Positions 1 through 64,000 of a DNA stretch of 64,000 nucleotides are shown here, piece after piece; position 1 is the first letter of the stretch, and each line of letters starts with the position of its first letter. The notes under the pieces were generated by a model, which searched no databases, was not told the DNA's origin, and saw nothing but the letters and a program-made list of their open reading frames with translations. The stretch comes from Tridacna crocea (taxonomy: Eukaryota; Mollusca; Bivalvia; Cardiida; Cardiidae). The stretch spans positions 54,132,192 through 54,196,191 of the forward strand of contig OX031061.1 in NCBI GenBank assembly GCA_943736015.1. The letters run 5' to 3'. The position numbers and the translations under genes were made by a program.

Positions 1-327
1 TAAGAGAGATGGTAATCACCGATTTGAGATTAGATCTGATCTGTAAAGAAAATGTTTATTTTTGTTGGTACCTGTGATGATGCCCATCCCATCTAAGCTG
101 TCTTTAACCCTTTCCTGATGAGCTTCACTATAAATTCACGAATATGATAGTTGGAGGTTTGATTTTTCTGCCTCATGAAAACAAATTTTAACATCTCTGG
201 GTTTGAGTTTGGAATCTCTCTATTTAGTGCACTCTGTAGAACTTATATTACGAACATGAAAGTTCACAACAAATGCATAGCTGATATACAAACTGCATCA
301 ATGGCGGGATTTAAACCTATGATGGAA

Positions 328-446
328 ACCTGCATTTTCTCCTTTTCCCACAGTGTTTTCTACCCTTCCCAAAACAAAGTTTATTTTTTGAGCAATGTGT
401 ATTTTGTTGTCTATAAAATGTTTTGTCGTTTGGTAAAGAGTTATAA
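328..446 (-). repeat. PB-A half copy (starts at the hairpin centre)
   Basis: ACC then TGCATTTTCTCC, TTTTCCCACAGTGTTTTC, then GTCGTTTGGTAAAGAGTTA: only the right half is present, and the break is at the middle of the palindrome. Confidence 0.75.
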
Positions 447-619
447 ATGGTAATATGTTGAATGTACAGTAATTCATCATGTTATTGTAGGTCTGTTTTT
501 TTTTTTGAAAGAAAAAATTTGTTCAGCCTGAGAGTCAAAGATAACGAGCAAGCAAAATTCGGGTACTCACTCTTGTTTGGCAATGCATCACATCTGAGGC
601 AAGTCCTTTTGTAAAAATC

Positions 620-775
620 TACTGACAACAAATTTCTTAAAATTCAAATGACAGAATTTATCCCTAAAGTTGTGAAAAAGGATTGTGAGAAAAACAGAAA
701 ATGCTTGCTTTTCCCACAATGTTTTCAAAAGCCTTCCACCTATGGAACATTAATACTTGGGACTGTGTGTAAAAG
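620..775 (+). repeat. Decayed PB-A copy
   Basis: GATTGTGAGAAAAACAGAAAATGCTTG, then TTTTCCCACAATGTTTTC and a terminal GGGACTGTGTGTAAAAGGG. The right hairpin arm is mostly deleted. Confidence 0.55.
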
Positions 776-1028
776 GGCCAAGTTTAAAAGAGCTTGTGGT
801 ACTAATTAGATGGGAAAAATGAACTTCAATCAGTATTTGAAACAACAGTTGAAAGCAGTGTACTCAAAATAAGAGATCGTTTCTAAGGATTTTTGTTTTC
901 TGTTTTTTTGATGTGTTTTATTTACAATTGTCTGATAGATTGAAAACTCTCAGACAGTTCAAAGGTAACGTTTAGAAACTCTAAGATTGAGTGATGAGTA
1001 CTTTGTAATTACCTTTGGCATAGATAGC

Positions 1029-1257
1029 TTAACCTATTACCAAACAACAGTATTTTAGACTGGTTCTAATTGAAAGCATTTGCAGACGACAAAATAAAAG
1101 CGACTGAAAATTTGAAATTTGTTTTGTGAAGGGTAGAAAACATTGTGGGAAAAGGAGAAAATGCTGGTTACCAGCATTTTCTCCTTTTCCCACAATGTTT
1201 TCTAAAGGCTTTTTTCTCAGGGGCATCAAAAGTAGGGATTGTGTGGTAATGGGTTAA
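1029..1257 (+). repeat. PB-A copy, full length (229 bp)
   Basis: TTAA at both ends. Left arm ATTACCAAACAACAGTATTTT.., perfect hairpin around GCTGGTTACCAGC, right arm GGGATTGTGTGGTAATGGG. A good reference copy for the family. Confidence 0.95.
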
Positions 1258-1265
1258 GGCAACCC

Positions 1266-1494
1266 CTAACTCTTTGCCAAACAACAAAATTTTAGACTGG
1301 GCCAAATTCAAAGCATCTGCAGACAAATAATTAAATCTTGTTAGTATGATGATTTTTGTCTTTGATAGGGTAGAAAATATTGTGGGAAAAGGAGAAAATG
1401 CTGGTTACCAGCATTTTCTCCTTTTCCCACAATATTTCCAAATAGCTTCTTTCACAGGGATGTTAAAAGTTGGAATTGTGTGGTAAAGAGATAA
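1266..1494 (+). repeat. PB-A copy, full length (229 bp)
   Basis: Lies 8 bp after the previous copy in the same orientation. Hairpin flanked by GAAAATATTGTGGG / CCCACAATATTTCC, so the ATATTG change is mirrored. Terminal TTAA decayed to CTAA and ATAA. Confidence 0.9.
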
Positions 1495-1499
1495 CAAAG

Positions 1500-1674
1500 T
1501 TTTGTTTTTTAACGACCCTCACAAAGACAGTCTTTGAAAAGCTTTGTTGGAAAACAGAGAAAATGCTAGTAATCAGCATTTTCTCCTCTTCCAACATTGT
1601 GTTTTACTCTGATTTGAAGTCTACAAAATCAATGCTTTCAATATGAACGAGTTTTGCTGTTTTGTAGAAGTTAC
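1500..1674 (-). repeat. Decayed PB-A copy
   Basis: AACGACCCTCACAAAGA, a hairpin with GTTGGAAAACAGAG and mirrored CCAAC on the other arm, then TTTTGTAGAAGTTA. The left end is lost. Confidence 0.65.
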
Positions 1675-2640
1675 AGGTAATTCTTTACCAACATTTTACC
1701 ACTTGTATACCACATTTTTTCCAAGTTTTGCACCTTTCTAAGTAATGAGAAAACACTTATTTCAAACTTTCAAAAACTTTGAGGTCCTCTGGTATTGCCT
1801 GGGAAATATGATCCTGGTATTATGTACAGTATAGAATTGGTAACTTTCTTGTGAAAATTATAGGATACTGATCATAATATATAATCTTCATTTTGCCCTG
1901 AAAAAAAAAAAATTGTATGTCCAAATGCAGATTGCACTTGCTTTTCTTCTAGCTGCAGAAATGAAATAATTGCTTGTGTTTCTGTTCAAAAACTGAAAAT
2001 AGCCGACTGAGCTCCAAAACACAAGATTATTTTTCTTCTCATAATTCATAAAAATAAACTTTTCTCTTCTCAATTTCTAGCCGAATTTACCATTTTGGTC
2101 AAAATTTCAGTTAGGCAGTATGAGCTAACCAAACCTATCACGTGATTGCTCTGTGATCTTTGCCCTTTACCGGAAAGCATTGTGGTTTCTATTCTTACAG
2201 TGTTTTACCCTCACAAAGGCACTGTATAACGTAATTTGGGCCACATATAACTTGTTGTCTTAAAAAAAGAAAAAACTGGAAAATTTATATTCTAAATTAT
2301 TTAATTTGAACCTCAAACGGACAGGAGAACAGTTTCTGAAGAATTTTCTTATTATCTGCAACTTCTTTTACCACATCATTTTTGCAAGAATGCATGTTCA
2401 GGCATTAAGGGGTTAAAACAACAGACAGGATATCTAAATGCTTTCCCAAACAATAATCATGTGTTTAATCGAAAAAAGGATCCTTGTTTTGTTTGTCAAA
2501 GAAAAATGCTGGTTATGAATTTCTTTTTCCGACAATATTTACCGTTTCATTGCCAATCCCATGGTTTTAGATAAAGCGATATGTAAATGTGCGCAAATAC
2601 TCCCTATTTGGGCCTAATTCATGTCGTCTGGTAAAAAATT
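1675..2640. other. AT-rich DNA with no recognised gene or repeat
   Basis: No open frame with family resemblance, no SINE head and no PB-A/PB-B hairpin, apart from weak traces of hairpin sequence near 2500-2535. Confidence 0.5.
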
Positions 2641-2855
2641 GTTATTTTACCATACAATGCCCCTAGGAACAGAGGCTTTGGAAAACAGTTTTGGAAAAGG
2701 AGAAAATGCTGGCAACCAACATTTTCTCTATTTCCGTATGTTTTTTTTAATCCTTTCAAAGACAAATTTCACCGTTTGAGCAATATTATTTTGGTCATCT
2801 GCGAATGGTTTCAGTTCGGACAAACCTAAAACTTTACCGATAGGTGAAGAGTTAA
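2641..2855 (-). repeat. PB-A copy, diverged
   Basis: TTACCATACAATGCCC left end, imperfect hairpin at 2692-2745, GTGAAGAGTTAA right end. Its last TTAA is the first TTAA of the next copy. Confidence 0.8.
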
Positions 2856-3074
2856 CTCTGTTGCATACGACAAAATTGTAGACCAGTCCAAATTGTAACC
2901 ATTTGTAGAAGACAGTATAAGTATGGCTCAAAAATCAAAATTTGTCATGGGAAGGGTATAAAACATTGTGGGAAAAGGAGAAAATGCTGGTTACCAGCAT
3001 TTTCTCCTTTTCCTACAATGTTTTCTAAAGGCTTCCTTCTCATTAACTGTCGGGATTGTGTGGTAAAGAGTTAA
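2852..3074 (+). repeat. PB-A copy, near full length
   Basis: Shares TTAA 2852-2855 with the copy to its left and points the opposite way. Hairpin intact; right arm GGGATTGTGTGGTAAAGAG-TTAA. Confidence 0.92.
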
Positions 3075-3592
3075 GGAGGCTTGCTGTTAAGAGAGTGTTT
3101 AACCACTAAAGCATTGATATGATTGGGTTTCCATTGCCAATCCCATCAAAGTTTCTTACTTCCTCTCTATCAAAGAAAATGTGGGTTGAGTAATTCGCTA
3201 ATTGGTCCCTATAATGTCAAATTTATGGCTGCAAAATGGTAACTTTTGCCTATAATCCTGCTGATCAGAATGGGTTTAACAGACACACACGATTTAGCTC
3301 CTGGTTTATTCATTTGTAACTTCTTCAAGATTTGAGAACAAGGTTCCCCTTCAACAGATGCCATCTGAAGGCAAAGATGAACAAAAATGGCGGCAGTTGA
3401 TTTTCGCCAACCATTCTTTTTTTTTAATTTCCTGTTAGTCAGATGCCATCTTAAGGCAAAGATTAACAAAAAATGGAGGCAGTTGATATTCACCAAACAT
3501 TCTGATTGTTTTCTTATATACTAGAAAAAAATTTAGCCATATAATTGGATGAGACATTCCTTCCCCACCAATGAGATAGCTGTCATCTTATA

Positions 3593-3811
3593 ATAACCCC
3601 TTTACCATACAATCCCAACTTAAGCATTCCTGAGAAAGAAGTATTTTGAAAATATTGTGATGCTGACCAATGGTTTCTCCTTTTCCAACAATGTTCTATA
3701 CTCTTCCTAAACGAAATTTCAATTTTAGAATCACATTTATATTATCTAGAAATGTAGGTACTCAGTTTAAAGTTTACTTGTCTATAATATTATTATTTGG
3801 TAAAAAGTTAA
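3593..3811 (-). repeat. PB-A copy, diverged
   Basis: CCCCTTTACCATACAATCCC left end; GAGAAAGAAG; the left hairpin arm is eroded while CTCCTTTTCC..ACAATGTT remains; ends ATTTGGTAAAAAGTTAA. Confidence 0.75.
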
Positions 3812-4028
3812 GAATTGGAACAATATTTGAAACACTAGCTGTTTGAAAATAATGTCTTCAGAGGCCTTAGTGGTTGATTTCAGTTCAACTGTTTTCGAAG
3901 ACAGCACAAAAGTATCGGAGGGCAAGTCGCCCTCAAAATATTTTTTATAAAAATTTTTTGCCCCTTTTCCAGTTTAGAATTTTCATTGAAAAAGCAAGTG
4001 CTGGCACCAACATGCAGACTTTGTTTTA

Positions 4029-4135
4029 ACTCTGTACCACAACTTTTAATGACCCTAAGAAAGAAGCCTTATGAAAACATTGTGACTATGAAGTAGCAAT
4101 GGAGAAAATGGCTTTTATCAATACGTTTTGAGGAA
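4029..4135 (-). repeat. PB-A remnant (left half)
   Basis: CTGTACCACAACTTTTAATGACCCTAAGAAAGAAGCC followed by GAAAACATTGTG and a decayed stem. Confidence 0.55.
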
Positions 4136-4402
4136 AAATCAGGCCTGTTTTAGCTCCAGATTTCTCTAAACTGCTGATCAAAGCTGAATGAATCACACCA
4201 AGTAGCATATACTGACTAAACGTTTATTTTACTTTGAAATTTAAAGTAACGACTGCTACATAGAAAAATGGTCCGGTCCTGTACCTAGGTACCCGAATTA
4301 GATAGATGTGTATTTTTAGAATACCATCTATGGGGAAATAATGGTGAGATAAGCATTGTGTCATGACATTGCTTTATACTAATAACAGGGAAGTAATCCA
4401 GT

Positions 4403-4675
4403 TGATTGGTTGGTTGTATTGGGGTTTAACGCCATTATAACAGCTAAGGTCATTATGGTGGTCGGTGACGCACACAACTGTTTCCTGGCTTTCTCACACC
4501 CGTACCAACACAACTTTTTTTCCAAAGTCACCAACTACTTTTCTCACATGCTTCAGCAGAGGTGAGAGGCAAAAATAAGCTGGGAAGAAAGTTTCCCTCA
4601 ACCGTGTATCAAACTCACAACTACCAGGTCATGAGTTCGATACACTCACCACTGAACCATCCGGGTGGGCTGGAA
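4403..4675 (-). repeat. tRNA-derived SINE, type 1
   Basis: On the minus strand it begins with an A box (TGGTTCAGTGG) and a B-box-like GAGTTTGATAC and ends in TATAATGGCGTTAAACCCC before the tail. A shorter relative lies at 60082-60222. Confidence 0.75.
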
Positions 4676-4836
4676 GTAATCCAGGTTTTATCCATGGAAA
4701 TTACATCATGTGCATGTTGTACATTTTAACCTGTAACTTGTTTTACATTGTCATTTGATAAAAAGAACCCGACATCTGTTGGCTCTGAAGATGAAATGTT
4801 ACAAAACTTTTTGACAAAAATATCATAAAGCTTGCC

Positions 4837-5065
4837 TTAACTCTTTACCAAACGACAAAATTACAGACAGGTCCAAATTGAAAGCATTTGCAGACGACAA
4901 AATAAATGTGAATCAATAGTTAAAATTCCATTTGAAAAGGGTAGAAAACATTGTGGGAAAAGGAGAAAATGCTGGTTACCAGCATTTTCTCCTTTTCCCA
5001 CAATGTTTTCAAATGCTTTCTTTTACAGGGTTGCTAAAAGTCGGGATCATGAGGTAAAGAGTTAA
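4837..5065 (+). repeat. PB-A copy, full length (229 bp)
   Basis: TTAA both ends; CTCTTTACCAAACGACAAAA left end; perfect hairpin centred on GGTTACC; GAGGTAAAGAG right end. Confidence 0.95.
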
Positions 5066-5434
5066 AGTATTTTTTTGGACTCATTTAGATGCTAACTCAA
5101 ATGCCAACAGTTACTGGTGTCAGATCCTGCATTTACTCAATGGTGGATAATGTGATAAAATCATAAACTAGTATTTGATAACAATTTTATAATCATTTAT
5201 AATTAAAGTGTTCAAAAGCATGTATAATTATAATACAAAGTTACAAGGACAAGCAGTGCATATGTATGTCTCCAGATTTTCTTTGTTTACATACCATCAA
5301 ACAGAGATTATTCCTTTAATGGTCCAAAGTTCTGATTGCAGCCAGTGAGGATGTGGACTTCTTGAACCTTCTAGCATAATGGTATAAAATTATTAGTACC
5401 TAATCTCATACCAGACCAGAATATTCAGGCTTGC

Positions 5435-5629
5435 CTAACTCTTTACCAACCAACAAAATTTTAGACTTGTACAAACATTTGCAGACAAAAATATAAATGT
5501 AACTCAAATATTGAAAATTGTTGGAAGGGAAGCAAATAAGGCGGGAAAAGGACAAAATGCTGTTTTTCCCACTGTGTTTTCAAAAGGCGTCTTGCATTGG
5601 GTTGTTAAAAGCTGGGATTGTGTGGTAAG
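5435..5629 (+). repeat. PB-A copy with collapsed hairpin
   Basis: CTCTTTACCAACCAACAAAA left end and GGGATTGTGTGGTAAG right end, but the stem reads GGACAAAATGCTGTTTTTCCC: the right inner arm has been deleted. Confidence 0.8.
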
Positions 5630-5934
5630 CAAATATCGCTATAAGGATACTAAAATATTTAATTATTTTTCATACAAATATTTGAAAAACAGAACAAAAA
5701 AATGTATATCAAGTGTAAAATTTTACTGTCTCATAAATTGGATGAGTTCCATATTTCTATATATTTTTTTTTTCAAACGAAAATTATGTAAATATCCTTA
5801 GGCTAATCCCAATGTCTAATATAAGATTAGATGGTGAAGATACATGTACATATAATGTAGTTACATGGAAAAGTCAACACAGACTCTACCAGATCTCATC
5901 TTTCACTGAAAGGTCAACTGAATTAGAAGTCATT

Positions 5935-6090
5935 ATGCCATTACCAAACAACTCTTGGTTTTACAACCCCTTAGATTTAAAATCAGTGTTGGAGCAGGAA
6001 GAAATCCAGTTAAACTGCCTCTCTTACTTTTCCCATATTGTTGTTTACCTTCTTACAGAGAAATCCTGCTATTTGTGCTGCTGTTTGTCT
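5935..6090 (-). repeat. Possible decayed PB-A copy
   Basis: TTACCAAACAACTCTTGGTTTTACAACCCC matches the variant left end; only TTTTCCCATATTGTTG of the stem remains. Confidence 0.4.
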
Positions 6091-6529
6091 TGTTGTTGGC
6101 TGGATTCTTTCGATATACGCAACATCATTGTCAGGTGAAGAGGTAAAAAGGGGTAATTGCCTGTATTTTACCATCATGATACATCATATCAAACATCCCA
6201 AACTATCTAAAACAATTTTACACCCAGTTCACTGTCTAATTCTCCTAATTTGTAGAATGATGAATATTTTCAATTTGGCCGAGTATTTGACCTTTACTGT
6301 GCTTTTAGCTTTAGTAATACATGTACATGTACAATAAAATTTTTTGGACCAAGTGGACGAAATGTTTCCACTGAGTTTCTTCTATGAGAAAACTCTTCTT
6401 GCTCATTCACAAACAGCATCAGATTAAGCACTCAACATGCAATTGAATCTAAAATGTCCCATTATGTATGAGAAAAGTTGAGAAATTAAAATGATTTATG
6501 CTCGTGCATGGTGTCTGTTATCTTTAAAC

Positions 6530-6746
6530 TAGACAATCCTGTGTTTGAATAACCCTGAGACCTTCGAAAATCTTGAGAGAAAAGGAGAAAATGCTGGTGA
6601 CCAGCATTTTCGCCTTGTGCCACAATGTTTTCTACCCCATCTTAGGACAAAATCATTATTTGAGCTAAATTCATGTTGTTGTCTGCAAATGCTTTCAATT
6701 ATTTGGTTGAGTGTAAAATTTTGTTGTTTGGTTGAGAGTTATGGCA
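6530..6746 (-). repeat. PB-A copy, diverged
   Basis: CCCTGAGACCTT, stem AGAAAAGGAGAAAATGCTGG with near-perfect partner, GTCTGCAAATGCTTTCAATT, ends TTGTTTGGTTGAGAGTTA. Confidence 0.75.
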
Positions 6747-7020
6747 AAGGTTATTGTATTAGGCATTATTGTTATAACAGTTTATTTTTTCACACAGCTG
6801 GTTAGGCGAACTTTTGACCTAATTCTTTGTATCAGTCTCAAATGAATTAATACTTAATTCTGATTGGTCAAAAATGAGGATATGTGTATACTGTGGTCCT
6901 TTTTTCAGGCACCCTGTTTAATCAACACAAACATAAAATGGTTGCCAAGATTTATTTCGCTGGATCTCAATTTGCATTTTCTGCAAAAGCATCTGTCGTT
7001 ATCACCATTCAGAGATATAG

Positions 7021-7245
7021 ATCTTTACCTGATAACAAAATTTTGGGCCTAGGCTATATTGCAAGCATTGTGCAGGCAACAAAATCATTGCAGCTCAATT
7101 ATTATGAAATAGCCGTGTATCTTCAATTCGAAAGGCCAGACATCATTTTGGGAAATGCAGAAAATGCTAGCTAACAGCATTTTTTTCCTTTCGTCATTGT
7201 GTTTTTGATCCTTCTTTCTTTGGGTCTTTAAAGATTGGGAATGTT
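7021..7245 (+). repeat. Decayed PB-A copy
   Basis: CTTTACCTGATAACAAAATTTTGG left end, GGGAAATGCAGAAAATGCTAGCTAACAGC stem, GGGTCTTTAAAGATTGGG right part. Confidence 0.6.
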
Positions 7246-7299
7246 TGAAGCCTCTATGTCAATACAATCAACTAATTAACAGGTTTATCCTACACATTT

Positions 7300-7530
7300 T
7301 TAGCTCTTTACCAAATGGTAAAATTTACGACTTGTCAACATATAAAACTTTTGCAGATAAAAAATTTAAATGTGACTCAAATGATGAAATTTGTCTGTGA
7401 CAGGGTAGAAAACATTGTGGGAAAAGGAGAAAATGCTGGTAACCAGCATTTTCTTTTTTTCCCACAATGTTTTTAAAAGGATCCTTTCTCCGACACATGA
7501 AAACCAGGGATCATTTTCGTAAAGCGTTAA
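7300..7530 (+). repeat. PB-A copy, full length (231 bp)
   Basis: Left end TTAGCTCTTTACCAAATGG, hairpin around GGTAACC, right end CGTAAAGCGTTAA. Confidence 0.88.
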
Positions 7531-8384
7531 CAAGGAAGTACCTTTCCATTTAGGACATGTTTCTTTTTTGTAGTTCCATTCTAAAACTGTATCATTCTAT
7601 TAATATTTCATTCATTTGACAAGGATTTACTTCAAACTGTCTACAAACTATTTAAGCAGAGTGCAAATTAGGAATGATTAATTAAATGTCTGATTACTGT
7701 AGAAAAACACTAGGAACCAAAACTTCGCACAGACAGTGTCATTTAATTATTAATAGAAAATTTCTATATAGGATCTGATCAGTTGGCTTTAGAGATAATT
7801 TTCACAAAATGAGACTAGAAAAAATGTTACATGTATTATGCAAGCCTTTGGCTATCTTAACAACATTTTTTCTTGTTGATTCTATTAAAATTTCATATCT
7901 AAAGCAAACAAATGTCAGATTCTCTTTATCACATGACCATATTTCACAAATTACTTGAAAAGCATCAGATCTCTGGGAGTCTAAACTACAGAATGATTCA
8001 TAATAGAGACAGGCATCTGCTCTGATATAAGTGTCCTTTTGGACATAAAAATACATTCAAAGAACCAAGCATTTAACTAGATCTTCTTTATTTTGTTTTC
8101 CTTATTACCTTATCTTGACAAGTTTCATCAATTTAGCAGGTGAATTGACCTGAAAATTTGCATGGGACTTTGTTTTTGGACCTATGACGAGAATAAAATG
8201 TTTTAAAAAAATGAAATCTGTCAAATGCTCCTGTGTAACATCACACAATTTTATCTTGGATGTGTGTAAGATAAAATCTGTAATATTTGAATGTTACACT
8301 GAAAACAAAGGATGTCATATGGTAACTCACAATAATATTAAATTGGACCTAAACTGTCTGCTGCATGTTCTAAAGCAACTTTCA
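7531..8384. other. AT-rich DNA with no recognised feature
   Basis: No gene, SINE or hairpin repeat identified on either strand. Confidence 0.5.
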
Positions 8385-8457
8385 TCCATTTACCAAACAG
8401 TCTTGAGTGCATGCTTGTAAACAAAATCCAAAATTCTGCTGTTTTGTAAAGAGTTAC
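8385..8457 (+). repeat. Internally deleted PB-A copy (about 70 bp)
   Basis: CCATTTACCAAACAGTC at the left and GCTGTTTTGTAAAGAGTTA at the right with little between: both termini without the hairpin. Confidence 0.5.
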
Positions 8458-8657
8458 ACAGGGGAAAAGACATGCTTATGTCCTTTTTCATTGATACACT
8501 ACACGGAAATACAGCGCAATTTGCTTAGGTCATCAACCTGCACCATTTTCTGTCCCTAATTTTATCCAGCCATGTATGAATCATATTCCAGTGAACTTGT
8601 GTCTAGATTTGTTGATGACCATCATGTTGTCTTTATATAAAACATGTAATCATTGGC

Positions 8658-8883
8658 TTAATCCTTTACCAATCGACAAAATTTTTCCCTGGTCCAAATT
8701 GAAAGCACTTGCAGATTTTACAAAATAAACTTAACTCAAAAAAATGATATTTGTTTCACGCAGGGTAGTAAACATGGTGGGAATAGGAGAAAATGCTGGT
8801 TACCAGCATTTTCTCCTTTTCCCACAATGTTTTCAAAAGCTTTCTCTTTCAGTGTTGTTATAAATCCAAACTCTTTGTCTTAA
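8658..8883 (+). repeat. PB-A copy, near full length
   Basis: TTAATCCTTTACCAATCGACAAAA left end; hairpin with GGTGGGAATAGG on the left arm; the right TIR is degraded before TTAA 8880-8883. Confidence 0.88.
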
Positions 8884-8935
8884 AATATCCACAAATCTGT
8901 AAAGATTCTGCAAATTACCTTAGAATTTTTTCAAC

Positions 8936-9205
8936 ACATTCTAGACGTGGGTTCGATCCCTGGCTCAGCCAATCTCTTTCCGAGAATTGATGATAGTCAT
9001 TGCGACAGGATTCATTCCTCTCCCACAGCTGTCCATTGTTTCGATGATGGTTATGTGGGAAAGCAGCCAGTGGCTTGGAAAGAATATTGTGCAGAGAAAT
9101 GGCGTAAGCGACTCCTTGAAAGCCTGGATAGTTGCACTGTCTGCTCTTATATAACTGAAATAATGTTGAAAACGGCGTTAAACACTATACAATCAGTCAA
9201 TCAAT
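8936..9205 (+). repeat. SINE-like element, type 2
   Basis: B-box-like GGTTCGATCCCTGG near the 5' side and the tail block GAAATAATGTTGAAAACGGC, shared with 10173-10371 and 19062-19272, followed by a short TCAATC run. Confidence 0.7.
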
Positions 9206-9209
9206 TCAA

Positions 9210-9796
9210 CACATTTTGTGCTGTATATAAAAACAGACAAGAACACAAATTTTAATGACGAATACTAGTTGTACATAGTAATTATTTACATGAAATAAAA
9301 GATATGGAATAAAAAATATATCACGTGATATCTCAACAGATATACATATAAACAATAGATAAGAAGATATATGGAGAATTGGCTCACACAGGATACATAT
9401 AGAAAATAAAAAAAAATAGTTTGTACCAATTGATTTAGAAAATTCCATTGCTGGTAAGTTGAAGAACTCAGAAAGTTATTTCTTTGTTTCATTGCATGGA
9501 AAATAAATTTGCCTAAATTAATCAAAACTAATCATAAAAAGAATTGTCTAAGATGTTAAGGGTTGCTGCAGTCATCTGAAAAGCTATGTAAGCATTCTGT
9601 CAAATGTATCGGAGGAGACAGAAAAGTGTCAATCACAGAAAACCGTTGCAGTTTGATATGCAGCCTACTTGTTTGAATATGATAAATGGGGTGTGTTTAG
9701 TATCGTAACATGACAAAATGGCTTATTATAATTGATTGCATTAATTAAATGATGATCTGACGTAAACCCTGTACAAGGCATTATCCAGTGCTTTAT
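9210..9796. other. AT-rich DNA with no recognised gene
   Basis: Contains an ATATCACGTGATAT palindrome (about 9317-9332, E-box core) and otherwise nothing recognised. Confidence 0.45.
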
Positions 9797-10010
9797 TTAA
9801 CATCCCCATGGAGGACGCTTTTTTGAAAACATTGTAGGAAAAGGAGGAAATGCTGGTAACCAGCATTTCCTCCTTTTTCCACAATGTTTTCTACCCTTTT
9901 TTAGAACATGTTCTATCATTTTAGCATTATGCTATTGATTTATCATCTGTAAAATTAATGCTTTTAATTTTGTCAGGTCTTAACTTTTTGTGTTTTGTGA
10001 AAGAGCTCAC
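9797..10010 (-). repeat. PB-A copy, diverged, with mirrored stem change
   Basis: GGAGGAAATGCTGG pairs with CCAGCATTTCCTCC: the A-to-G change on one arm has its complement on the other. Left TIR decayed; right end GTTTTGTGAAAGAG. Confidence 0.75.
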
Positions 10011-10029
10011 CTCTTCTGGTCTAAGTTAA

Positions 10030-10172
10030 TTAACTCTACCAAACAACAAAAATTTTGGACCAGTCCAAATTGAAAGCATTTACAGACGACAAAATAAATG
10101 TGGATGAAAAATTGAATTTTAATTTTGGAAGGGTAGAAAACATTGTGGGAAAAGGAGAAAATGCTGGTAACC
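10030..10172 (+). repeat. PB-A left half, ending at the hairpin centre
   Basis: TTAACTCTACCAAACAACAAAA through GGAGAAAATGCTGGTAACC; the sequence then switches to a SINE. The break is at the palindrome dyad. Confidence 0.88.
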
Positions 10173-10371
10173 TTGTCAGCGCTGGATACCTGGGTTTGAG
10201 CCTCGCTGGCTCCACTGGGTCTTTCACGGGAGTGTCCTTGGGCAAGACACTTCAGAACCACTGCCTAGTACTGGCAATACCCAGGAAAACATGTATAAGT
10301 GAGCAGCTGCTGTGATATGACTGAAATAATGTTGAAAGTGGCATGAAACACCATTCAAACAAACAAACAAA
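10173..10371 (+). repeat. SINE-like element, type 2
   Basis: GGATACCTGGGTTTGAGCC (B-box-like), CTTGGGCAAGACACTTCAG, and the tail GACTGAAATAATGTTGAAAG, ending in an AAACAAACAAAC run. Starts at the break in the PB-A half. Confidence 0.75.
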
Positions 10372-10436
10372 ACAAAATTTACTTCCCAGTTCAGGCAGAA
10401 ATCATCATTAATGCACTACAATCTGTACAGTTTCTT

Positions 10437-10666
10437 TTAACCATAATACCACACAATCCATGGTTTTTACGACCCAGAGAAAGAAGCCTTCTGAAAACAT
10501 TGTGGGAAAAGGAGAAAATGCTGGTAACCAGCATTTTCTCCTTTTCCCACAATGCTTTCTTTCCTTCCCAAAACAATTTTCAGGTTGTCTGTCACATTAA
10601 TTTTGTCGTCTGCAAATGCTTCCAATGTGGACTAGTCTAAAATTATGTCATTTGGTAAAGAGTTAA
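10437..10666 (-). repeat. PB-A copy, full length (230 bp)
   Basis: TTAA both ends; ACCACACAATCC left, perfect hairpin around GGTAACC, TCATTTGGTAAAGAG right. Confidence 0.93.
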
Positions 10667-10735
10667 TTTCAAGGTAACTTTGGCCAGAATACTGGTACCT
10701 TTCAAAATACTTGTATTTTATTGTCATAGATTTAG

Positions 10736-10776
10736 GATCATAGTGCACAGACTGTGCAGTCAGATCAAAGACAATG
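10736..10776. repeat. Short PAL-C-like palindrome
   Basis: GTGCACAGACTGTGCAGTCAGATCAAAGAC resembles the core of the AGATCAGACTGCACA palindrome family. Confidence 0.45.
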
Positions 10777-11099
10777 TATACAGGGAAGGCAAAAATGCAA
10801 CCTCAAGATTTTCTCACTATGTGTAGGCATTTTGAAGTGTCTGGCTCAGTGCTTGTAGAACTTGATCAAGGAAATATGTTATTAATTTGTAAAATATTGC
10901 TATGAAAATAACTGATAATAAGTGTTGAGACAGCATAAAATCCTAAAAAAAACAAATGAAAATCCATGGACTTCAATAAATGAGCCATTCAGAATCTTGT
11001 TGTTGTAAAAAATATTTAGGGAGACGGAGCAAGTTTCTTACACATATGATGCTGATTTGAGTACAGAGGGTGGATAAATGAGAGTGTGGGCTTCTTCAC

Positions 11100-11232
11100 C
11101 TTTTAACCGCTTGGCTGCTAAGTGTAACTAACCGACCTTTTGCAGACCTTGTAGATCAAGATCAGACTGCACAGAATGTGCAGTCTGATCTTTGATCTAC
11201 AAAGTCTGATAAGGAGATATTATTTCCAAAAC
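11100..11232 (+). repeat. PAL-C palindromic repeat
   Basis: TTGTAGATCAAGATCAGACTGCACAGAATGTGCAGTCTGATC and TTTGATCTACAAAG form a stem; preceded by AACCGCTTGGCTGCTAAGTG as in other copies. Confidence 0.8.
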
Positions 11233-11235
11233 TGA

Positions 11236-11288
11236 ACTTCTTTCTCAGGGTCCTTAATTATCTGGATTGTGTGGTAAAAGGTTAATGT
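11236..11288 (+). repeat. PB-A right-end fragment
   Basis: ACTTCTTTCTCAGGGTCC..GGATTGTGTGGTAAAAGGTTAA, abutting the PAL-C copy. Confidence 0.7.
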
Positions 11289-11529
11289 ATACATTGTAAA
11301 ACTTCATTTTTATACTAGTATATTTTTGTAGCTGAAACACACATGTCAAAAGTGGATGAAATAACTCTCCCAAAAGAGAAAAAAATATGTTACCTTTACG
11401 CTGCCAAATATGGTATAATGACTGGATGCTGTACATGTTGATCTGTGAATTGATTGGTCAAAAAGTTGCGCAACAATATTCATACGCCATTTTATAAAAT
11501 ATATTATATTTACTTATATTATATACTTA

Positions 11530-11760
11530 TTAACCCTTTACCCCATGAGGCATTTCTATAGTATCTCTAATTGACCCTAAATAACAGCAAGGATAAAGCA
11601 GTTTCTTATGTGTATATGACACCTTTTGATAGCATAGAAAACATAATGTGACAAACGGTGAAATTGCTCGTCAAGAGCAATTTCACCTTTTGCCTCAATG
11701 TTTTCCAAAGACTCCTAAAAGCAATGTGTAGAAATGAGTATCTATGGAGTAAAGGGTTAA
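11530..11760 (+). repeat. PB-B copy, full length (231 bp)
   Basis: TTAACCCTTTACCCCATGAGG left, hairpin GGTGAAATTGCTCGTC / GAGCAATTTCACC, right GAGTATCTATGGAGTAAAGGG-TTAA. Confidence 0.95.
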
Positions 11761-12092
11761 GTTACCACCCTCTGAACCAATATAATTATATTTTGATTAC
11801 AGTTTGCAAATGAATCATGCAAAACTGCAATATTTCTTGTCTTACTGCAATTGTGTATTACCAAAAGCATTGTTTTACAGATTTCACAAAATAAATAAAT
11901 AATTTAAATAATAATTACAGAGGAGACAACTCCATCAGTGTCTGTCTGGTGTCTCTATCTGACTGATAAAAGTAGACCAATCAATAGGGGCATTACCTAA
12001 TTATTATTATTAGCTTAGAATCTTAACAAAAATTCTTAGGTCCACAACAAGTGGATTAGTTGATTGGTCCATTAATCCAACATAATGATCCA

Positions 12093-12358
12093 TTAACCCT
12101 TTACAAAACAGCAAAACTTTAGCCTTGTCATTTACAAATGATATTTCAAATGTGTTTTTTTTTTTTTTTACATGATGGCATATGTTCTTGAATAAGTTAA
12201 AAACAGTGTGGGAAACATTGTTCTTTAATAAGTTAAAAACATTGTGGGAATAGAAGAAAATGCTGGTAACCAGCATTTTCTTCTTTTCCCACAATGTTTT
12301 GAAATGCCTGCTTTCTGTTGGTCTTGATAAAATATGGAGTTGTGTAATAAATGGTCAA
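12093..12358 (+). repeat. PB-A copy with internal duplication
   Basis: TTAACCCTTTACAAAACAGC left; AATAAGTTAAAAACAGTGTGGG is followed by a second AATAAGTTAAAAACATTGTGGG before the hairpin. Stem AGAAGAAAATG / CATTTTCTTCT mirrored. Right end decayed. Confidence 0.75.
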
Positions 12359-12504
12359 CAGATAATCTTTTCTAGAACATCTCTCTATTTCAACAAAATT
12401 TTAACATCATTTGTATCAAAAGCATTCAAGATATGCTCTCTGACAAGGGAGTCAAATGCTGAAGTATTTACTCATGTCAGCCTGCATAGACAGAGCAATA
12501 AATC

Positions 12505-12690
12505 TGTGCCACCCAAACCCACATTTAACAACCCTGAGGAAGAAGTCTTTTGGAAACATGAAAAGGGGAAAGTGCTGGTACCCAGTATATTCTTCCATTT
12601 TCTACAATGTTTTCTACTCTTTCAATGCCAAATCTTAAGTGATGGCAGCCATATTTAAATTGGCACTGGAATATACTTTAAATCTTGTCA
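12505..12690 (-). repeat. Decayed PB-A copy
   Basis: CAACCCTGAGGAAGAAGTC, a degenerate stem with TACAATGTTTTCTAC, then AATTTTGTC-like remnants. Confidence 0.55.
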
Positions 12691-12695
12691 GGTCT

Positions 12696-12924
12696 TTAAC
12701 TCTTTACCATATGACAAAATTTCAGGCTGGTCCAAATTCAAAGCATTTGCAGACCACAAAATAAACATTGCTCAGAAAATGAAATTTGTTTTGGGAAGGG
12801 CAGAAAATATTACAGGAAAAGGTGAAAAAGCTGGTTACCAGCATTTTCTCCTTTTCCCACAATGTTTTCAAAAGGCTTTTTCTTCAAGGGCGTCAAAACT
12901 CGGGATTGTGTGGTAAAGAGTTAA
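12696..12924 (+). repeat. PB-A copy, full length (229 bp), with known empty site
   Basis: CTCTTTACCATATGAC left, GGGATTGTGTGGTAAAGAG right, TTAA both sides. The paralogous empty site is GGTCTTTAATGTAATAACG at about 13410-13428. Confidence 0.95.
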
Positions 12925-13170
12925 TGTAATAACGAATGAATGAATTATTTTATTGACAAAGACTATAATTTTTGAAAATACACAATATAATAAAAATTAT
13001 TGTCATCATGCTGTAGCTAGATAAAAATAATTACATATGATAGGAAATAGCGTATACTTTAGTTGCCAAACAAGACAAAATTTTTTTTTTTAGAAAATTT
13101 GAGTGATAAAGAAATCAAGTTATCGATCTGGAAAATTTTGAGAGGGGGAAAAAATTTTAAAGATAAAGAG

Positions 13171-13401
13171 TTAACCTATTACCACACAATCCCTACTTTT
13201 GACGACCCTGAGGAAGAAGCCTTTTGAAAACATTGTGGGAAAAGGAGAAAATGCTGGTGACCAGCATTTTCTCCTTTTCCCACAATGTTTCTACCCTATA
13301 CAAAACAATCATCAAATTCTCAGTCACTTTGATTTTGTTGTCTGCAATTTATTCTTTCGACTTGGACAAGCCAAACATTCTGTTGTTTGGTAATGAGTTA
13401 A
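13171..13401 (-). repeat. PB-A copy, full length (231 bp)
   Basis: Shared by both units of the duplication (partner 13659-13886). Hairpin centre GGTGACC. Confidence 0.93.
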
Positions 13402-13658
13402 ATCTTGTCAGGTCTTTAATGTAATAACGAAAGAATGAATTATTTTATTGACAAAATCTTACATAGTTTTTAAAAATACACAATATAATAAAAATTATTG
13501 TCATCAATTGCTGTAGCTAGATAAAAATAATTATAAGGAAATAGCGTGTAGGTTGCCAAACAAGACATTTTTTTTTAAAGAAAATTTGAGTGATAAAGAA
13601 ATCAAGTTAACGATCTGGAAAATTTTGAGAGAGGGAAAAAAAATGAAAAAAAAAAGAG

Positions 13659-13886
13659 TTAACCCATTAACACACAACCTGTACTTTTGAAGACCCTGAG
13701 GAAGAAGCCTATAGATAACATTGCGGGAAAAGGAGAAAATGCTGGTAACTAGCATTTTCTCCTTTTCCCACAATGTCTTCTGCTCCTCACAAAACAAATT
13801 TCAAATTTTCAGTCACTTTTATTTTGTTGTCTGCAAATGCTTTCGATTTTGACAAGCCTAAAATTTTGTCGTTTGGTAATGGGTTA
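13659..13886 (-). repeat. PB-A copy, full length (228 bp)
   Basis: Duplicate of 13171-13401 with its own substitutions; hairpin centre GGTAACTAGC. Confidence 0.93.
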
Positions 13887-14379
13887 AATGTTGCTCAGAT
13901 GATAGAAAAGGAGAAAAAAAAAAGGGAAATGAAGGAAGTACAGCAATGAAGAAAAGATAATATTTAGGAGAAACTTAAAAATTGTAAAAGTTTACCAGAG
14001 ACATCTGACTTAGGTTCATAAAAAAAATCTAGGGAAGCTTTGAATCCAGTATGGCGGTAACACTTTCAATGTGACAGAGTTCTCAACCCTGCACTGGGAT
14101 TGCTGCCTCTCTATGACAGGTTTTACAGGTTCATCACTGGCCCAGACGCCACGTCTGCTTGAATGTCCTCACAGTTTGACAGCCTTGTAGATGAGGTCTG
14201 AAAAACAAGTTGATTTTTTTCCCTTCTTCTGCTATTTTTATATCTACTTTATTGTCTTGCCTATTATCCTGTCCTTCATTTCACAAAATTTGATATCACT
14301 CTGCAAATATTTGATGTAATATTTCCTTGTACCAACCTTTGGTTCATTCTTGCATTTTGGAAAAACAAAATAATTTTGC
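13887..14379. other. No recognised feature
   Basis: Purine-rich start (about 13905-13960), then unassigned DNA. Confidence 0.45.
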
Positions 14380-14615
14380 AGAGTTAAAACATAACCAAAC
14401 AGCAGAGGTTTTGATAGTGAGCTTGGTGAGAAAGCTTTTAAAAGTATTGAGAAAGGAGAAATTGTTACAAGTAACCAAAATTTTCCTCCTATTCCTGCTT
14501 TGTTTTTTTAAGTGCTCAGACAAGTTGAAGCACCATTGAAGCACCATTGGAGCAACGTTTTACCAGTTGTCAGTAAATGCTTTCAAATTGGACAAATGTA
14601 CAATTTCTGGTCTTC
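14380..14615 (+). repeat. Decayed PB-A copy
   Basis: ATAACCAAACAGCAGAGGTTTTGATAG, GAGAAAGGAGAAATTGTTACAAGTAACC, later AAATGCTTTCAAATTGGAC. Stem strongly eroded. Confidence 0.45.
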
Positions 14616-15067
14616 CTGTCTCTTCATTTTATTGATAACATCTTAGATGATATCGTAGATCTCAAATAAAAATGTTCCTATCTAAATATATAAATAAACC
14701 ATCTCCAGAACATGCAGGATTGTTACCTCTTGCTATGATATCTTGTTTGTTGTGAGGAATGATCCATCAAGCATTAAGGGCAAGCAATCCGGGGTCTATT
14801 TCATGAAGGTGGAAAATAATAAACATCTATGTATAGATTATGAATGTCCTCTTCTTGAATATTTCTGGCAAAGTTATTAGTTTGACTTACTAAGCACATA
14901 ATGCAAAGTTTCAAATTGATTTATCAGTTATATTATGAGAATTGTACTATCAAAACGCGATAATTGTGGCCTTTGTTTACAAACACTGGATCAGTTCAAA
15001 ACATTCAAATAGGGAATACCAGGGACGAAGCAGTTACTTAGTAGTAAATTTCAACAGAGACGTGCAA

Positions 15068-15150
15068 GTAATGCTGTGGTGCAGTGGTCAAAGGGACTCG
15101 GCTACCGACCAAGCGGATCGAGTTCGAGACGCCGAGAATTTCTTTTTTTC
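15068..15150 (+). repeat. tRNA-like SINE head
   Basis: A box TGGTGCAGTGG and B box GAGTTCGAGAC about 40 bp apart, followed by a T-rich tail. The cloverleaf is not well kept, so I call a SINE remnant, not a tRNA gene. Confidence 0.55.
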
Positions 15151-16024
15151 AATAAAGCAACTGTTTTTTTTTTAAGCTAAGTCAATGGTTACATTATTTT
15201 TTTATGATATCATAGTGAGTATTTTTACTTTTACTTTGTAGTTTCATCCATATTTAATTGACATCACACAAGATTGCACATTGATCCGTCGAAAGTTAGG
15301 AAAACTTAACCAAGAAATTTCTTGTACATGAACTGATGCTAGAAATAGCCTCGTGTTTTAGACTTCTAAGATGACTAAAGCCACAAATTTCTGGCTACTA
15401 GTTTGCTTCCTGTTTCATGTCTTGGACAGAAGAGACATGTTTATATACTCACTACAGTTGGGAACTTAAGCATCTCGGAAGCTTGACTGCACAAGGATTT
15501 AAATTGATACACCAGTGGAACGGAACCACTTGTGAACTAAAGCAACCTGGGTGGAAAAGTTACTGTAGATGTGTGGTCTTTAGCAGAATAAATATTTTTT
15601 TTAAAAAAGCAGACATTGTATAGTTCAAGAAACCTGTGATCAGCTCAGCGACGAGGAAACAACAAATACTGAATCTTAAGCGGGTTAGGGCACCGATAAG
15701 GCCAATGAAAATGAAGTGAGTTCCGATACTGCCAGAGCACGGGATGAGAGTTTCACACTTATCATTTTATTGTTGAGTCAGTCATATAGAAATATGCTTT
15801 AAAACAAGAAGAATAAAATGAATAAGAATAAAATGTAATAGTAACAAAAGAATATTAATGACAAAAAAAAAAAAAGATGTACACGTCTAAGAAAGGAAGA
15901 ATAAAGGAAAAAGAAACATAAAAGACATTCAAATAAGGAAAAGAAAAGTATGGAGAGGAAAAAAAGAAAAGTAAAGTGAAAACCGAAAAAAATATGCAAC
16001 ATGCTTCCTTAAGAAAAAAAAGGT
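15151..16024. other. No gene seen; purine-rich tract at 15795-16020
   Basis: The 3' part is A/G-rich with AATAAAATG-type repeats; it opens a long low-complexity frame on the minus strand that I do not take as a gene. Confidence 0.5.
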
Positions 16025-16108
16025 AGGTCTAACGGCTCGAACGAGGATCGCCGGCTTTGGAGGCAGAGATGTTATCCATTACACCACAGCTCGCTCAGTA
16101 AAATTAAG
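16025..16108 (-). repeat. tRNA-like SINE head
   Basis: On the minus strand GAGCTGTGGTGTAATGG (A box) and CTCGTTCGAGCCG (B box). Same class as 15068-15150 and in opposite orientation, about 0.9 kb away. Confidence 0.6.
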
Positions 16109-16298
16109 AACTTGTAAAAGTTTTAAGCCTTTTCAATTTACATTTTAACTAAAATTATCCGATAATTTACCTGTCCTTCCCGTATACGAAAATAGAATGG
16201 TCTGAATTATTGTAAACAAGGGCCACGGTTATCGCGTTCCATTAATAACTTTCTCATTGCCAAAGTTTTATGCTGTCTGCGAAAGACACTGTTTTTGC

Positions 16299-16529
16299 TT
16301 AACCCTTTACCCCATAAGACATTTCTATGGTATCTCTAATTGACTCTAAATAACAGCAAGGATGAAGCTGTTTCTTATGTGTATATATGACACCTTTTGA
16401 TAGCATAGAAAACATTGTGGCAAAAGGTGAAATTGCTCGTCACGAGCAATTTCACCTTTTGCCACAATGTTTTCCAAAGGCTCCTAAAAGCAATGCGTAG
16501 AAATGAGTATCTATGGAGTAAAGGGTTAA
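16299..16529 (+). repeat. PB-B copy, full length (231 bp)
   Basis: TTAA both ends; hairpin GGCAAAAGGTGAAATTGC and exact partner around GCTCGTCACGAGC. Confidence 0.95.
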
Positions 16530-16575
16530 GACGCTAAAAGGCCGTTACTCAGTTAGATCTACCTCACAACGCCAT

Positions 16576-16715
16576 GTTTTAATAACCATGAGGGAGAATG
16601 CATGAACTAAGTTTTAATAACCATGAGGGAGAATGCACGAACTAAGTTTTAATAACCATGAGGGAGAATGCACGAACTAAGTTTTAATAACCATGAGGGA
16701 GAATGCATGAACTAA
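16576..16715 (+). repeat. 35-bp minisatellite made from a PB-A arm
   Basis: Four exact-length units (starts 16576, 16611, 16646, 16681) of GTTTTAATAACCATGAGGG + AGAATGCATGAACTAA. The unit matches the PB-A segment CTTTTAACGACCCTGAG + AAAGAAGCC. Confidence 0.9.
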
Positions 16716-16870
16716 GTTTTAATGACCAAGAGGGAAAGGCCTTAGAAAACATGGTGGGAAATGGAGAAAATGCTGATATCTATTTTTCCCAGAATGTGCT
16801 CTTTTTTATAAAGACAAAGTCAACATCTGAGTGCAAATTGATTTGCCCCAGTATGAATTTTTTTAATGTG
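16716..16870 (-). repeat. PB-A remnant continuing the minisatellite
   Basis: TTTTAATGACCAAGAGGGAAAG, then GAAAACATGGTGGGAAATGG and an eroded right half. Confidence 0.7.
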
Positions 16871-17265
16871 GTATTAGAAACTAAAGGAGGAAAATTTTCT
16901 GCTGGAAAGGGAACAAAGGAGCTTTGTCGGCTGTCAAGTTTGAATTGTATTTATTTAATTGCTGTATTACCGTACTTAATTAACGAAGTGAAAGAAAAAA
17001 CAGTAGATGTAAAACGTCGTGACACTCTGCAAATGCATCTCATCTTTTTGTTGGGTCTAAAAAAAAACCAGGCAATGAATTCATACAAAATGCTCCATAA
17101 CACCAACCCATTTCTTTTGAGTCAAAAGATATCATACTTTAAACAGTGAAAATTGTGACCTATGCTATAAGTTCTATCCTTTTTCAAACATTTTTGACTG
17201 CCTGGAGAAAAAAAAGACCTTTTGAGAAATTATCATTTAAACCTTTTGCCACTTAATCTTGACTT

Positions 17266-17497
17266 TTAAATCTTTACCAAACAACATGATTTTAGACTAA
17301 TCCAAATTGGAACCATTTATAGACAACAAAATGAATGTGACTCAAAAATTGAAATTTTATTTTGGAAGAGTAGAAAACATTGTGGGAAAAGGAGAAAATG
17401 CTGGTTTATACCAGCATTTTCTCCTTTTCCCACAATGTTTTCCAAAGGGTTCTACCTCATGGTTGTTATAAGTCAGGATTGTGTGGTAAAGACTTAA
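17266..17497 (+). repeat. PB-A copy, full length (232 bp)
   Basis: TTAA both ends; hairpin loop expanded to GCTGGTTTATACCAGC. Confidence 0.93.
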
Positions 17498-18335
17498 GAA
17501 TGGTTGGTGAATATGGACTCAGCATTTTTATAACAATCTGGTCTGTGTTGCCTCTTTATTGACATTTTTTGTCTGCCCCCAGGTGTCCAGCTTCATTGAG
17601 CCCAAAAATCAACACTATTAACCAGTTTTGCACAATCTGCAAGCTTTGGTTTTAGAGTGTCATATATAACTTTCTATCGTACCTAATCTGGCCCCTGTAT
17701 ATTTTTACAAGTTTTAATGTCAAATGTACACATTGCAAGCCCGGTAATCCCCTTGGATCCCTTTGGTCCTTGGCCAGCCCCTAATCTGAAATAACAGGGT
17801 CACCAAGCCCTTTCTCTCTGCCGGTCATTATAAAAGTTTACTTAATGATTACTTAGGGGGGATTTTCTTCATTAGGGACAATACTGAATGGGACTGGAGT
17901 TAAAATGGAGTCCTTGCAATGTACAAATAATATTACATGATCAAGTCGAGAGGCTAGAAGTTGTTGTTAACGATGGGTTTAAATGGGAGATCAAATGTTC
18001 CAGAGTATTTGCAATGATTTTGATGTATGATAAGGGTCATTTAAGGGATTTATCCGGTCCCTTTGAAATTAACTTATTGCACTTGATGAAAAATCACAGA
18101 TGTTGCTTTCATAATTTGAATACTTACAATTAGTTTGCTTTCTCTGTAAATAAAGAAATATGGTATGAAGTACACAGCTTTTCTATTTTTTTATGATGAC
18201 TTTTCTTTATTCATATTGGAAACTGTATCACCCAGAGTTAAATTCATTCACTTGATTCACCAGTATTCGATGATCTAAAATTTGAGAGCTCTTAGAGATT
18301 AGAATAAAGAGTAATATTTTGGCCAAAATGCTATT
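17498..18335. promoter_or_regulatory. Repeat-poor upstream stretch, candidate regulatory DNA
   Basis: No hairpin repeats. Holds CCTAATCTGG, GGTAATCCCC and CCTAATCTGA (K50 homeodomain-like cores) at about 17685-17790 and CTTAATGATTACTTAGG near 17840, about 3.6 kb before the ETS promoter. Function is conjecture. Confidence 0.25.
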
Positions 18336-18509
18336 TAAACCCATTACCACACAATCCTACTTTTGATGTCTGCGATCAGTAGAACTATTTTGTATCACAT
18401 ATTTTTTTCTTTTTTGAACGAAAAATGAAAAAAGAGCTTGACTTATATGACTAGATATTTTTCTTTGAACAAAGCAAAAATGTGAGCCATATTTGTTGAA
18501 CAAATTCTG

Positions 18510-18741
18510 TAAGCTCGTTACCATATGACAAAAATGAAGGTGTATTGAAATTGAAAGTATTTGCAGACTACAAAATAACAAGTAACTAGTATGAAGCAAT
18601 TTATCATTTATAAGATAGAAAACAGTGTGGGAAAAGGAGAAAATGCTGGTTACTGGCATTTTCTCCTTTTTCCACAATGTTTTCAAAAGGCTCCTTTCTC
18701 AGGTTTGTTAACAGGTATTTCTTCTTTGTCATTTGCATTAA
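18510..18741 (+). repeat. PB-A copy, diverged
   Basis: GTTACCATATGACAAAAATG left, hairpin with GGTTACTGGC centre, AAAAGGCTCCTTTCTCAGG right. The outer right end is decayed. Confidence 0.75.
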
Positions 18742-18963
18742 TGTGCACTCTTTACCAAACGCCAATTTTTTTTTATTGATCCAAACTGAAAGCACTTGTA
18801 GACAACAAATTAAACGTTGCCGAAATTATGGTTTCTAGCTGTCTTTCATGGGACTAGAAAACATTGTGTTAAAAGGACAAAATGCTGTTGATCAGTATAT
18901 TTTCCTTTTCCAACAATGTGTTTAAGGTCGTTAAAAGAGGGGAGTGTTATGTGAAAAAATTTT
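18742..18963 (+). repeat. PB-A copy, diverged
   Basis: CACTCTTTACCAAACGCC left; GAAAACATTGTGTTAAAAGGAC stem with mismatches; abuts the preceding copy. Confidence 0.7.
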
Positions 18964-19061
18964 AGGGTGGCCATTGAATATAAACCAGAAAGGACATGCA
19001 AATGCATTGCTAAAAAACATGATTAAAAGAAAAAAGATTTGTGAAAAACTCGCCCAGGGAT

Positions 19062-19272
19062 CATGTATGGCCCAGTGATAAAGTGAAGGTCTGGTAATCT
19101 GGAGGTTCCACGTACAAGCTCTATTGGACGCACGTGGCTTCTCATTGCAGTGTCATTGGGCAAGACACTACAGAGCCCAACTCCTGCTTATACTGGTGAA
19201 ACCCTCAACCTAAATAGTGAGCTGTCACCATGCGATGACTGAAATAATGTTGAAAGAGGCATAAAATAAAGG
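19062..19272 (+). repeat. SINE-like element, type 2
   Basis: TGGCCCAGTGATAAAG (A-box-like), GGAGGTTCCACG, GGGCAAGACACTACAG and tail GACTGAAATAATGTTGAAAG. Confidence 0.75.
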
Positions 19273-19403
19273 TGGAAAATAGAAAAAAAATTCACCAATG
19301 TGAGAAAAACAAAAATGTCAAAATATGCTTTCATTGCTGCTGTCCACCCCAACCCTAAACCATGATTATAACCATTAAATTTTCCATGAACTTGACATTT
19401 CTC

Positions 19404-19660
19404 AAAACCCATTCCCAAACCACAAAATTTGCAGATGACAAAATAAAAATGACTGAAAATTTGAAATTTGTTTTGTGAAGAGCAGAAAACATTGTGGGAA
19501 AAGGAGAAAAATGTTGGTAACCAGCATTTTTCTGCAGAAAACATTCTGGGAAAAGGAGAAAAATGCTGGTTACCAGCATTTTTCTCCTTTTCCCACAATG
19601 TTTTCTAAAGGCTACATTCTCAGGGTCATCAAAAGTTGGGATTGTCTGTTACTAGGTTAA
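19404..19660 (+). repeat. PB-A copy with partly duplicated hairpin
   Basis: Arm GGAGAAAAATGTTGG..CCAGCATTTTTCTG is followed by a second GAAAACATTCTGGGAAAAGG arm and full partner. The extra A in AAAAATG is mirrored as CATTTTT. Confidence 0.85.
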
Positions 19661-19788
19661 GGGTATATTATTCCCATAATATAACTTTGAAATAGTAATA
19701 TTTGCGTTTTTATTTGAATTTGAAAATTTATTATTTAGCAGAACAAGAGTTCATATCTACTAAAGTAACAGTTGGTCTCTGCTATACA

Positions 19789-20017
19789 TTAACCCTTTAC
19801 CCCATAAGGCATTTATATGGCATCTCTAATTGACCCTAAATGACAGCAAGGATGAGGCCGGGTCTTATGTGTAAATGACACCTTGTTATAACATAGAAAA
19901 CATTGTGGCAAAAGGTGAAATTGCTCATCACAAGCAATTTCACCTTTTGTCACAATGTTTTCCAAAGGCTCCTACAAGCAATGTGTAGAAATGAGTATCT
20001 GTGGTGTAAAGGATTAA
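19789..20017 (+). repeat. PB-B copy, full length (229 bp)
   Basis: TTAA both ends, CCCTTTACCCCATAAGGC left, hairpin around GCTCATCACAAGC. Confidence 0.94.
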
Positions 20018-20147
20018 TGCTGTCTTTGGCATTCTTATGTTGAAAACATGGTCAGAGAAATTTTAAGTCTCATCAATTTGAAAAAGGGAACATTTTGTGT
20101 TTCAGTTTTATTTTGTCATATCATGTGACTAGGCTTGGTATAAACAA

Positions 20148-20378
20148 TTCACTCATTACCAAACGACAATATTTTGGATTGGCCCAAATTGAAAGCATTT
20201 GCAGATGGCAATATAAAAGTGACTGAAAATTTGAACATTGTTTTGTGAAGGGTACAAAAACACTGTGGGAAAAGGAGAAAATGCTGGGTTACCAGCATTT
20301 TCTCCTTTTCCCGCAATGTTTTTTAAAGGCTTCCTTCTCAGGGGCGTCAAAAGTAGGGATTGTGTGGTAATGGGTTAA
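20148..20378 (+). repeat. PB-A copy, first of an array of four
   Basis: Left TTAA decayed to TTCA; CTCATTACCAAACGAC; hairpin near perfect; right TTAA shared with the next copy. Confidence 0.93.
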
Positions 20379-20605
20379 CTCTTTACCAAACAACAAAATT
20401 TTAGACTAATCCACATTTAAAGGATCAAATTGCAGATGACAAAATACCAGTTACTGAAAGTTTGAAATATGTTTTGATACGGAAGAAAAATTAGTGGGAA
20501 AAGCAGAAAATGCTGGTTACCATCATTTTCTCCTTTTCTGTCAGTGTTTTCAGGAGGCTTCTTTCTCAGGATCATTAAAAGTCAGATTCAGTGGTAAAGA
20601 ATTCA
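20375..20605 (+). repeat. PB-A copy, second of the array
   Basis: Same orientation, shares TTAA 20375-20378. Stem has several mismatches; right TTAA decayed to TTCA. Confidence 0.9.
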
Positions 20606-20835
20606 CTCCTTTTTACCAAACGACAAATTTTTGGACTGGACCAAAATAAAAGCATCTGCAGACAACAAATTAATCCAGTAAATATGAAGATTTCTGACTT
20701 CGATATAGAGTAGAAAATATTGTGGGAAAAGGAGAAAATGCTGGTTGCAGCTTTTTCTTGATTTCCCACAATGTTTTCTACACTGGTTTCTTTCTCAGGG
20801 TGGTTTAAAGTCAGGATTGTGTAGTAAAGAGTTAA
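20602..20835 (+). repeat. PB-A copy, third of the array
   Basis: Shares TTCA 20602-20605; right inner arm degraded (GCTGGTTGCAGCTTTTTC). Confidence 0.9.
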
Positions 20836-20856
20836 AACATCTGTAGATGTTTGAAG

Positions 20857-21084
20857 TTAACTCTTTACCACACGACAAAATTTTAGACTGGTTCAAATTG
20901 AAAGCATTTGCAGACGACAAAATAAAGGTGACTGAAAATTTGAAATTTGTTCTGGGAAGGGTAGAAAACACTGTGGGAAAATGAGAAAATGCTGGTTACC
21001 AGCATTTTCTCCTTTTTCCACAGTGTTTTCAAAAAGCTTCTTTCTCAGGGGCATCAAAAGTAGGGATTGTGTGGTATGGGTTAA
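20857..21084 (+). repeat. PB-A copy, fourth of the array
   Basis: TTAA both ends, 21 bp after the third copy, same orientation; the last repeat before the ETS promoter region. Confidence 0.93.
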
Positions 21085-21335
21085 ATACTGAAAATAAATA
21101 CTTCAAAACAAGAGTTGTGTTACATATAATTATGTAATTAAATCTGCATTAAAGAAGTGTTTGGATATGCAAAGTAAATTACAGGTAACATTAAAAGTCA
21201 TTAATAGTTGTGCTAATTAGTAATAGTTGGGTTATTTTTCTCTTCAACACCTTCAAACTGTGATGGGGCTAGCTAGTCACACTTCAGATAATGGCCCCTA
21301 ATGGTAGTATAGGGGATAAAATGACACTTTCTCTG

Positions 21336-21445
21336 ATTGGTCCATTGTTACTCTGCTCTATGACTACTCTAGGTTCTCCAGCTAGGGATTATGGATCCTT
21401 TGGAAGTCTATAAAAACCTTTGCAGATCGTGATTTCTTCCACAAA
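21336..21445 (+). promoter_or_regulatory. Candidate ETS gene core promoter (inverted CCAAT + TATAAAA)
   Basis: ATTGG (inverted CCAAT) lies at 21336-21340 and TATAAAA at 21409-21415, about 70 bp apart. This predicts transcription starting near 21438-21445 and a 5' UTR of about 250 nt before the ATG at 21690. The stretch is free of the surrounding repeats. Spacing is typical of a TATA promoter, but there is no direct evidence of a start site. An upstream non-coding exon spliced to an acceptor-like TTGCAG near 21499 is an alternative. Confidence 0.4.
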
Positions 21446-21689
21446 TTAATTGTTGTTGAGTTGTAGAAAGTATCATAAAAATATATTTATATTGCAGTTA
21501 TTAATAGAGGCTTTGCTTCTGTCAAATGTGTTGAAGAGTTTAAAACTAAATTTAATTTTTATGTGCTGTGATACAAGACATGAGAAAAAGTTTTGTGCAT
21601 GAATTGATTAAGTAGTTGTTTATCAATATTGGAACTTTGGATTCTCCCTGAAAAATCCGACAGTTTCTTTGACATATAAAAGTGTAACC

Positions 21690-21987
21690 ATGGTGTTCGC
21701 AGAAGAAGCTAAGAGCTGTAGGCTGGCATGTAACCCAGCAACACCCAAACTTGTGAAAAAAGAAGACTTTCTTCAGAAACCTTCTTGTATGATGAAACGG
21801 AAAAGGAAGTTTCAGGACTTGTTGAGTGATCATATGGTAGAATATGAACCAGATAAAAAACCGTGCCATTCTGTAAGAAGGACCTATATGACACCACCTT
21901 ATAATAGAGTACAGAGGTTTTGTGCTAGCTATCCCATAGTGCCCATACCAATACCTCAGTTATGTGTGTTTGACTTCTTGTTTGATG
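21690..21987 (+). CDS. ETS1/2-like: ETS gene coding exon 1 (residues 1-99 and first base of 100)
   Basis: Starts at ATG 21690 in an ACCATGG context, the first in-frame ATG after a TAA at 21609. It ends at donor GTGAGC (21988), phase 1. It encodes [10 protein letters not shown]..., a VKKE SUMO-type motif at 22-25, a basic KRKRK at 36-40 that may act as a nuclear signal, and a Pro/aromatic-rich end. The segment resembles Ets1 only loosely, which is usual for this region. A TTG at 21669 opens the same frame but is not a credible eukaryotic start. Confidence 0.85.
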
Positions 21988-24900
21988 GTGAGCTTTGTAA
22001 CTTTCTGTAGATGTTTTACTTACTTCTCTATTGTTGTAATTGATTTGTCAAACTTTGCCTGAATGTCAGCCTTGAAAGGCTTTTTTTTTCTTACAGATAA
22101 TATGCCACAGACCACATCTTTTTTATTGCTTTCAAAGTGAAAGCACTTGCAAGGGTTAGATTTGATATTTGCTAATGATGCAGTAGATAAACTCATTTCT
22201 TCTTTTCCTTAACCAAACAACAAAATTGTAGATTGGTCAATATTGAAAGCACCTGCAGACAACAAAATAAACGTAACTAAAAAATTGAAATTTGTATCCA
22301 GCAGGATCAAAAAAATTGTGGGAAAAGGAGAAAATGCTGGTTACCAGCATTTTCTCTTTTTCCCACAATGTTTTCAAAAGGCTTTTATTTCAGGGTCATA
22401 AAAATAGGTATAGTTTGGTAAAATGTTGATAATCTTTTCTCTTGTAAAGTTACATTTTGGTATTGTAAGATTGGTTTAACCATGCCAGAAAATGTGCCTT
22501 CAAGTGACCACTTTTTTTTTTGGGGGGGAGGGGGGGGGGAAACATTCTTGGAGCAGGAGTTGTTATTAGTTTGCAAAAAATGTCCTCTTGAACAAGTTTA
22601 ATTTTTTTGCAATTCAACCTTATAATAATTAATTAATTAATATAACTTATCATCACTCAGTAGATCTAGAGTTGTTGAAAGCAACTCCAGATGACTGTTT
22701 CAGTTGAACTAACTCTAGTAATTGGATGTCTTGTTAGACAGATTAGAGAAAACATTATAGGAAAAGGAGAAAATGCTGTTAATTAGCATTCCTCTTACCA
22801 CAATGTACAATAATTGCATTAGTTATACCCCCCACAAAGTAGTAAAGGGGGATATACTGGTATCATCATGGCTGTCTGTCCGTCTGTCTGTAGACGCAAC
22901 CCGAAATTTGTCTGGAGCAAAACTCCTACAGTTTTTAACGTACTGAACTCAAATTTACACACATGTTTCCTATATATATGAAGTTGTGCATGTGCAATTT
23001 TCATGACCTACTGTGATTTGTTACAGAGTTATCACACTTGAAAGTTTTTCTTCAACTTGTACTTTTGTACTAAACCATTCTGCATTCTGTGACAAAGACC
23101 TGTTTTTGTGACAAGGAGCTGGTGGGAGGTATTATAACCTTTATTGATAGCTCTAGGTATGTCAGGGTTCAACCCCCACAACCTTGTGGTAAAGGGCAGT
23201 ATCACAGATTCCTAAACTTGGATAATTTTTATTTTCAGATGTGCCAGCACAAGCAACAGTTCCACCACTCACGCCTGGCACTACACAGAAAATGTCCCAG
23301 GCATTGTTGGAGAGTTTCAAAAGCTTTGAAAAAGATCAGCAGCGACTCAGCATACCAAGAGGTAAGTTGGATTGTTTTTGTCTCTTAACACTGTGGTTGC
23401 TATGTGTGACTTCAAGAACCCTTTTATGGACAGTGTATATCAAGATCAGACTGCACACGATGTGCAATCTAATCTTCAGTCTACATTATCGAATAAGCGA
23501 TTCCCCCCTCCTCAAAAAAAAAGCTTTGAAATATCAATGTTTTAAATCATTACCAAACGACAATATTTTAGACTTGTCCAACTCGAAAGCATTTGCAGAG
23601 GACAAAATTAAATTGACTGAAAATTTAAAATTTGGTTTGTAAAAGGAAGAAAACATTGTGCGAAAAGGAGAAAATGCTGGTTACCAGCATTTTCTCCTTT
23701 TCCAACAATGTTTTCTAAAGGTCTCATTCTCAGGGTCGTCAAAAGTAGGGATTGTGTGGTAATGGGTTAACTATCAGCTTGATTTTATTGCAAAGAGTAT
23801 AAAATTTTGTCATTTGTAAAATTTTCCATTCAGGAAAAGACGTTTGAGTCTTTGCATAGAAGTTTATGTCATGCAAGGAATAAGGACTTAGGATTTCAGA
23901 CAATTTTACAGTATTATAAATAGACCATGGTGAAATATACAAGTATAATGTAAACTCTAACTTTTTAACTTTGGCATCTCTTAAAACAGAGATAGGAAAT
24001 AGTGAAAAAAAACTATTTTCTGTATCACTAAGGTTTGTCAGCTGATACAAACACACATCTTTGATGAGTACGGAGTGGTTTGTGCAAACTGTGAAAACAT
24101 TAGCAACATTTTACAATGCTGCTTTGTAAAAGGGAACAGTATTTGATTGCCTTGATTAGCATTTACCTAGAACAGGAGACGGTCTGTCTGGTTGTCTTAA
24201 AACTGGGCAGCAAGATGAGAAAGTCATAAAAAATGAGCTTTGTAATAGAAGCATCCCAAAATGTCATGATGTACTTAGTAGCTGATTACAATAATCATTT
24301 TAACTTGTTTTTGTTATTTTACACTATTGCTGTTGTGGTTTTAACAATCAAGCTAGTAACAAATAAATATGGCATGTCTCTTAACTCCAGCAGGTTTCTG
24401 TAATTTAAAAAAAAAAATTGTTGGAAAAGAAGCAAGTTTGGGTACCCTGAAGGGTACTTTGTGACAACCAGGGTCCATATGTACAAACCGTTCTGAAGAA
24501 TATTCTGCAGACTACTCTGTATAATTATGAATTTTCTGGATTTGAAAGTAACACAACTTCTTATAGGCTGAACTAAGAAGTTTAGCTGAAGTTGTTGTGG
24601 TACTAAATGTATTAACTCTTTATCACACAATCCCGACTTTTAACGACCTGTAGAAAGAAGCTTTTTGAAATCATGGTGTGAAAGGAGAAAATGCTGGTAA
24701 CCAGCATTTTCTCCTTTTTCCACCATGCTTTTCACCCTTCCCAAAACTAATTTCAATTTTTGAGCCACATTTATTCTGTTGTCTGCATATGCTTTCAACT
24801 TAGGCCAGTCTAAAATTTTGTTGTTTGGAAAAGAGTTAGATTTGGAAATTTCTTAAGCTTAACTCATTACCAAACGACAAAACTTTAGCTTTGTCCAAAT

Positions 24901-27900
24901 TGAAAGCCTTCGTGGTAATGTGTTATTAGACCAAGAACATTCAGGACCTAATGGTTTGTGAAAATGAACTTTGTCTGGAATTGTGTGTATAGAAGCAGCT
25001 TATCCCATTACCACACAATCCCTACTTTTGACGCCGCTGAGAAAGAAAACTTTTGAAAACACTGTGGGAAAAGGAGAAAATGCTGGTAACAGGCATTTTC
25101 TCCTTTTCCCACAGTGTTTTCTACCCTTCCCAGAACAAATTTCTAATTTTTAGTCACCTTTATTTTGTCGTCTGCAAATGCTTTCAATTTGGACCAGTCT
25201 GTAATTTTCTCGTGTGATAAAGAGTTATGAAGCATTTATATTGACAATATGACAAAAAGAATAATAAAGATGGAACCGTAATTATGTTCATTATGCTAAT
25301 TTCAAATCTAACATTTGCCGGTGCTGCTTTAACCTTTCTCAAGCTGTGATCATTTTTGTGACGGTGTTATCAACTACTTTTGTACCAGTGTAAATTAATC
25401 TCTCACTGCACTGGCCATTTTTGTGCATCCACAATAGCTGTAAATTGGCATAAAGGAATAGAATTGGAAGGAAAGGAAGACTAGAACATGGTTTTTGACA
25501 ACAGGGCCTGGAAGGAATTGTTTGTAATAAGTAATAATGGCTTCTTTTCTTTGAAAACATTTCACAAATCAGTTTTATGCTGCATCACGTAACGACAATG
25601 ACCAGTGACACAATTTAGGTAATAGCCGTTTGCAGAAATTTGAGAAACAGTGTGAAAGTTTAGAAAGATACGTTGTGCTTAGGTCAGGAAATACAGTAGT
25701 GAATTTTACAAGACTAGAATTTTTGTGCTACTTTTGGATAAATTGAAAAAAAAAAAAGAATTGCTCTTGCTGTTTTGTGATTAAAAGGCACCGTAAGTTT
25801 ATTTCATTGTTTTCCAAAATGGTGCTTTACGATTAATTCCTTGATTGTCTCAAATACTGACAGTGTAGTTTAACATCAGGATATGCGGAATGTGCAGTCT
25901 GATCTATTAGCTACACTGTCCAATTTTTTCTTGCATATTCTGGCAAATAAGGGCAGTGAAAATTAACTTTAATTTATTTTCATAAACTTACTACGGTAAC
26001 TAATTTACTGGTACTACAAATAACTTTATAGCAATCTTAGCTGGGGATTACAATGGATGTCATAAAAGTTTGTCTCTGTTCATTCTTTTGCAGACAAGAA
26101 AATTTTAGACTTGTAGATATTGAAAGTATTTTAGCTCTTCAACAAAGAACTAAATTGTAGACCATTCCAAATTGAAAGCAGTTGCAGACGATAAAATAAA
26201 TGAACTCAAAAATTAGAATTTCTTTCTTGTACTTTAGAAAACATTTTGGGAAAAGGCTTCTATCTCATAGTAGTAAACACCAGGAACTGTTTGGTAAAGG
26301 ATTAACCCTTTACCAAACAATCCCTGGTTTTTACGACCCAAAGATAGAAGCCTTTTGAAAACATTGTGGGAAAAGAAGAAAATGCTGGTAACCAGCATTT
26401 TCTCCTTTTCCCACAATGTTTTCTACGCTGCTGGAAACGAAATTCATTTTTTGAGTTACATTTTTTTTGTCGTCTGTAAGTGCTTTCAACTCTGTGCAGT
26501 CTAAAATTTCATCGTTTGGTAAAGGGTTAAACCATTTCTCATATATTGTAATAAATTTGTTTTTATGTTCTTATGAGTGTAAAGGAAGAAAATCCTAGTC
26601 ACTAGCATTTTCTTCCATTACCACTATGTCTTGGAAGACAAATAGGGGATTGCTTTACAACAAACTTGGTATCAATGTAATCTAATTACATTTACATTAC
26701 TAGTATATTATGGATGTCAAAGTTTTTGTTACAAACCTAGTATTGCTGGTTCTTTTTCCTCAAGGTTGTTACAACACCAGACTTAGTTGTAAATAGTTAA
26801 ATTTTTCTCATAGATTACTATCAGTGCTTCTCTTTTCCCCCTTGTGTGGACATTTCTTTGTGTTAGAAAACCATAAGTGAGGTATCAGATTGGAAGAGAG
26901 CGAACTCGGTAAAGGGACTGATTATTTTTTATCGCAATGGGGAGTATTTTCATATTTTCCCATCATATTAATTGCAGAAAGATAATAGAAATAATTTCAG
27001 ATTTCAATTTGCCTTGATTGAGGTCACTATCTAAGGTTGAAGCTAAATTACTATTTCAATTTTTTGCAGCCATCTTCTGGGCTTTTCATTGTAACTTGCC
27101 ATTGTCAACATGGAATACCTGGGGACTGTGATGAATAGAATGAGTTTTATTGCTTTCAATATGTTGTATGATCATTTTTGGAAAATAGATGATTGGAAAT
27201 TAGTTCTGGAAAGAAAATCTGTGTATTTTTACAGTGAAATTATGGGGAGCAGTTTCAGTCTAAATCCCAGTGGGAGTATTATGTGGTTTGCATCAGTTTT
27301 CTGATTCAATAGCAACAGTTTCAGCCTGGTTCTAATTGCTTTGTATCGGTTGGCTTGGATTTGATAATGATATCCAGCATATTTTATTGGTTTATGGTAG
27401 ATTGACTTTGAAATGAAGAATCTTCCAGTCTTTGCAGATGGCTTTCCTGTAAGGTGTAGTAACTTTTAGTTGGCATTTTTTCGTAGTTTATGATGTTTGT
27501 TTACTGGCAAATGAGGAGGGGCTAGCATAAAATTATAGTACTCTAAATGCTACTAAACTGATATAGACTTACAGTAACTATATAGGCAGAATATCCAGTT
27601 CCCTTTTTTATTAAAAAAAGAGTTGTTTGATTAAAAATAGAAAATAAATGTCTCTCAAATGATTTTTGTCTTTGATAGGGTAGAAAACATTGTGGAAAAA
27701 GGAGAAAATACTGGGTACCAGCATTATCTCCTTTTCCCACAATGTTTTCAATAAGGACTCTTCCTCAAGGTTGTTTAAACTTGAGATTGTGTAGAAAAAA
27801 GTTAAAGGGTTTAGATAATGAAATTCAGCCCCAAAACAGCAGGTTGTCACTTACAAAATGATTGGAGCAAAATTTTCTAGAATTAATTGGGTCTGAAACC

Positions 27901-30900
27901 ACTTCTCTCCATCCAGGGAATCATTTTGCTCATTAGCAATTGATATTGTTACAATTTTTTTCATCAGGCATAAAAAGAGATGGGGTTTCATTGTAATTTA
28001 TTTTCAAATTCTGAGATTTTACTCTCCTGTTTTTTTAACCCTCTTCTTCATAACTAAAAAGTTGAAAAAAAAAGTTAATAAGAGCACTGAAAGAAAAGGA
28101 GAAAATGCTGGTATCTATAATAAATTCCAAGACTTCCCAAAACAAAACGTTTGTGTGAGTTATTATCTTGTCTTCAATTACTCTCAATTTGGACAAGTCT
28201 AAATTTTTTTCTTTTGAATTATTTTGTTGAAAAAAGAAAGAACCAAAAACAGAAGATGTTGTTTATCTCATAGAAAAAGTGACGAAAAGGAAAACTAGGG
28301 ATCTCAACTGCAAAAAACAACCCACAAGGAAATAAAGTGAAAAGGTGTAAATATGGTTTAATATCTAAACTGAGGTGAAAGATGTAGGACCTTGCCATCT
28401 CTATGAATGGCATTTAAGTGGAAAAGTTTTCTCTTAAACATCATTTATGTCTATGACACTGAATATATGATGTACAGTTTTGTATAAGATATGACAAAGT
28501 AATAAGTTTTCTTATTGTCCACCGGTACATATCTGATAATAATACAAGGAATATTTTAAAATTTTAATGGTACAGTATTCCCATAAAGACCCATGTCTGT
28601 CGTATAATTATTCCAGTTGGCAATAAATGTTACCGTGTTTTTGTGATGAAAAATATCTATCGCCACATGCCCCTTGACCCATGCAGACTCAAGACAGTAC
28701 AAGAAAAGAACTATAAATGTCACAGTGCTCTTCGAGAGAACAAAGGACTTTGTAGTATGCTCCTATAAACTGTTTAATTGTCTTCTTGTGGACACGAATA
28801 TTGTGATTATTTTGGTGTTTTTTCACTTTTTTGTTTTATCCTTTAGAGGGCCAAATAAACAAATTTGAAATTATCATGAAAATTTAAAGTTCCTAAGTTA
28901 AATGTTACAATGTGTTTTTTGTTTAAATGCAGCCATTTGGCCTGGCTGTCTTGGGAAAGCAGTTTGTTGTAGATCTAAGAGCACACTGCACATTTTTGTG
29001 CAGACCAAACTTGATAATACGCTAGCTGCAAAAGTAACAGTTCTTTGGATGAGTTTTCTTAGGGTTTATCCTTTACCATTAAGTTTTCTACTCTATCAAA
29101 GAAAAATAGCACCATTTGAGGCACATTTTTCAAATTTCAAACTTTTGAGTCGTTTTTATTTTGTCATCTGCAAATGCTTTCGATTTGGACAAGCCTAAAA
29201 TAATTATTGTCATTTGGCAATGAGTTAAAACATTGTGGCAATAAGGGAAACAGTCATGTAGGATCAAATTTTTTATCAAGAATGATAAATTGCCAAACAA
29301 AGGAAAAACGTTTGAAGGAGAAATACATTTATTGCAATAATCTTGGACAACTAGACTTCCAGTTCCACAGTGTTTAACTTGTTTTTGTGAGGAATTTTTC
29401 ATATCGGCTTTTTTCGGAGTAAAAGGTATATTTTGTTGATCATCAACTCCTTCTCATTACATTAATTTTCTGTCCGAGTAAGAATATCTTTTTCTTAAGA
29501 TTGACTGTCATTATTTTTATTTATTATTACGAGTTCAAAGGCTAAGTTAAGAATAAAGCAACAGCAATTAGAAACAAGTTTAAAATATGAAACTATACTA
29601 ATTTAGTGAAGAATATAATGTTAAAGAATCAAAGTTATCATGTAGGTCAAGATACCATTTAAAAACTTGAATGATATTATCTATATAACCATAAAATCTA
29701 GACAAACTCAATGAGATTTTTCTTCTAGACTCTCTACCTGAAGAAAGTTTGTCAAAGAGTTCTGTATCAAATCTTTGTTTCTATAATGTTTCATTCATTA
29801 AGTCCTTAACTCTTTACCGCACAAGAAAATTTTAGACTGGTCCAAATTGAAAGCATTTGCAGATGACAAAATAAAGGTGACTGAAAAATTGAAATTTGTT
29901 CTGGGAAGGGTAGAAAACACTCTGGAAAAAGGAGAAAATGCTGGTTACCAGCATTTTCTCCTTTTCCCACAGTGTTTTCTAAAGGCTTCTTTCTCAGGGG
30001 CGTCAAAAGAAGGGATTGTGTGGTAATGGGTTAATCTTTTCACCACTGTTGTCAGCATAAAGTGCCTTTGCCTTTCAATGAAGGAAACACTGCAGAGGGC
30101 TAACAGATAAAAAGCTGACGGCATTATTAGATAATTATTATTCATACAGAATAATTTGATAAAGATCGCAGTTCTAAAGATACTGATCGTGATGTCTTGG
30201 CCATTGTTTGTTGAAAGTGATAAATCTTTCCGTTAGAGCTGAGAATTGGGATTTGACAAGAGAAACCACTTTACCAACAGAACCTTCTGTTGGTGTAAGT
30301 GTTACTTCCTTACCAAATGATAGAAATTTAGACCAGTCCATTACCACACGAGAAAATTTTAGACTGGTCCAAATTGAAAGCATTTGCAGACAACAAAATA
30401 AAGATTACTGAAAAATTGAAATTTGTTCTAAGGGAAGGGTAGAAAACACTGTGGGAAAAGGAGAAAATGCTGGTTACCAGCATTTTCTCCTTTTCCCACA
30501 GTGTTTTCAAAAGGCTTCTTTCTCAGGGGCATCAAAAGGAGGGATTGTGTGGCAATGGGTTAAAAAGCATTTGCAGACAACAAAATTAATCCGACTCGAG
30601 AATTGAAATTTGTTCTTGGAAGGGTGGGAAGTATTGTTGGACAAGGAGAAAATGCTGGTTACCAGCATTTTCTCCTTTTCCAACAAGGTTTTCAGAAGGT
30701 TTCTTTAACAGGGTCATGAAAAACCAGGGCTTATTTGGTAAAGAGGTAATGACTTTTTACTATCACAGTGGCATCTTCTATTATCTCTATTTCCTCATTT
30801 TCCCACGTTGTTTTTGAAGTCTTAAATTTTTCTTCAGGGTTTTTCAAAACTGATTGTTTGGTAAACTTACAGTGCAGCTATGGTCAAATGTATAGTTCAG

Positions 30901-33900
30901 TCCTCTAGCTTCTTTGAATTCATCAAGTATAAATTGTTGTTGCTTCAGGTGGCTTCATGTGGACCAACTCATTTTCTAAAGAAAAGAAATGGATAAATGT
31001 TATCTTGCATACAAGAAATTGTAGATAAGTACATGAAATCACCATTATTTCTAGAATTTTAACATTTCGTGCAAGATTCTCAAAAGAGTTTTGTAATAAA
31101 AATGGTAAAAAAGCCTTATTAAGATGTTAGAAATAAGAGAGATTAAATTACATGTAATTGTCATATTTCCATAAGATTTTCGTGAAAAAAAAGTAACACA
31201 GCAGTTGAGGTAGGCAATTCTATTTGACCCATTACCACACAATCCCTACTTTTGACGTCCCTGGGAAAGAAGCCTTTTGAAAACATTGTGGGAAAAGGAG
31301 AAAATGCTGGTTACCAGCATTTTCTCCTTTCCCCGCAATGTTTTCTACCCTTCAGAAAACAAATTTCAAATTTTCAGTCACTTTTATTTTGTCGTCTGCA
31401 AATGCTTTCAAATTGGAAAAGTCTAAAATTTTTTTGTCTGGTAAAGAGTTAATGGCTGTCATCACACTTGAATAATTTGGTCAAAATGTCTTGAATGGGA
31501 ACACATAATTATTCTGCATATCTGAGTATCATGTAACCCTGGATAAGAAGACACTGATGATCTAACTAGTAGTTGAGGAGGATTGCCTAAACGGACTGGT
31601 TCAGGTGTTCCTCAGTGTGTCGTCAATTTACGATAGAATTGTAAGTCTTGAAATTATTTGAGGAAATGTGAATTATTCAGTAAGTGCTTCATAATTGTAC
31701 TTAAAAAAAGCCAAGTTGGATTTTGCCAAACTTTACCCTTAATATTGACAAAAATCTTTGATTTGTTTTTTAAATATTTATTTTTTTTGAATTAGACTAG
31801 AAATACAATACTGCAAGCTTCCTGTAGAAAATAAAAGAAAATTATGAGAATAATAAATCTATTTTTTTCCTCAGTCCCTTAAAAATAAATCTTCAAAGTT
31901 TTGCTACAGCGCTTCATATCATTTATCTTGAATTCAAGGTATGTGTAATGCCAAGATTTTTTCAAGAGACTAGAATATTCTAGATTTGTTCAATTGAAAG
32001 TATTTTTCTGTGAAGGGGTTGAAAATACTGTTTTAGAGGGCTTCTGATCGAGGATCTTTAACTCTTTACCACACAAGAAAATTTTAGACTGGTCCAAATT
32101 GAAAGCATTAATTCTGCAGATGACAACATAAAGGTGACTCAAAAACAGAAATTTGTTCTGGTAAGGGTAGAAAACACTGTGGGAAAAGGTGAAAATACTG
32201 GTTCCTTTTCCCACAGTGTTTTTAAAAGGCTTCTTTCTCAGGGGTGTCAAAAGTAGGGATTGTGTGGTAAAGGGTTAACCTTATTTACAACATAATTCTA
32301 AGGTTAACTCTTTACCACACAATCCCGACCTTTAAGTCCCTGAGATAAAAGCCTTTTGAGAACTTTGTGAGAAAAGAAGAAAATGCTGGTAACCAGCATT
32401 TTCTCCTTTTTCCACAATGTTTTCTACCCTTCTGGAAGAAAATTTAGATTTTTGAGTCTAAAATTTTGTCGTTAGGTAGATTTAACCACCCGGAGAAAAA
32501 GGCTTTTGAAAATATACATGTAGTCGGAAAAGTCATTTTCTCAGGGTGTTTTCTATCCTTTCAAAGACGACCCTTATTGAGAAATCTTTGATTTATTGTC
32601 TGCAAAGCCTTTACAGGTTTTCAGAAATTGCTTTTTTCACATTTCTTTCTTTCAAATTGGTATGCATTCAACTTTTCTTATATTCCAAGTAAATAATGGT
32701 AAGATTTCTAGAATGGTTATGAAACAACCAATGAAAATTTCGTAAGTAGGAGTGCCAATTTTATTTTTATGATAATCGAATATGCCTTTGTTTCTCTCGT
32801 GGAAGAATTAATTGGTGAAGGTTTTGATTAATTAATCGAGTCAAACGGCTTTATATTACCGATATCAAACTCTTTGATGGATGCAGCATTTTGCATAATT
32901 GTATGCAAGGTGCATGTCTCAATAAGACAGTTGAATACAGCTCGGGAAATACTGACTGAACTGCGGGATTTTAGTGTCGTTGTGATATATAAAACAAAGG
33001 TTAATGGTTTCCTACCTTTCCTATGTCATAATCGTTGTTCTGTGATTTAGTGCTTTTCATTGGTTGAAAAGGAAATTATGAAAATTTTTAATGGTAAATT
33101 TTATTGTACTGTACTACCCTGAGAATTTTAATGATTGTGTTTGTCATATTACTATTGTTAACTCTTTAGTTTGGACGAGAGATTTTCCAAAGGATTTGCA
33201 GAGGACAACTTAACCCATTACCACACAATCCCTACTTTTAATGATCCTTAGAAAGAAGCCTGAAGAAAACATTGTGAGAAAAGGAGAAAATGCTGGTAAC
33301 CGGGCAACTTAACCCATTACCACACAATCCCTACTTTTGATGACCCTTAGAAAGAAGCCTGTAGAAATATTGTGAGAAAAGGAGAAAATGCTAGTAAGCG
33401 GCATTTTCTCCTTTTTTCACAATGTTTTCTACCTTCACAGAACAAATTTCAAATTTTCAATCATTTTTATATTGTCGTCTGCAAATGCTTTCGATTTGGA
33501 TAAACTTGAAATAATGTCGCTTTGTAATGAGTTGATTGGTCCTTAAATGTTGGAAATTGTTTTTGAAAGGCTAAAAAATATTACTGGAAAATAATGATAA
33601 ATAAGCTTTTTCCTCATTTTCCTTGCGATTTTTAGAGGCTGCCTTCAGTGTTGCTTGGTAAATGGTTAGGGATTCAATAGCAGGTGTACTATTTTTTATT
33701 TCATGCTTTCCGGTAGGATATTGAGAAATAGCAGTGAAATTATTTCTCTATCTTACACTGGTACTACCAGTGAAAATACAGTACCGATTTTCATGATCTT
33801 GTTGCCTAGGTTAATTGCGCATGCCTTGCAACCAGATGGAAATATCACATCATTTACCTTACATTTCCCGCACTTGACGTAATATTGTAATACGTTGCTA

Positions 33901-36900
33901 TGTGGGAGGGGTATGCCACGGGAATAACAGAAAGGAACTGTACTGGGTCCTCCCAGAAAGGGTTAAAAGCATGAAATAAATAGAATATTTGGGTTTTTTT
34001 TTGTGAAAGATCGAAATTTATTTCACCAGATTTTGATATAAAATAGTAATAAGATAAAAGAGGCTCATCACTATTTACCACTATGCAGTAACAGAGTTTG
34101 TGGTTTATTCAGAGCTCCAGATAGAGGGAGTCATTTTGATTTCAAAACTGAAAAATAGTAATTATTCTCCACTAAACCCAATGTGGTGGGTACTCATTAG
34201 AATCGTCTCATCAAGACAATTCTAATGAGTACCCACAACATAGGGTTTGGAAGAGAAATAATGGATTTAGGATACCATCAATCCGACATAGCTGGAGCTC
34301 TGTTATTTTCAGCAACTATGAAATGTTGATTATTTCCTAATTTCTACTGACTTTGTGGCTTCAGATCCAATGCATTGGAATGAGATTCATGTGGTACAGT
34401 GGTTGAACTGGGCTATCCGAGAGTTCACTCTGGAGGGCGTGAACATCAACAACTTTACCATGAAGGGGAGGGAACTCTGCAAGATGGAGAAGGAGAAGTT
34501 CCTGAAGTTGGCTCCGCCCTTCATGGGTGATATACTGTGGGAACATCTGGACATCCTGCAGAAAGGTAGGAAAATGAAAACAGCTTAACCATTTGCCAGA
34601 CAATTCTATGGTTTGTTTTGTTGGTTTTTTTCGTCCCTCAGGAAGAACAAAATGGATAGAAATTAGAAAATGCTGGTAATCAGCATTTTCTTCATAACTC
34701 TTTATGGCACAGTCCTGACTTTTAATGAACCTGAGAAAGAGGCTGTTTGAAAACATTGTAGGAAAAGGAGAAAATGCTGGTAACCAGCATTTTCTCCTTA
34801 TCCCACCATGTTTCTACCCTTCTCAAAACAAATTTCAATTTTTGAGCCACATTGTCTGCAAATGCTTTCAATTTGGACTGGCCTGCAATTTAGTAGTTTG
34901 GTAAAAGATCTAACCCAGAATGGTTTTCAAGTCTGTCATATAGTCTGTAATAAATGCTTTCCATTCTGAAACACTGCATCTTGTACAAGAGCTAAAGTTA
35001 TATTTTTTTTATGACATGAATGGTTTTTGGTGACCTTAAATAAGATGCTTAAAAAGTGGATATCAGGTGAAAGATGTCACAGAAAGAAGGCAATGGTTTT
35101 GATATATGGTCAATATTCATATGTCGTGACTAAGTCAGGTTATGTTGACATTCTTTTGAACATTTTTACTTGTAATTCTTTACAAGATGAAAAAAAAAAT
35201 TGAGACTGGTTTATATTTGAAGCATTTGGGAGACAAATTATAATCATATACATGTTATCATGGTATAGTTCTTTGAAAGGGTAGAAATTATTATATTTCT
35301 TTTTAAACAGAGTAATTTACATAATTCTAGTTTGAAGCATGTTTCTTCTTTTTCCCATAATACTTGCAAGAGCAATCTTCAGAAGGGTCATGAATGGAAT
35401 TTCTTTTGGCCATCACAACACATTTTTTGTACTAAGCTGTACCTCTTTTATTTGTTGAGATGGTGTCATCACAAATCATAATGTGTCAGGATACCATGCT
35501 TTAGGTACATTAACCTTTTACCCCACAAAGCATTTCTATGGTATCTCTAATTGACCCTAAATAACAGCAAGGATGAAGCTGTTTCGTATGTTTATACGAC
35601 ACCTTTTGATAGCATAGAAAACATTGTGGCAAAAGGTGAAATTGCTCGTCACGAGCAATTTCACCTTTTGACACAATGTTTTCCAAAGGCTCCTACAAGT
35701 ATTGTGTAGAAATGAGTATCTATGGAGTAAAGGGTTAAGTATACAGCCCATTAAAAGAAAGATAAAACTTATTATATTTCTGAAAATGTTGAAAAATGTC
35801 CATGACTGTTAAATGTCATCTTGACTCTTGTTTATGATATAAACTTATCATTGTTATGGTGTAGCCAGTGTTCCATTCAACAATACTGTCTACGGATTAC
35901 ACCATTCCTCAAAATTGCTCACCCTTTTCCATTATAATATGAAAATGGCAGTAGTCAAAAGTCTGACTTCAAGCTGTGGTTGTGAGGTAGAGCATCGGCC
36001 TCGTAACCATGTGGTCCTGAGTTTGATGCTCAGGAGCAGATGTCAACTTTGGGATTTTTCATTGGCCCACACACTCGATGCGAGTACTGGTGTAGTTCCC
36101 AGGAAGCAGAATCGAGAGAGATTACTGTAGTGTAAGTTGTAAAAACTTGTTTCTCAATCAATGTAAAATAAATATGTTTATAGTACTAAGCCCCTACACC
36201 AGAGGTCCTGGGTTTAAAACACTAGTATGAAGGGCTGAAGCTTTAACCTTTTACCATATGCCAAAAATTATTGAAAAATGAATCTTTGAAACAGTTGCAT
36301 TTTTTGTGAAAAAGAATCTGCCATGGAAAATGACAATTAACCTTTTACCATATGCCAAAAATTATTGAAAAAGGAATCTTTGAAACAGTTGCATTTTTTT
36401 TGTGAAAAAGAATCTGCCATGGAAAATGACAATTAATACAAAAGTATGACTGGAGTTCTTAAAGCAAAGACAGACTTTAGTGCTGTGATGAAAACCACTC
36501 TTTCCCTGCACCAAACAATCCCTGGTTCTTACGTACCTGAGATAGAAGTCTTTTGAAAACATTGTTAGAAAAGGAGAAAATGCTATTAACCAGCATTTTC
36601 TCCTTTTACCACAATGTTTTCTACCATGCTGGAAACAAATTTCAATTTTTGAGTTATGGTTATTTTGCCTTCTGCAAGACTTAATGCTTTCAATTTGGAC
36701 CAGTCTAGAATTCTGTAGTTTGATAAAGGGCTATTTGACGTTATATGATTGTTGAGAGAAAGATCACTTATCTCATATTTGAAAAAGATGTATATCTTGC
36801 ATTAAATACAGCCTTTTTTTCCCCTTATTTTTTTTGTACATCAGATGCCTGACAGCCACTTGAAGTGAGGAGTACAAAAAAGTACATGCTTTAGATTTGA

Positions 36901-39900
36901 TTTAGATTTTCAATTATATCGTCAACATTTCTTTTTCCATTTAACTGATTAGGTGACATTTTTTTGAAAGTTGTCAGCTATCGTCTCTTTGCATCCCGCA
37001 TGGGTCACATAGTTTGACTTGTGATTTAATGTCGTTGTTTTTCATTATCACACTATAGCCTTTTATCTCGTGTTGATTTGGGAGATTGAGTCTGCGTTAC
37101 ATTAAGTAGTAGAACGCAGTTATTGTATTCCTTGAAGTCCCTTGCGATGCTTTGGTTTCCTTTTGCAGCCAATGTAGATCAACATCAGCCTGCACAAAAC
37201 ATGCAGTCTGGTGTTTGATCTGCATCTTCTGCCTTGCTGAGGCATTCTGGCCAAAGACAACCTTGAAATGTGTGTTATTCCTGTATTGAATTAATTTATT
37301 CTACACTGAATTTATTTGTTCTACATTGAATTTATTTGTCCTGCATTGACTTAATTAACTCTACCTTGAAATTATTTATTCTACATTGAATTTATCTATT
37401 CTACAGTGAGTTTATTTATCATACATTGAATTTAGTTATCTTTCATTGAATTTATTTATTAATGAGTAAATTTATTCTATATTGAAATTATTTATTCTAC
37501 ATCAAATTTATTTATTCTACATCAAATTTATTTATTCTACATTGAATTTATTGAGCCTTCTCTGGATTAATTGTTTACACTTTAATTTTCCAACACTATT
37601 TTCTAAAATTGTTATTGAAAACATTGAAGTCTGATATTTGATCTATACTGGGCGAAAAAAGGGACTACAATAATTGTGAAAGACACTTAACAGGCAAAAT
37701 AGGTTTCGAACCGAATGACTTATAAAGGAAACATATTGCAAATGAAATAAGCAGACGGCAATCAGTATTTCGTGTGGCAACTGTAATGCAAATGTTGTAA
37801 TTTGTATCTGTTGTTTTATATTTATGTATGCATGACACTTTTGGCAGTTTATATATCTATTTTGTCATATTAAACATTTAGATTGTATTACTTTACTCTC
37901 AAAACACCAAGGACAAATTCAGTTTACTGTGTGTGTGGTTAGTGTTGGCCAAGATCAGATTCTACAAAGTGTGCCGTCTGAGCTCTGATCTACAAGATAT
38001 TCTGCTTGAATACACTGAAAATATTAAGAAATATGCTTTCTTTGTTTACCTTAACTCATTACCAAACAACAAAATTTTAGATTAGTCCAAATCGAAAGCA
38101 TTTGCAGACGACAAAATAAAAGTGACTGAAAATTTGAAATTTGTTTTGTGAAGGGTAGAAAACATTGTGGGAAAAGGAGAAAATGCTGGTTACCAGCATT
38201 TTCTCCTTTTCCCACAATGTTTTCTAAAGGCTTCTTTCTCAGGGGCGTCAAAAGTAGGGATTGTGTGGTAATGGGTTAAGTCAATTTCTCTCTTTTATAC
38301 TTTAACCCCTGGAACTGAACAATCCTTCAGAAAATGTTGCAGAAAAATGGAGAAAATCCTGTTAATCAGCATATTTCCTCCTTTTTCAGCTTGTTTTTTT
38401 CTACCCTTTCCAAGACATATCAAATCAATTAGGACACAATTAGGACAAATTCAATTTGTTGTCTGCAAATGCTTTCAGTTTAGGTCAGTCAGTAACAAAA
38501 TAATCCCTGGTTTTCATGACCATGCAAAGGAAGGCTTTTGAAAACGTAGTGGGAAAAGGAGAAAATGCTGGTAACCAGCATTTTCTCCTTTTCCTACAAT
38601 GTTTTCTACCCTATCAAAGACAGAAATCATCATTTGAGTTTCAGTTAAATTGTTGACTGTGAGTGCTTTCCATTTTTTCAGTTCCAATGTTTCATCATTT
38701 GGCAAAGGGTTTGATATAAATATATATACTTATGTGTTTTGTTTGAATTTTTGTAGATGTAAACCAAGAGCAGAGCTCTCTGTGTAATGTTCCCCCTACT
38801 TATAGTGAACCTGTATGCATGCCAGAGTTTAGTAACCACGCCAACCATGATGACCACCCGTTATTTAATTCAGGTAGATTTAGCGCTGATTTTAAATTCG
38901 CTGTATTGCATTAACTCTCGGTATAGGTACATGTAGTTTTTTTTTTGAGTGATCATAACGAAGTTGCATATTTAAGTCCTTACACTTTAACAAAATTTTA
39001 GACTTGGCAATCATGTTGAAAGCATTTTGTAGATATTTTATGCTGTTTATAAGCATTTTGTTTTTTTCTCCACAATGTTTTTAAAATTCTTCTTCCTGAG
39101 AGTCATTGAAATAAGAAGTGTGTTCCAAAGCATTACATGCTGGAATGGTCACATTGGTATTGGGTCAGTGAGATATGTTCCGAACTTTAACATGCTTTAG
39201 TATGATGTGTACTTTTAATTTATTAAGTCATAAGTCAAATCTTGAATAAGGGGAAAAGGCACATTATTACATAGGAAATACAATAAATTTAAGATAAGAC
39301 ATTGGACAAATAAAAATGAAAAATAATCTTTTTTTGCAAGAATTTCTTTTAAAAAAGCAAAGAAGTGAAATGTAGTTGTAACATTGTCTTGAAGTGTGCT
39401 AAAGTAAACAATGCATGGGTATACGAAATATCACAATTTTGTTTTCAGTGGATTCAAAACATGATTTTGTAGACTAGTTTACTAATTCTATGTTGTAATG
39501 TTTCCGTCTGTAAGTGCATTTGATGAGTCTAAGTGTCAGTTTTGTGATAAATACTGTTATCAGAAATGCGAAAAAAGTATTATTGATGATTGTTAATTCC
39601 AGCCGAGTCATGAAATGGAAAAGATGTGAAAAGAACATCTAGTTAGTTTGACTCAACATCTGATAAAATTTGTTTTCTTTTTTAGGTTATAACCAATCAA
39701 CAGAAAGTCAAGTTTCCCCACCTGTTCAAAGTACCCAGCCAGCCTTTACAGAAAATAAATGTAAGTATATTTAACCCTTTACCACACAATCCTGACTTTT
39801 AACGACCCTGTTAAAGAAGCCTTCTGAAAACATTGTGGGTATAGGAGAAAATGCTGGTCACCAGCATTGTCTCCTATTCCCACAATGTTATCTTTCCTTC

Positions 39901-42900
39901 CCTAAAACAAGTTCAGATTCTAGACATGTTTGTCATCTGCAAATGCTCTCAATTAGAATCAGTCTAAAATTTTGTTGTTTGGTAAAGAGTTAACCCTGTC
40001 CCATTTATATTGTCACCTGCAAATGCTTTTAATTGGACCAGTGTAAAAAAAAAATTTCGTTTGGTAATTAGTCAAATCTAATTATCTTCACCAGATCATA
40101 AAATTCTAGAACTTATCATTTTCAGAGTATATGATCCGAATTGAAAGCATTTACAGACCAAAAAAATTGAAAGACTTAAATCTTCTAGAAAACATTATAC
40201 ATGTATAAGAAACTGTTCAGAGATAAAAATTATTTGTGTGAATTAAGCAAGGACTTTGGTGCATGCCTCAGTTTTCATTGTGGGGGAGTGATGATTTGTT
40301 GGGCAATACAAAAACTTTTCTCACTACATCAAAAGGCAATTAACAGCAGAAGGTAAAGTAAACTTAATGAAGTCTACATGACTTGAGCTGTTAGATTTAG
40401 CCTTTTACCAAAATTGCAAAATTTTATAGTTGTTTGAAAACTGAAAGCACTTGTAAACAGCAAATTGATGTGACTCAAGTTTAAAATTCTGAAGGATAGA
40501 AAATGTTGTGGGAAAAGGAGAAAATGCTGGTTATCAGCATTTTCTCCTATTTCCTTAATGTTTTCAAAAGCCTTCATTGGGTTGCAAAAACATTTGGAAT
40601 TGTTTGTTTAAGGATTTAGAAGACGATGCTTGCTCTATGGAATTTTGAAACAAGATTAGGTAAGAATGTCAGGATGAAATATGGTCATTCTGTCACATGT
40701 TAAACTAGACGTTCCATTGCAGTGACATCCTTTCTGAGGGAGCTATTTTTGTCCTATTTTATAGGTAATGCTTTCCAGCTGTCTGACACGATGCAAACAC
40801 TTAGTGATGTTGTTAGTGCGTACGAAGACAATTCTGACTATCACAGTCTAGAGGGAATACAACACAGTTACTATGGTGATCAGAGCCCAACAGAGTTCTA
40901 TCCCATGATACCAGAGCAGAAATATCGGCCTCCACCACTGAAGAGTAGCATGTGCAGAGGTTAGTTGTTGTCCATTGTATATCGTCAGTAGTTTTTATTA
41001 TAGAAAAAAATTCTCCTGTCAAAAATGAAAAGGGAAGACCTTGGGTGTCAAGACTTGATCCAGCATTGGCTGAAGTGTCAATGAGAAGGAGTGGTTCACA
41101 CTTCTTAGCCAAGTCTCTGCCTTTACTTAAAGGTCAAGACTCTATTTAGAAAGAATGCTTGGCACACTGAAAATAGCCAAAACTAGAGCATTCTTTTTTC
41201 AGAAGATAATTTATTCTTTGGAACATCTACACACCCTGGAAATGCCTCTTTTCATTCTTTTGAAACATGAAGATACCCTTAAGATGCCTCTTGCTTTGAG
41301 CTATTTACTCCATATTTCACAATAATTTGTGGTAATGTATACACTTAACGTAGTGGACCCATAATAGAAAACAGCTATTTCTACTATAATATTATCCTAC
41401 AAAATTTTTTAAGATTAAAAATGATTATTATTGTACTTCTTTCACCGAGCCACTTTTTCCTTTTTGTCCTTCCTAGAAATTATCATTTAGCCAGTTTTTC
41501 CTTTTTGTCCTTCCTAGAATTATCATTTACAAATCTTAAACCACAATATTCTCATTACAAAGGGATATGATTACCTCCCTGTCCTGGAAACTAACTAAAG
41601 TATCAACAACTAATTTCAAGATAGACATCAAAGGAATTTCTGGTCGGTTAAAAATGTGCAAAAGTATTATATCTGTATCAATCTGTCTTTGTCAGCTATC
41701 AAGAAATTTTATTCCATGCCGCACTAGAAGTATTATGGGTCCACTACCTATAGGCTATTTCCTTTCACCTTTTATGACAAAATCCTAAGTTTAAAGGACC
41801 ATTAGACAGAGAGCTTTTGAAAACATTGGGAAAAAAGGAAAAAACCTTGTTTACTCTTTTTCCCACAATATATTCCATTTAGATGAAGGCAAGTTTTATC
41901 ATTGGAGCCACCTTTGTTTTCTGCAAAATGTTTTCAATTTGGATAAGTCTTAAATTGTACTGGTATAGTACAGAGATAGGTCTAATATTCATATATTTAG
42001 AAGCCTGTTGGTTAGAAATGTACATAAATGAAAGGTATGGAGTAAACTGAGGAAAAACTGAATAACCGAAAAATTACAACAGGAAGTGAGGTCATATATA
42101 TATGTTGTTATGTATACTCAAGTTTCATACTTTAAATAGATTTGAATATATACAAAATTCAAATGTGAAAGTATCAGTGGTATCAAACTTACATGTTTTA
42201 CATTAGGGCAGAAACTTGAATATTCATTGTGACTAGGTTTGAAACATTAGAGCGTAATTCTAGAAGTTAATAGAATAATTTGTATTTTTGCTCAACTTTT
42301 CCTGCCTATCCTAAAAAACTCTAGTTTATTGAAAGGAATAAAGCTTTTATGCCATATTTCTGCAGACAAAATTGTAATGCACATTATCAGACAAGTGACA
42401 AGTTCTCTAATATTGGCTGTCTTTCAAAAAAATCTTAGAGATTCTCATTGCTGCCTTCTTTCTTGGCTCTAAGATGTCCGTGTAAGCACTTTTCCCAACA
42501 TTTTGAAAATAAAGATGTCAAAACTTGGCTATTGAAAAGGGTATCCATTAGGCAAGGGGAGGTATCCCTGTAGGATTAATGACACTGGTATGACCCTCAT
42601 TTTACTGGGTATTTCCACTTCAAAAGCACCTGCAGCCAAGCTATGACACCACTACTTGGTGCTCTTATTCCATCACTGCCCTTTCAGATTAACCCATTAC
42701 CACACAATCCCTACTTTTGACGCCCCTGAGAAAGAAGCCTTTTGAAAACACTGTAGGAAAAGGAGAAAATGCTGGTAACCAGCATTTTCTCCTTTTCCCA
42801 CAGTGTTTTCTACCCTTTCCAGAACAAATTTCAATTTTTCATTCACCTTTATTTTGTCGTCTGCAAATAATTTCAATTTGAACCAGTCTAAAATTTTGTT

Positions 42901-45900
42901 GTGTGGTAAAGAGTTAACCCTTTGACAAACAATCCCTGGTTTTTATGACCTTGAGAAAGAACCCTTTTGAAAGCATTTGGGAAAAGGAGAAAATGCTGGT
43001 AACCAGCATTTTCTACTTTTCCTACAATGTTTTCTGCCCTTCTGGAAACAATTTTAAATTTTCGAGTTACATTTATTTTGTTGTCTGCGAGTGCTTTTAA
43101 TTTGGACCAGTCTAAAATTTTGTCGTTTGGGAAAGGGTTAAGTAGACATTGTAGACAAAGACTCAGACTACAGAAAATGATTTTTTCCTTTACAAATAGA
43201 AGAGAAACATGTAAAAGGGAATAGTAAGAATGGTAAAGTTCATAGATTTTTGGAACTTGTTTCTGGTCAGTGTGATAAATCATGTTGTTCCTTTACCAAC
43301 CCATTCCATATATGACTATGAGGGAAAAGGCTTTTTTAACAAGTTGGGAAAACAAGATGATCTTGGTTGAAGCTGTTTTGCATAAATGTTTTGTTCTTTC
43401 TGGCAGACAAATCCAATATAATTGGTTATTTTCTGATACTTTTAGTTTGGAGTCATTTTATATTAATTGCATGGTAAGGAGTAAAAACTATGAAGTCTAA
43501 CTGATTGTTTTCCCTGTTTAAAATTTACAGGTCAATTTATACCACAAGAAGCTCACACCCAGCCACAGACGGAAAGCTACTTTGATCAGCCCCACCAGTA
43601 TCAGATGGTTCCCAATATCAAAACAGAGATGCCATGGTCGCACCATGACTACCCAGGGTGCCGAGATCTAAATGGCAGCTGGTCTCCGACCGATCTCAGA
43701 ACAAATATGTCCAGAGCAGGGTACCACCCCTTGCACAATATCGGTGATATGGCACTTGCACAGGGTGCTGACAATAAACCCATGATACAGGCAGCAGCTC
43801 TAGCTGGTTATTCAGGTAGGTTGCATTCTTAACCGATTACAAAGAAGCCCTGGATTTTACGACCTTGAGATAGAAGCCTTTTGAAAACATTGTGGGAAAA
43901 GGAGAAAATGCTGGTAACCAGCATTTTCTCCTTTTCCCACAATGTTTTCAACCCTGCTGGAAACAGATTTCAATTTTTGAGTTACATTTATTTTGTTGTC
44001 TGCAGATGCTTTCAATGTGGACCAGTCTAAAACTTTGTTGTGTTGTAAAGAGTTAACTCTTTAACCCTTTACTCCATAGATACTCATTTTGACATATCAA
44101 CAATAGACAGCTTTTGAAAACATTGTGGAAAATGAAGAAATTGCTCGTAACGAGCAATTACTCCTTTTCCCTCAATGTTTTCCACTCAATCAGATATTTA
44201 TATCCTCGTTTGACCATATTTTTGACATCATATCTTTATTTGCTGCTGAAATGGAAGAGCCTCAAATTGGCATATCAGGTAAAGGGTTAACAGATAAAGG
44301 TGAAGATTTTAGACTTGACAAAATTTTAGACACACTGGGCTGGTTAGTATTAATCCTCTACTACACAATCCCGAGTTTTGTCGAAAAGCCTTTTGAAAAC
44401 ATTTTTGGGAAAAGGAGAAAATGCTGGTAACCAGCATTTTCTCCTTTTCCCACAGTGCTTTCTAAAATTTCAAAATTAAATTTATTCATTTTAGAAACTA
44501 ATAGTTGGTTGTCAGCAAATGCTTTCAATTTGGAAGAGTCCAAAATATGGTCGAGTGGTACAGGGTTAATTAACTCATTACCAAACGGCAATATTTTAGA
44601 CATGTCCAAATCAAAAGCATTTGAATAAGACAAAATAAAAGTGACTGAAAGTTTGAAAGTTGTTTTGGGAAGGGTAAAAAATATTGTGGGAAAAGGAGAA
44701 AATGCTGATTACGAACATTTTCTCCTTTTCCCACAATGTTTTCTAAAGGCTTCTTTCTCAGGGTCTTCATAAATCAGGATTGTGTTGTAATGAGTTAAAG
44801 AGGGCTACAACAGATGAGGTAAATGTAGCTAATAAAGAAGGGATATCTTTGTGAAAAGTGAGAAATGATCGTGACAAGAGAAGAAAATGCTTTTATTAAA
44901 ACTATTACCATTCATGTCGGGATTTTATATCTTTTTGATAAAGGCATAATGATTTTACGTCATTGTTTTCATGAAAATGAATATTTTATTTGACATGAAT
45001 ATTACCATTGAATAATATATTATAATTAAATGAAGTGAAAATATCACGTAGGTCTGTAACAGCACATGTTTCAGATGTCATCCCTTTCGTTTGATGATGA
45101 CTGTTCATTATCTGATCGTAAATTTGACTGTTTACCGCTTTATCAGACTGATGAGTCCTTTTGAAAACTTTGTAGGAAAAGGAGAAAATGCTGGTAACCA
45201 GCATTTTCTCCTTTTCCCACAAAGTTTCGTACTCTATCAAAGAGAAATTGCATCGTTTGAGTCTCTGTGAAGTTATCGTCTGCAAATACTGAGTTTTAAC
45301 GTCACATAGGAAATTGCCTATTGACAACTATGTTTAGCTCTTTACCAAACAATCTCTGGTTTTTACAACCCTGAGATAGAAGCCTTTTGAAAACGACAAG
45401 CCTTTTGAGATAGAAGCCTTTTGCTGGTAACCAGCATTTTCTCCTTTTTCCACAATATTTTTCATCCTGTTGGAAACAATTTTCAGTTTTTGAGTTAAGT
45501 GTATTTTGTCATCTGTTTGTGCTTTTAGTTTGGACCAGTCTAAAATTTGTCGTTTGGTAAAGGGTTAAAAAGGAGAAAATGCTAAATAGCAGCATTTTCT
45601 TCTTTTTCCACAAGGTTTTTTACATTTACACAGACAGTTATCCTCATTTCAGCAAAATTTAATATGCTGCCTGCAAATGTTTTCAATTTGGACCAGTCTA
45701 CAATTTTGTTGTCTGACAAAGAGTTGAAGTGCTACAAATGTATTTAAAACCTTTTCAATAAAACCATGTTGTTGTCATATTTCAGGCAGCACAATGTAAC
45801 TTTTATAATAAGACCATATTTGTTTTCTTATATCAGGCAGCGGACCAATACAGCTATGGCAGTTTTTACTAGAACAACTGACAGACAAATCTTGCCAGCA

Positions 45901-46180
45901 TTTCATCAGTTGGACGGGAGATGGTTGGGAATTCAAACTGGCTGATCCAGATGAGGTAGCTCGACGCTGGGGAATCAGGAAAAATAAACCAAAGATGAAT
46001 TACGAAAAACTGAGCCGTGGACTGAGATATTATTACGATAAAAACATTATACACAAAACTGCGGGTAAACGCTATGTCTATCGATTTGTGTGTGACTTGC
46101 AGAACTTATTGGGCTATACTCCAGAGGAATTATGGGAAGCTTGTGATATCAAACCCCAAAAAGATAAGGATGATGAGTGA
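21690..46180 (+). CDS. ETS1/2-like: Ets1/Ets2 (Pointed-type) transcription factor, eight coding exons, 545 aa
   Basis: Joined from 21690-21987, 23239-23361, 34365-34565, 38757-38873, 39686-39760, 40765-40959, 43531-43815 and 45837-46180 (1638 nt with stop). Every junction is GT-AG and keeps the frame. The product is a nuclear sequence-specific activator; in this family it binds GGAA/T sites and acts downstream of Ras/ERK. Visible parts: a basic KRKRK at 36-40; PPLTP with Thr111 matching the ERK-phosphorylated Thr38 site of Ets1; a PNT/SAM domain at about 118-207; a Ser/Gln/Pro/Tyr-rich linker at 208-365; an IKTE SUMO motif at 366-369; an Ets1-like inhibitory segment with AAALAGYSG at 424-432; and an ETS domain at about 434-519 with DNA-contact arginines R492 and R495. 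Length is slightly above vertebrate Ets1/Ets2. Introns are 1251, 11003, 4191, 812, 1004, 2571 and 2021 bp. Ets1/2 class is near certain; upstream alternative first exons cannot be excluded. Confidence 0.95.
22205..22430 (+). repeat. PB-A copy in ETS intron 1
   Basis: CCTTAACCAAACAACAAAA left, good hairpin, TAGTTTGGTAAAATG right; flanking TTAA lost. Confidence 0.85.
22740..22810 (+). repeat. PB-A hairpin core only
   Basis: GAAAACATTATAGGAAAAGG..GCTGTTAATTAGC..ACCACAATG without the outer arms. Confidence 0.6.
22826..23060 (+). repeat. REP-D dispersed repeat
   Basis: TACCCCCCACAAAG..GGCTGTCTGTCCGTCTGTCTG..CCTACAGTTTTTAACGTACTG..GTGCATGTGCAATTTTCATG. A clear relative lies at 57777-58016 and a weaker one at 52925-53100. 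Confidence 0.75.
23239..23361 (+). CDS. ETS1/2-like: ETS gene coding exon 2 (MAPK site and start of PNT domain)
   Basis: Acceptor TTTTCAG ends at 23238 and donor GTAAGT starts at 23362; 123 nt, phase 1 at both ends. Encodes residues 100-140, including DVP...PPLTP with Thr111-Pro112, then [10 protein letters not shown] and QQRLSIPR, matching the Ets1 block before and at the start of the PNT domain. In Ets1 and Pointed-P2 this threonine is the ERK target that raises co-activator binding; here that role is inferred from motif conservation. Confidence 0.95.
23395..23500 (+). repeat. PAL-C palindromic repeat
   Basis: AGATCAGACTGCACACGATGTGC..CAGTCTACATT within ETS intron 2, just after exon 2; stem imperfect. 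Confidence 0.65.
23542..23770 (+). repeat. PB-A copy, full length (229 bp), ETS intron 2
   Basis: TTAA both ends; ATTACCAAACGACAATATTTTAG left; hairpin near perfect. Confidence 0.94.
24460..24602. repeat. Diverged relative of the 55101 foldback element
   Basis: AAAGTAACACAACTTCTTATAGGC and CCAGGGTCCATATGTAC recall the 55101-55264 element; the palindrome is broken. Confidence 0.4.
24612..24839 (-). repeat. PB-A copy, full length (228 bp)
   Basis: TTAACTCTTTATCACACAATCCC left; hairpin with CCACCATG; right TTAG. Confidence 0.92.
24859..24925 (+). repeat. Internally deleted PB-A copy (67 bp)
   Basis: Left 50 bp (CTCATTACCAAACGAC to GAAAGCC) joined directly to GTGGTAATGTG-TTAT: termini without hairpin. 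Confidence 0.75.
25000..25228 (-). repeat. PB-A copy, full length (229 bp)
   Basis: Flanked by TTAT on both sides, as if TTAA mutated in both; hairpin with mirrored CACTGTGGG / CCCACAGTG. Confidence 0.92.
25229..26127. other. Intron 2 DNA, mostly unassigned
   Basis: Only a weak PAL-C palindrome at 25880-25925 (GGAATGTGCAGTCTGATC) is recognised. Confidence 0.45.
26133..26305 (+). repeat. PB-A copy lacking most of the hairpin
   Basis: GAAAACATTTTGGGAAAAGG runs straight into CTTCTATCTCATAG; right end TTTGGTAAAGGATTAA shared with the next copy. Confidence 0.75.
26302..26530 (-). repeat. PB-A copy, full length (229 bp)
   Basis: TTAACCCTTTACCAAACAATCCC left, perfect inner hairpin, ATCGTTTGGTAAAGGG right, TTAA both ends. 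Confidence 0.94.
26580..26640. repeat. Decayed PB-A hairpin core
   Basis: AAGGAAGAAAATCCTAGTCACTAGC and ATTTTCTTCCATTACCAC only. Confidence 0.45.
26641..27600. other. Repeat-poor part of ETS intron 2
   Basis: No hairpin repeats over almost 1 kb and no convincing exon; one open frame at 27110-27304 lacks splice context and similarity. Confidence 0.45.
27602..27805 (+). repeat. PB-A copy, left end eroded
   Basis: AATGATTTTTGTCTTTGATAGGG, GAAAACATTGTGG stem with mismatches, right end GATTGTGTAGAAAAAAGTTAA. Confidence 0.75.
28039..28225 (-). repeat. Decayed PB-A copy
   Basis: AAAAGGAGAAAATGCTGG is kept but the right arm is gone; TCTCAATTTGGACAAGTC identifies the remaining half. Confidence 0.55.
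28226..29062. other. Intron 2 DNA with no recognised feature
   Basis: No gene, exon or repeat recognised on either strand. Confidence 0.45.
29063..29228 (-). repeat. PB-A right half
   Basis: TTTTCTACTCTATCAAAG..ATTTTGTCATCTGCAAATGC..TCATTTGGCAATGAGTTAA; hairpin missing. Confidence 0.7.
29229..29805. other. Intron 2 DNA with no recognised feature
   Basis: Only a CATTGTGGCAATAAGGG trace near 29230. Confidence 0.45.
29806..30034 (+). repeat. PB-A copy, full length (229 bp)
   Basis: TTAA both ends; CTCTTTACCGCACAAGAAAA left; stem near perfect with one unmirrored change. Confidence 0.94.
30304..30749 (+). repeat. Older PB-A copy split by a younger one
   Basis: Left end CCTTACCAAATGATAG..GACCAGTCC at 30304-30338 continues as AAAGCATTTGCAGACAAC at 30564, with hairpin mirrored at GTTGGA / TCCAAC, to TTTGGTAAAGAGGTAA. 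Confidence 0.85.
30335..30563 (+). repeat. PB-A copy nested in an older PB-A
   Basis: ATTACCACACGAGAAAA left, perfect hairpin, GTGTGGCAATGGGTTAA right; left TTAA lost. Confidence 0.9.
30750..30870. repeat. Decayed PB-A remnant
   Basis: TTTCCTCATTTTCCCACGTTG and TGATTGTTTGGTAAAC. Confidence 0.45.
31224..31452 (-). repeat. PB-A copy, full length (229 bp)
   Basis: Left TTGA, CCCATTACCACACAATCCC, hairpin centre GGTTACC (unusual for this orientation), right TTAA. Confidence 0.93.
31453..32057. other. Intron 2 DNA with a faint PB-A trace
   Basis: TCAATTGAAAGTATTT and GAAAATACTG at 31988-32030 may be a decayed copy; nothing else recognised. Confidence 0.4.
32058..32278 (+). repeat. PB-A copy with truncated stem
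   Basis: TTAA both ends; stem reads GGTGAAAATACTGGTTCCTTTTCCC, so the right inner arm was lost starting at the centre. Confidence 0.92.
32304..32485 (-). repeat. PB-A copy with deleted right arm
   Basis: CTCTTTACCACACAATCCC left; full hairpin; jumps to GTCTAAAATTTTGTCGTTAGG. TTAA both ends. Confidence 0.85.
32482..32615 (-). repeat. Decayed PB-A copy
   Basis: CCACCCGGAGAAAAAGGC, GTCGGAAAAGTCATTTTCTC, TTTTCTATCCTTTCAAAGAC, TTGTCTGCAAAGCC. Confidence 0.55.
32616..33208. other. Intron 2 DNA with no recognised feature
   Basis: AT-rich; no exon or repeat recognised. Confidence 0.45.
33210..33302 (-). repeat. PB-A left half ending at the hairpin centre
   Basis: TTAACCCATTACCACACAAT through GAGAAAATGCTGGTAACC, then CAACTTAACCC restarts: a tandem duplicate of the left half of the next copy. 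Confidence 0.9.
33309..33535 (-). repeat. PB-A copy, full length (227 bp)
   Basis: TTAA left, TTGA right; GATGACCCTTAGAAAGAAGCC as in the half copy before it. Confidence 0.9.
33540..33671. repeat. Decayed PB-A copy
   Basis: AAAAATATTACTGGAAAATAATG and TTCCTCATTTTCCTTGC, then TTGCTTGGTAAATGG. Confidence 0.45.
34110..34302. repeat. Foldback element with CAGAGCTCCAG ends
   Basis: CAGAGCTCCAG (34110-34120) is inverted as CTGGAGCTCTG (34292-34302). An inner palindrome AAACCCAATGT..GGGTACTCATTAGAAT pairs across 34172-34250. Ends 62 bp before exon 3. Confidence 0.85.
34365..34565 (+). CDS. ETS1/2-like: ETS gene coding exon 3 (core of PNT domain)
   Basis: Acceptor CTTCAG ends at 34364 and donor GTAGGA starts at 34566; 201 nt, phase 1 at both ends. 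Encodes residues 141-207: [45 protein letters not shown] and [13 protein letters not shown], the helices of an Ets1/Ets2 PNT (SAM-like) domain, which in Ets1 docks ERK2 and CBP. It follows an 11 kb intron, the longest of the gene, and a PB-A copy begins 20 bp after its donor. Confidence 0.97.
34585..34696 (-). repeat. PB-A copy, truncated, 20 bp after the exon 3 donor
   Basis: TTAACCATTTGCCAGACAATTC left end, GAAAATGCTGGTAATCAGCATTTTC core, then the next copy begins. Confidence 0.8.
34694..34913 (-). repeat. PB-A copy, near full length
   Basis: CTCTTTATGGCACAGTCCTG left, full hairpin, AGTTTGGTAAAAGATCTAA right. Confidence 0.88.
35165..35402 (+). repeat. Decayed PB-A copy
   Basis: ATTCTTTACAAGATGAAAA left end, GAGACTGGTTTATATTTGAAGC, TTTTTCCCATAATACTTGC. 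Confidence 0.5.
35510..35738 (+). repeat. PB-B copy, full length (229 bp), ETS intron 3
   Basis: TTAA both ends; hairpin around GCTCGTCACGAGC perfect in its inner part. Confidence 0.95.
35965..36175 (+). repeat. tRNA-derived SINE, type 3
   Basis: A-box-like TTGTGAGGTAGAGCATCGGC, B-box-like TGAGTTTGATGC, then GGCCCACACACTCG and GTTCCCAGGAAGCAGAATC; the same element lies inverted at 53185-53385. Confidence 0.75.
36243..36435. repeat. TTAA-bounded tandem duplication (94 + 95 bp)
   Basis: Two near-identical units start TTAACCTTTTACCATATGCC (36243 and 36337); the second ends at TTAA 36432. The start resembles the PB-A terminus. Confidence 0.85.
36498..36735 (-). repeat. PB-A copy, near full length
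   Basis: CACCAAACAATCCCTGG left, hairpin with GCTATTAACCAGC centre, GTAGTTTGATAAAGGGC right. Confidence 0.85.
37160..37260 (+). repeat. PAL-C palindromic repeat
   Basis: AATGTAGATCAACATCAGCC..AAAACATGCAGTCTGG..GATCTGCATC; imperfect stem. Confidence 0.6.
37284..37555 (+). repeat. About 20-bp minisatellite
   Basis: Roughly 13-14 degenerate units of ATTGAATTTATTTATTCTAC. Confidence 0.85.
37940..38002 (+). repeat. PAL-C fragment
   Basis: CCAAGATCAGATTCTACAAAG and GTCTGAGCTCTGATCTAC. Confidence 0.55.
38051..38279 (+). repeat. PB-A copy, full length (229 bp), near consensus
   Basis: TTAA both ends, perfect hairpin, almost identical to the 1029-1257 copy, so probably young. Confidence 0.95.
38302..38490 (-). 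repeat. Decayed PB-A copy
   Basis: TTAACCCCTGGAACTGAACAATCC, AATCCTGTTAATCAGCATATTTCC, TTGTTGTCTGCAAATGCTTTC. Confidence 0.65.
38490..38713 (-). repeat. PB-A copy, near full length, just upstream of exon 4
   Basis: AACAAAATAATCCCTGG left, good hairpin, TCATTTGGCAAAGGG right; ends about 43 bp before the exon. Confidence 0.85.
38757..38873 (+). CDS. ETS1/2-like: ETS gene coding exon 4 (linker)
   Basis: Acceptor TTTGTAG ends at 38756 and donor GTAGAT starts at 38874; 117 nt, phase 1 both ends. Encodes residues 208-246 ([19 protein letters not shown]...DDHPLFNS), low-complexity linker after the PNT domain with no recognised domain. Assignment rests on in-frame joining, splice consensus and position. 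A PB-A copy ends about 43 bp upstream of the exon. Confidence 0.85.
38965..39130 (+). repeat. Decayed PB-A copy
   Basis: CCTTACACTTTAACAAAATTTTAGAC, TCCACAATGTTTTTAAAATTC, GAGTCATTGAAATAAG. Confidence 0.55.
39686..39760 (+). CDS. ETS1/2-like: ETS gene coding exon 5 (short linker exon)
   Basis: Acceptor TTTTTTAG ends at 39685 and the strong donor GTAAGT starts at 39761; 75 nt, phase 1 both ends. Encodes residues 247-271 ([23 protein letters not shown]), Ser/Gln/Pro-rich like an activation region. No domain. A PB-A copy starts only 10 bp after the donor. Its size and symmetric phase make it a likely cassette exon. Confidence 0.82.
39771..39993 (-). repeat. PB-A copy, 10 bp after the exon 5 donor
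   Basis: TTAA both ends; stem GGTATAGGAG / CTCCTATTCC shows a mirrored change; centre GGTCACC. Confidence 0.94.
39990..40078 (-). repeat. PB-A right-end fragment
   Basis: ATATTGTCACCTGCAAATGC..AATTGGACCAGTGTAAAA..CGTTTGGTAATTAG, directly after TTAA 39990-39993. Confidence 0.75.
40082..40216 (+). repeat. Decayed PB-A left half
   Basis: TTCACCAGATCATAAAATTCTAG, GAATTGAAAGCATTTACAGACC, GAAAACATTATAC. Confidence 0.5.
40397..40619 (+). repeat. PB-A copy, near full length (223 bp)
   Basis: TTAG at both ends; CCTTTTACCAAAATTGC left; good hairpin with GGTTATCAGC centre. Confidence 0.88.
40765..40959 (+). CDS. ETS1/2-like: ETS gene coding exon 6 (linker with Asp/Tyr-rich segment)
   Basis: Acceptor TTTTATAG ends at 40764 and donor GTTAGT starts at 40960; 195 nt, phase 1 both ends. 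Encodes residues 272-336: [39 protein letters not shown], then [17 protein letters not shown]. Acidic and tyrosine-rich, placed like the activation region of Ets1. No catalytic or binding motif recognised. Confidence 0.87.
41450..41530. repeat. 41-bp tandem duplication in ETS intron 6
   Basis: CCACTTTTTCCTTTTTGTCC + TTCCTAGAAATTATCATTTAG occurs twice in a row (41450 and 41491). Confidence 0.9.
41770..41983 (-). repeat. PB-A copy, diverged
   Basis: ATGACAAAATCCTAAG, GAAAACATTGGGAAAAAAGG, TTTTTCCCACAATATATTCC, TTCTGCAAAATGTTTTCAATTTGG. Confidence 0.7.
41984..42688. other. Intron 6 DNA with no recognised feature
   Basis: No exon or repeat recognised. Confidence 0.45.
42689..42917 (-). repeat. 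PB-A copy, full length (229 bp)
   Basis: TTAA both ends, CCCATTACCACACAATCCC left, good hairpin; right TTAA shared with the next copy. Confidence 0.95.
42914..43141 (-). repeat. PB-A copy, full length (228 bp)
   Basis: Variant left end CCCTTTGACAAACAATCCC + TGGTTTTTATGACC; right GTCGTTTGGGAAAGGG-TTAA. Confidence 0.94.
43287..43497 (-). repeat. Decayed PB-A copy just upstream of exon 7
   Basis: TTCCTTTACCAACCCATTCC, GACTATGAGGGAAAAGGC, then a heavily diverged body ending GCATGGTAAGGAGT. Confidence 0.5.
43531..43815 (+). CDS. ETS1/2-like: ETS gene coding exon 7 (SUMO motif and autoinhibitory segment)
   Basis: Acceptor ATTTACAG ends at 43530 and donor GTAGGT starts at 43816; 285 nt, phase 1 both ends. 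Encodes residues 337-431, with [10 protein letters not shown] (IKTE at 366-369 fits the SUMO consensus) and the terminal [16 protein letters not shown], close to the Ets1 inhibitory helix HI-2 before the ETS domain. In vertebrate ETS1 the equivalent exon VII can be skipped to give a less inhibited isoform; this exon is also frame-preserving if skipped. Confidence 0.92.
43829..44056 (-). repeat. PB-A copy, full length (228 bp), 13 bp after the exon 7 donor
   Basis: TTAACCGATTACAAAGAAGCCC left, perfect hairpin, TTGTTGTGTTGTAAAGAG-TTAA right. Confidence 0.94.
44061..44290 (-). repeat. Diverged PB-B-like copy, inverted
   Basis: TTAACCCTTTACTCCATAGA + TACTCATTT is the reverse complement of the PB-B right end; hairpin GAAATTGCTCGTAACGAGCAATT; right GGTAAAGGG-TTAA. 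Stem resembles an A/B intermediate (CATTGTGGAAAATGAAG). Confidence 0.8.
44350..44569 (-). repeat. PB-A copy (220 bp)
   Basis: TTAATCCTCTACTACACAATCCC left, good hairpin, GGTCGAGTGGTACAGGG-TTAA right. Confidence 0.9.
44570..44798 (+). repeat. PB-A copy, full length (229 bp)
   Basis: CTCATTACCAAACGGC left; starts at the TTAA immediately next to the previous copy; opposite orientation. Confidence 0.93.
45128..45310 (-). repeat. PB-A copy, ends eroded
   Basis: CTTTTGAAAACTTTGTAGGAAAAGG with a good partner arm; TATCGTCTGCAAATACTGAG; TIRs lost. Confidence 0.75.
45333..45568 (-). repeat. PB-A copy with duplicated left arm
   Basis: GAGATAGAAGCCTTTTG occurs twice and replaces part of the left stem; right CGTTTGGTAAAGGGTTAA. 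Confidence 0.85.
45565..45727 (-). repeat. PB-A copy truncated at the left, in ETS intron 7
   Basis: AAAAGGAGAAAATGCTAAATAGCAGC hairpin follows TTAA directly; right end GTTGTCTGACAAAGAGTTGA, about 30 bp before the duplicated acceptor. Confidence 0.82.
45757..45840 (+). promoter_or_regulatory. Duplicated 3' splice site before ETS exon 8
   Basis: AATAAAACCATGTTG..ATTTCAGGCAGC (to about 45790) is repeated as AATAAGACCATATTTG..ATATCAGGCAGC (to 45840). Both copies end in CAG followed by GCAGC. Using the upstream acceptor (exon from 45786) reads Gly-Ser-Thr-Met then TAA at 45797-45799, giving a protein of about 435 aa with no ETS domain. The downstream acceptor gives the full protein. Confidence 0.8.
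45837..46180 (+). CDS. ETS1/2-like: ETS gene coding exon 8 (entire ETS DNA-binding domain and stop)
   Basis: Acceptor TATCAG ends at 45836; TGA at 46178-46180. Encodes residues 432-545. The winged helix-turn-helix starts [15 protein letters not shown] and runs through [36 protein letters not shown] and [13 protein letters not shown], ending [16 protein letters not shown] like the Ets1 C-terminal inhibitory helices. Residues 492 and 495 are the two base-contacting arginines. The domain is not interrupted by the intron that vertebrate ETS1 has after DPDE. A second acceptor lies 51 bp upstream. Confidence 0.98.
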
Positions 46181-46784
46181 AAGATGAAGAGTAAAAACCA
46201 TGTGATGTTAGAAGCAAATGGTTTTGTTGTTGTGTAATGTTTATGCTTGAAGTTAAGTCACAAGAAGTTTTAAGATGACAGTTATATGGAATGTAAAAGG
46301 AATTGCAGAAAAAGTGTAGATCGTCCAACGGTAGACGGCAATATTATAAGAGCTAGTGCTTAAATTGGGTGTAAAGAATACTGTAATTTATTAAGAAATA
46401 CTTCAAAATAGGTTTTTGAAAAAACAGAAAGAAGTTGTGCTGACACTTCAGAAAATAGTTTTTGGGCTACATGACTGATGCATAGAAAATTAGTAGTGAA
46501 TGAGAAAGGTGAAATATATTTGACATAATGATTTTTTGACGGATATGTGAATAATTGATCGAATCTTTCATTGGTGCGCATAATTGTCTTATTTTCTTAT
46601 TTGAAGTAATCTGTAGGAGAGTAAAATAAATTGGAGTTGTACCATGAAATATTTGATATTGTTACGAGAAGGACAAACTTGTTAGCAATAGAAAAACTAT
46701 GTATGGTGAGCATCAACATTTATCACAGTAGTTGCAAAAGCTCGATTCTACAGTTCTGTATATTTGAGGGTTTTGCATATGAGG

Positions 46785-47014
46785 TTAACCCTTTACCAAA
46801 CAATCCCGGCTTTTCACAACTCTAGGAAAGAAAACTATTGAAAACATTGTGGAAAAAGGAGAAAATGCTGGTAACCAGCATTTTCTCCTTTTCCCAAAAT
46901 GTTTTCTAGCCTATCAGATAGTTTAAGCTGATTTGTACTTATTTTGAATTTGTCGTTTTTGCAGATGTCTTGATTACAAAAGAGTCTAAAATTTGTTGTT
47001 TTGGAAAGGGTTAA
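46785..47014 (-). repeat. PB-A copy, full length (230 bp), candidate 3' UTR
   Basis: TTAA both ends; CCCTTTACCAAACAATCCC left; inner hairpin perfect. Confidence 0.94.
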
Positions 47015-47369
47015 AGCTTGGAATGATAGACGGCAAAATTAAAGGCTACATTTTGTCATAGACAAGGAAACAGAGAGGTATTTACTTGATAATGCCTTCT
47101 TGTTTTTCTGTCCTTCAAATTTGAATATGAAAATGATATTCATAACAGGGAATGATTCACAGAGAAGTGTCCTTAGTCAAAATAGTTTGTGCTCAGAATG
47201 ATGCCTTACTTGTAAATGTGAAATTAGTGAAAGACTTGATATTTCAGTGCATGTGCCTTTCACATTGTTCTTTTTTAAACAGAAAGTCATAAAAAGTGCT
47301 TTATAATATTTTTGTACAGATTTATCACCCCTTTTTTTTGTTATTCATAGAAGAAACACATGCCATACA

Positions 47370-47625
47370 CTCTATGGCTTGCAAAACGTGAAAAAGGGCA
47401 TTTTGATCTTTGCGTAAAGTGTTGTCCCGGATCAGCCTGCACTGTCTTTGAAGGCTAATCTGAAACACCACTTTCCGTTTTTATGTAATTTACTGTGATT
47501 GCTTAAGTCTACTGTAGTCGAAAATCTTATGTAGTCATAAAGTGCCTTCATGGATTGCACATATTGTGCAGGCTGATCGGAGACAACAATTTACACCAAG
47601 GCCCCTTTGTTGCAAGCCATATATG
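47370..47625. repeat. Inverted-repeat element with TATGGCTTGCAA ends
   Basis: TATGGCTTGCAA near 47371 is inverted as TTGCAAGCCATA near 47611. Inside, GTTGTCCCGGATCAGCCTGC and GTGCAGGCTGATCGGAGACAAC are partners. Confidence 0.8.
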
Positions 47626-48178
47626 GTTGATCTTCAATTAAGTTCATAAACTCATTGTAAATGGAGCTCTCGACCTTGCATTACCTTCTTTGACAACATT
47701 TCTTCCCAAAATAACTTTTGGCGTACAACTTTGAAAACATCCAAGTAAATTTTTGATTATCATAAATGTTATCATAAGAATACACATGTTAAAAATGTGG
47801 GTAATGGAGAATTTTTTTTTAGGTTGGAGTTTCTCATTTTGCCCTGATTCTTTCAAAAAATGGTTGATAGGCATGCTCAAAATCATGATATTTATTGTCA
47901 ATCTTTTGACTAAAAAGATAAAAAGTATGGAACATCCAACCAGTTTCTAGACATAGTTTCTCTTATATAGCTTAAATTTATCAGTGCAGGAGATGTAGAT
48001 GTTCAATTTTTGTAGATATTTTTAAAAAAATGAACAAATGTAATCTAATTGTGAGCAGCTTTTAGACAGTGCAATTTCTGATCACTTTTTGCTAGAATCT
48101 GGTATGTCCTTATTTCAAAACCTCACTTTAAATAGGAAAATAACCAAGAAAAAGAATTCCCTTTTTTTTCTTTTAAAT
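47626..48178. other. No recognised feature
   Basis: Possible distal 3' UTR of the ETS gene; no repeat recognised. Confidence 0.4.
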
Positions 48179-48406
48179 GTGAACCCTTTACCACAAAATC
48201 TCAAATTTTAATGAGCTTTAGGGAGAAATCTTTTTAAAATATGGTGGGAAAAGGAGAAAATGCTGTTTACCAGCATTTTCTCCTTTTCCTGCAATGTCTT
48301 CTTAACCTTTGAATAATTTCATGTTGTAAGGGAAAATTTAATTTGTCATCTGCCAATGCCTTTAATTTGGACAAGTCTGAAATTTTGTTATCTGGAAAGT
48401 GAACAT
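48179..48406 (-). repeat. PB-A copy, diverged
   Basis: ACCCTTTACCACAAAATCTC left, hairpin with GCTGTTTACCAGC, TTTTGTTATCTGGAAAG right; flanking TTAA lost. Confidence 0.82.
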
Positions 48407-48822
48407 TGCTACTTATCTGCAGATTATGAAAAAAAAAAAAAGACTTAAAAATGTTTCTGAAAAACCATGCCACTCTTGATTGCCATTTTTTTTTTTTAAA
48501 TATCTTCTTTTTTATAACTTTTTTTCCTCTAACATTTTAAATCAAAGAGATTTTCCCCCTGCATTGTGTTCTTCTGTTTAACTGATATTCATATGTAAAG
48601 CATTTTTTATATAAGAAAATTGATCTCTTTTGTAACATGAATGGCCTGTACATATTTATAAATATTTGTAATAAGTAATTAATAATAAGTAATAAAATCA
48701 ATGATTATAATTATATAGCAATCAATATTCAAGAGATATGATATTTCAGACTGGCAAAATGTTAATGTTTTGTCTTGTTTGTTTTTTGATACAAGTTAAA
48801 TGTCTTACGTTCTCTCAATTTT

Positions 48823-49118
48823 TATAGGATCCCAATATCTTTAAAACCCTGCTAAGTTTCTAATGGGATCAATCCCATGTTAAAAACCCAGTCAGTTCTT
48901 TATAGGATCTCATCTTCAAAATCTTATGGGATCCCACATCTTAAAAATCCTGATAGATTTCTTATGGGATCCCAATATCTTTAAAAAAAAACCTGAAAAG
49001 TTTCTTACGGGATCCCATATCTTAAAAAATGTGATGGATTTCTTATGGGATCCAGTATCTTAAAAATCTTAATAGTTTCTTATGGGATCCCATTATCTCA
49101 AAAGCCCCGATAGGATCC
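48823..49118. repeat. GGATCC-rich minisatellite, first block
   Basis: Degenerate units near 38-42 bp like TTTCTTATGGGATCCCATAT + CTTAAAAACCTTGATGG. Continues at 49349 after a PB-A insertion. Confidence 0.9.
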
Positions 49119-49348
49119 TTAACTCTTTACCAAACAACAAAATTTTAGACTGGTCCAAATTGAAATCATTTGCAGACAACAAAATAAATGTGAATAAAAA
49201 AATGAAATTTGATTTGGAAAGGGTAGAAAACAGTGTGGGAAAAGGGAGAAAATGCTGGTTACCAGCATTTTCTCCCTTTTCCCACAATGTTTTCAAAAGG
49301 CTTCTTTCTCTGGTTGTCAAAAGTTGTTATTTTGTGGTAAAGAGTTAA
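49119..49348 (+). repeat. PB-A copy inserted in the minisatellite (230 bp)
   Basis: TTAA both ends; an extra G mirrored in both arms (AAAGGGAG / CTCCCTTT). Removing it leaves GGATCCTTAAGGGATCCC, in register with the minisatellite. Confidence 0.95.
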
Positions 49349-49715
49349 GGGATCCCATCTTAAAAACCTTGATGGGTTTCATATGGGATTCCATATCTGA
49401 AAATTCTGATTGAATTCGCGTGGGATCCCCATATCTTAAAAAACCATGATGTGTTTCTTATGGGATCCCATATTTTTTAATACCCTTATGGGTTTCTTTA
49501 AAAACCTTGATGCGTTTCTTATGGGATCCCATATTTTCAACACCTTTTTGGGTTTCTTATGAGATCCCTTATCTTAAAAACCTTGATTGGTTTCTTATGG
49601 GATCCTTTATCTTCAAAAATTCTTGTGGGATCCCATTACCTTTAAAAAAACTTGTGTTTCTTATGGGATCCCATATTTTTAACACCCTTATGAGTGTCTT
49701 TTGGGGTCCGTTATC
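49349..49715. repeat. GGATCC-rich minisatellite, second block
   Basis: Continues the 48823 array: GGGATCCCATATTTTTAAC.., ATCTTAAAAACCTTGATTGG; interrupted at 49716 by PB-B. Confidence 0.9.
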
Positions 49716-49944
49716 TTAACCCTTTACCTCATACGGCATTTCTATGGTATCTCTGTCTGACCCTAAATAACAGCAAGGATGAAGCAGTTTCTTATGTGTA
49801 TATGACACCTTTCGATAGCATAGAAAACATTGTGGCAAAAGGTGAAACTGCTCGTCATGAGCAATTTCACCTTTTGCCACAATGTTTTCCAAAGGCTCCT
49901 ACAAGCAATGAGTAGAAATGAGTATCTATGGAATAAAGGGTTAA
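49716..49944 (+). repeat. PB-B copy at the minisatellite edge (229 bp)
   Basis: Flanks GTTATC-TTAA and TTAA-AAATCTGG rebuild the minisatellite motif ATCTTAAAAA, showing TTAA-specific insertion for family B. Confidence 0.95.
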
Positions 49945-50145
49945 AAATCTGGAAAGAAAAGGTTTTTGACAATGACGTTGGAAAATAAGAAATTGCTGGT
50001 GATTAGCTTGTTCTCCCTCTCCCATATTGTTTTTGACACTTTCAAAGTAAAATCCAATCATTAAAGCCACATTCTGTTTTCATTCTGTAACTGCCTGTAG
50101 TTAAGACGAGTTCGAAATTTTGTTGTCCACCAAAATGTTAAACCA
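49945..50145 (-). repeat. Decayed PB-A copy
   Basis: GTTGGAAAATAAGAAATTGCTGGTGATTAGC, TCCCATATTGTTTTTGAC, TTTTGTTGTCCACCAAAATG. Confidence 0.55.
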
Positions 50146-50212
50146 TTGCCATGACATACTGGCTATGCGATTTCAAGCGATACTTTAGTAGGGGTGATAA
50201 TACCTAAAACAT

Positions 50213-50437
50213 TTAACCCTTTACCACACAATCCCAAATTTCAAAGACACTGAAAGAAATCTTTTGAAGATATTGTGGGAAAAGAAAATGCTGATCGCCA
50301 GCATTTTCTGCCTTTCTCTCAATATTTTCTACCTCTTTTAAAAGGCAGAAATCACTGTTTGGTGTATGGTTAATTTGTCGTCTGCAAATACTTTTAATTT
50401 GGTTGAGTCAAACAATTTCCATTTTCTAAACAGCTAA
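50213..50437 (-). repeat. PB-A copy
   Basis: TTAACCCTTTACCACACAATCCC left; shorter stem (GGGAAAAGAAAATGC); right end eroded to CTAA, shared with the next copy. Confidence 0.85.
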
Positions 50438-50666
50438 CACTTTACCAAATGACAAAATTTTAGATTAGTTCAAATTGAAAGCACTGGCAGATAACGAAAT
50501 AAAAATACTGTAACTCAAAAGTTGAAATTTGATTCTAGTAGGGTAGAAAACATTGTGGGAATGGAGAAAGTGCTGGTTTCCAGCATTTTCTCCTCTTCCC
50601 ACAAAGTTTTCTCAAGGTTTTTTTATACAGGGTCGTTTAGAGTCGGGATTGTGTAGTAAGGGGTTA
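50434..50666 (+). repeat. PB-A copy
   Basis: CACTTTACCAAATGACAAAA left, hairpin with GGTTTCC centre, GGGATTGTGTAGTAAGGGG-TTAA right. Confidence 0.9.
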
Positions 50667-51016
50667 AGAGAAAAGTAAATGCTGGGCATTGAAATTTTTA
50701 GTTGGATTTTAACTGATTTGTTTCTACAGAGAAATCTTTGGCATATCTCCTCTGAAAAAATAGAAGATCAAAATAAGGGAAAAGAAAACTTTCTGTATAT
50801 TTGTAGTTAACATAGATTTTCATAATTTCTCATTTCCTATTCATGAAAGCATGATTTGTTGTATATCTATGTGCTATCAAAATTTCATATTTTGCAAAAT
50901 GAAAGATGGTGGTGTTAACTTTACTTTCCTCCAAAATTTTCAGTGTTTTTCAATCTTTTCAATATTTGTACAACCCCCAAAAAAGAAAGAACTAGAGATG
51001 ACAGTTCAAATATGAC

Positions 51017-51234
51017 TTAACTCTTTACCAAATGACAAAATTTTAGACTGGTCCAGATTGGGGACGACAAAATAAAAGTGACTGAAAAATTGAAATATGC
51101 TTTGGGAAGGGAAGAAAACTTTGTGGGAGAAGGAGAAAATGCTGTTTACCAGCATTTTCTCCTTTTCCCTCAATGTTTTCAGAAGGCTTCTTTTTTGGGT
51201 CGTTAAAAGTCGGGATTGTGTGGTAAAGAGTTAA
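51017..51234 (+). repeat. PB-A copy (218 bp)
   Basis: TTAACTCTTTACCAAATGAC left with a small deletion (GATTGGGGACGAC); GGGATTGTGTGGTAAAGAG-TTAA right. Confidence 0.93.
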
Positions 51235-51387
51235 ATGATGAAATTTGTCTTTTGAATGGGTAGAATACATTGTGGGAAAAGCAGAAAATGCTGATTACAG
51301 CATTTTCTCCTTTTCCCGCAATGTTTTTTTCCAAAGCCATCCTCCCCAGGATTGTTAATACTTTGAATTATATGGTAAAGGACAATT
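51231..51387 (+). repeat. PB-A copy truncated at the left
   Basis: TTAA then ATGATGAAATTTGTC (internal sequence), hairpin, and TATATGGTAAAGGAC. Confidence 0.8.
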
Positions 51388-51499
51388 GGACTGAAGAAAT
51401 GAATTAGTCTTTCTGAGTGTTAAAAATTTATCAAAACTTATCAGTAATTTTAATTCTGTCTTTATTCTTTGAACATTAGTTTGGATTATTTTTTTTTCT

Positions 51500-51715
51500 T
51501 TAATTCTTTATCAAACGACAGAATTTTAGACTAGTCCAAATTCAAAGCACTTGCAGACGACAAAACAGATGTAGCTTAAAACTTAAAATGTGTTTTCAGC
51601 TGGGAAGAAAACATTGAGAAAAGGAGAAAATGCTGGTTACCAGTGTTTTCTCCTTTTCACACAATGTTTTCATCTAAGGGTTGTAAAAATCAGGGATTAT
51701 TTGGTAAAGGATTAA
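51500..51715 (+). repeat. PB-A copy (216 bp)
   Basis: TTAATTCTTTATCAAACGAC left; AACATTGAGAAAAGG lacks GTGG; right TTTGGTAAAGGATTAA. Confidence 0.9.
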
Positions 51716-51734
51716 ATGATGCTTTACAGAAGTG

Positions 51735-51800
51735 CACAATGTAGACCTAAGATCAGACTTTACAATCTGAGCAGTCTGATCTTGATGCACACTCTGCAAA
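51735..51800 (+). repeat. PAL-C palindromic repeat
   Basis: AAGATCAGACTTTACAATCTGAGCAGTCTGATCTTG. Confidence 0.65.
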
Positions 51801-51825
51801 AACAACTCAAGTTTGTTTAAGTGCT

Positions 51826-52056
51826 TTAACTCTTTACCCTATGAGAAAATTTTAGATTGGTCCAAACTGAAAGCATTTGCAGACAACAACAAAAAAAGGT
51901 GACTGAAAAATTAAAATTTGCTTTGGGAAGGGTGGAAAACACTGTGGGAAAAGGAGAAAATGCTGGTTACCAGCATTTTCTCCTTTCCCCACAGTGTTTT
52001 CAAAAGGCTTCTCTCTCAGGGTCATTAAAAGTTGGGATTGTGTGGTAAAGAGTTAA
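51826..52056 (+). repeat. PB-A copy, full length (231 bp)
   Basis: TTAACTCTTTACCCTATGAG left, near-perfect hairpin with mirrored CACTGTGG / CCACAGTG, TTAA right. Confidence 0.94.
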
Positions 52057-52536
52057 GGGTGAACTTGTAAAAATAAAATTGCCTTTGCCATATTAGAAGA
52101 ATACTCAACTTGATGAAAAGTGACGTAGAATGTGTTCATAAAAAGAAACCAAAGGTTTCAGTCTTGTTGAATCTAAGATACCAGTGTGTGTTCGAATGTT
52201 TACTATTTTATATCAAAAGTTACTCTTACTGCAATGTTTGTCTTTGTTTTTTTTTTCCTTGAGAAATTAAATGTTTCCCATTTAAATTCTAGATTACTGT
52301 ATTGTGTTCATCTTAAACTTACAATTCTTATATCTATGTGTTATTTTTATGATTCATGTTTGCTTGATTGTAGAATTTTAATAAATTTTTACCAAATGAT
52401 GAATAGAATTCATATGTTTTTGTTTATTTATTTCAGTTTTCTTTTTTTGGCTTTTTATTCATTTTTTTCGTGTGAAGTTAACATAATCAATAACTTTGAA
52501 AACATCCACAAATGAAAAATCACAGTGACATAAGAT
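52057..52536. other. T-rich DNA with no recognised feature
   Basis: No gene or repeat recognised. Confidence 0.45.
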
Positions 52537-52765
52537 TTAACATTTTACCAAACGACAAAATTTTAGACAGGTCCAAATCAAAAGCAATTGAAGACGATGA
52601 AATAAACATAAATCAAAAATTGAAATTTGTTTCTAGCAGGGTAGAAAACATTGTGGGAAAAGGAGAAAATGCTGGTTGCCAGCATTTACTCCTTTTCCTG
52701 CAATGTTTTCAAAAGGCTTCTATCTCAGGGTCGTATAAACCAGGGATTGTTTGGGAAAGGGTTAA
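52537..52765 (+). repeat. PB-A copy, full length (229 bp)
   Basis: TTAACATTTTACCAAACGAC left, TTGTTTGGGAAAGGG-TTAA right; stem with small mismatches. Confidence 0.93.
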
Positions 52766-52924
52766 TCATTACTGCACAACAAAGTTTAAATTTTACCAAG
52801 TTAAGAAGTATTTGCAGATAACTGATTGATAATGACTTGGTTGATTGTATGTATCTTTGTACCAAACATTGTGGGAAAAGGAGCAATTTTTCCCTTGCCC
52901 ATAGTGAGTTTTTAAAACCTTTTT
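52766..52924 (+). repeat. Decayed PB-A copy
   Basis: CATTACTGCACAACAAAG left, CATTGTGGGAAAAGGAGCAATTTTTCCC stem remnant. Confidence 0.55.
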
Positions 52925-53100
52925 GATATGCCCAAAGTGTCGTTCTACATTACGTCCCTGGTCGTCTGTCTGTCCCTTGGTAATTTCCTTGTTGCGCAAC
53001 TGCTCCTACAGTTCAAACTTACCACAATGCATCTCAATGATGTGTAGTTGTGCATGCGACTTTTAGAATTTGGATATCTGCAGGCGTTCTAGATTTTAAC
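52925..53100 (+). repeat. REP-D, diverged
   Basis: GTCGTCTGTCTGTCCC, GCTCCTACAGTTCAAACTTAC, GTTGTGCATGCGACTTTTAG match the REP-D order. Confidence 0.55.
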
Positions 53101-53184
53101 CCATTTCACTGACAAGCCCCTTTTAGCATATATGCGCCCCTCTGCAAAACTCTAGTTGCCAAGGTTGTTAGTTTAGTTTAAACA

Positions 53185-53385
53185 TATTTATTCTATATCG
53201 ATTGAGAATCAAGTTCTTACAACTTATACTAATCTCTCTTGATTCTGCTTTCTGGGAACTATACCAGTATTCACACCAAATGTGTGGGCTAGTGAAAAAA
53301 CCCAAAGTTGACTCCCGCTCCGGGGCATCAAAACTCAGGACCTTTAGGTTATGAGGCCTACGCTCTACCTCACGACCACGGACAC
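53185..53385 (-). repeat. tRNA-derived SINE, type 3
   Basis: Inverted relative of 35965-36175: on the minus strand CGTGAGGTAGAGCGTAGGCC, GAGTTTTGATGCC, GAATACTGGTATAGTTCCC. Confidence 0.72.
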
Positions 53386-53436
53386 CACAGGTGTTAAAAG
53401 GTAGTTATTAAAACAAGGAAGTGTTTGTTTAACTCT

Positions 53437-53668
53437 TTAACTCTTTCCCAAACAAGCCCTGGTTTTTACATGTCTGCAGTAACTATGAGACTTAAGAAAA
53501 CACTGTGGGAAAAGGAGAAATTGCACATAACAAGCAATTTCTCCTTTTCCCACAGTGTTTTCAAGCCTATCGGAAAACTTTCTGCCATTCTCATCAAATT
53601 CAAAATTGTCATCTGCAAACACTTTGAGTTTGGCACAGTCTAAAATTTGTCATTTTGGGAAGGGTTAA
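53437..53668 (-). repeat. PB-A variant with altered inner stem
   Basis: CCCAAACAAGCCCTGG left; hairpin GGAGAAATTGC..GCAATTTCTCC (ATTGC as in PB-B) with mirrored CACTGTGG / CCACAGTG; TTAA both ends. Confidence 0.9.
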
Positions 53669-53889
53669 CCCTTTACCAAATGACAAAATCCTAGACTGGT
53701 CTAAATTGAAAGCACTTGCAGATGACAAAGTAAAAGTATCTCAAAACATGAAATTTGTTCCCAGCGGGTATAAAACATTGTGGGAAAAGGAGAAAATGCT
53801 GGTTACCATTTTCACCTTTTCCCACTATCTTTTCAAAAGGCTTCTTTCACAGGGGTGTTAAAAGTCAGGATTGTGTGGTAAAGGGTTAA
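53665..53889 (+). repeat. PB-A copy with shortened right arm
   Basis: CCCTTTACCAAATGAC left; GCTGGTTACCATTTTCACC lacks AGC; right TTAA. Shares TTAA 53665-53668 with the copy to the left. Confidence 0.92.
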
Positions 53890-53939
53890 TCATGTTTAGT
53901 GATGGCTCTAATTTGAGCCCTGCTCTGTGAAACGGAGGC

Positions 53940-54159
53940 TTAACTCTTTACCAAACAAGAAAATTTTGGACGGGTCCAAATTGAAAGACCACAAAATAAA
54001 TGTGACTGAAAAATTGAAATTTGGTTATGGAAGGGTAGAAAACATTGTGGGAAAAGGAGAAAATGCTGGTTACCAGCATTTTCTCCTTTTCCCACAATGT
54101 TTTCAAAAGGCTTCTATCTCAGGGTAGTATAAACCAGAGATTGTTTGGGAAAGGGTTAA
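53940..54159 (+). repeat. PB-A copy (220 bp)
   Basis: CTCTTTACCAAACAAGAAAA left with a short internal deletion; perfect hairpin; TTGTTTGGGAAAGGG-TTAA right. Confidence 0.93.
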
Positions 54160-54175
54160 CACATGTGCAAAAAGT

Positions 54176-54226
54176 ATCGACATTATATCAGCCTGCACAT
54201 TCTGTGCAGACTGACATGGGCCAAAA
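54176..54226. repeat. Short palindrome
   Basis: CAGCCTGCACATTCTGTGCAGACTG; a related sequence is at 61078-61125. Confidence 0.5.
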
Positions 54227-54399
54227 CTTTTCGCTATCTTCAATTTTTTATTTTGCATTTCAAATGGACCATTCTACCTTGTGATTCAGTCGATTGTTTG
54301 ACGAAATGGATTTCATTGGTCTGTGATGAAGTGATGACTGGCTTGGTATAATACGTCGCAGCGATGGCATTAAATAGCCTCCTTTTGCCAGAGTAAACC

Positions 54400-54792
54400 T
54401 AAAATTCAAATGTGGCTCAAATGATGGAATTTGACTTTGATAGGAATGAAAACATTGTGGGAAAAGGAGAAAATTGCTGGTTACCAGCATTTTTCTCCTT
54501 TTCCCACAATGTTTTAAACCCTTTACCCCATAAGGCATTTCTATGGTATCTCTTATTGACCCTAAATAACAGCAAGGATGAAGCCATTTCTTATGTGTAT
54601 ATGACACTTTTTGATAGCATAGAAAACATTGTGACAAAAAGTGAAATTGCTCATCACGAGCAATTTCACCTTTTGCCACAATGTTTTCCAAAGGTTTCTA
54701 CAAGCAATGTGTAGAAATGAGTATCTATGGAGTAAAGGGTTAAAAGGCCTCTTGCCTGAGTTGCTAAAATTCAGGATTGTAATTGTCACAAA
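54400..54792 (+). repeat. PB-A copy interrupted by a PB-B copy
   Basis: Left part to CCCACAATGTTTTAA at 54517; right arm resumes at 54744 as AAGGCCTCTTGCCTGAG..CAGGATTGTAATTGTC. Left TIR eroded. Confidence 0.85.
54515..54743 (+). repeat. PB-B copy nested in PB-A (229 bp)
   Basis: CCCTTTACCCCATAAGGC left, hairpin around GCTCATCACGAGC, GGAGTAAAGGG-TTAA right. Confidence 0.94.
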
Positions 54793-54982
54793 GGTATATT
54801 ACAGCCCTCAGAAAGAGATCCTTTAAAAACATTGTGAGAAAAACAGAAAATACTGTATCTTTTTCCCAATTTTTTTCTTTCTTTCCCAAAGCAAGTTTCT
54901 TTTTTGAATCGTATTCATTTCACATCTGTTCATCATGCTTTCAATTGAGACCAGTCTAAAACTTTTTATTTGGTAAAAAGTT
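54793..54982 (-). repeat. Decayed PB-A copy
   Basis: CAGCCCTCAGAAAGAGATCC, AAAACATTGTGAGAAAAACAG, CAATTGAGACCAGTCTAAAA, TTATTTGGTAAAAAG. Confidence 0.6.
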
Positions 54983-55100
54983 CATGAATAAGACATGAAT
55001 AAATTTGGGAAATCATTGTGACAAAAGGAGAAGCTGCTTGTGACACTGCTTTTCAAAAAGGCATCAGCTGCATCAGAATGTTCATTGTGTGAGGAAAACC

Positions 55101-55264
55101 AGGGCCCGTATTCACCAAGCATTTTTGAGAATATTCTATATTTGTAAGTAACACAACTTCTGATTGGCTAAACCGAATGGTTTAGCCAAACAGAAGTTGT
55201 GTTACTTACAAATGTAGAAAACTCTGAAAGATAAGACAAAGAATGGTTGGTGAATACAGGCCCA
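55101..55264. repeat. Foldback element with GGGCCCGTATTCACC ends
   Basis: Near-perfect inverted arms: GGGCCCGTATTCACCA / TGGTGAATACAGGCCC outside and ATTTGTAAGTAACACAACTT with exact partner inside; centre near 55178. Confidence 0.88.
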
Positions 55265-55348
55265 GGGTTACTGCAGGTCACTGAAGAGTTGTGTTTTGAT
55301 TGATTACTCAACCCCTTTCCAGACAACAAAGTTTTAGACTGGCCCAGA

Positions 55349-55810
55349 TTAACTCTTTATCACACAATCCCGACTTTTAATACCCCTGGGAAAGAAGCAT
55401 TTGAAAGCATTGTGGGAAAAGGAGAAAATGTTGGTAACCAGCATTTTCTCCTTTTCCCACAATGTTTTCTCCCCTGTCAAAGTGTCAAAGAACAATTACA
55501 CCATTTGAGCCACACTTACCGCTTTACCACACAGTCCCGACTTTTGACGACCCTGAGAAAGATAGCTTTTGAATACATTGTGGGAAAAGGAGAGAAAACA
55601 TTGGTAGCCAGCATTTTCTCCTTTTCTCACAAAGTTTTCTACCCTTCTCAGACCAAATTTCGATTTTTCGTCACATTTATTTTGTTGTCTGCAAATGCTT
55701 TCAATTTGGGCAAGTCCAACCATTTGTTTTTTGGTAAAGAGTTAAACTGTTGTCTGCAAATGCTTTCAATTTGGACAAGGCTAAAATTTTGTCATCTGGT
55801 AAAGAGTTAA
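55349..55810 (-). repeat. PB-A copy inserted in the old one, itself split
   Basis: 55349 to about 55515 (CTCTTTATCACACAATCCC..GAGCCACACTTA) resumes at 55746 (ACTGTTGTCTGCAAATGC..GGTAAAGAGTTAA). Confidence 0.85.
55512..55745 (-). repeat. Innermost PB-A copy of the nest
   Basis: CGCTTTACCACACAGTCCCG left, hairpin with AGAGAAAACATTGG, TTTTTTGGTAAAGAGTTAA right. Confidence 0.88.
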
Positions 55811-55958
55811 AGAATTTGCGGATAGCATTAAAAGCATTATGGTAGCATTATGGGAACTGCTAATGAAATGTCAAAGCATTCTATAAATATGCAAAAATAC
55901 TAGCTGCCAGCATTTTCTCATTTTCCCTGAATGTTTTTAAGAATAGTTAACTTCAGGA

Positions 55959-56172
55959 TTAAGCCTTTACCAAACAACTCCTGGTTTTTAAAACACTGAG
56001 ACAGAAGCTTTTTGAAAACATCACTGAAAAAGGAGAAAATTCTGATAACATTTCCTGCAATGTTTTCTACTCTGTGAAACAAATGTTATTTTTTGAGTTA
56101 CGTTTCATTTGTTGTCTCCAAGTGCTTTCAATTTGGACCAATTTATAATTTTGTCGTTTTGTAAAGAGTTAA
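55959..56172 (-). repeat. PB-A copy, first of the pair inserted in the old element
   Basis: GCCTTTACCAAACAACTCC left; stem eroded; GTCGTTTTGTAAAGAGTTAA right. Confidence 0.82.
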
Positions 56173-56398
56173 TCCTTTACCACACAAATCCGACTTTTGA
56201 CACCCCTGGAAAAGAAGCCTTTTGAAAACAATGTGGGAAAAGAAAAAAATGCTGGTAACTAGCATTTTCTTCATTTCCCACAATGTTTTCTACTTTATCA
56301 AAGAAAAGTTACACCATTTGAACCACACTGAAATTGTCATCTGCAAATGCTTTCAATATGGACCAATCTAAAATTTTGTCATTTGGTAAAAGAGTTAA
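56169..56398 (-). repeat. PB-A copy, second of the pair (230 bp)
   Basis: TCCTTTACCACACAAATCC left; hairpin around GGTAACTAGC; TCATTTGGTAAAAGAG-TTAA right. Confidence 0.92.
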
Positions 56399-56599
56399 AA
56401 CTACAGATTGTATGGTAAAGGGTCAGTTCTTGCATGCAGTGATGAATTAGTCATTCCCATTAAAAATCATGTAGCCTTTGTCTTAATGTCCCACAACATG
56501 CATTTTACATGTGTCAAGTTAAGTTACAAAAGGAGAGAGGGAAAAAAAATTGCTTGTGAAATGCAAAGAAGCAGTTTATTGGCTTTTCTGCTTTAACTT

Positions 56600-56750
56600 T
56601 TAGGCCTCTTAGTGCAACTCACTGACCTTGTGCGGACAGTGTGGATCAAGGATCAGACTGCACAGATTGTGCAGTCTGATCTTTGATCTACACTGTCCGA
56701 TAAAGAGATAAATTTTCCTGCTAAAATACCTTTGCAATAGCAAAATTTGG
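56600..56750 (+). repeat. PAL-C palindromic repeat, good copy
   Basis: GGACAGTGTGGATCAAGGATC..AGACTGCACAGATTGTGCAGTCTGATC..GATCTACACTGTCC; nested stem of about 30 bp. Confidence 0.85.
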
Positions 56751-57218
56751 GGGTTTACCATTGACTTTCATTTCATTTATTTAGCAAGATAAAAGTAAAA
56801 GGTTTTTTTTTTACAACACTGAAGCAGACAGATTTCTCTGGAATTTGACCATTTGCTTATTAAAAGCATTAAATTTCCTTTTCCTGGAAGTACATGGAAT
56901 ATACAATTATTCCTTTCATCATTGTTTGTTGAAAGTCTCAAATGCCATTTGGAATATTACATATTGTATTTCATTTTACTGCAGGGGTATTCTCTTACAG
57001 AATCCAGTCATGCTCTGTGTGTACTAGACAATGCTTTGCCCAAGGGCACTCCAATCATTGTCAAGGCTGACTGGAATTGTACTAAAGTGGTTTTCCTGCA
57101 AACAATTCCCCTTCATTGACAAGCTTTTTTTTTTCTTGAATATAAGCCTTACTGTACAAGTGTGGTGATGAGAAGAAGACAAAAAGTCTGCATGAATAGA
57201 TGACGGGTTCCTGTCAGT
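56751..57218. other. No recognised feature
   Basis: Unassigned DNA; no exon or repeat recognised. Confidence 0.45.
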
Positions 57219-57300
57219 CATTTGATTGGCTGGGCTGTAATATCAATTTGATTGGCTGGATTGTAATGTAGAATTCTATTGGCTGATTTGTAATGTTATT
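57219..57300. repeat. Three CCAAT-containing tandem units
   Basis: ATTGGCT at 57225, 57251 and 57278, in units of 26-27 bp: TTTGATTGGCTGGGCTGTAA and relatives. Confidence 0.75.
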
Positions 57301-57776
57301 CAGAGACAAAGGTTAAACATGCATCAAGGAACAAAGAATAAATTACATACCGTTCACATCCTCCATAAATATGCCTGATCGTTCTTTCTTTTTGATGACC
57401 ATGGCATTTGTATTTGCTTTCTTTGCAATGCAAAGAAAATGAATTTGATCACACACATTTACACAGATAACTTTCTGCTCGACAGCATGACGTCACATGA
57501 GGCGGCACCATGTATTATTTAGCATAGAAAAATTTCCTAGTTAGCAGTGCATCAATTTAGCCAACCTATTTAGTTTTGAAAGGCCCGCCAAAAAACAAAA
57601 AGAAAAAAACAAAATCATGTATATGATATTATCAACACACTTTGGTTGCGGATTTTTCTTATACATACTTGCGTATCATGAGTAATGGGCGCTACACCCT
57701 TGAAAAATCCTTTCCAAATCATAAAAGATGAAATTTTGCCCCTCTTTCTCAACACTTTTCCTTTTTCCCAAAGGTA
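57301..57776. other. No recognised feature
   Basis: Unassigned DNA between the CCAAT repeat and REP-D. Confidence 0.45.
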
Positions 57777-58016
57777 TTTATACCCCCCACAATGAAGTGG
57801 AGTGTGGTGTACTGGAATCACCATGGCTGTCCGTCGGTCTGTCTGTCTGTCTGTCTGTCTGTCATTCTGTCTGTAGACACAATTTTGTGTGGAGATTTTT
57901 TCCAACAGTTTTTCAAATACTGCACTGAAATTCACACATAATGTTTGTGTACATGTGAAATTGTGCATGTGCAATTTTCACGACCTTCCTGCCATGGGTT
58001 TCTGAATTATCTCCCC
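57777..58016 (+). repeat. REP-D dispersed repeat with (GTCT)n
   Basis: TACCCCCCACAATGAAGTGG, a GTCT microsatellite at 57835-57872, TTTTCCAACAGTTTTTC, GTGCATGTGCAATTTTCACG; ends at a PB-A TTAA. Confidence 0.8.
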
Positions 58017-58245
58017 TTAACTCATTACCAAATAACAATATTTTAGGCTTGTCCAAATGGAAAGCATTTGCAGACAATGCAATAAAAGTGACTGAAAATT
58101 TGAAATTTGTTTTGTGAAGGTTAGAAAACATTGTGGGAAAAGGAGAAAATGCTGGTCACCAGCATTTTCTCCTTTTCCCACAATGTTTTCTAAAGGCTTC
58201 TTTCTCAGGGTCGTCAAAAGTAGGGATTGTGTGGTAATGGGTTAA
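58017..58245 (+). repeat. PB-A copy, full length (229 bp)
   Basis: TTAA both ends; hairpin perfect with GGTCACC centre. Confidence 0.95.
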
Positions 58246-58654
58246 GCTTGTAAGGTTTCCTGCATTGTTGTTGTCCAGAGCATTACTCATAGAGTTTTGC
58301 ATTGAAAAAATTTGTGTGCAGTCTAGGGGGCCACATTTTCCGTCTGACAATCATGAAACTTTGTCAGAATGTCAGGATTGTATTTCTGACAAGTTGGAAA
58401 TTGGGTTACTCTGGGTCAAAAAGTAGGTCACTAATGCTTATGTGTTTTGAGGACCTTTTCACACTTATCAGCACAAGATGACTTTACTCAGGTGAGCACT
58501 TTAAGACCAATGACCCTCTTGCTTAACAAAATTAAAATGTCTAAGTTTTTAACAAAGTAGATTTGAGAAGTTCCAACATAGCCAATATTACAAAACTCTT
58601 TTATCACCTATAGAATGTTGTTGAGAAAATGATAAATGTTTGCACTATTAACCC

Positions 58655-58795
58655 ATAAAGCGCTGGAACCAAATTAACTTGTTTTTGTGGACAGTGTAGA
58701 TCAAGATCAGACTGCACAGAACATGCAGTCTGATCTTGGATCTACACTGTCCACTAATTTGTTTCATATTCTGGCCAAAAAAAATCTTGGTACAG
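58655..58795 (+). repeat. PAL-C palindromic repeat, good copy
   Basis: GGACAGTGTAGATCAAGATC..AGACTGCACAGAACATGCAGTC..GGATCTACACTGTCC, followed by CATATTCTGGCC as in other copies. Confidence 0.85.
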
Positions 58796-58841
58796 TAGAA
58801 GTTTTTCCTATTTTAAAATGTCTCTTGTATTAATTCAGCAC

Positions 58842-59070
58842 TTGAACTCTACCAAACGACAAATTTTATAGACTGGTTCAAATTGAAAGCATTTGCAGAC
58901 GACAAAATAAATGTGGCTGAAGAATCGAAATTTGATTTGGAAAGGGTAGAAAACATTGTGGGAAAAGGAGAAAATGCTGGTTAACAGCATTTTCTCCTTT
59001 TCCCACAATGTTTTCAAAAGGCTTCTACTCCAGGATCGTCAAAAATCGTTATTGTGCAGTAAAGGGTTAA
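58842..59070 (+). repeat. PB-A copy, full length (229 bp)
   Basis: TTGA left, TTAA right; hairpin centre GCTGGTTAACAGC. Confidence 0.93.
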
Positions 59071-59333
59071 GGGTTAACCATTTAGTTCCCTATGTTTTCT
59101 TCGGTTACCTATGTTTTCTCCTCTTTTTACAGGATTGTAAAACAAGCTATATTTTTGGTAAAGATTTTAACTTTATTTTGTAAAGGTACAACAGTGGCAT
59201 TTCACTCTTCACAACACATGTATGTCTAAAGTCTTCTCTTCTTTGATTATCATCTCAGAATATCCTGCCTGTCATCATTCTCTCCCTGAAACTAAAGTCA
59301 GCGAAAGTCAAAAGAGAATATGTGCATGTTTAT

Positions 59334-59793
59334 TTAACCCTTCACCAAACAATCCGTAGTTTTTTATGACCATAAGATGGAAGCCTTTTGAAAGCATTGT
59401 TTGTCAAGGACAAAATCATTTGACCCTTTACCACACAATCCAAAGTTTTAACGACCCAGAAGATGAAAGCCTTTTGAAAACATTATGGGAAAAGGAGAAA
59501 AGGCTGGTTACCAGCATTTTCTGCTTTTCCCACAATGTTTTCTACCCTAAGACAATTCTTTCCATTTGAGCCAGATTAAAATTGTTGTCTGCCACTGCTT
59601 TCAATTTGGACCAGTCTTATATTTTGTCGTTTAGTAAAGGGTTAATGCTGGTAACCAGCATTTTCTCCTTTTCCCACAATGTTTTCTACCTTGCTGGAAA
59701 AAAATTTTGATTTTTGAGTTATGTTTATTTTGTCATCTGCAAGTGCTTTAGATTTCAACCAGGCTTAATTTTTGTTGTTTGGGAAAGGGTTAA
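59334..59793 (-). repeat. PB-A copy split in its hairpin by another PB-A
   Basis: CCCTTCACCAAACAATCC left to AAGGACAAAATCA at 59418; resumes at 59646 as TGCTGGTAACCAGCATTTTC; right TTGTTTGGGAAAGGG-TTAA. Confidence 0.88.
59420..59645 (-). repeat. PB-A copy nested in PB-A (226 bp)
   Basis: TTGACCCTTTACCACACAATCC left, good hairpin, GTCGTTTAGTAAAGGG-TTAA right. Confidence 0.92.
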
Positions 59794-59796
59794 AGC

Positions 59797-59973
59797 TTAA
59801 CTCTTTATCAAATGAATACATTTTAGGATTGCCCAAATCCAAAGCATTTGCAGACGACAAAATGAAAGTGACTGAAAATTTGAAATTTGCTTTGTGAAGG
59901 GTAGAAAACATTGTTTTCTAAAGGCTTCTTTCTCAGGGTCATCAAAAGTCGGGATTGTGGGGTAATGGGTTAA
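59797..59973 (+). repeat. PB-A copy that has lost its hairpin (177 bp)
   Basis: GTAGAAAACATTG joins TTTTCTAAAGGC: the palindrome is removed and both outer arms are intact; TTAA both ends. Confidence 0.93.
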
Positions 59974-60081
59974 GACTAGTCTCTTACCCGTTGTCACTTA
60001 TGCCCAAAGTTTGACACCCCTGTCTGCTTTCTTGTACCATACCATTTTTTAGAACATTCTTAGTATGCAACTTTCTTTCCT

Positions 60082-60222
60082 CGTGGCCAACTACTTTTCT
60101 CACATGCATAAGAGGTGAGAGGAAAAAAATTCAATGCAAAGAAAATTAGTTTCAACCAGGTATTGAACTCGTAACCACCAGGTCAGATATGCTAATCAGT
60201 GAGCTACCTGTGCCAGCTCTGG
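60082..60222 (-). repeat. SINE fragment, type 1
   Basis: GTGGCCAACTACTTTTCTCAC and, on the minus strand, GGTAGCTCACTGATTAGC..GGTGGTTACGAGTTC; relative of 4403-4675. Confidence 0.65.
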
Positions 60223-60254
60223 TTTTTCTTCTACTGGTATTTTGTACAAACCTT

Positions 60255-60471
60255 TTAACCCATTACCACACAATCCCTACTTTTGATGCCCTTGAGAAAG
60301 AAGCCATTAGAAAGCATTGTGGGAAAAGGAGAAAATGCTGGTAACCAGCATTTTCTCCTTTTCCCACGATGTTTTCTTCCCAACACAAATTTTCAGTCAT
60401 GTCTATTTTGTCATCTGCAAATGCTTTGAATTTGAATCAGCCTAAAATTTTGTCATTTGGTAAAAAGTTAA
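60255..60471 (-). repeat. PB-A copy (217 bp)
   Basis: TTAACCCATTACCACACAATCCC left, perfect inner hairpin, TCATTTGGTAAAAAGTTAA right. Confidence 0.93.
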
Positions 60472-60818
60472 GCTCATAGTTCCTCATGCACAGACTCTAT
60501 GAGATACTGTATACAACAGGGATCAGGAATTTTCAGAGGAATTTTCCTGCAAGTATCTGTTACCTGAAACTAATCTTGTGATGTATGACCATTTTCAGCA
60601 TGCTACAGGTTTCAACTCAGTCGATAGATATTTCATTAATTGTGACCTGAAGGCAGAAAATACATGTACTAGAAAATGGTAAAAATAAACCACTATCTCT
60701 GTCCCTATGTTCTTCTAAGTGGAGAGATCATGGGACATTGTCCAACTCGATAAAAAAATATAATCAAAATGCACTTAGAAAGGACTTTGTCCCTTTCCAT
60801 GTTCTGTGAACAGGAGGC
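60472..60818. other. No recognised feature
   Basis: Unassigned DNA. Confidence 0.45.
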
Positions 60819-61051
60819 TTAACCCTTTATCAAGCAATCCCTGGTTTTTTATGTCCATGGCGGCAAAGAAGACTTTTGAAAACAATGTGGGAAAAGGAGA
60901 AAATGCTGGTAGCCAGCATTTTCTCCTTTTACCACACTGTTTTCTTCCCTATCGGAGACCTAAAGCTAATTTGTTTCAATTCTGTTTTTTGTAGTCTACA
61001 GATGCTCTCAGTTTGAAAGAATGCAAAATTTGTTGTTTGGGAACAGGTTAA
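60819..61051 (-). repeat. PB-A copy, full length (233 bp)
   Basis: TTAACCCTTTATCAAGCAATCCC left, hairpin with GGTAGCC centre, TTGTTTGGGAACAGGTTAA right. Confidence 0.92.
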
Positions 61052-61184
61052 TGCACCAGCTAAACTCAAAAGGTATTGTCCCATGTCAGCCTGCACAGAC
61101 AAAAGTCTGACATGGATCTTTTTGATATATTGGTCAATACTCTGCATGCTCAAGAACCATTCTACCCTACAATTCAGCCTGTTG

Positions 61185-61413
61185 TTAACCCTTTACCCCA
61201 TAAGGCATTTCTATGGTATCTCTAATTGACCCTTGGTAACAGCAAGGATGAAACCGTTTCTTATGTGTATATGACACCTTTATATAGCATAGAAAACATT
61301 GTGACAAAAGGTGAAATTGCTCGTCAAGAGCAATTTCACCTTTTGCCACAATGTTTTCTAAAGGCTCTTACAAGCAATGCGTAGAAATAAGTATCTGTGG
61401 AGTTAAGGGTTAA
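61185..61413 (+). repeat. PB-B copy, full length (229 bp)
   Basis: TTAA both ends; hairpin around GCTCGTCAAGAGC. Confidence 0.95.
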
Positions 61414-61545
61414 TACGAAATAGATTTTATTGAACCAAAACTGTTTTGACTTGATTAGTTTTATGTATCAGGGAGATGTGTTATGCCCCCTTTCCATAGA
61501 GCATGGCTAAAATTTATGAGAGAAATAGTTTTGAGTACATTATTA

Positions 61546-61873
61546 GTTGTACGGTCAAGTGGCAGGGGACTTGGAAACTTGTTTAACCCATTACCACACA
61601 ATCCCTACTTTTGACGACCCTGAGGAAGAAGCTTTTAGAAAACACTGGGAAAAGGCGAAAATGCTGGTAACCACAATGTTTTCTACCCTTCAGAATACAA
61701 ATTTCAAATTTTCATTCACTTTTATTTTGTCATCTGCAAATGCTTTGGATTTGGACAAGCCTAAAATATTGTTGTGTGGTAATGAGTTAAGGCTGAGCCG
61801 AAGGCGAGGTTGCGACATGATTCACCACAGCTGTGAACAATTTTCCAAGTCCCCTGCCACCTGATTGTACAAC
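61546..61873. repeat. Inverted-repeat element hosting a PB-A copy
   Basis: GTTGTACGGTCAAGTGGCAG + GGGACTTGGAAA (61546) is inverted as TTTCCAAGTCCCC + TGCCACCTGATTGTACAAC (to 61873). Without the PB-A insert it is about 125 bp. Confidence 0.85.
61583..61790 (-). repeat. PB-A copy with right stem deleted from the centre (208 bp)
   Basis: GCGAAAATGCTGGTAACC is followed directly by ACAATGTTTTCTACC: about 20 bp of the right arm is missing. Confidence 0.92.
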
Positions 61874-62198
61874 AAATTTATTATACTGTAAAGTTTTACC
61901 CTTTCAAAGCGCTTTAAGCAAAGTTTTCTTGTTTTATAATTTCACCAATTGAGTATGCTAACGAAATAGAAATTCCCTTCTGTGTGCCCCAATTCAATGA
62001 AAGCTGACACCACTGGGAACCAATGTCACAAAAATGTGCAGTTTGGTGCATAAATGTGCAGCTTGCTGATCGATCGATGCAACAATTTTGGATGTTGTGT
62101 TGCACGTGTAGTGATGTTTACAGAGCACTCAAAGGGGAAAATGGCTATATGTGGTTTTTGCAAGGGTATATGATATATGTTCCCGGCATCTTACTCAG

Positions 62199-62601
62199 GC
62201 CCGTCGGAAGGAAATTTCATTTGGTCCGGCCAGTGTGGCGAGCGACGGAGTCGCGAAGCCATGCTAGGGGGGGTCCGGGGCCATGCTCCCCCGGTAAAAT
62301 TTTGAAAATAAGACGCTCTCTGGTGCATTCTGGCGCATTTTTTTAGGTTTATATTACGCATTTAAGCCATCTTGAAAATAAGACGCCCCTGGTGCATTTT
62401 TGAGGTTTATATTACGCATTTAAGCCATGCTGGGGGGGGGGGGATCCAGGGGGGCATGCTCCCCTGGAAAAATGTTGAACATAAGATGCCTGTGGTGCAT
62501 TCTGGGGCATTTTTTTGAGGTTTAAATTACACATTTTTTTCGAAAATTGGTCAGGCCATTTTTCATTTTCGGCCGAAAATTTGGTCCGACGGCCTTGTAA
62601 C
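62199..62601. repeat. Non-autonomous element with GGCCGTCGGA-type ends and internal tandem units
   Basis: GGCCCGTCGG at 62199 and CCGACGGCC ending near 62594; TACTCAG flanks both sides (62192-62198, 62602-62608). Inside, three units of CTGGTGCATT..GAGGTTTATATTACGCATTT with GC-rich CATGCTCCCC blocks. Confidence 0.75.
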
Positions 62602-62749
62602 TACTCAGATCACAAGGAATTTCTTTGCAGTATAATAATATTGTCTCAGTAACTGCTACTTTGAAAATGTCCCCTATCTGCAAGTTTATGTGTCAAGTAA
62701 TTTCCTCTCTCAATCAGTTGCAGAATAATGCCCTTCTTTCATCTCAGAT

Positions 62750-62896
62750 GTCTGAATTATCAACCAAACTACAACATTTTAGAGACTGGTATAAAAGCCA
62801 AGCATTTGATGGTGACAGAATAAGCATATCTCAAAAAACTGAAATATTTTGGAAGGGTAGAAAACACTGTTGGAAAAGGAGAAAATGCTGATTACC
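62750..62896 (+). repeat. PB-A left half ending at the hairpin centre
   Basis: CAACCAAACTACAACATTTTAG.., GAAAACACTGTTGGAAAAGG, AATGCTGATTACC, then unrelated sequence. Confidence 0.75.
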
Positions 62897-63102
62897 ACTA
62901 CATGTACATGCAGTTTTTTTTTTTACCTGGAGCTCTGTCTGTCTAGGACTGTGAATTTTGAAATATTCTCAGTCACTGCATACTTGTATTTCCTTGACCT
63001 GATGCTGACAACCTTGCACCACTAGAACAGACATCACTAGACAGGAACCTGTAACCAAGTAAACATGCTGCAGTATTTTTAAAGAAGATTTGCTGGCAGG
63101 CG

Positions 63103-63337
63103 TTTAATCCATTACACAATCCCTACTTTTGACAACCCTGAGAAAGAAGCCTTTAGAAAACATTGTGAGAAAAGGAGAAAAGGAGAAAATGCTGGTAACC
63201 AGCATTTTCTCCTTTTCCCACAATGTTTTCTACCCTTTACAAAACAAATTTCAACTTTTCATTCACTTTTATTTTGTCGTCTGCAAATGCTTTCGAATTG
63301 GACAAGCCAAAGATTTTGTTGTTTGGTAATGAGTTAA
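63103..63337 (-). repeat. PB-A copy, full length (235 bp)
   Basis: TTAATCCATTACACAATCCC left; AAAAGGAGAAAAGGAGAAAATG has a 10-bp duplication in one arm only; TTAA right, shared. Confidence 0.93.
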
Positions 63338-63556
63338 CTCTTTACCGAAAGTCCAATTTTTGTACCTAAGTTCCAAGATGTTGCAAACAAAAAATTAATT
63401 GGCTTAATTTATGAAAATTAACTTCAAAAAGGTAGAAAACATGGTGGGAAAAGTAGAAAAAGCTGGTTATCAGCATTTTCTCCTTTCCCCACAAAGTTTT
63501 CAAAAGGCCTCTTCCTCAGAGTCGTTAAAACTCAGGATTTTGGGGTAAAGGATTAA
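63334..63556 (+). repeat. PB-A copy (223 bp)
   Basis: CTCTTTACCGAAAGTCC left, hairpin with GGTTATC centre, TTTTGGGGTAAAGGATTAA right. Confidence 0.9.
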
Positions 63557-63617
63557 TGAAATACTAGAGAGGTGAGGAAAATGACTTGGTTGTCCTATCC
63601 CTCCATCCTTCACACCA

Positions 63618-63745
63618 ACCCTTTCAGCGCAATAGGTGAAAAAAAAGGCTTGTGTGAAAAGTATAGATACAGATCAGACTGTTCATTATGTAGTCTGATC
63701 TTGGATCTTTGCTGTCCACTTGTATAGTCAACCTTATGCCATAAA
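63618..63745 (+). repeat. PAL-C palindromic repeat
   Basis: CCCTTTCAGCGCAATAGG, ACAGATCAGACTGTTCATTATG, TAGTCTGATCTTGGATC, TGCTGTCCAC. Confidence 0.75.
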
Positions 63746-64000
63746 AAACTGCTTTACTTTCACTGGATTATATTTTCAGCTATCCAGTGAGGTTTAGTTA
63801 ACTTTGCTGCTAAGACAGTTAAGCGACAAGCATTCACATTATAGTTGTAAATTCTATGACATCATGTGTTTTTGGCAAAACAGATACGGAAGGAAATATA
63901 GTCAAATAGTCTTTGTGTAACATTGCCTTTCATTGCCAAAGTCGTATGGATTCAGCTAAGACTTGGCTATAAGTCAATGTGAACTTAAGGCAGCGTTCGT

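Follow-up and report, generated by a model that had tools for sequence, protein, structure and literature searches.

The two arms of a 67-nt palindrome in a short, abundant element of the Tridacna crocea genome have changed together between lineages, and the palindrome has diverged more slowly than the sequence that surrounds it. Constraint on the palindrome, combined with rare correction of one arm from the other, fits these observations best.

Anatomy and abundance of the elements

The window, a stretch of 64,000 nt, comes from an assembly of 1.05 Gb that includes 18 large contigs, and is packed with elements of about 229 bp bounded by TTAA (Table 1). These fall into three lineages, A, B and C, with consensus lengths of 229, 229 and 228 nt respectively. 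An element is laid out as about 107 nt, the palindrome and 55 nt, and the palindrome consists of two 33-nt arms and a single centre base. The arm is GAAAACATTGTGGGAAAAGGAGAAAATGCTGGT in lineage A and GAAAACATTGTGGCAAAAGGTGAAATTGCTCGT in lineage B, and the ends of the element are of the type TTAACYCWTTACC. In copies found by their outer arms, the mismatch to TTAA in the first and last four alignment columns was 0-12% per column. In the consensus sequences, B and C have the terminus CCCTTT on either side, as does A on its short side; on its long side, A carries T as the second base (consensus CTCTTT) in 73 of 108.

Table 1. Examples of the elements in the window, with the position of the hairpin where determined
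Lineage	Element	Strand	Hairpin	Remarks
B	16299..16529	+	16408-16474	Best B example; hairpin perfect; flanked by TTAA; both arms identical to the B consensus
B	11530..11760	+	11639-11705	
B	19789..20017	+	19896-19962	
B	35510..35738	+	35617-35683	
B	49716..49944	+	49823-49889	
B	54515..54743	+	54622-54688	
B	61185..61413	+	61292-61358	
C (intermediate)	44061..44290	-	44116-44182	Most like C among the three lineages; each arm has private changes
C	53437..53668	-	53496-53562	Mirrored CACTG/CAGTG variant
A	38051..38279	+	38158-38224	Near consensus
A	58017..58245	+		Palindrome intact
A	29806..30034	+		Site 7 T to C on both arms
A	59797..59973	+		Hairpin mostly lost; one of 12 with at least 8 hairpin positions missing

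Perfect inner A palindromes numbered 173,858 genome-wide, and extrapolation from 110 hairpins in 180 kb puts the total copy number at perhaps half a million or higher. Within the window, 58 A hairpins were kept. The elements are short, homogeneous, non-coding and present in high copy number, and are too small to encode a transposase. A mechanical list of open reading frames in the window contained none longer than 148 aa, and no tRNAs were found there. Both strands of the A consensus can be read as open frames. Such hairpins may appear as protein-like translations in gene predictions of other organisms.

A search for relatives gave no matches in the viral collection IMG/VR; in the prokaryotic GTDB genomes one search gave none and another gave two, and either collection may leave out records near the genome of the window. 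The two GTDB matches were rejected as relatives, their DNA having 55% and 61% GC and the palindrome being absent by eye beyond the pattern. Four papers were listed as containing the stem letters, under titles that have no bearing on the subject. The genome itself contains 118 matches to the piggyBac DDE domain (PF13843), some of them with open frames and with equal scores at several places. Sixteen were fetched, and the seven with resolved ends had TTAACCC termini, which are like those of the present elements in kind and different in sequence. No autonomous element with the termini or the palindrome of the short elements was found among these 16.

Mirrored changes between and within lineages

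The earlier note held that the A and B stems have the same length and differ at four sites, each by a change to the complementary base that is matched on the opposite arm. Alignment of the consensus stems and the named intermediates confirmed this. The four differences per 33-nt arm lie at positions 13, 20, 25 and 30, counted from 0 (G/C, A/T, A/T and G/C); every one is a base-pair flip and every one is mirrored, and all consensus differences within the 67 nt are confined to mirrored sites and the centre base. If the four changes on each arm were independent, the same sites and bases would be hit on both arms with P about 3e-7. The two intermediates (44061-44290 and 53437-53668) were assigned to lineage C, which has G,A,T,C at the four sites and so carries two of the four A/B differences, combining A-type outer sites with B-type inner sites.

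Among individual hairpins, 49 were discarded because one arm had over 9 mismatches, and 188 were kept. Both arms had the A states in 98, the B states in 14 and the C states in 6; the remaining 70 deviated at no fewer than one of the four sites, in either arm or in both. No hairpin among the 188, nor among a later set of 195, combined an arm in the A state with an arm in the B state.

A fifth mirrored change at the lineage level, T to C at site 7, is a transition. Here subfamily structure is the cause of the mirrored change (11 copies with an outer distance of 0.113 versus 0.262); such structure was not seen for the three two-copy variants tested. The excess of flips among lineage-level changes (four of five, P about 0.01) was tested after the fact and is only suggestive.

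The outer arms had been described as otherwise unrelated, which proved wrong: their lengths are equal, the A and C arms are homologous, and the short arms of A and B are related (score 35 versus 6.9 ± 6.3 in shuffles). The long arm in the A-B comparison is near noise (score 30 versus 17.3 ± 7.1 shuffled). Identity between the A and B outer arms is 52/108 and 31/52 aligned positions, and the hairpin exceeds this level between all lineages, retaining 58 (A-B), 61 (A-C) and 60 (B-C) of its 67 nt.

Within lineage A, secondary changes affected a single arm in 560 cases and were mirrored in 35 (the mirrored count excluding site 7). The mirrored changes in A form a small surplus over simulation, which gave 19.8 ± 4.4, although the largest of 400 simulations also gave 35. 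The surplus is clear in the least diverged A copies, which had 20 mirrored changes versus 7.7 ± 2.8, with a maximum of 19 in 400 simulations. Lineages B and C showed no mirrored excess (4 versus 3.2 and 2 versus 1.7 respectively). Copy age was rejected as the whole cause of the excess: with per-copy and per-site counts kept and discordant double changes compared, it explains only part. At site 25, both arms were changed in 94 copies genome-wide against 15.9 expected, and one arm in 3,329. Among the double changes listed, 36 of 50 were mirrored at site 25 and 40 of 50 at site 22.

At the four family sites every change is complementary, but mirrored changes in general do not follow this rule. 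The 35 within A comprise 22 transitions, 2 flips and 11 others, so that they are mostly transitions, against mostly flips at the lineage level (Fisher P 0.0008). At site 22, transitions account for 34 of the 40 listed mirrored changes; at site 25, flips are the most common class (19 of the 36 listed). Flips were therefore rejected as a general signature of arm correction, site 25 being the exception.

Conservation of the palindrome and its possible causes

Rates were compared on elements found via their outer arms, after removal of the B-selected loci L001-L008. The inner 39 nt diverged at 0.25 of the base-matched outer rate in lineage A (bootstrap 0.20-0.29; 112 copies) and at 0.22 in lineage B (bootstrap 0.09-0.36; 19 copies). 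Sliding ratios in A were 0.23-0.27 at the centre and increased outwards. Among 153 elements identified by their outer arms, 12 lacked at least 8 hairpin positions. Eleven of these belong to A, and no two of the 11 share both endpoints, although one pair comes close (117-136 and 118-136); the single B copy has coordinates identical to one in A. No amplified hairpin-less form was present in this sample of 153.

Correction equalises the arms without slowing their divergence, yet the inner palindrome diverges more slowly. Selection for the hairpin and arm-to-arm correction had been proposed as alternatives; the reduced inner rate (0.22-0.25) speaks for constraint, and correction enters only as a rare event. 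Under constraint on source elements alone, private mutations would be as frequent within the palindrome as beyond it. Singletons in the inner 39 nt departed from this in opposite directions, with a deficit in B (7 versus 22.2 expected) and an excess in A (37 versus 19.2).

We give about even chances to the reading that these are MITEs of the piggyBac superfamily that can move only with matching palindrome arms, the palindrome being read as a symmetric cis element. The most likely reader would be a dimer of the transposase; in known piggyBac transposases, the C-terminal domain recognises shorter palindromes. A source lineage might shift when template switching transfers a mutation from one arm to the other, or alternatively when a second, matching mutation arrives before the lineage dies out. 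After insertion, copies would decay one arm at a time. The TTAA boundaries, the mostly CCCTTT-type termini, the piggyBac domain matches in the genome, the low inner rate and the mirrored surplus in A speak for this reading. Counting against it are the failure to find a partner among the 16 matches fetched, a palindrome longer and farther from the ends than those of piggyBac and piggyBat, the opposite singleton trends in A and B, and the lack of a mirrored surplus in B and C; nor does it account for the preference for flips between lineages.

Mutational upkeep alone, in which template switching or quasipalindrome correction mirrors changes in a functionless hairpin, is an unlikely account. It would explain the surplus of mirrored changes in A, including its low-divergence copies, and the double changes at site 25, and template switching that fixes stems has been described (PMC8794818). 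Yet correction does not slow change, and an account without function is strained by a palindrome whose conservation greatly exceeds that of the outer arms. Single-arm changes also greatly outnumber mirrored ones, and the two levels differ in their prevailing class of change, although flips lead at site 25.

Also improbable is palindrome-centred conversion among copies, whereby breaks are repaired from other copies and hairpins stay alike while outer arms drift. The conservation peak at the palindrome, seen in single copies of both A and B, agrees with conversion, and the B singleton deficit would fit. However, the lineage states are unmixed, with no A/B hybrid hairpins, and the centre base of C is T (9/11) as in A (95/111), unlike the C of lineage B (23/25), despite the B-type inner sites of C.

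It is distinctly unlikely that a long perfect DNA palindrome is needed as a structure, either an extruded cruciform or a groove-read dyad, with base identity free and pair class fixed. If it were, sources might swap G-C with C-G and A-T with T-A on both arms and would rarely change the pair type.

Selection on an RNA hairpin from transcribed copies, serving as a small RNA precursor or a protective double strand, seems very unlikely. All three lineage stems do fold near-perfectly as RNA (-51.4 to -52.2 kcal/mol). RNA stems, however, change mainly via G-U (PMC8794818), which four of the five lineage changes here do not, and the window has no Rfam match at the gathering threshold. Wobble-keeping changes were not favoured in A (112 kept versus 105 broken), a weak test, most copies being likely dead.

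If arms that had diverged beforehand were duplicated in inverted form once for A and once for B, mirrored differences would come free of charge, but such an origin of the two palindromes is highly improbable, as arm length, position, termini and short-side flanks are common to A, B and C, and lineage C and the site-7 sub-lineage show stepwise mirrored change inside one palindrome lineage.

Comparison with known systems

Internal conservation in MITEs (the coral CMITEs), palindromes bound by transposase and upkeep of stems by template switching are already known. MADE1 MITEs, short DNA transposons tied to hairpins, reportedly gave rise to human microRNAs; their hairpin is said to derive from the terminal repeats, whereas the palindrome described here is separate and central.

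The Acropora CMITEs share with the present elements TTAA flanks, ends mostly of the CCCTTT type and a conserved internal region, and are tied to piggyBac (PMC2872659). Families of CMITEs resemble each other more closely in the internal region than in the terminal repeats, and the authors suggested that the region has a role in transposition (PMC2872659). CMITEs are about 100 bp long, compared with 229 here. Their 60-nt internal consensus, unlike the A, B and C stems, does not fold into a single long hairpin. Local scores of this 60-nt sequence against A, B and C were 24, 16 and 22, all below the shuffle maxima of 31, 29 and 26. The words palindrome and hairpin are absent from the main text of the CMITE paper. 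The question raised for CMITEs, whether the interior of a MITE contributes to its mobility, becomes testable with the elements described here. Their perhaps half a million or more copies in one genome form a natural experiment that allows a site-by-site count of single-arm and mirrored changes.

In piggyBac and piggyBat, structures show palindromes bound by dimers of the transposase C-terminal domain (PMC11707139). As here, the cis site is dyad-symmetric and lies within the element, and its sequence differs between those two transposons. Their palindromes are 14-19 bp long and near the ends (PMC11707139), compared with 67 nt lying 55-107 nt inside in the present elements. Whereas binding is structurally demonstrated there, for the present palindrome we infer it.

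The upkeep of RNA stems by template switching likewise involves compensatory change on two arms and arm-to-arm copying (PMC8794818). The large number of copies makes it testable how often, in a large genome, one palindrome arm serves as the repair template for its partner. In rRNA, 61% of instantaneous compensatory changes are reported to be of the G-U type (PMC8794818); changes in those stems are mostly passable through G-U, whereas the lineage changes in this DNA transposon are mostly base-pair flips.

Lineage differences and element structure

The stems of lineages A and B differ at four sites in each 33-nt arm (13, 20, 25 and 30, numbered from 0). As the earlier note had reported, all four differences are changes to the complementary base (flips), and all are mirrored on the opposite arm. 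The C stem agrees with A at sites 13 and 20 and with B at sites 25 and 30. When stem states were counted in 188 hairpins (49 were dropped), both arms were in the same state in 98 A, 14 B and 6 C hairpins; the other 70 deviated at one site at least, and none of the 188 was an A/B hybrid. A fifth mirrored difference, missed by the earlier note, is T to C at site 7 (CATTG to CACTG with CAATG to CAGTG). The 11 A copies carrying it are closer together in outer distance than random sets (0.113 versus 0.262; 0 of 500 draws as close), and it marks a genuine A sub-lineage. The C consensus also carries it. In B, a partly unmirrored G to A change at site 12 was present on 9 of 24 left arms and 3 of 24 right arms, as read on the + strand in a set including loci picked by the B stem; it may define a B sub-lineage.

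Consensus sequences were aligned from both-ended elements only (147 of 195 hairpins; 107 of 111 A copies used, 25 B and 11 C). They are 229 (A), 229 (B) and 228 nt (C) long. In each, a 67-nt palindrome (33 + 1 + 33) separates the long outer arm (~107 nt) from the short one (~55 nt). The stems fold into near-complete hairpins; the energies are -37.2 to -38.3 kcal/mol when they are folded as DNA and -51.4 to -52.2 kcal/mol when folded as RNA, with z-scores of -14.6 to -16.6 against shuffles. Perfect 33-bp palindromes were found in 18/159 A, 5/25 B and 0/11 C copies.

The outer arms of A and B had been described as otherwise unrelated. The long arm shows no relation, its score of 30 lying within the shuffle range (17.3 ± 7.1, maximum 43), but the short arm does (35 versus 6.9 ± 6.3, maximum 25 in 300). 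B and C likewise scored 32 in the short arm (10.1 ± 5.9, maximum 27) and, within the shuffle range, 32 in the long arm (20.7 ± 6.8, maximum 41); A and C scored 106 in the long arm (20.9 ± 7.5) and 57 in the short arm (6.8 ± 5.8). Given these scores and the equal lengths, position and termini, the best reading of A, B and C is that they are lineages of a single element.

The assembly comprises 1,048,827,098 bases in 31 contigs, and the window spans C6:54132192-54196191; C1-C18 are 40-77 Mb each, and the next two examined are below 60 kb. A 180 kb sample, in which each of the 18 chromosomes was represented by a single fixed place, contained 110 hairpins (92 A, 10 B, 8 C), which scales up to an estimated ~640,000 in the genome. 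Exact matching found 173,858 perfect inner 35-nt A palindromes genome-wide. TTAA-bounded elements of ~229 bp crowd both strands of the window, in which no mechanical ORF above 148 aa and no tRNA was found. The strand shared by its B elements (table) may be due to chance with n = 7. Open frames of 72 and 74 codons, one per strand, run through nearly all of the A consensus, and 24 of 2000 first-order shuffles were as open on both strands; the B and C consensuses are less open. Owing to these frames, A-type elements could show up in gene predictions.

Features in the window and at other places in the genome (L numbers, loci)
Feature	Window position	Other places	Remark
B elements	11530, 16299, 19789, 35510, 49716, 54515, 61185		7/7 on + strand
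Example of A consensus	38051-38279
Second inverted-repeat family, core near GATTAGCCTGCGCAG	47443 (poorer copy)	L008:496, L010:6237, L025:6348	unrelated; genome-recurrent
Another inverted repeat, near AGTAACACAACTTCTGATTGGCTAAACC	55173	L024:7982, L017:2200, L003:2283	recurrent
piggyBac transposase fragments		G000:C8:56.71-56.76 Mb, C13:4.48-4.61 Mb	clustered in short stretches

Mirrored changes and flips

Changes within lineages were compared with 400 simulations preserving the numbers per copy and per site (195 hairpins kept, 78 dropped). The 159 A hairpins had 560 single-arm changes, 35 mirrored changes outside site 7 (19.8 ± 4.4 simulated, largest also 35) and 23 discordant double changes (22.0 simulated). 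In the 136 least diverged A hairpins there were 20 mirrored changes versus 7.7 ± 2.8 (largest 19). The same simulations gave no mirrored excess in B (4 versus 3.2) or C (2 versus 1.7).

Sites were also counted across the whole genome, in inner A palindromes that were perfect elsewhere. For site 25, there were 1,630 copies with a change on one arm only and 1,699 with a change on the opposite arm only; 94 copies had both arms changed, versus 15.9 expected under independence. Among 50 distinct places with double changes, the first along the genome and counted by hand, 36 had mirrored changes (to T in 19, G in 12 and C in 5) and 14 did not. The single-arm spectrum at 100 places, likewise the first and hand-counted (G 50, T 30, C 20), predicts 38% mirrored among double changes (P ~1e-6 for 36 of 50). 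Scaled up, discordant doubles number ~26 of 94 versus roughly 10 expected; differences in copy age therefore inflate both mirrored and discordant counts, and the mirrored share is the cleaner sign. Site 22, the same in all lineages, was changed on both arms in 196 copies; 40 of the first 50 along the genome had mirrored changes (to G in 34, T in 5 and C in 1) and 10 did not. These places, taken in genome order, do not form a random sample, and a mirrored copy may in some cases belong to a small lineage or be a duplicate instead of marking a separate event.

Flips made up 132 of 582 A single-arm changes. At lineage level they were 4 of 4 (P = 0.0026), or 4 of 5 with site 7 included (P = 0.011), in a test of five events only, framed after the data were seen; compared with mirrored changes within A (2/35 flips), Fisher's P was 0.0008. 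The flip share of the listed mirrored changes was higher at site 25 (19/36) than at site 22 (5/40; P = 0.0002). Flips at site 25 may be leftovers of the C-A step, not a general rule.

Conservation of the palindrome

The conservation sample was picked via the outer arms alone, so that the hairpin was not selected for. This yielded 126 A pairs, 11 having lost at least 8 hairpin positions, and 27 B pairs, with one such loss. Rates were compared in A and B without CpG sites, the centre base and loci picked by the B stem. The inner 39 nt had 140 changes in A versus 570 expected at base-matched outer rates (ratio 0.25, bootstrap 0.20-0.29, 112 copies), and 7 versus 32 in B (0.22, 0.09-0.36, 19 copies), the outer positions including sub-lineage sites. 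After positions with >15% mismatch were removed, the ratios were 0.40 (A) and 0.22 (B), in a set still containing L001-L008, loci chosen by the B stem. Inner singletons went in opposite directions, with 7 in B versus 22.2 expected and 37 in A versus 19.2. A second, milder dip in divergence was seen at A positions ~45-60.

Arm-to-arm correction accounts for the matching of the two arms and leaves the slow rate of the palindrome unexplained; constraint explains the slow rate. Constraint together with rare correction explains both. On one reading, elements able to move would need the palindrome. This fits the varied deletion endpoints in copies with hairpin losses from a small sample (153 elements): the 11 A deletions have 11 distinct endpoint pairs, two nearly alike, and the single B deletion has coordinates identical to one in A.

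Transposase and related elements

The genome has 118 piggyBac domain matches, and the seven ends resolved among 16 fetched are of the TTAACCC type; neither the MITE ends nor the palindrome occurs in these seven. Short palindromes were seen by eye near the ends of the fetched loci L031 (at both ends) and L033; the palindrome scan, at its threshold, found only another one, in L029. With none of the resolved ends matching the MITE, transposase binding to its palindrome is inferred by analogy with the published piggyBac and piggyBat structures (PMC11707139).

No report of this palindrome was found among the papers listed by literature searches, two of which showed 20 of 211 and 20 of 64 matches, in a collection with few subscription-journal papers and no Repbase-type libraries, so the element may well be catalogued already. 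Of the published cases found, the coral CMITE group (PMC2872659) comes closest: these are piggyBac-type MITEs whose internal region is better conserved than their ends, but the CMITE sequence differs from that of A, B and C.
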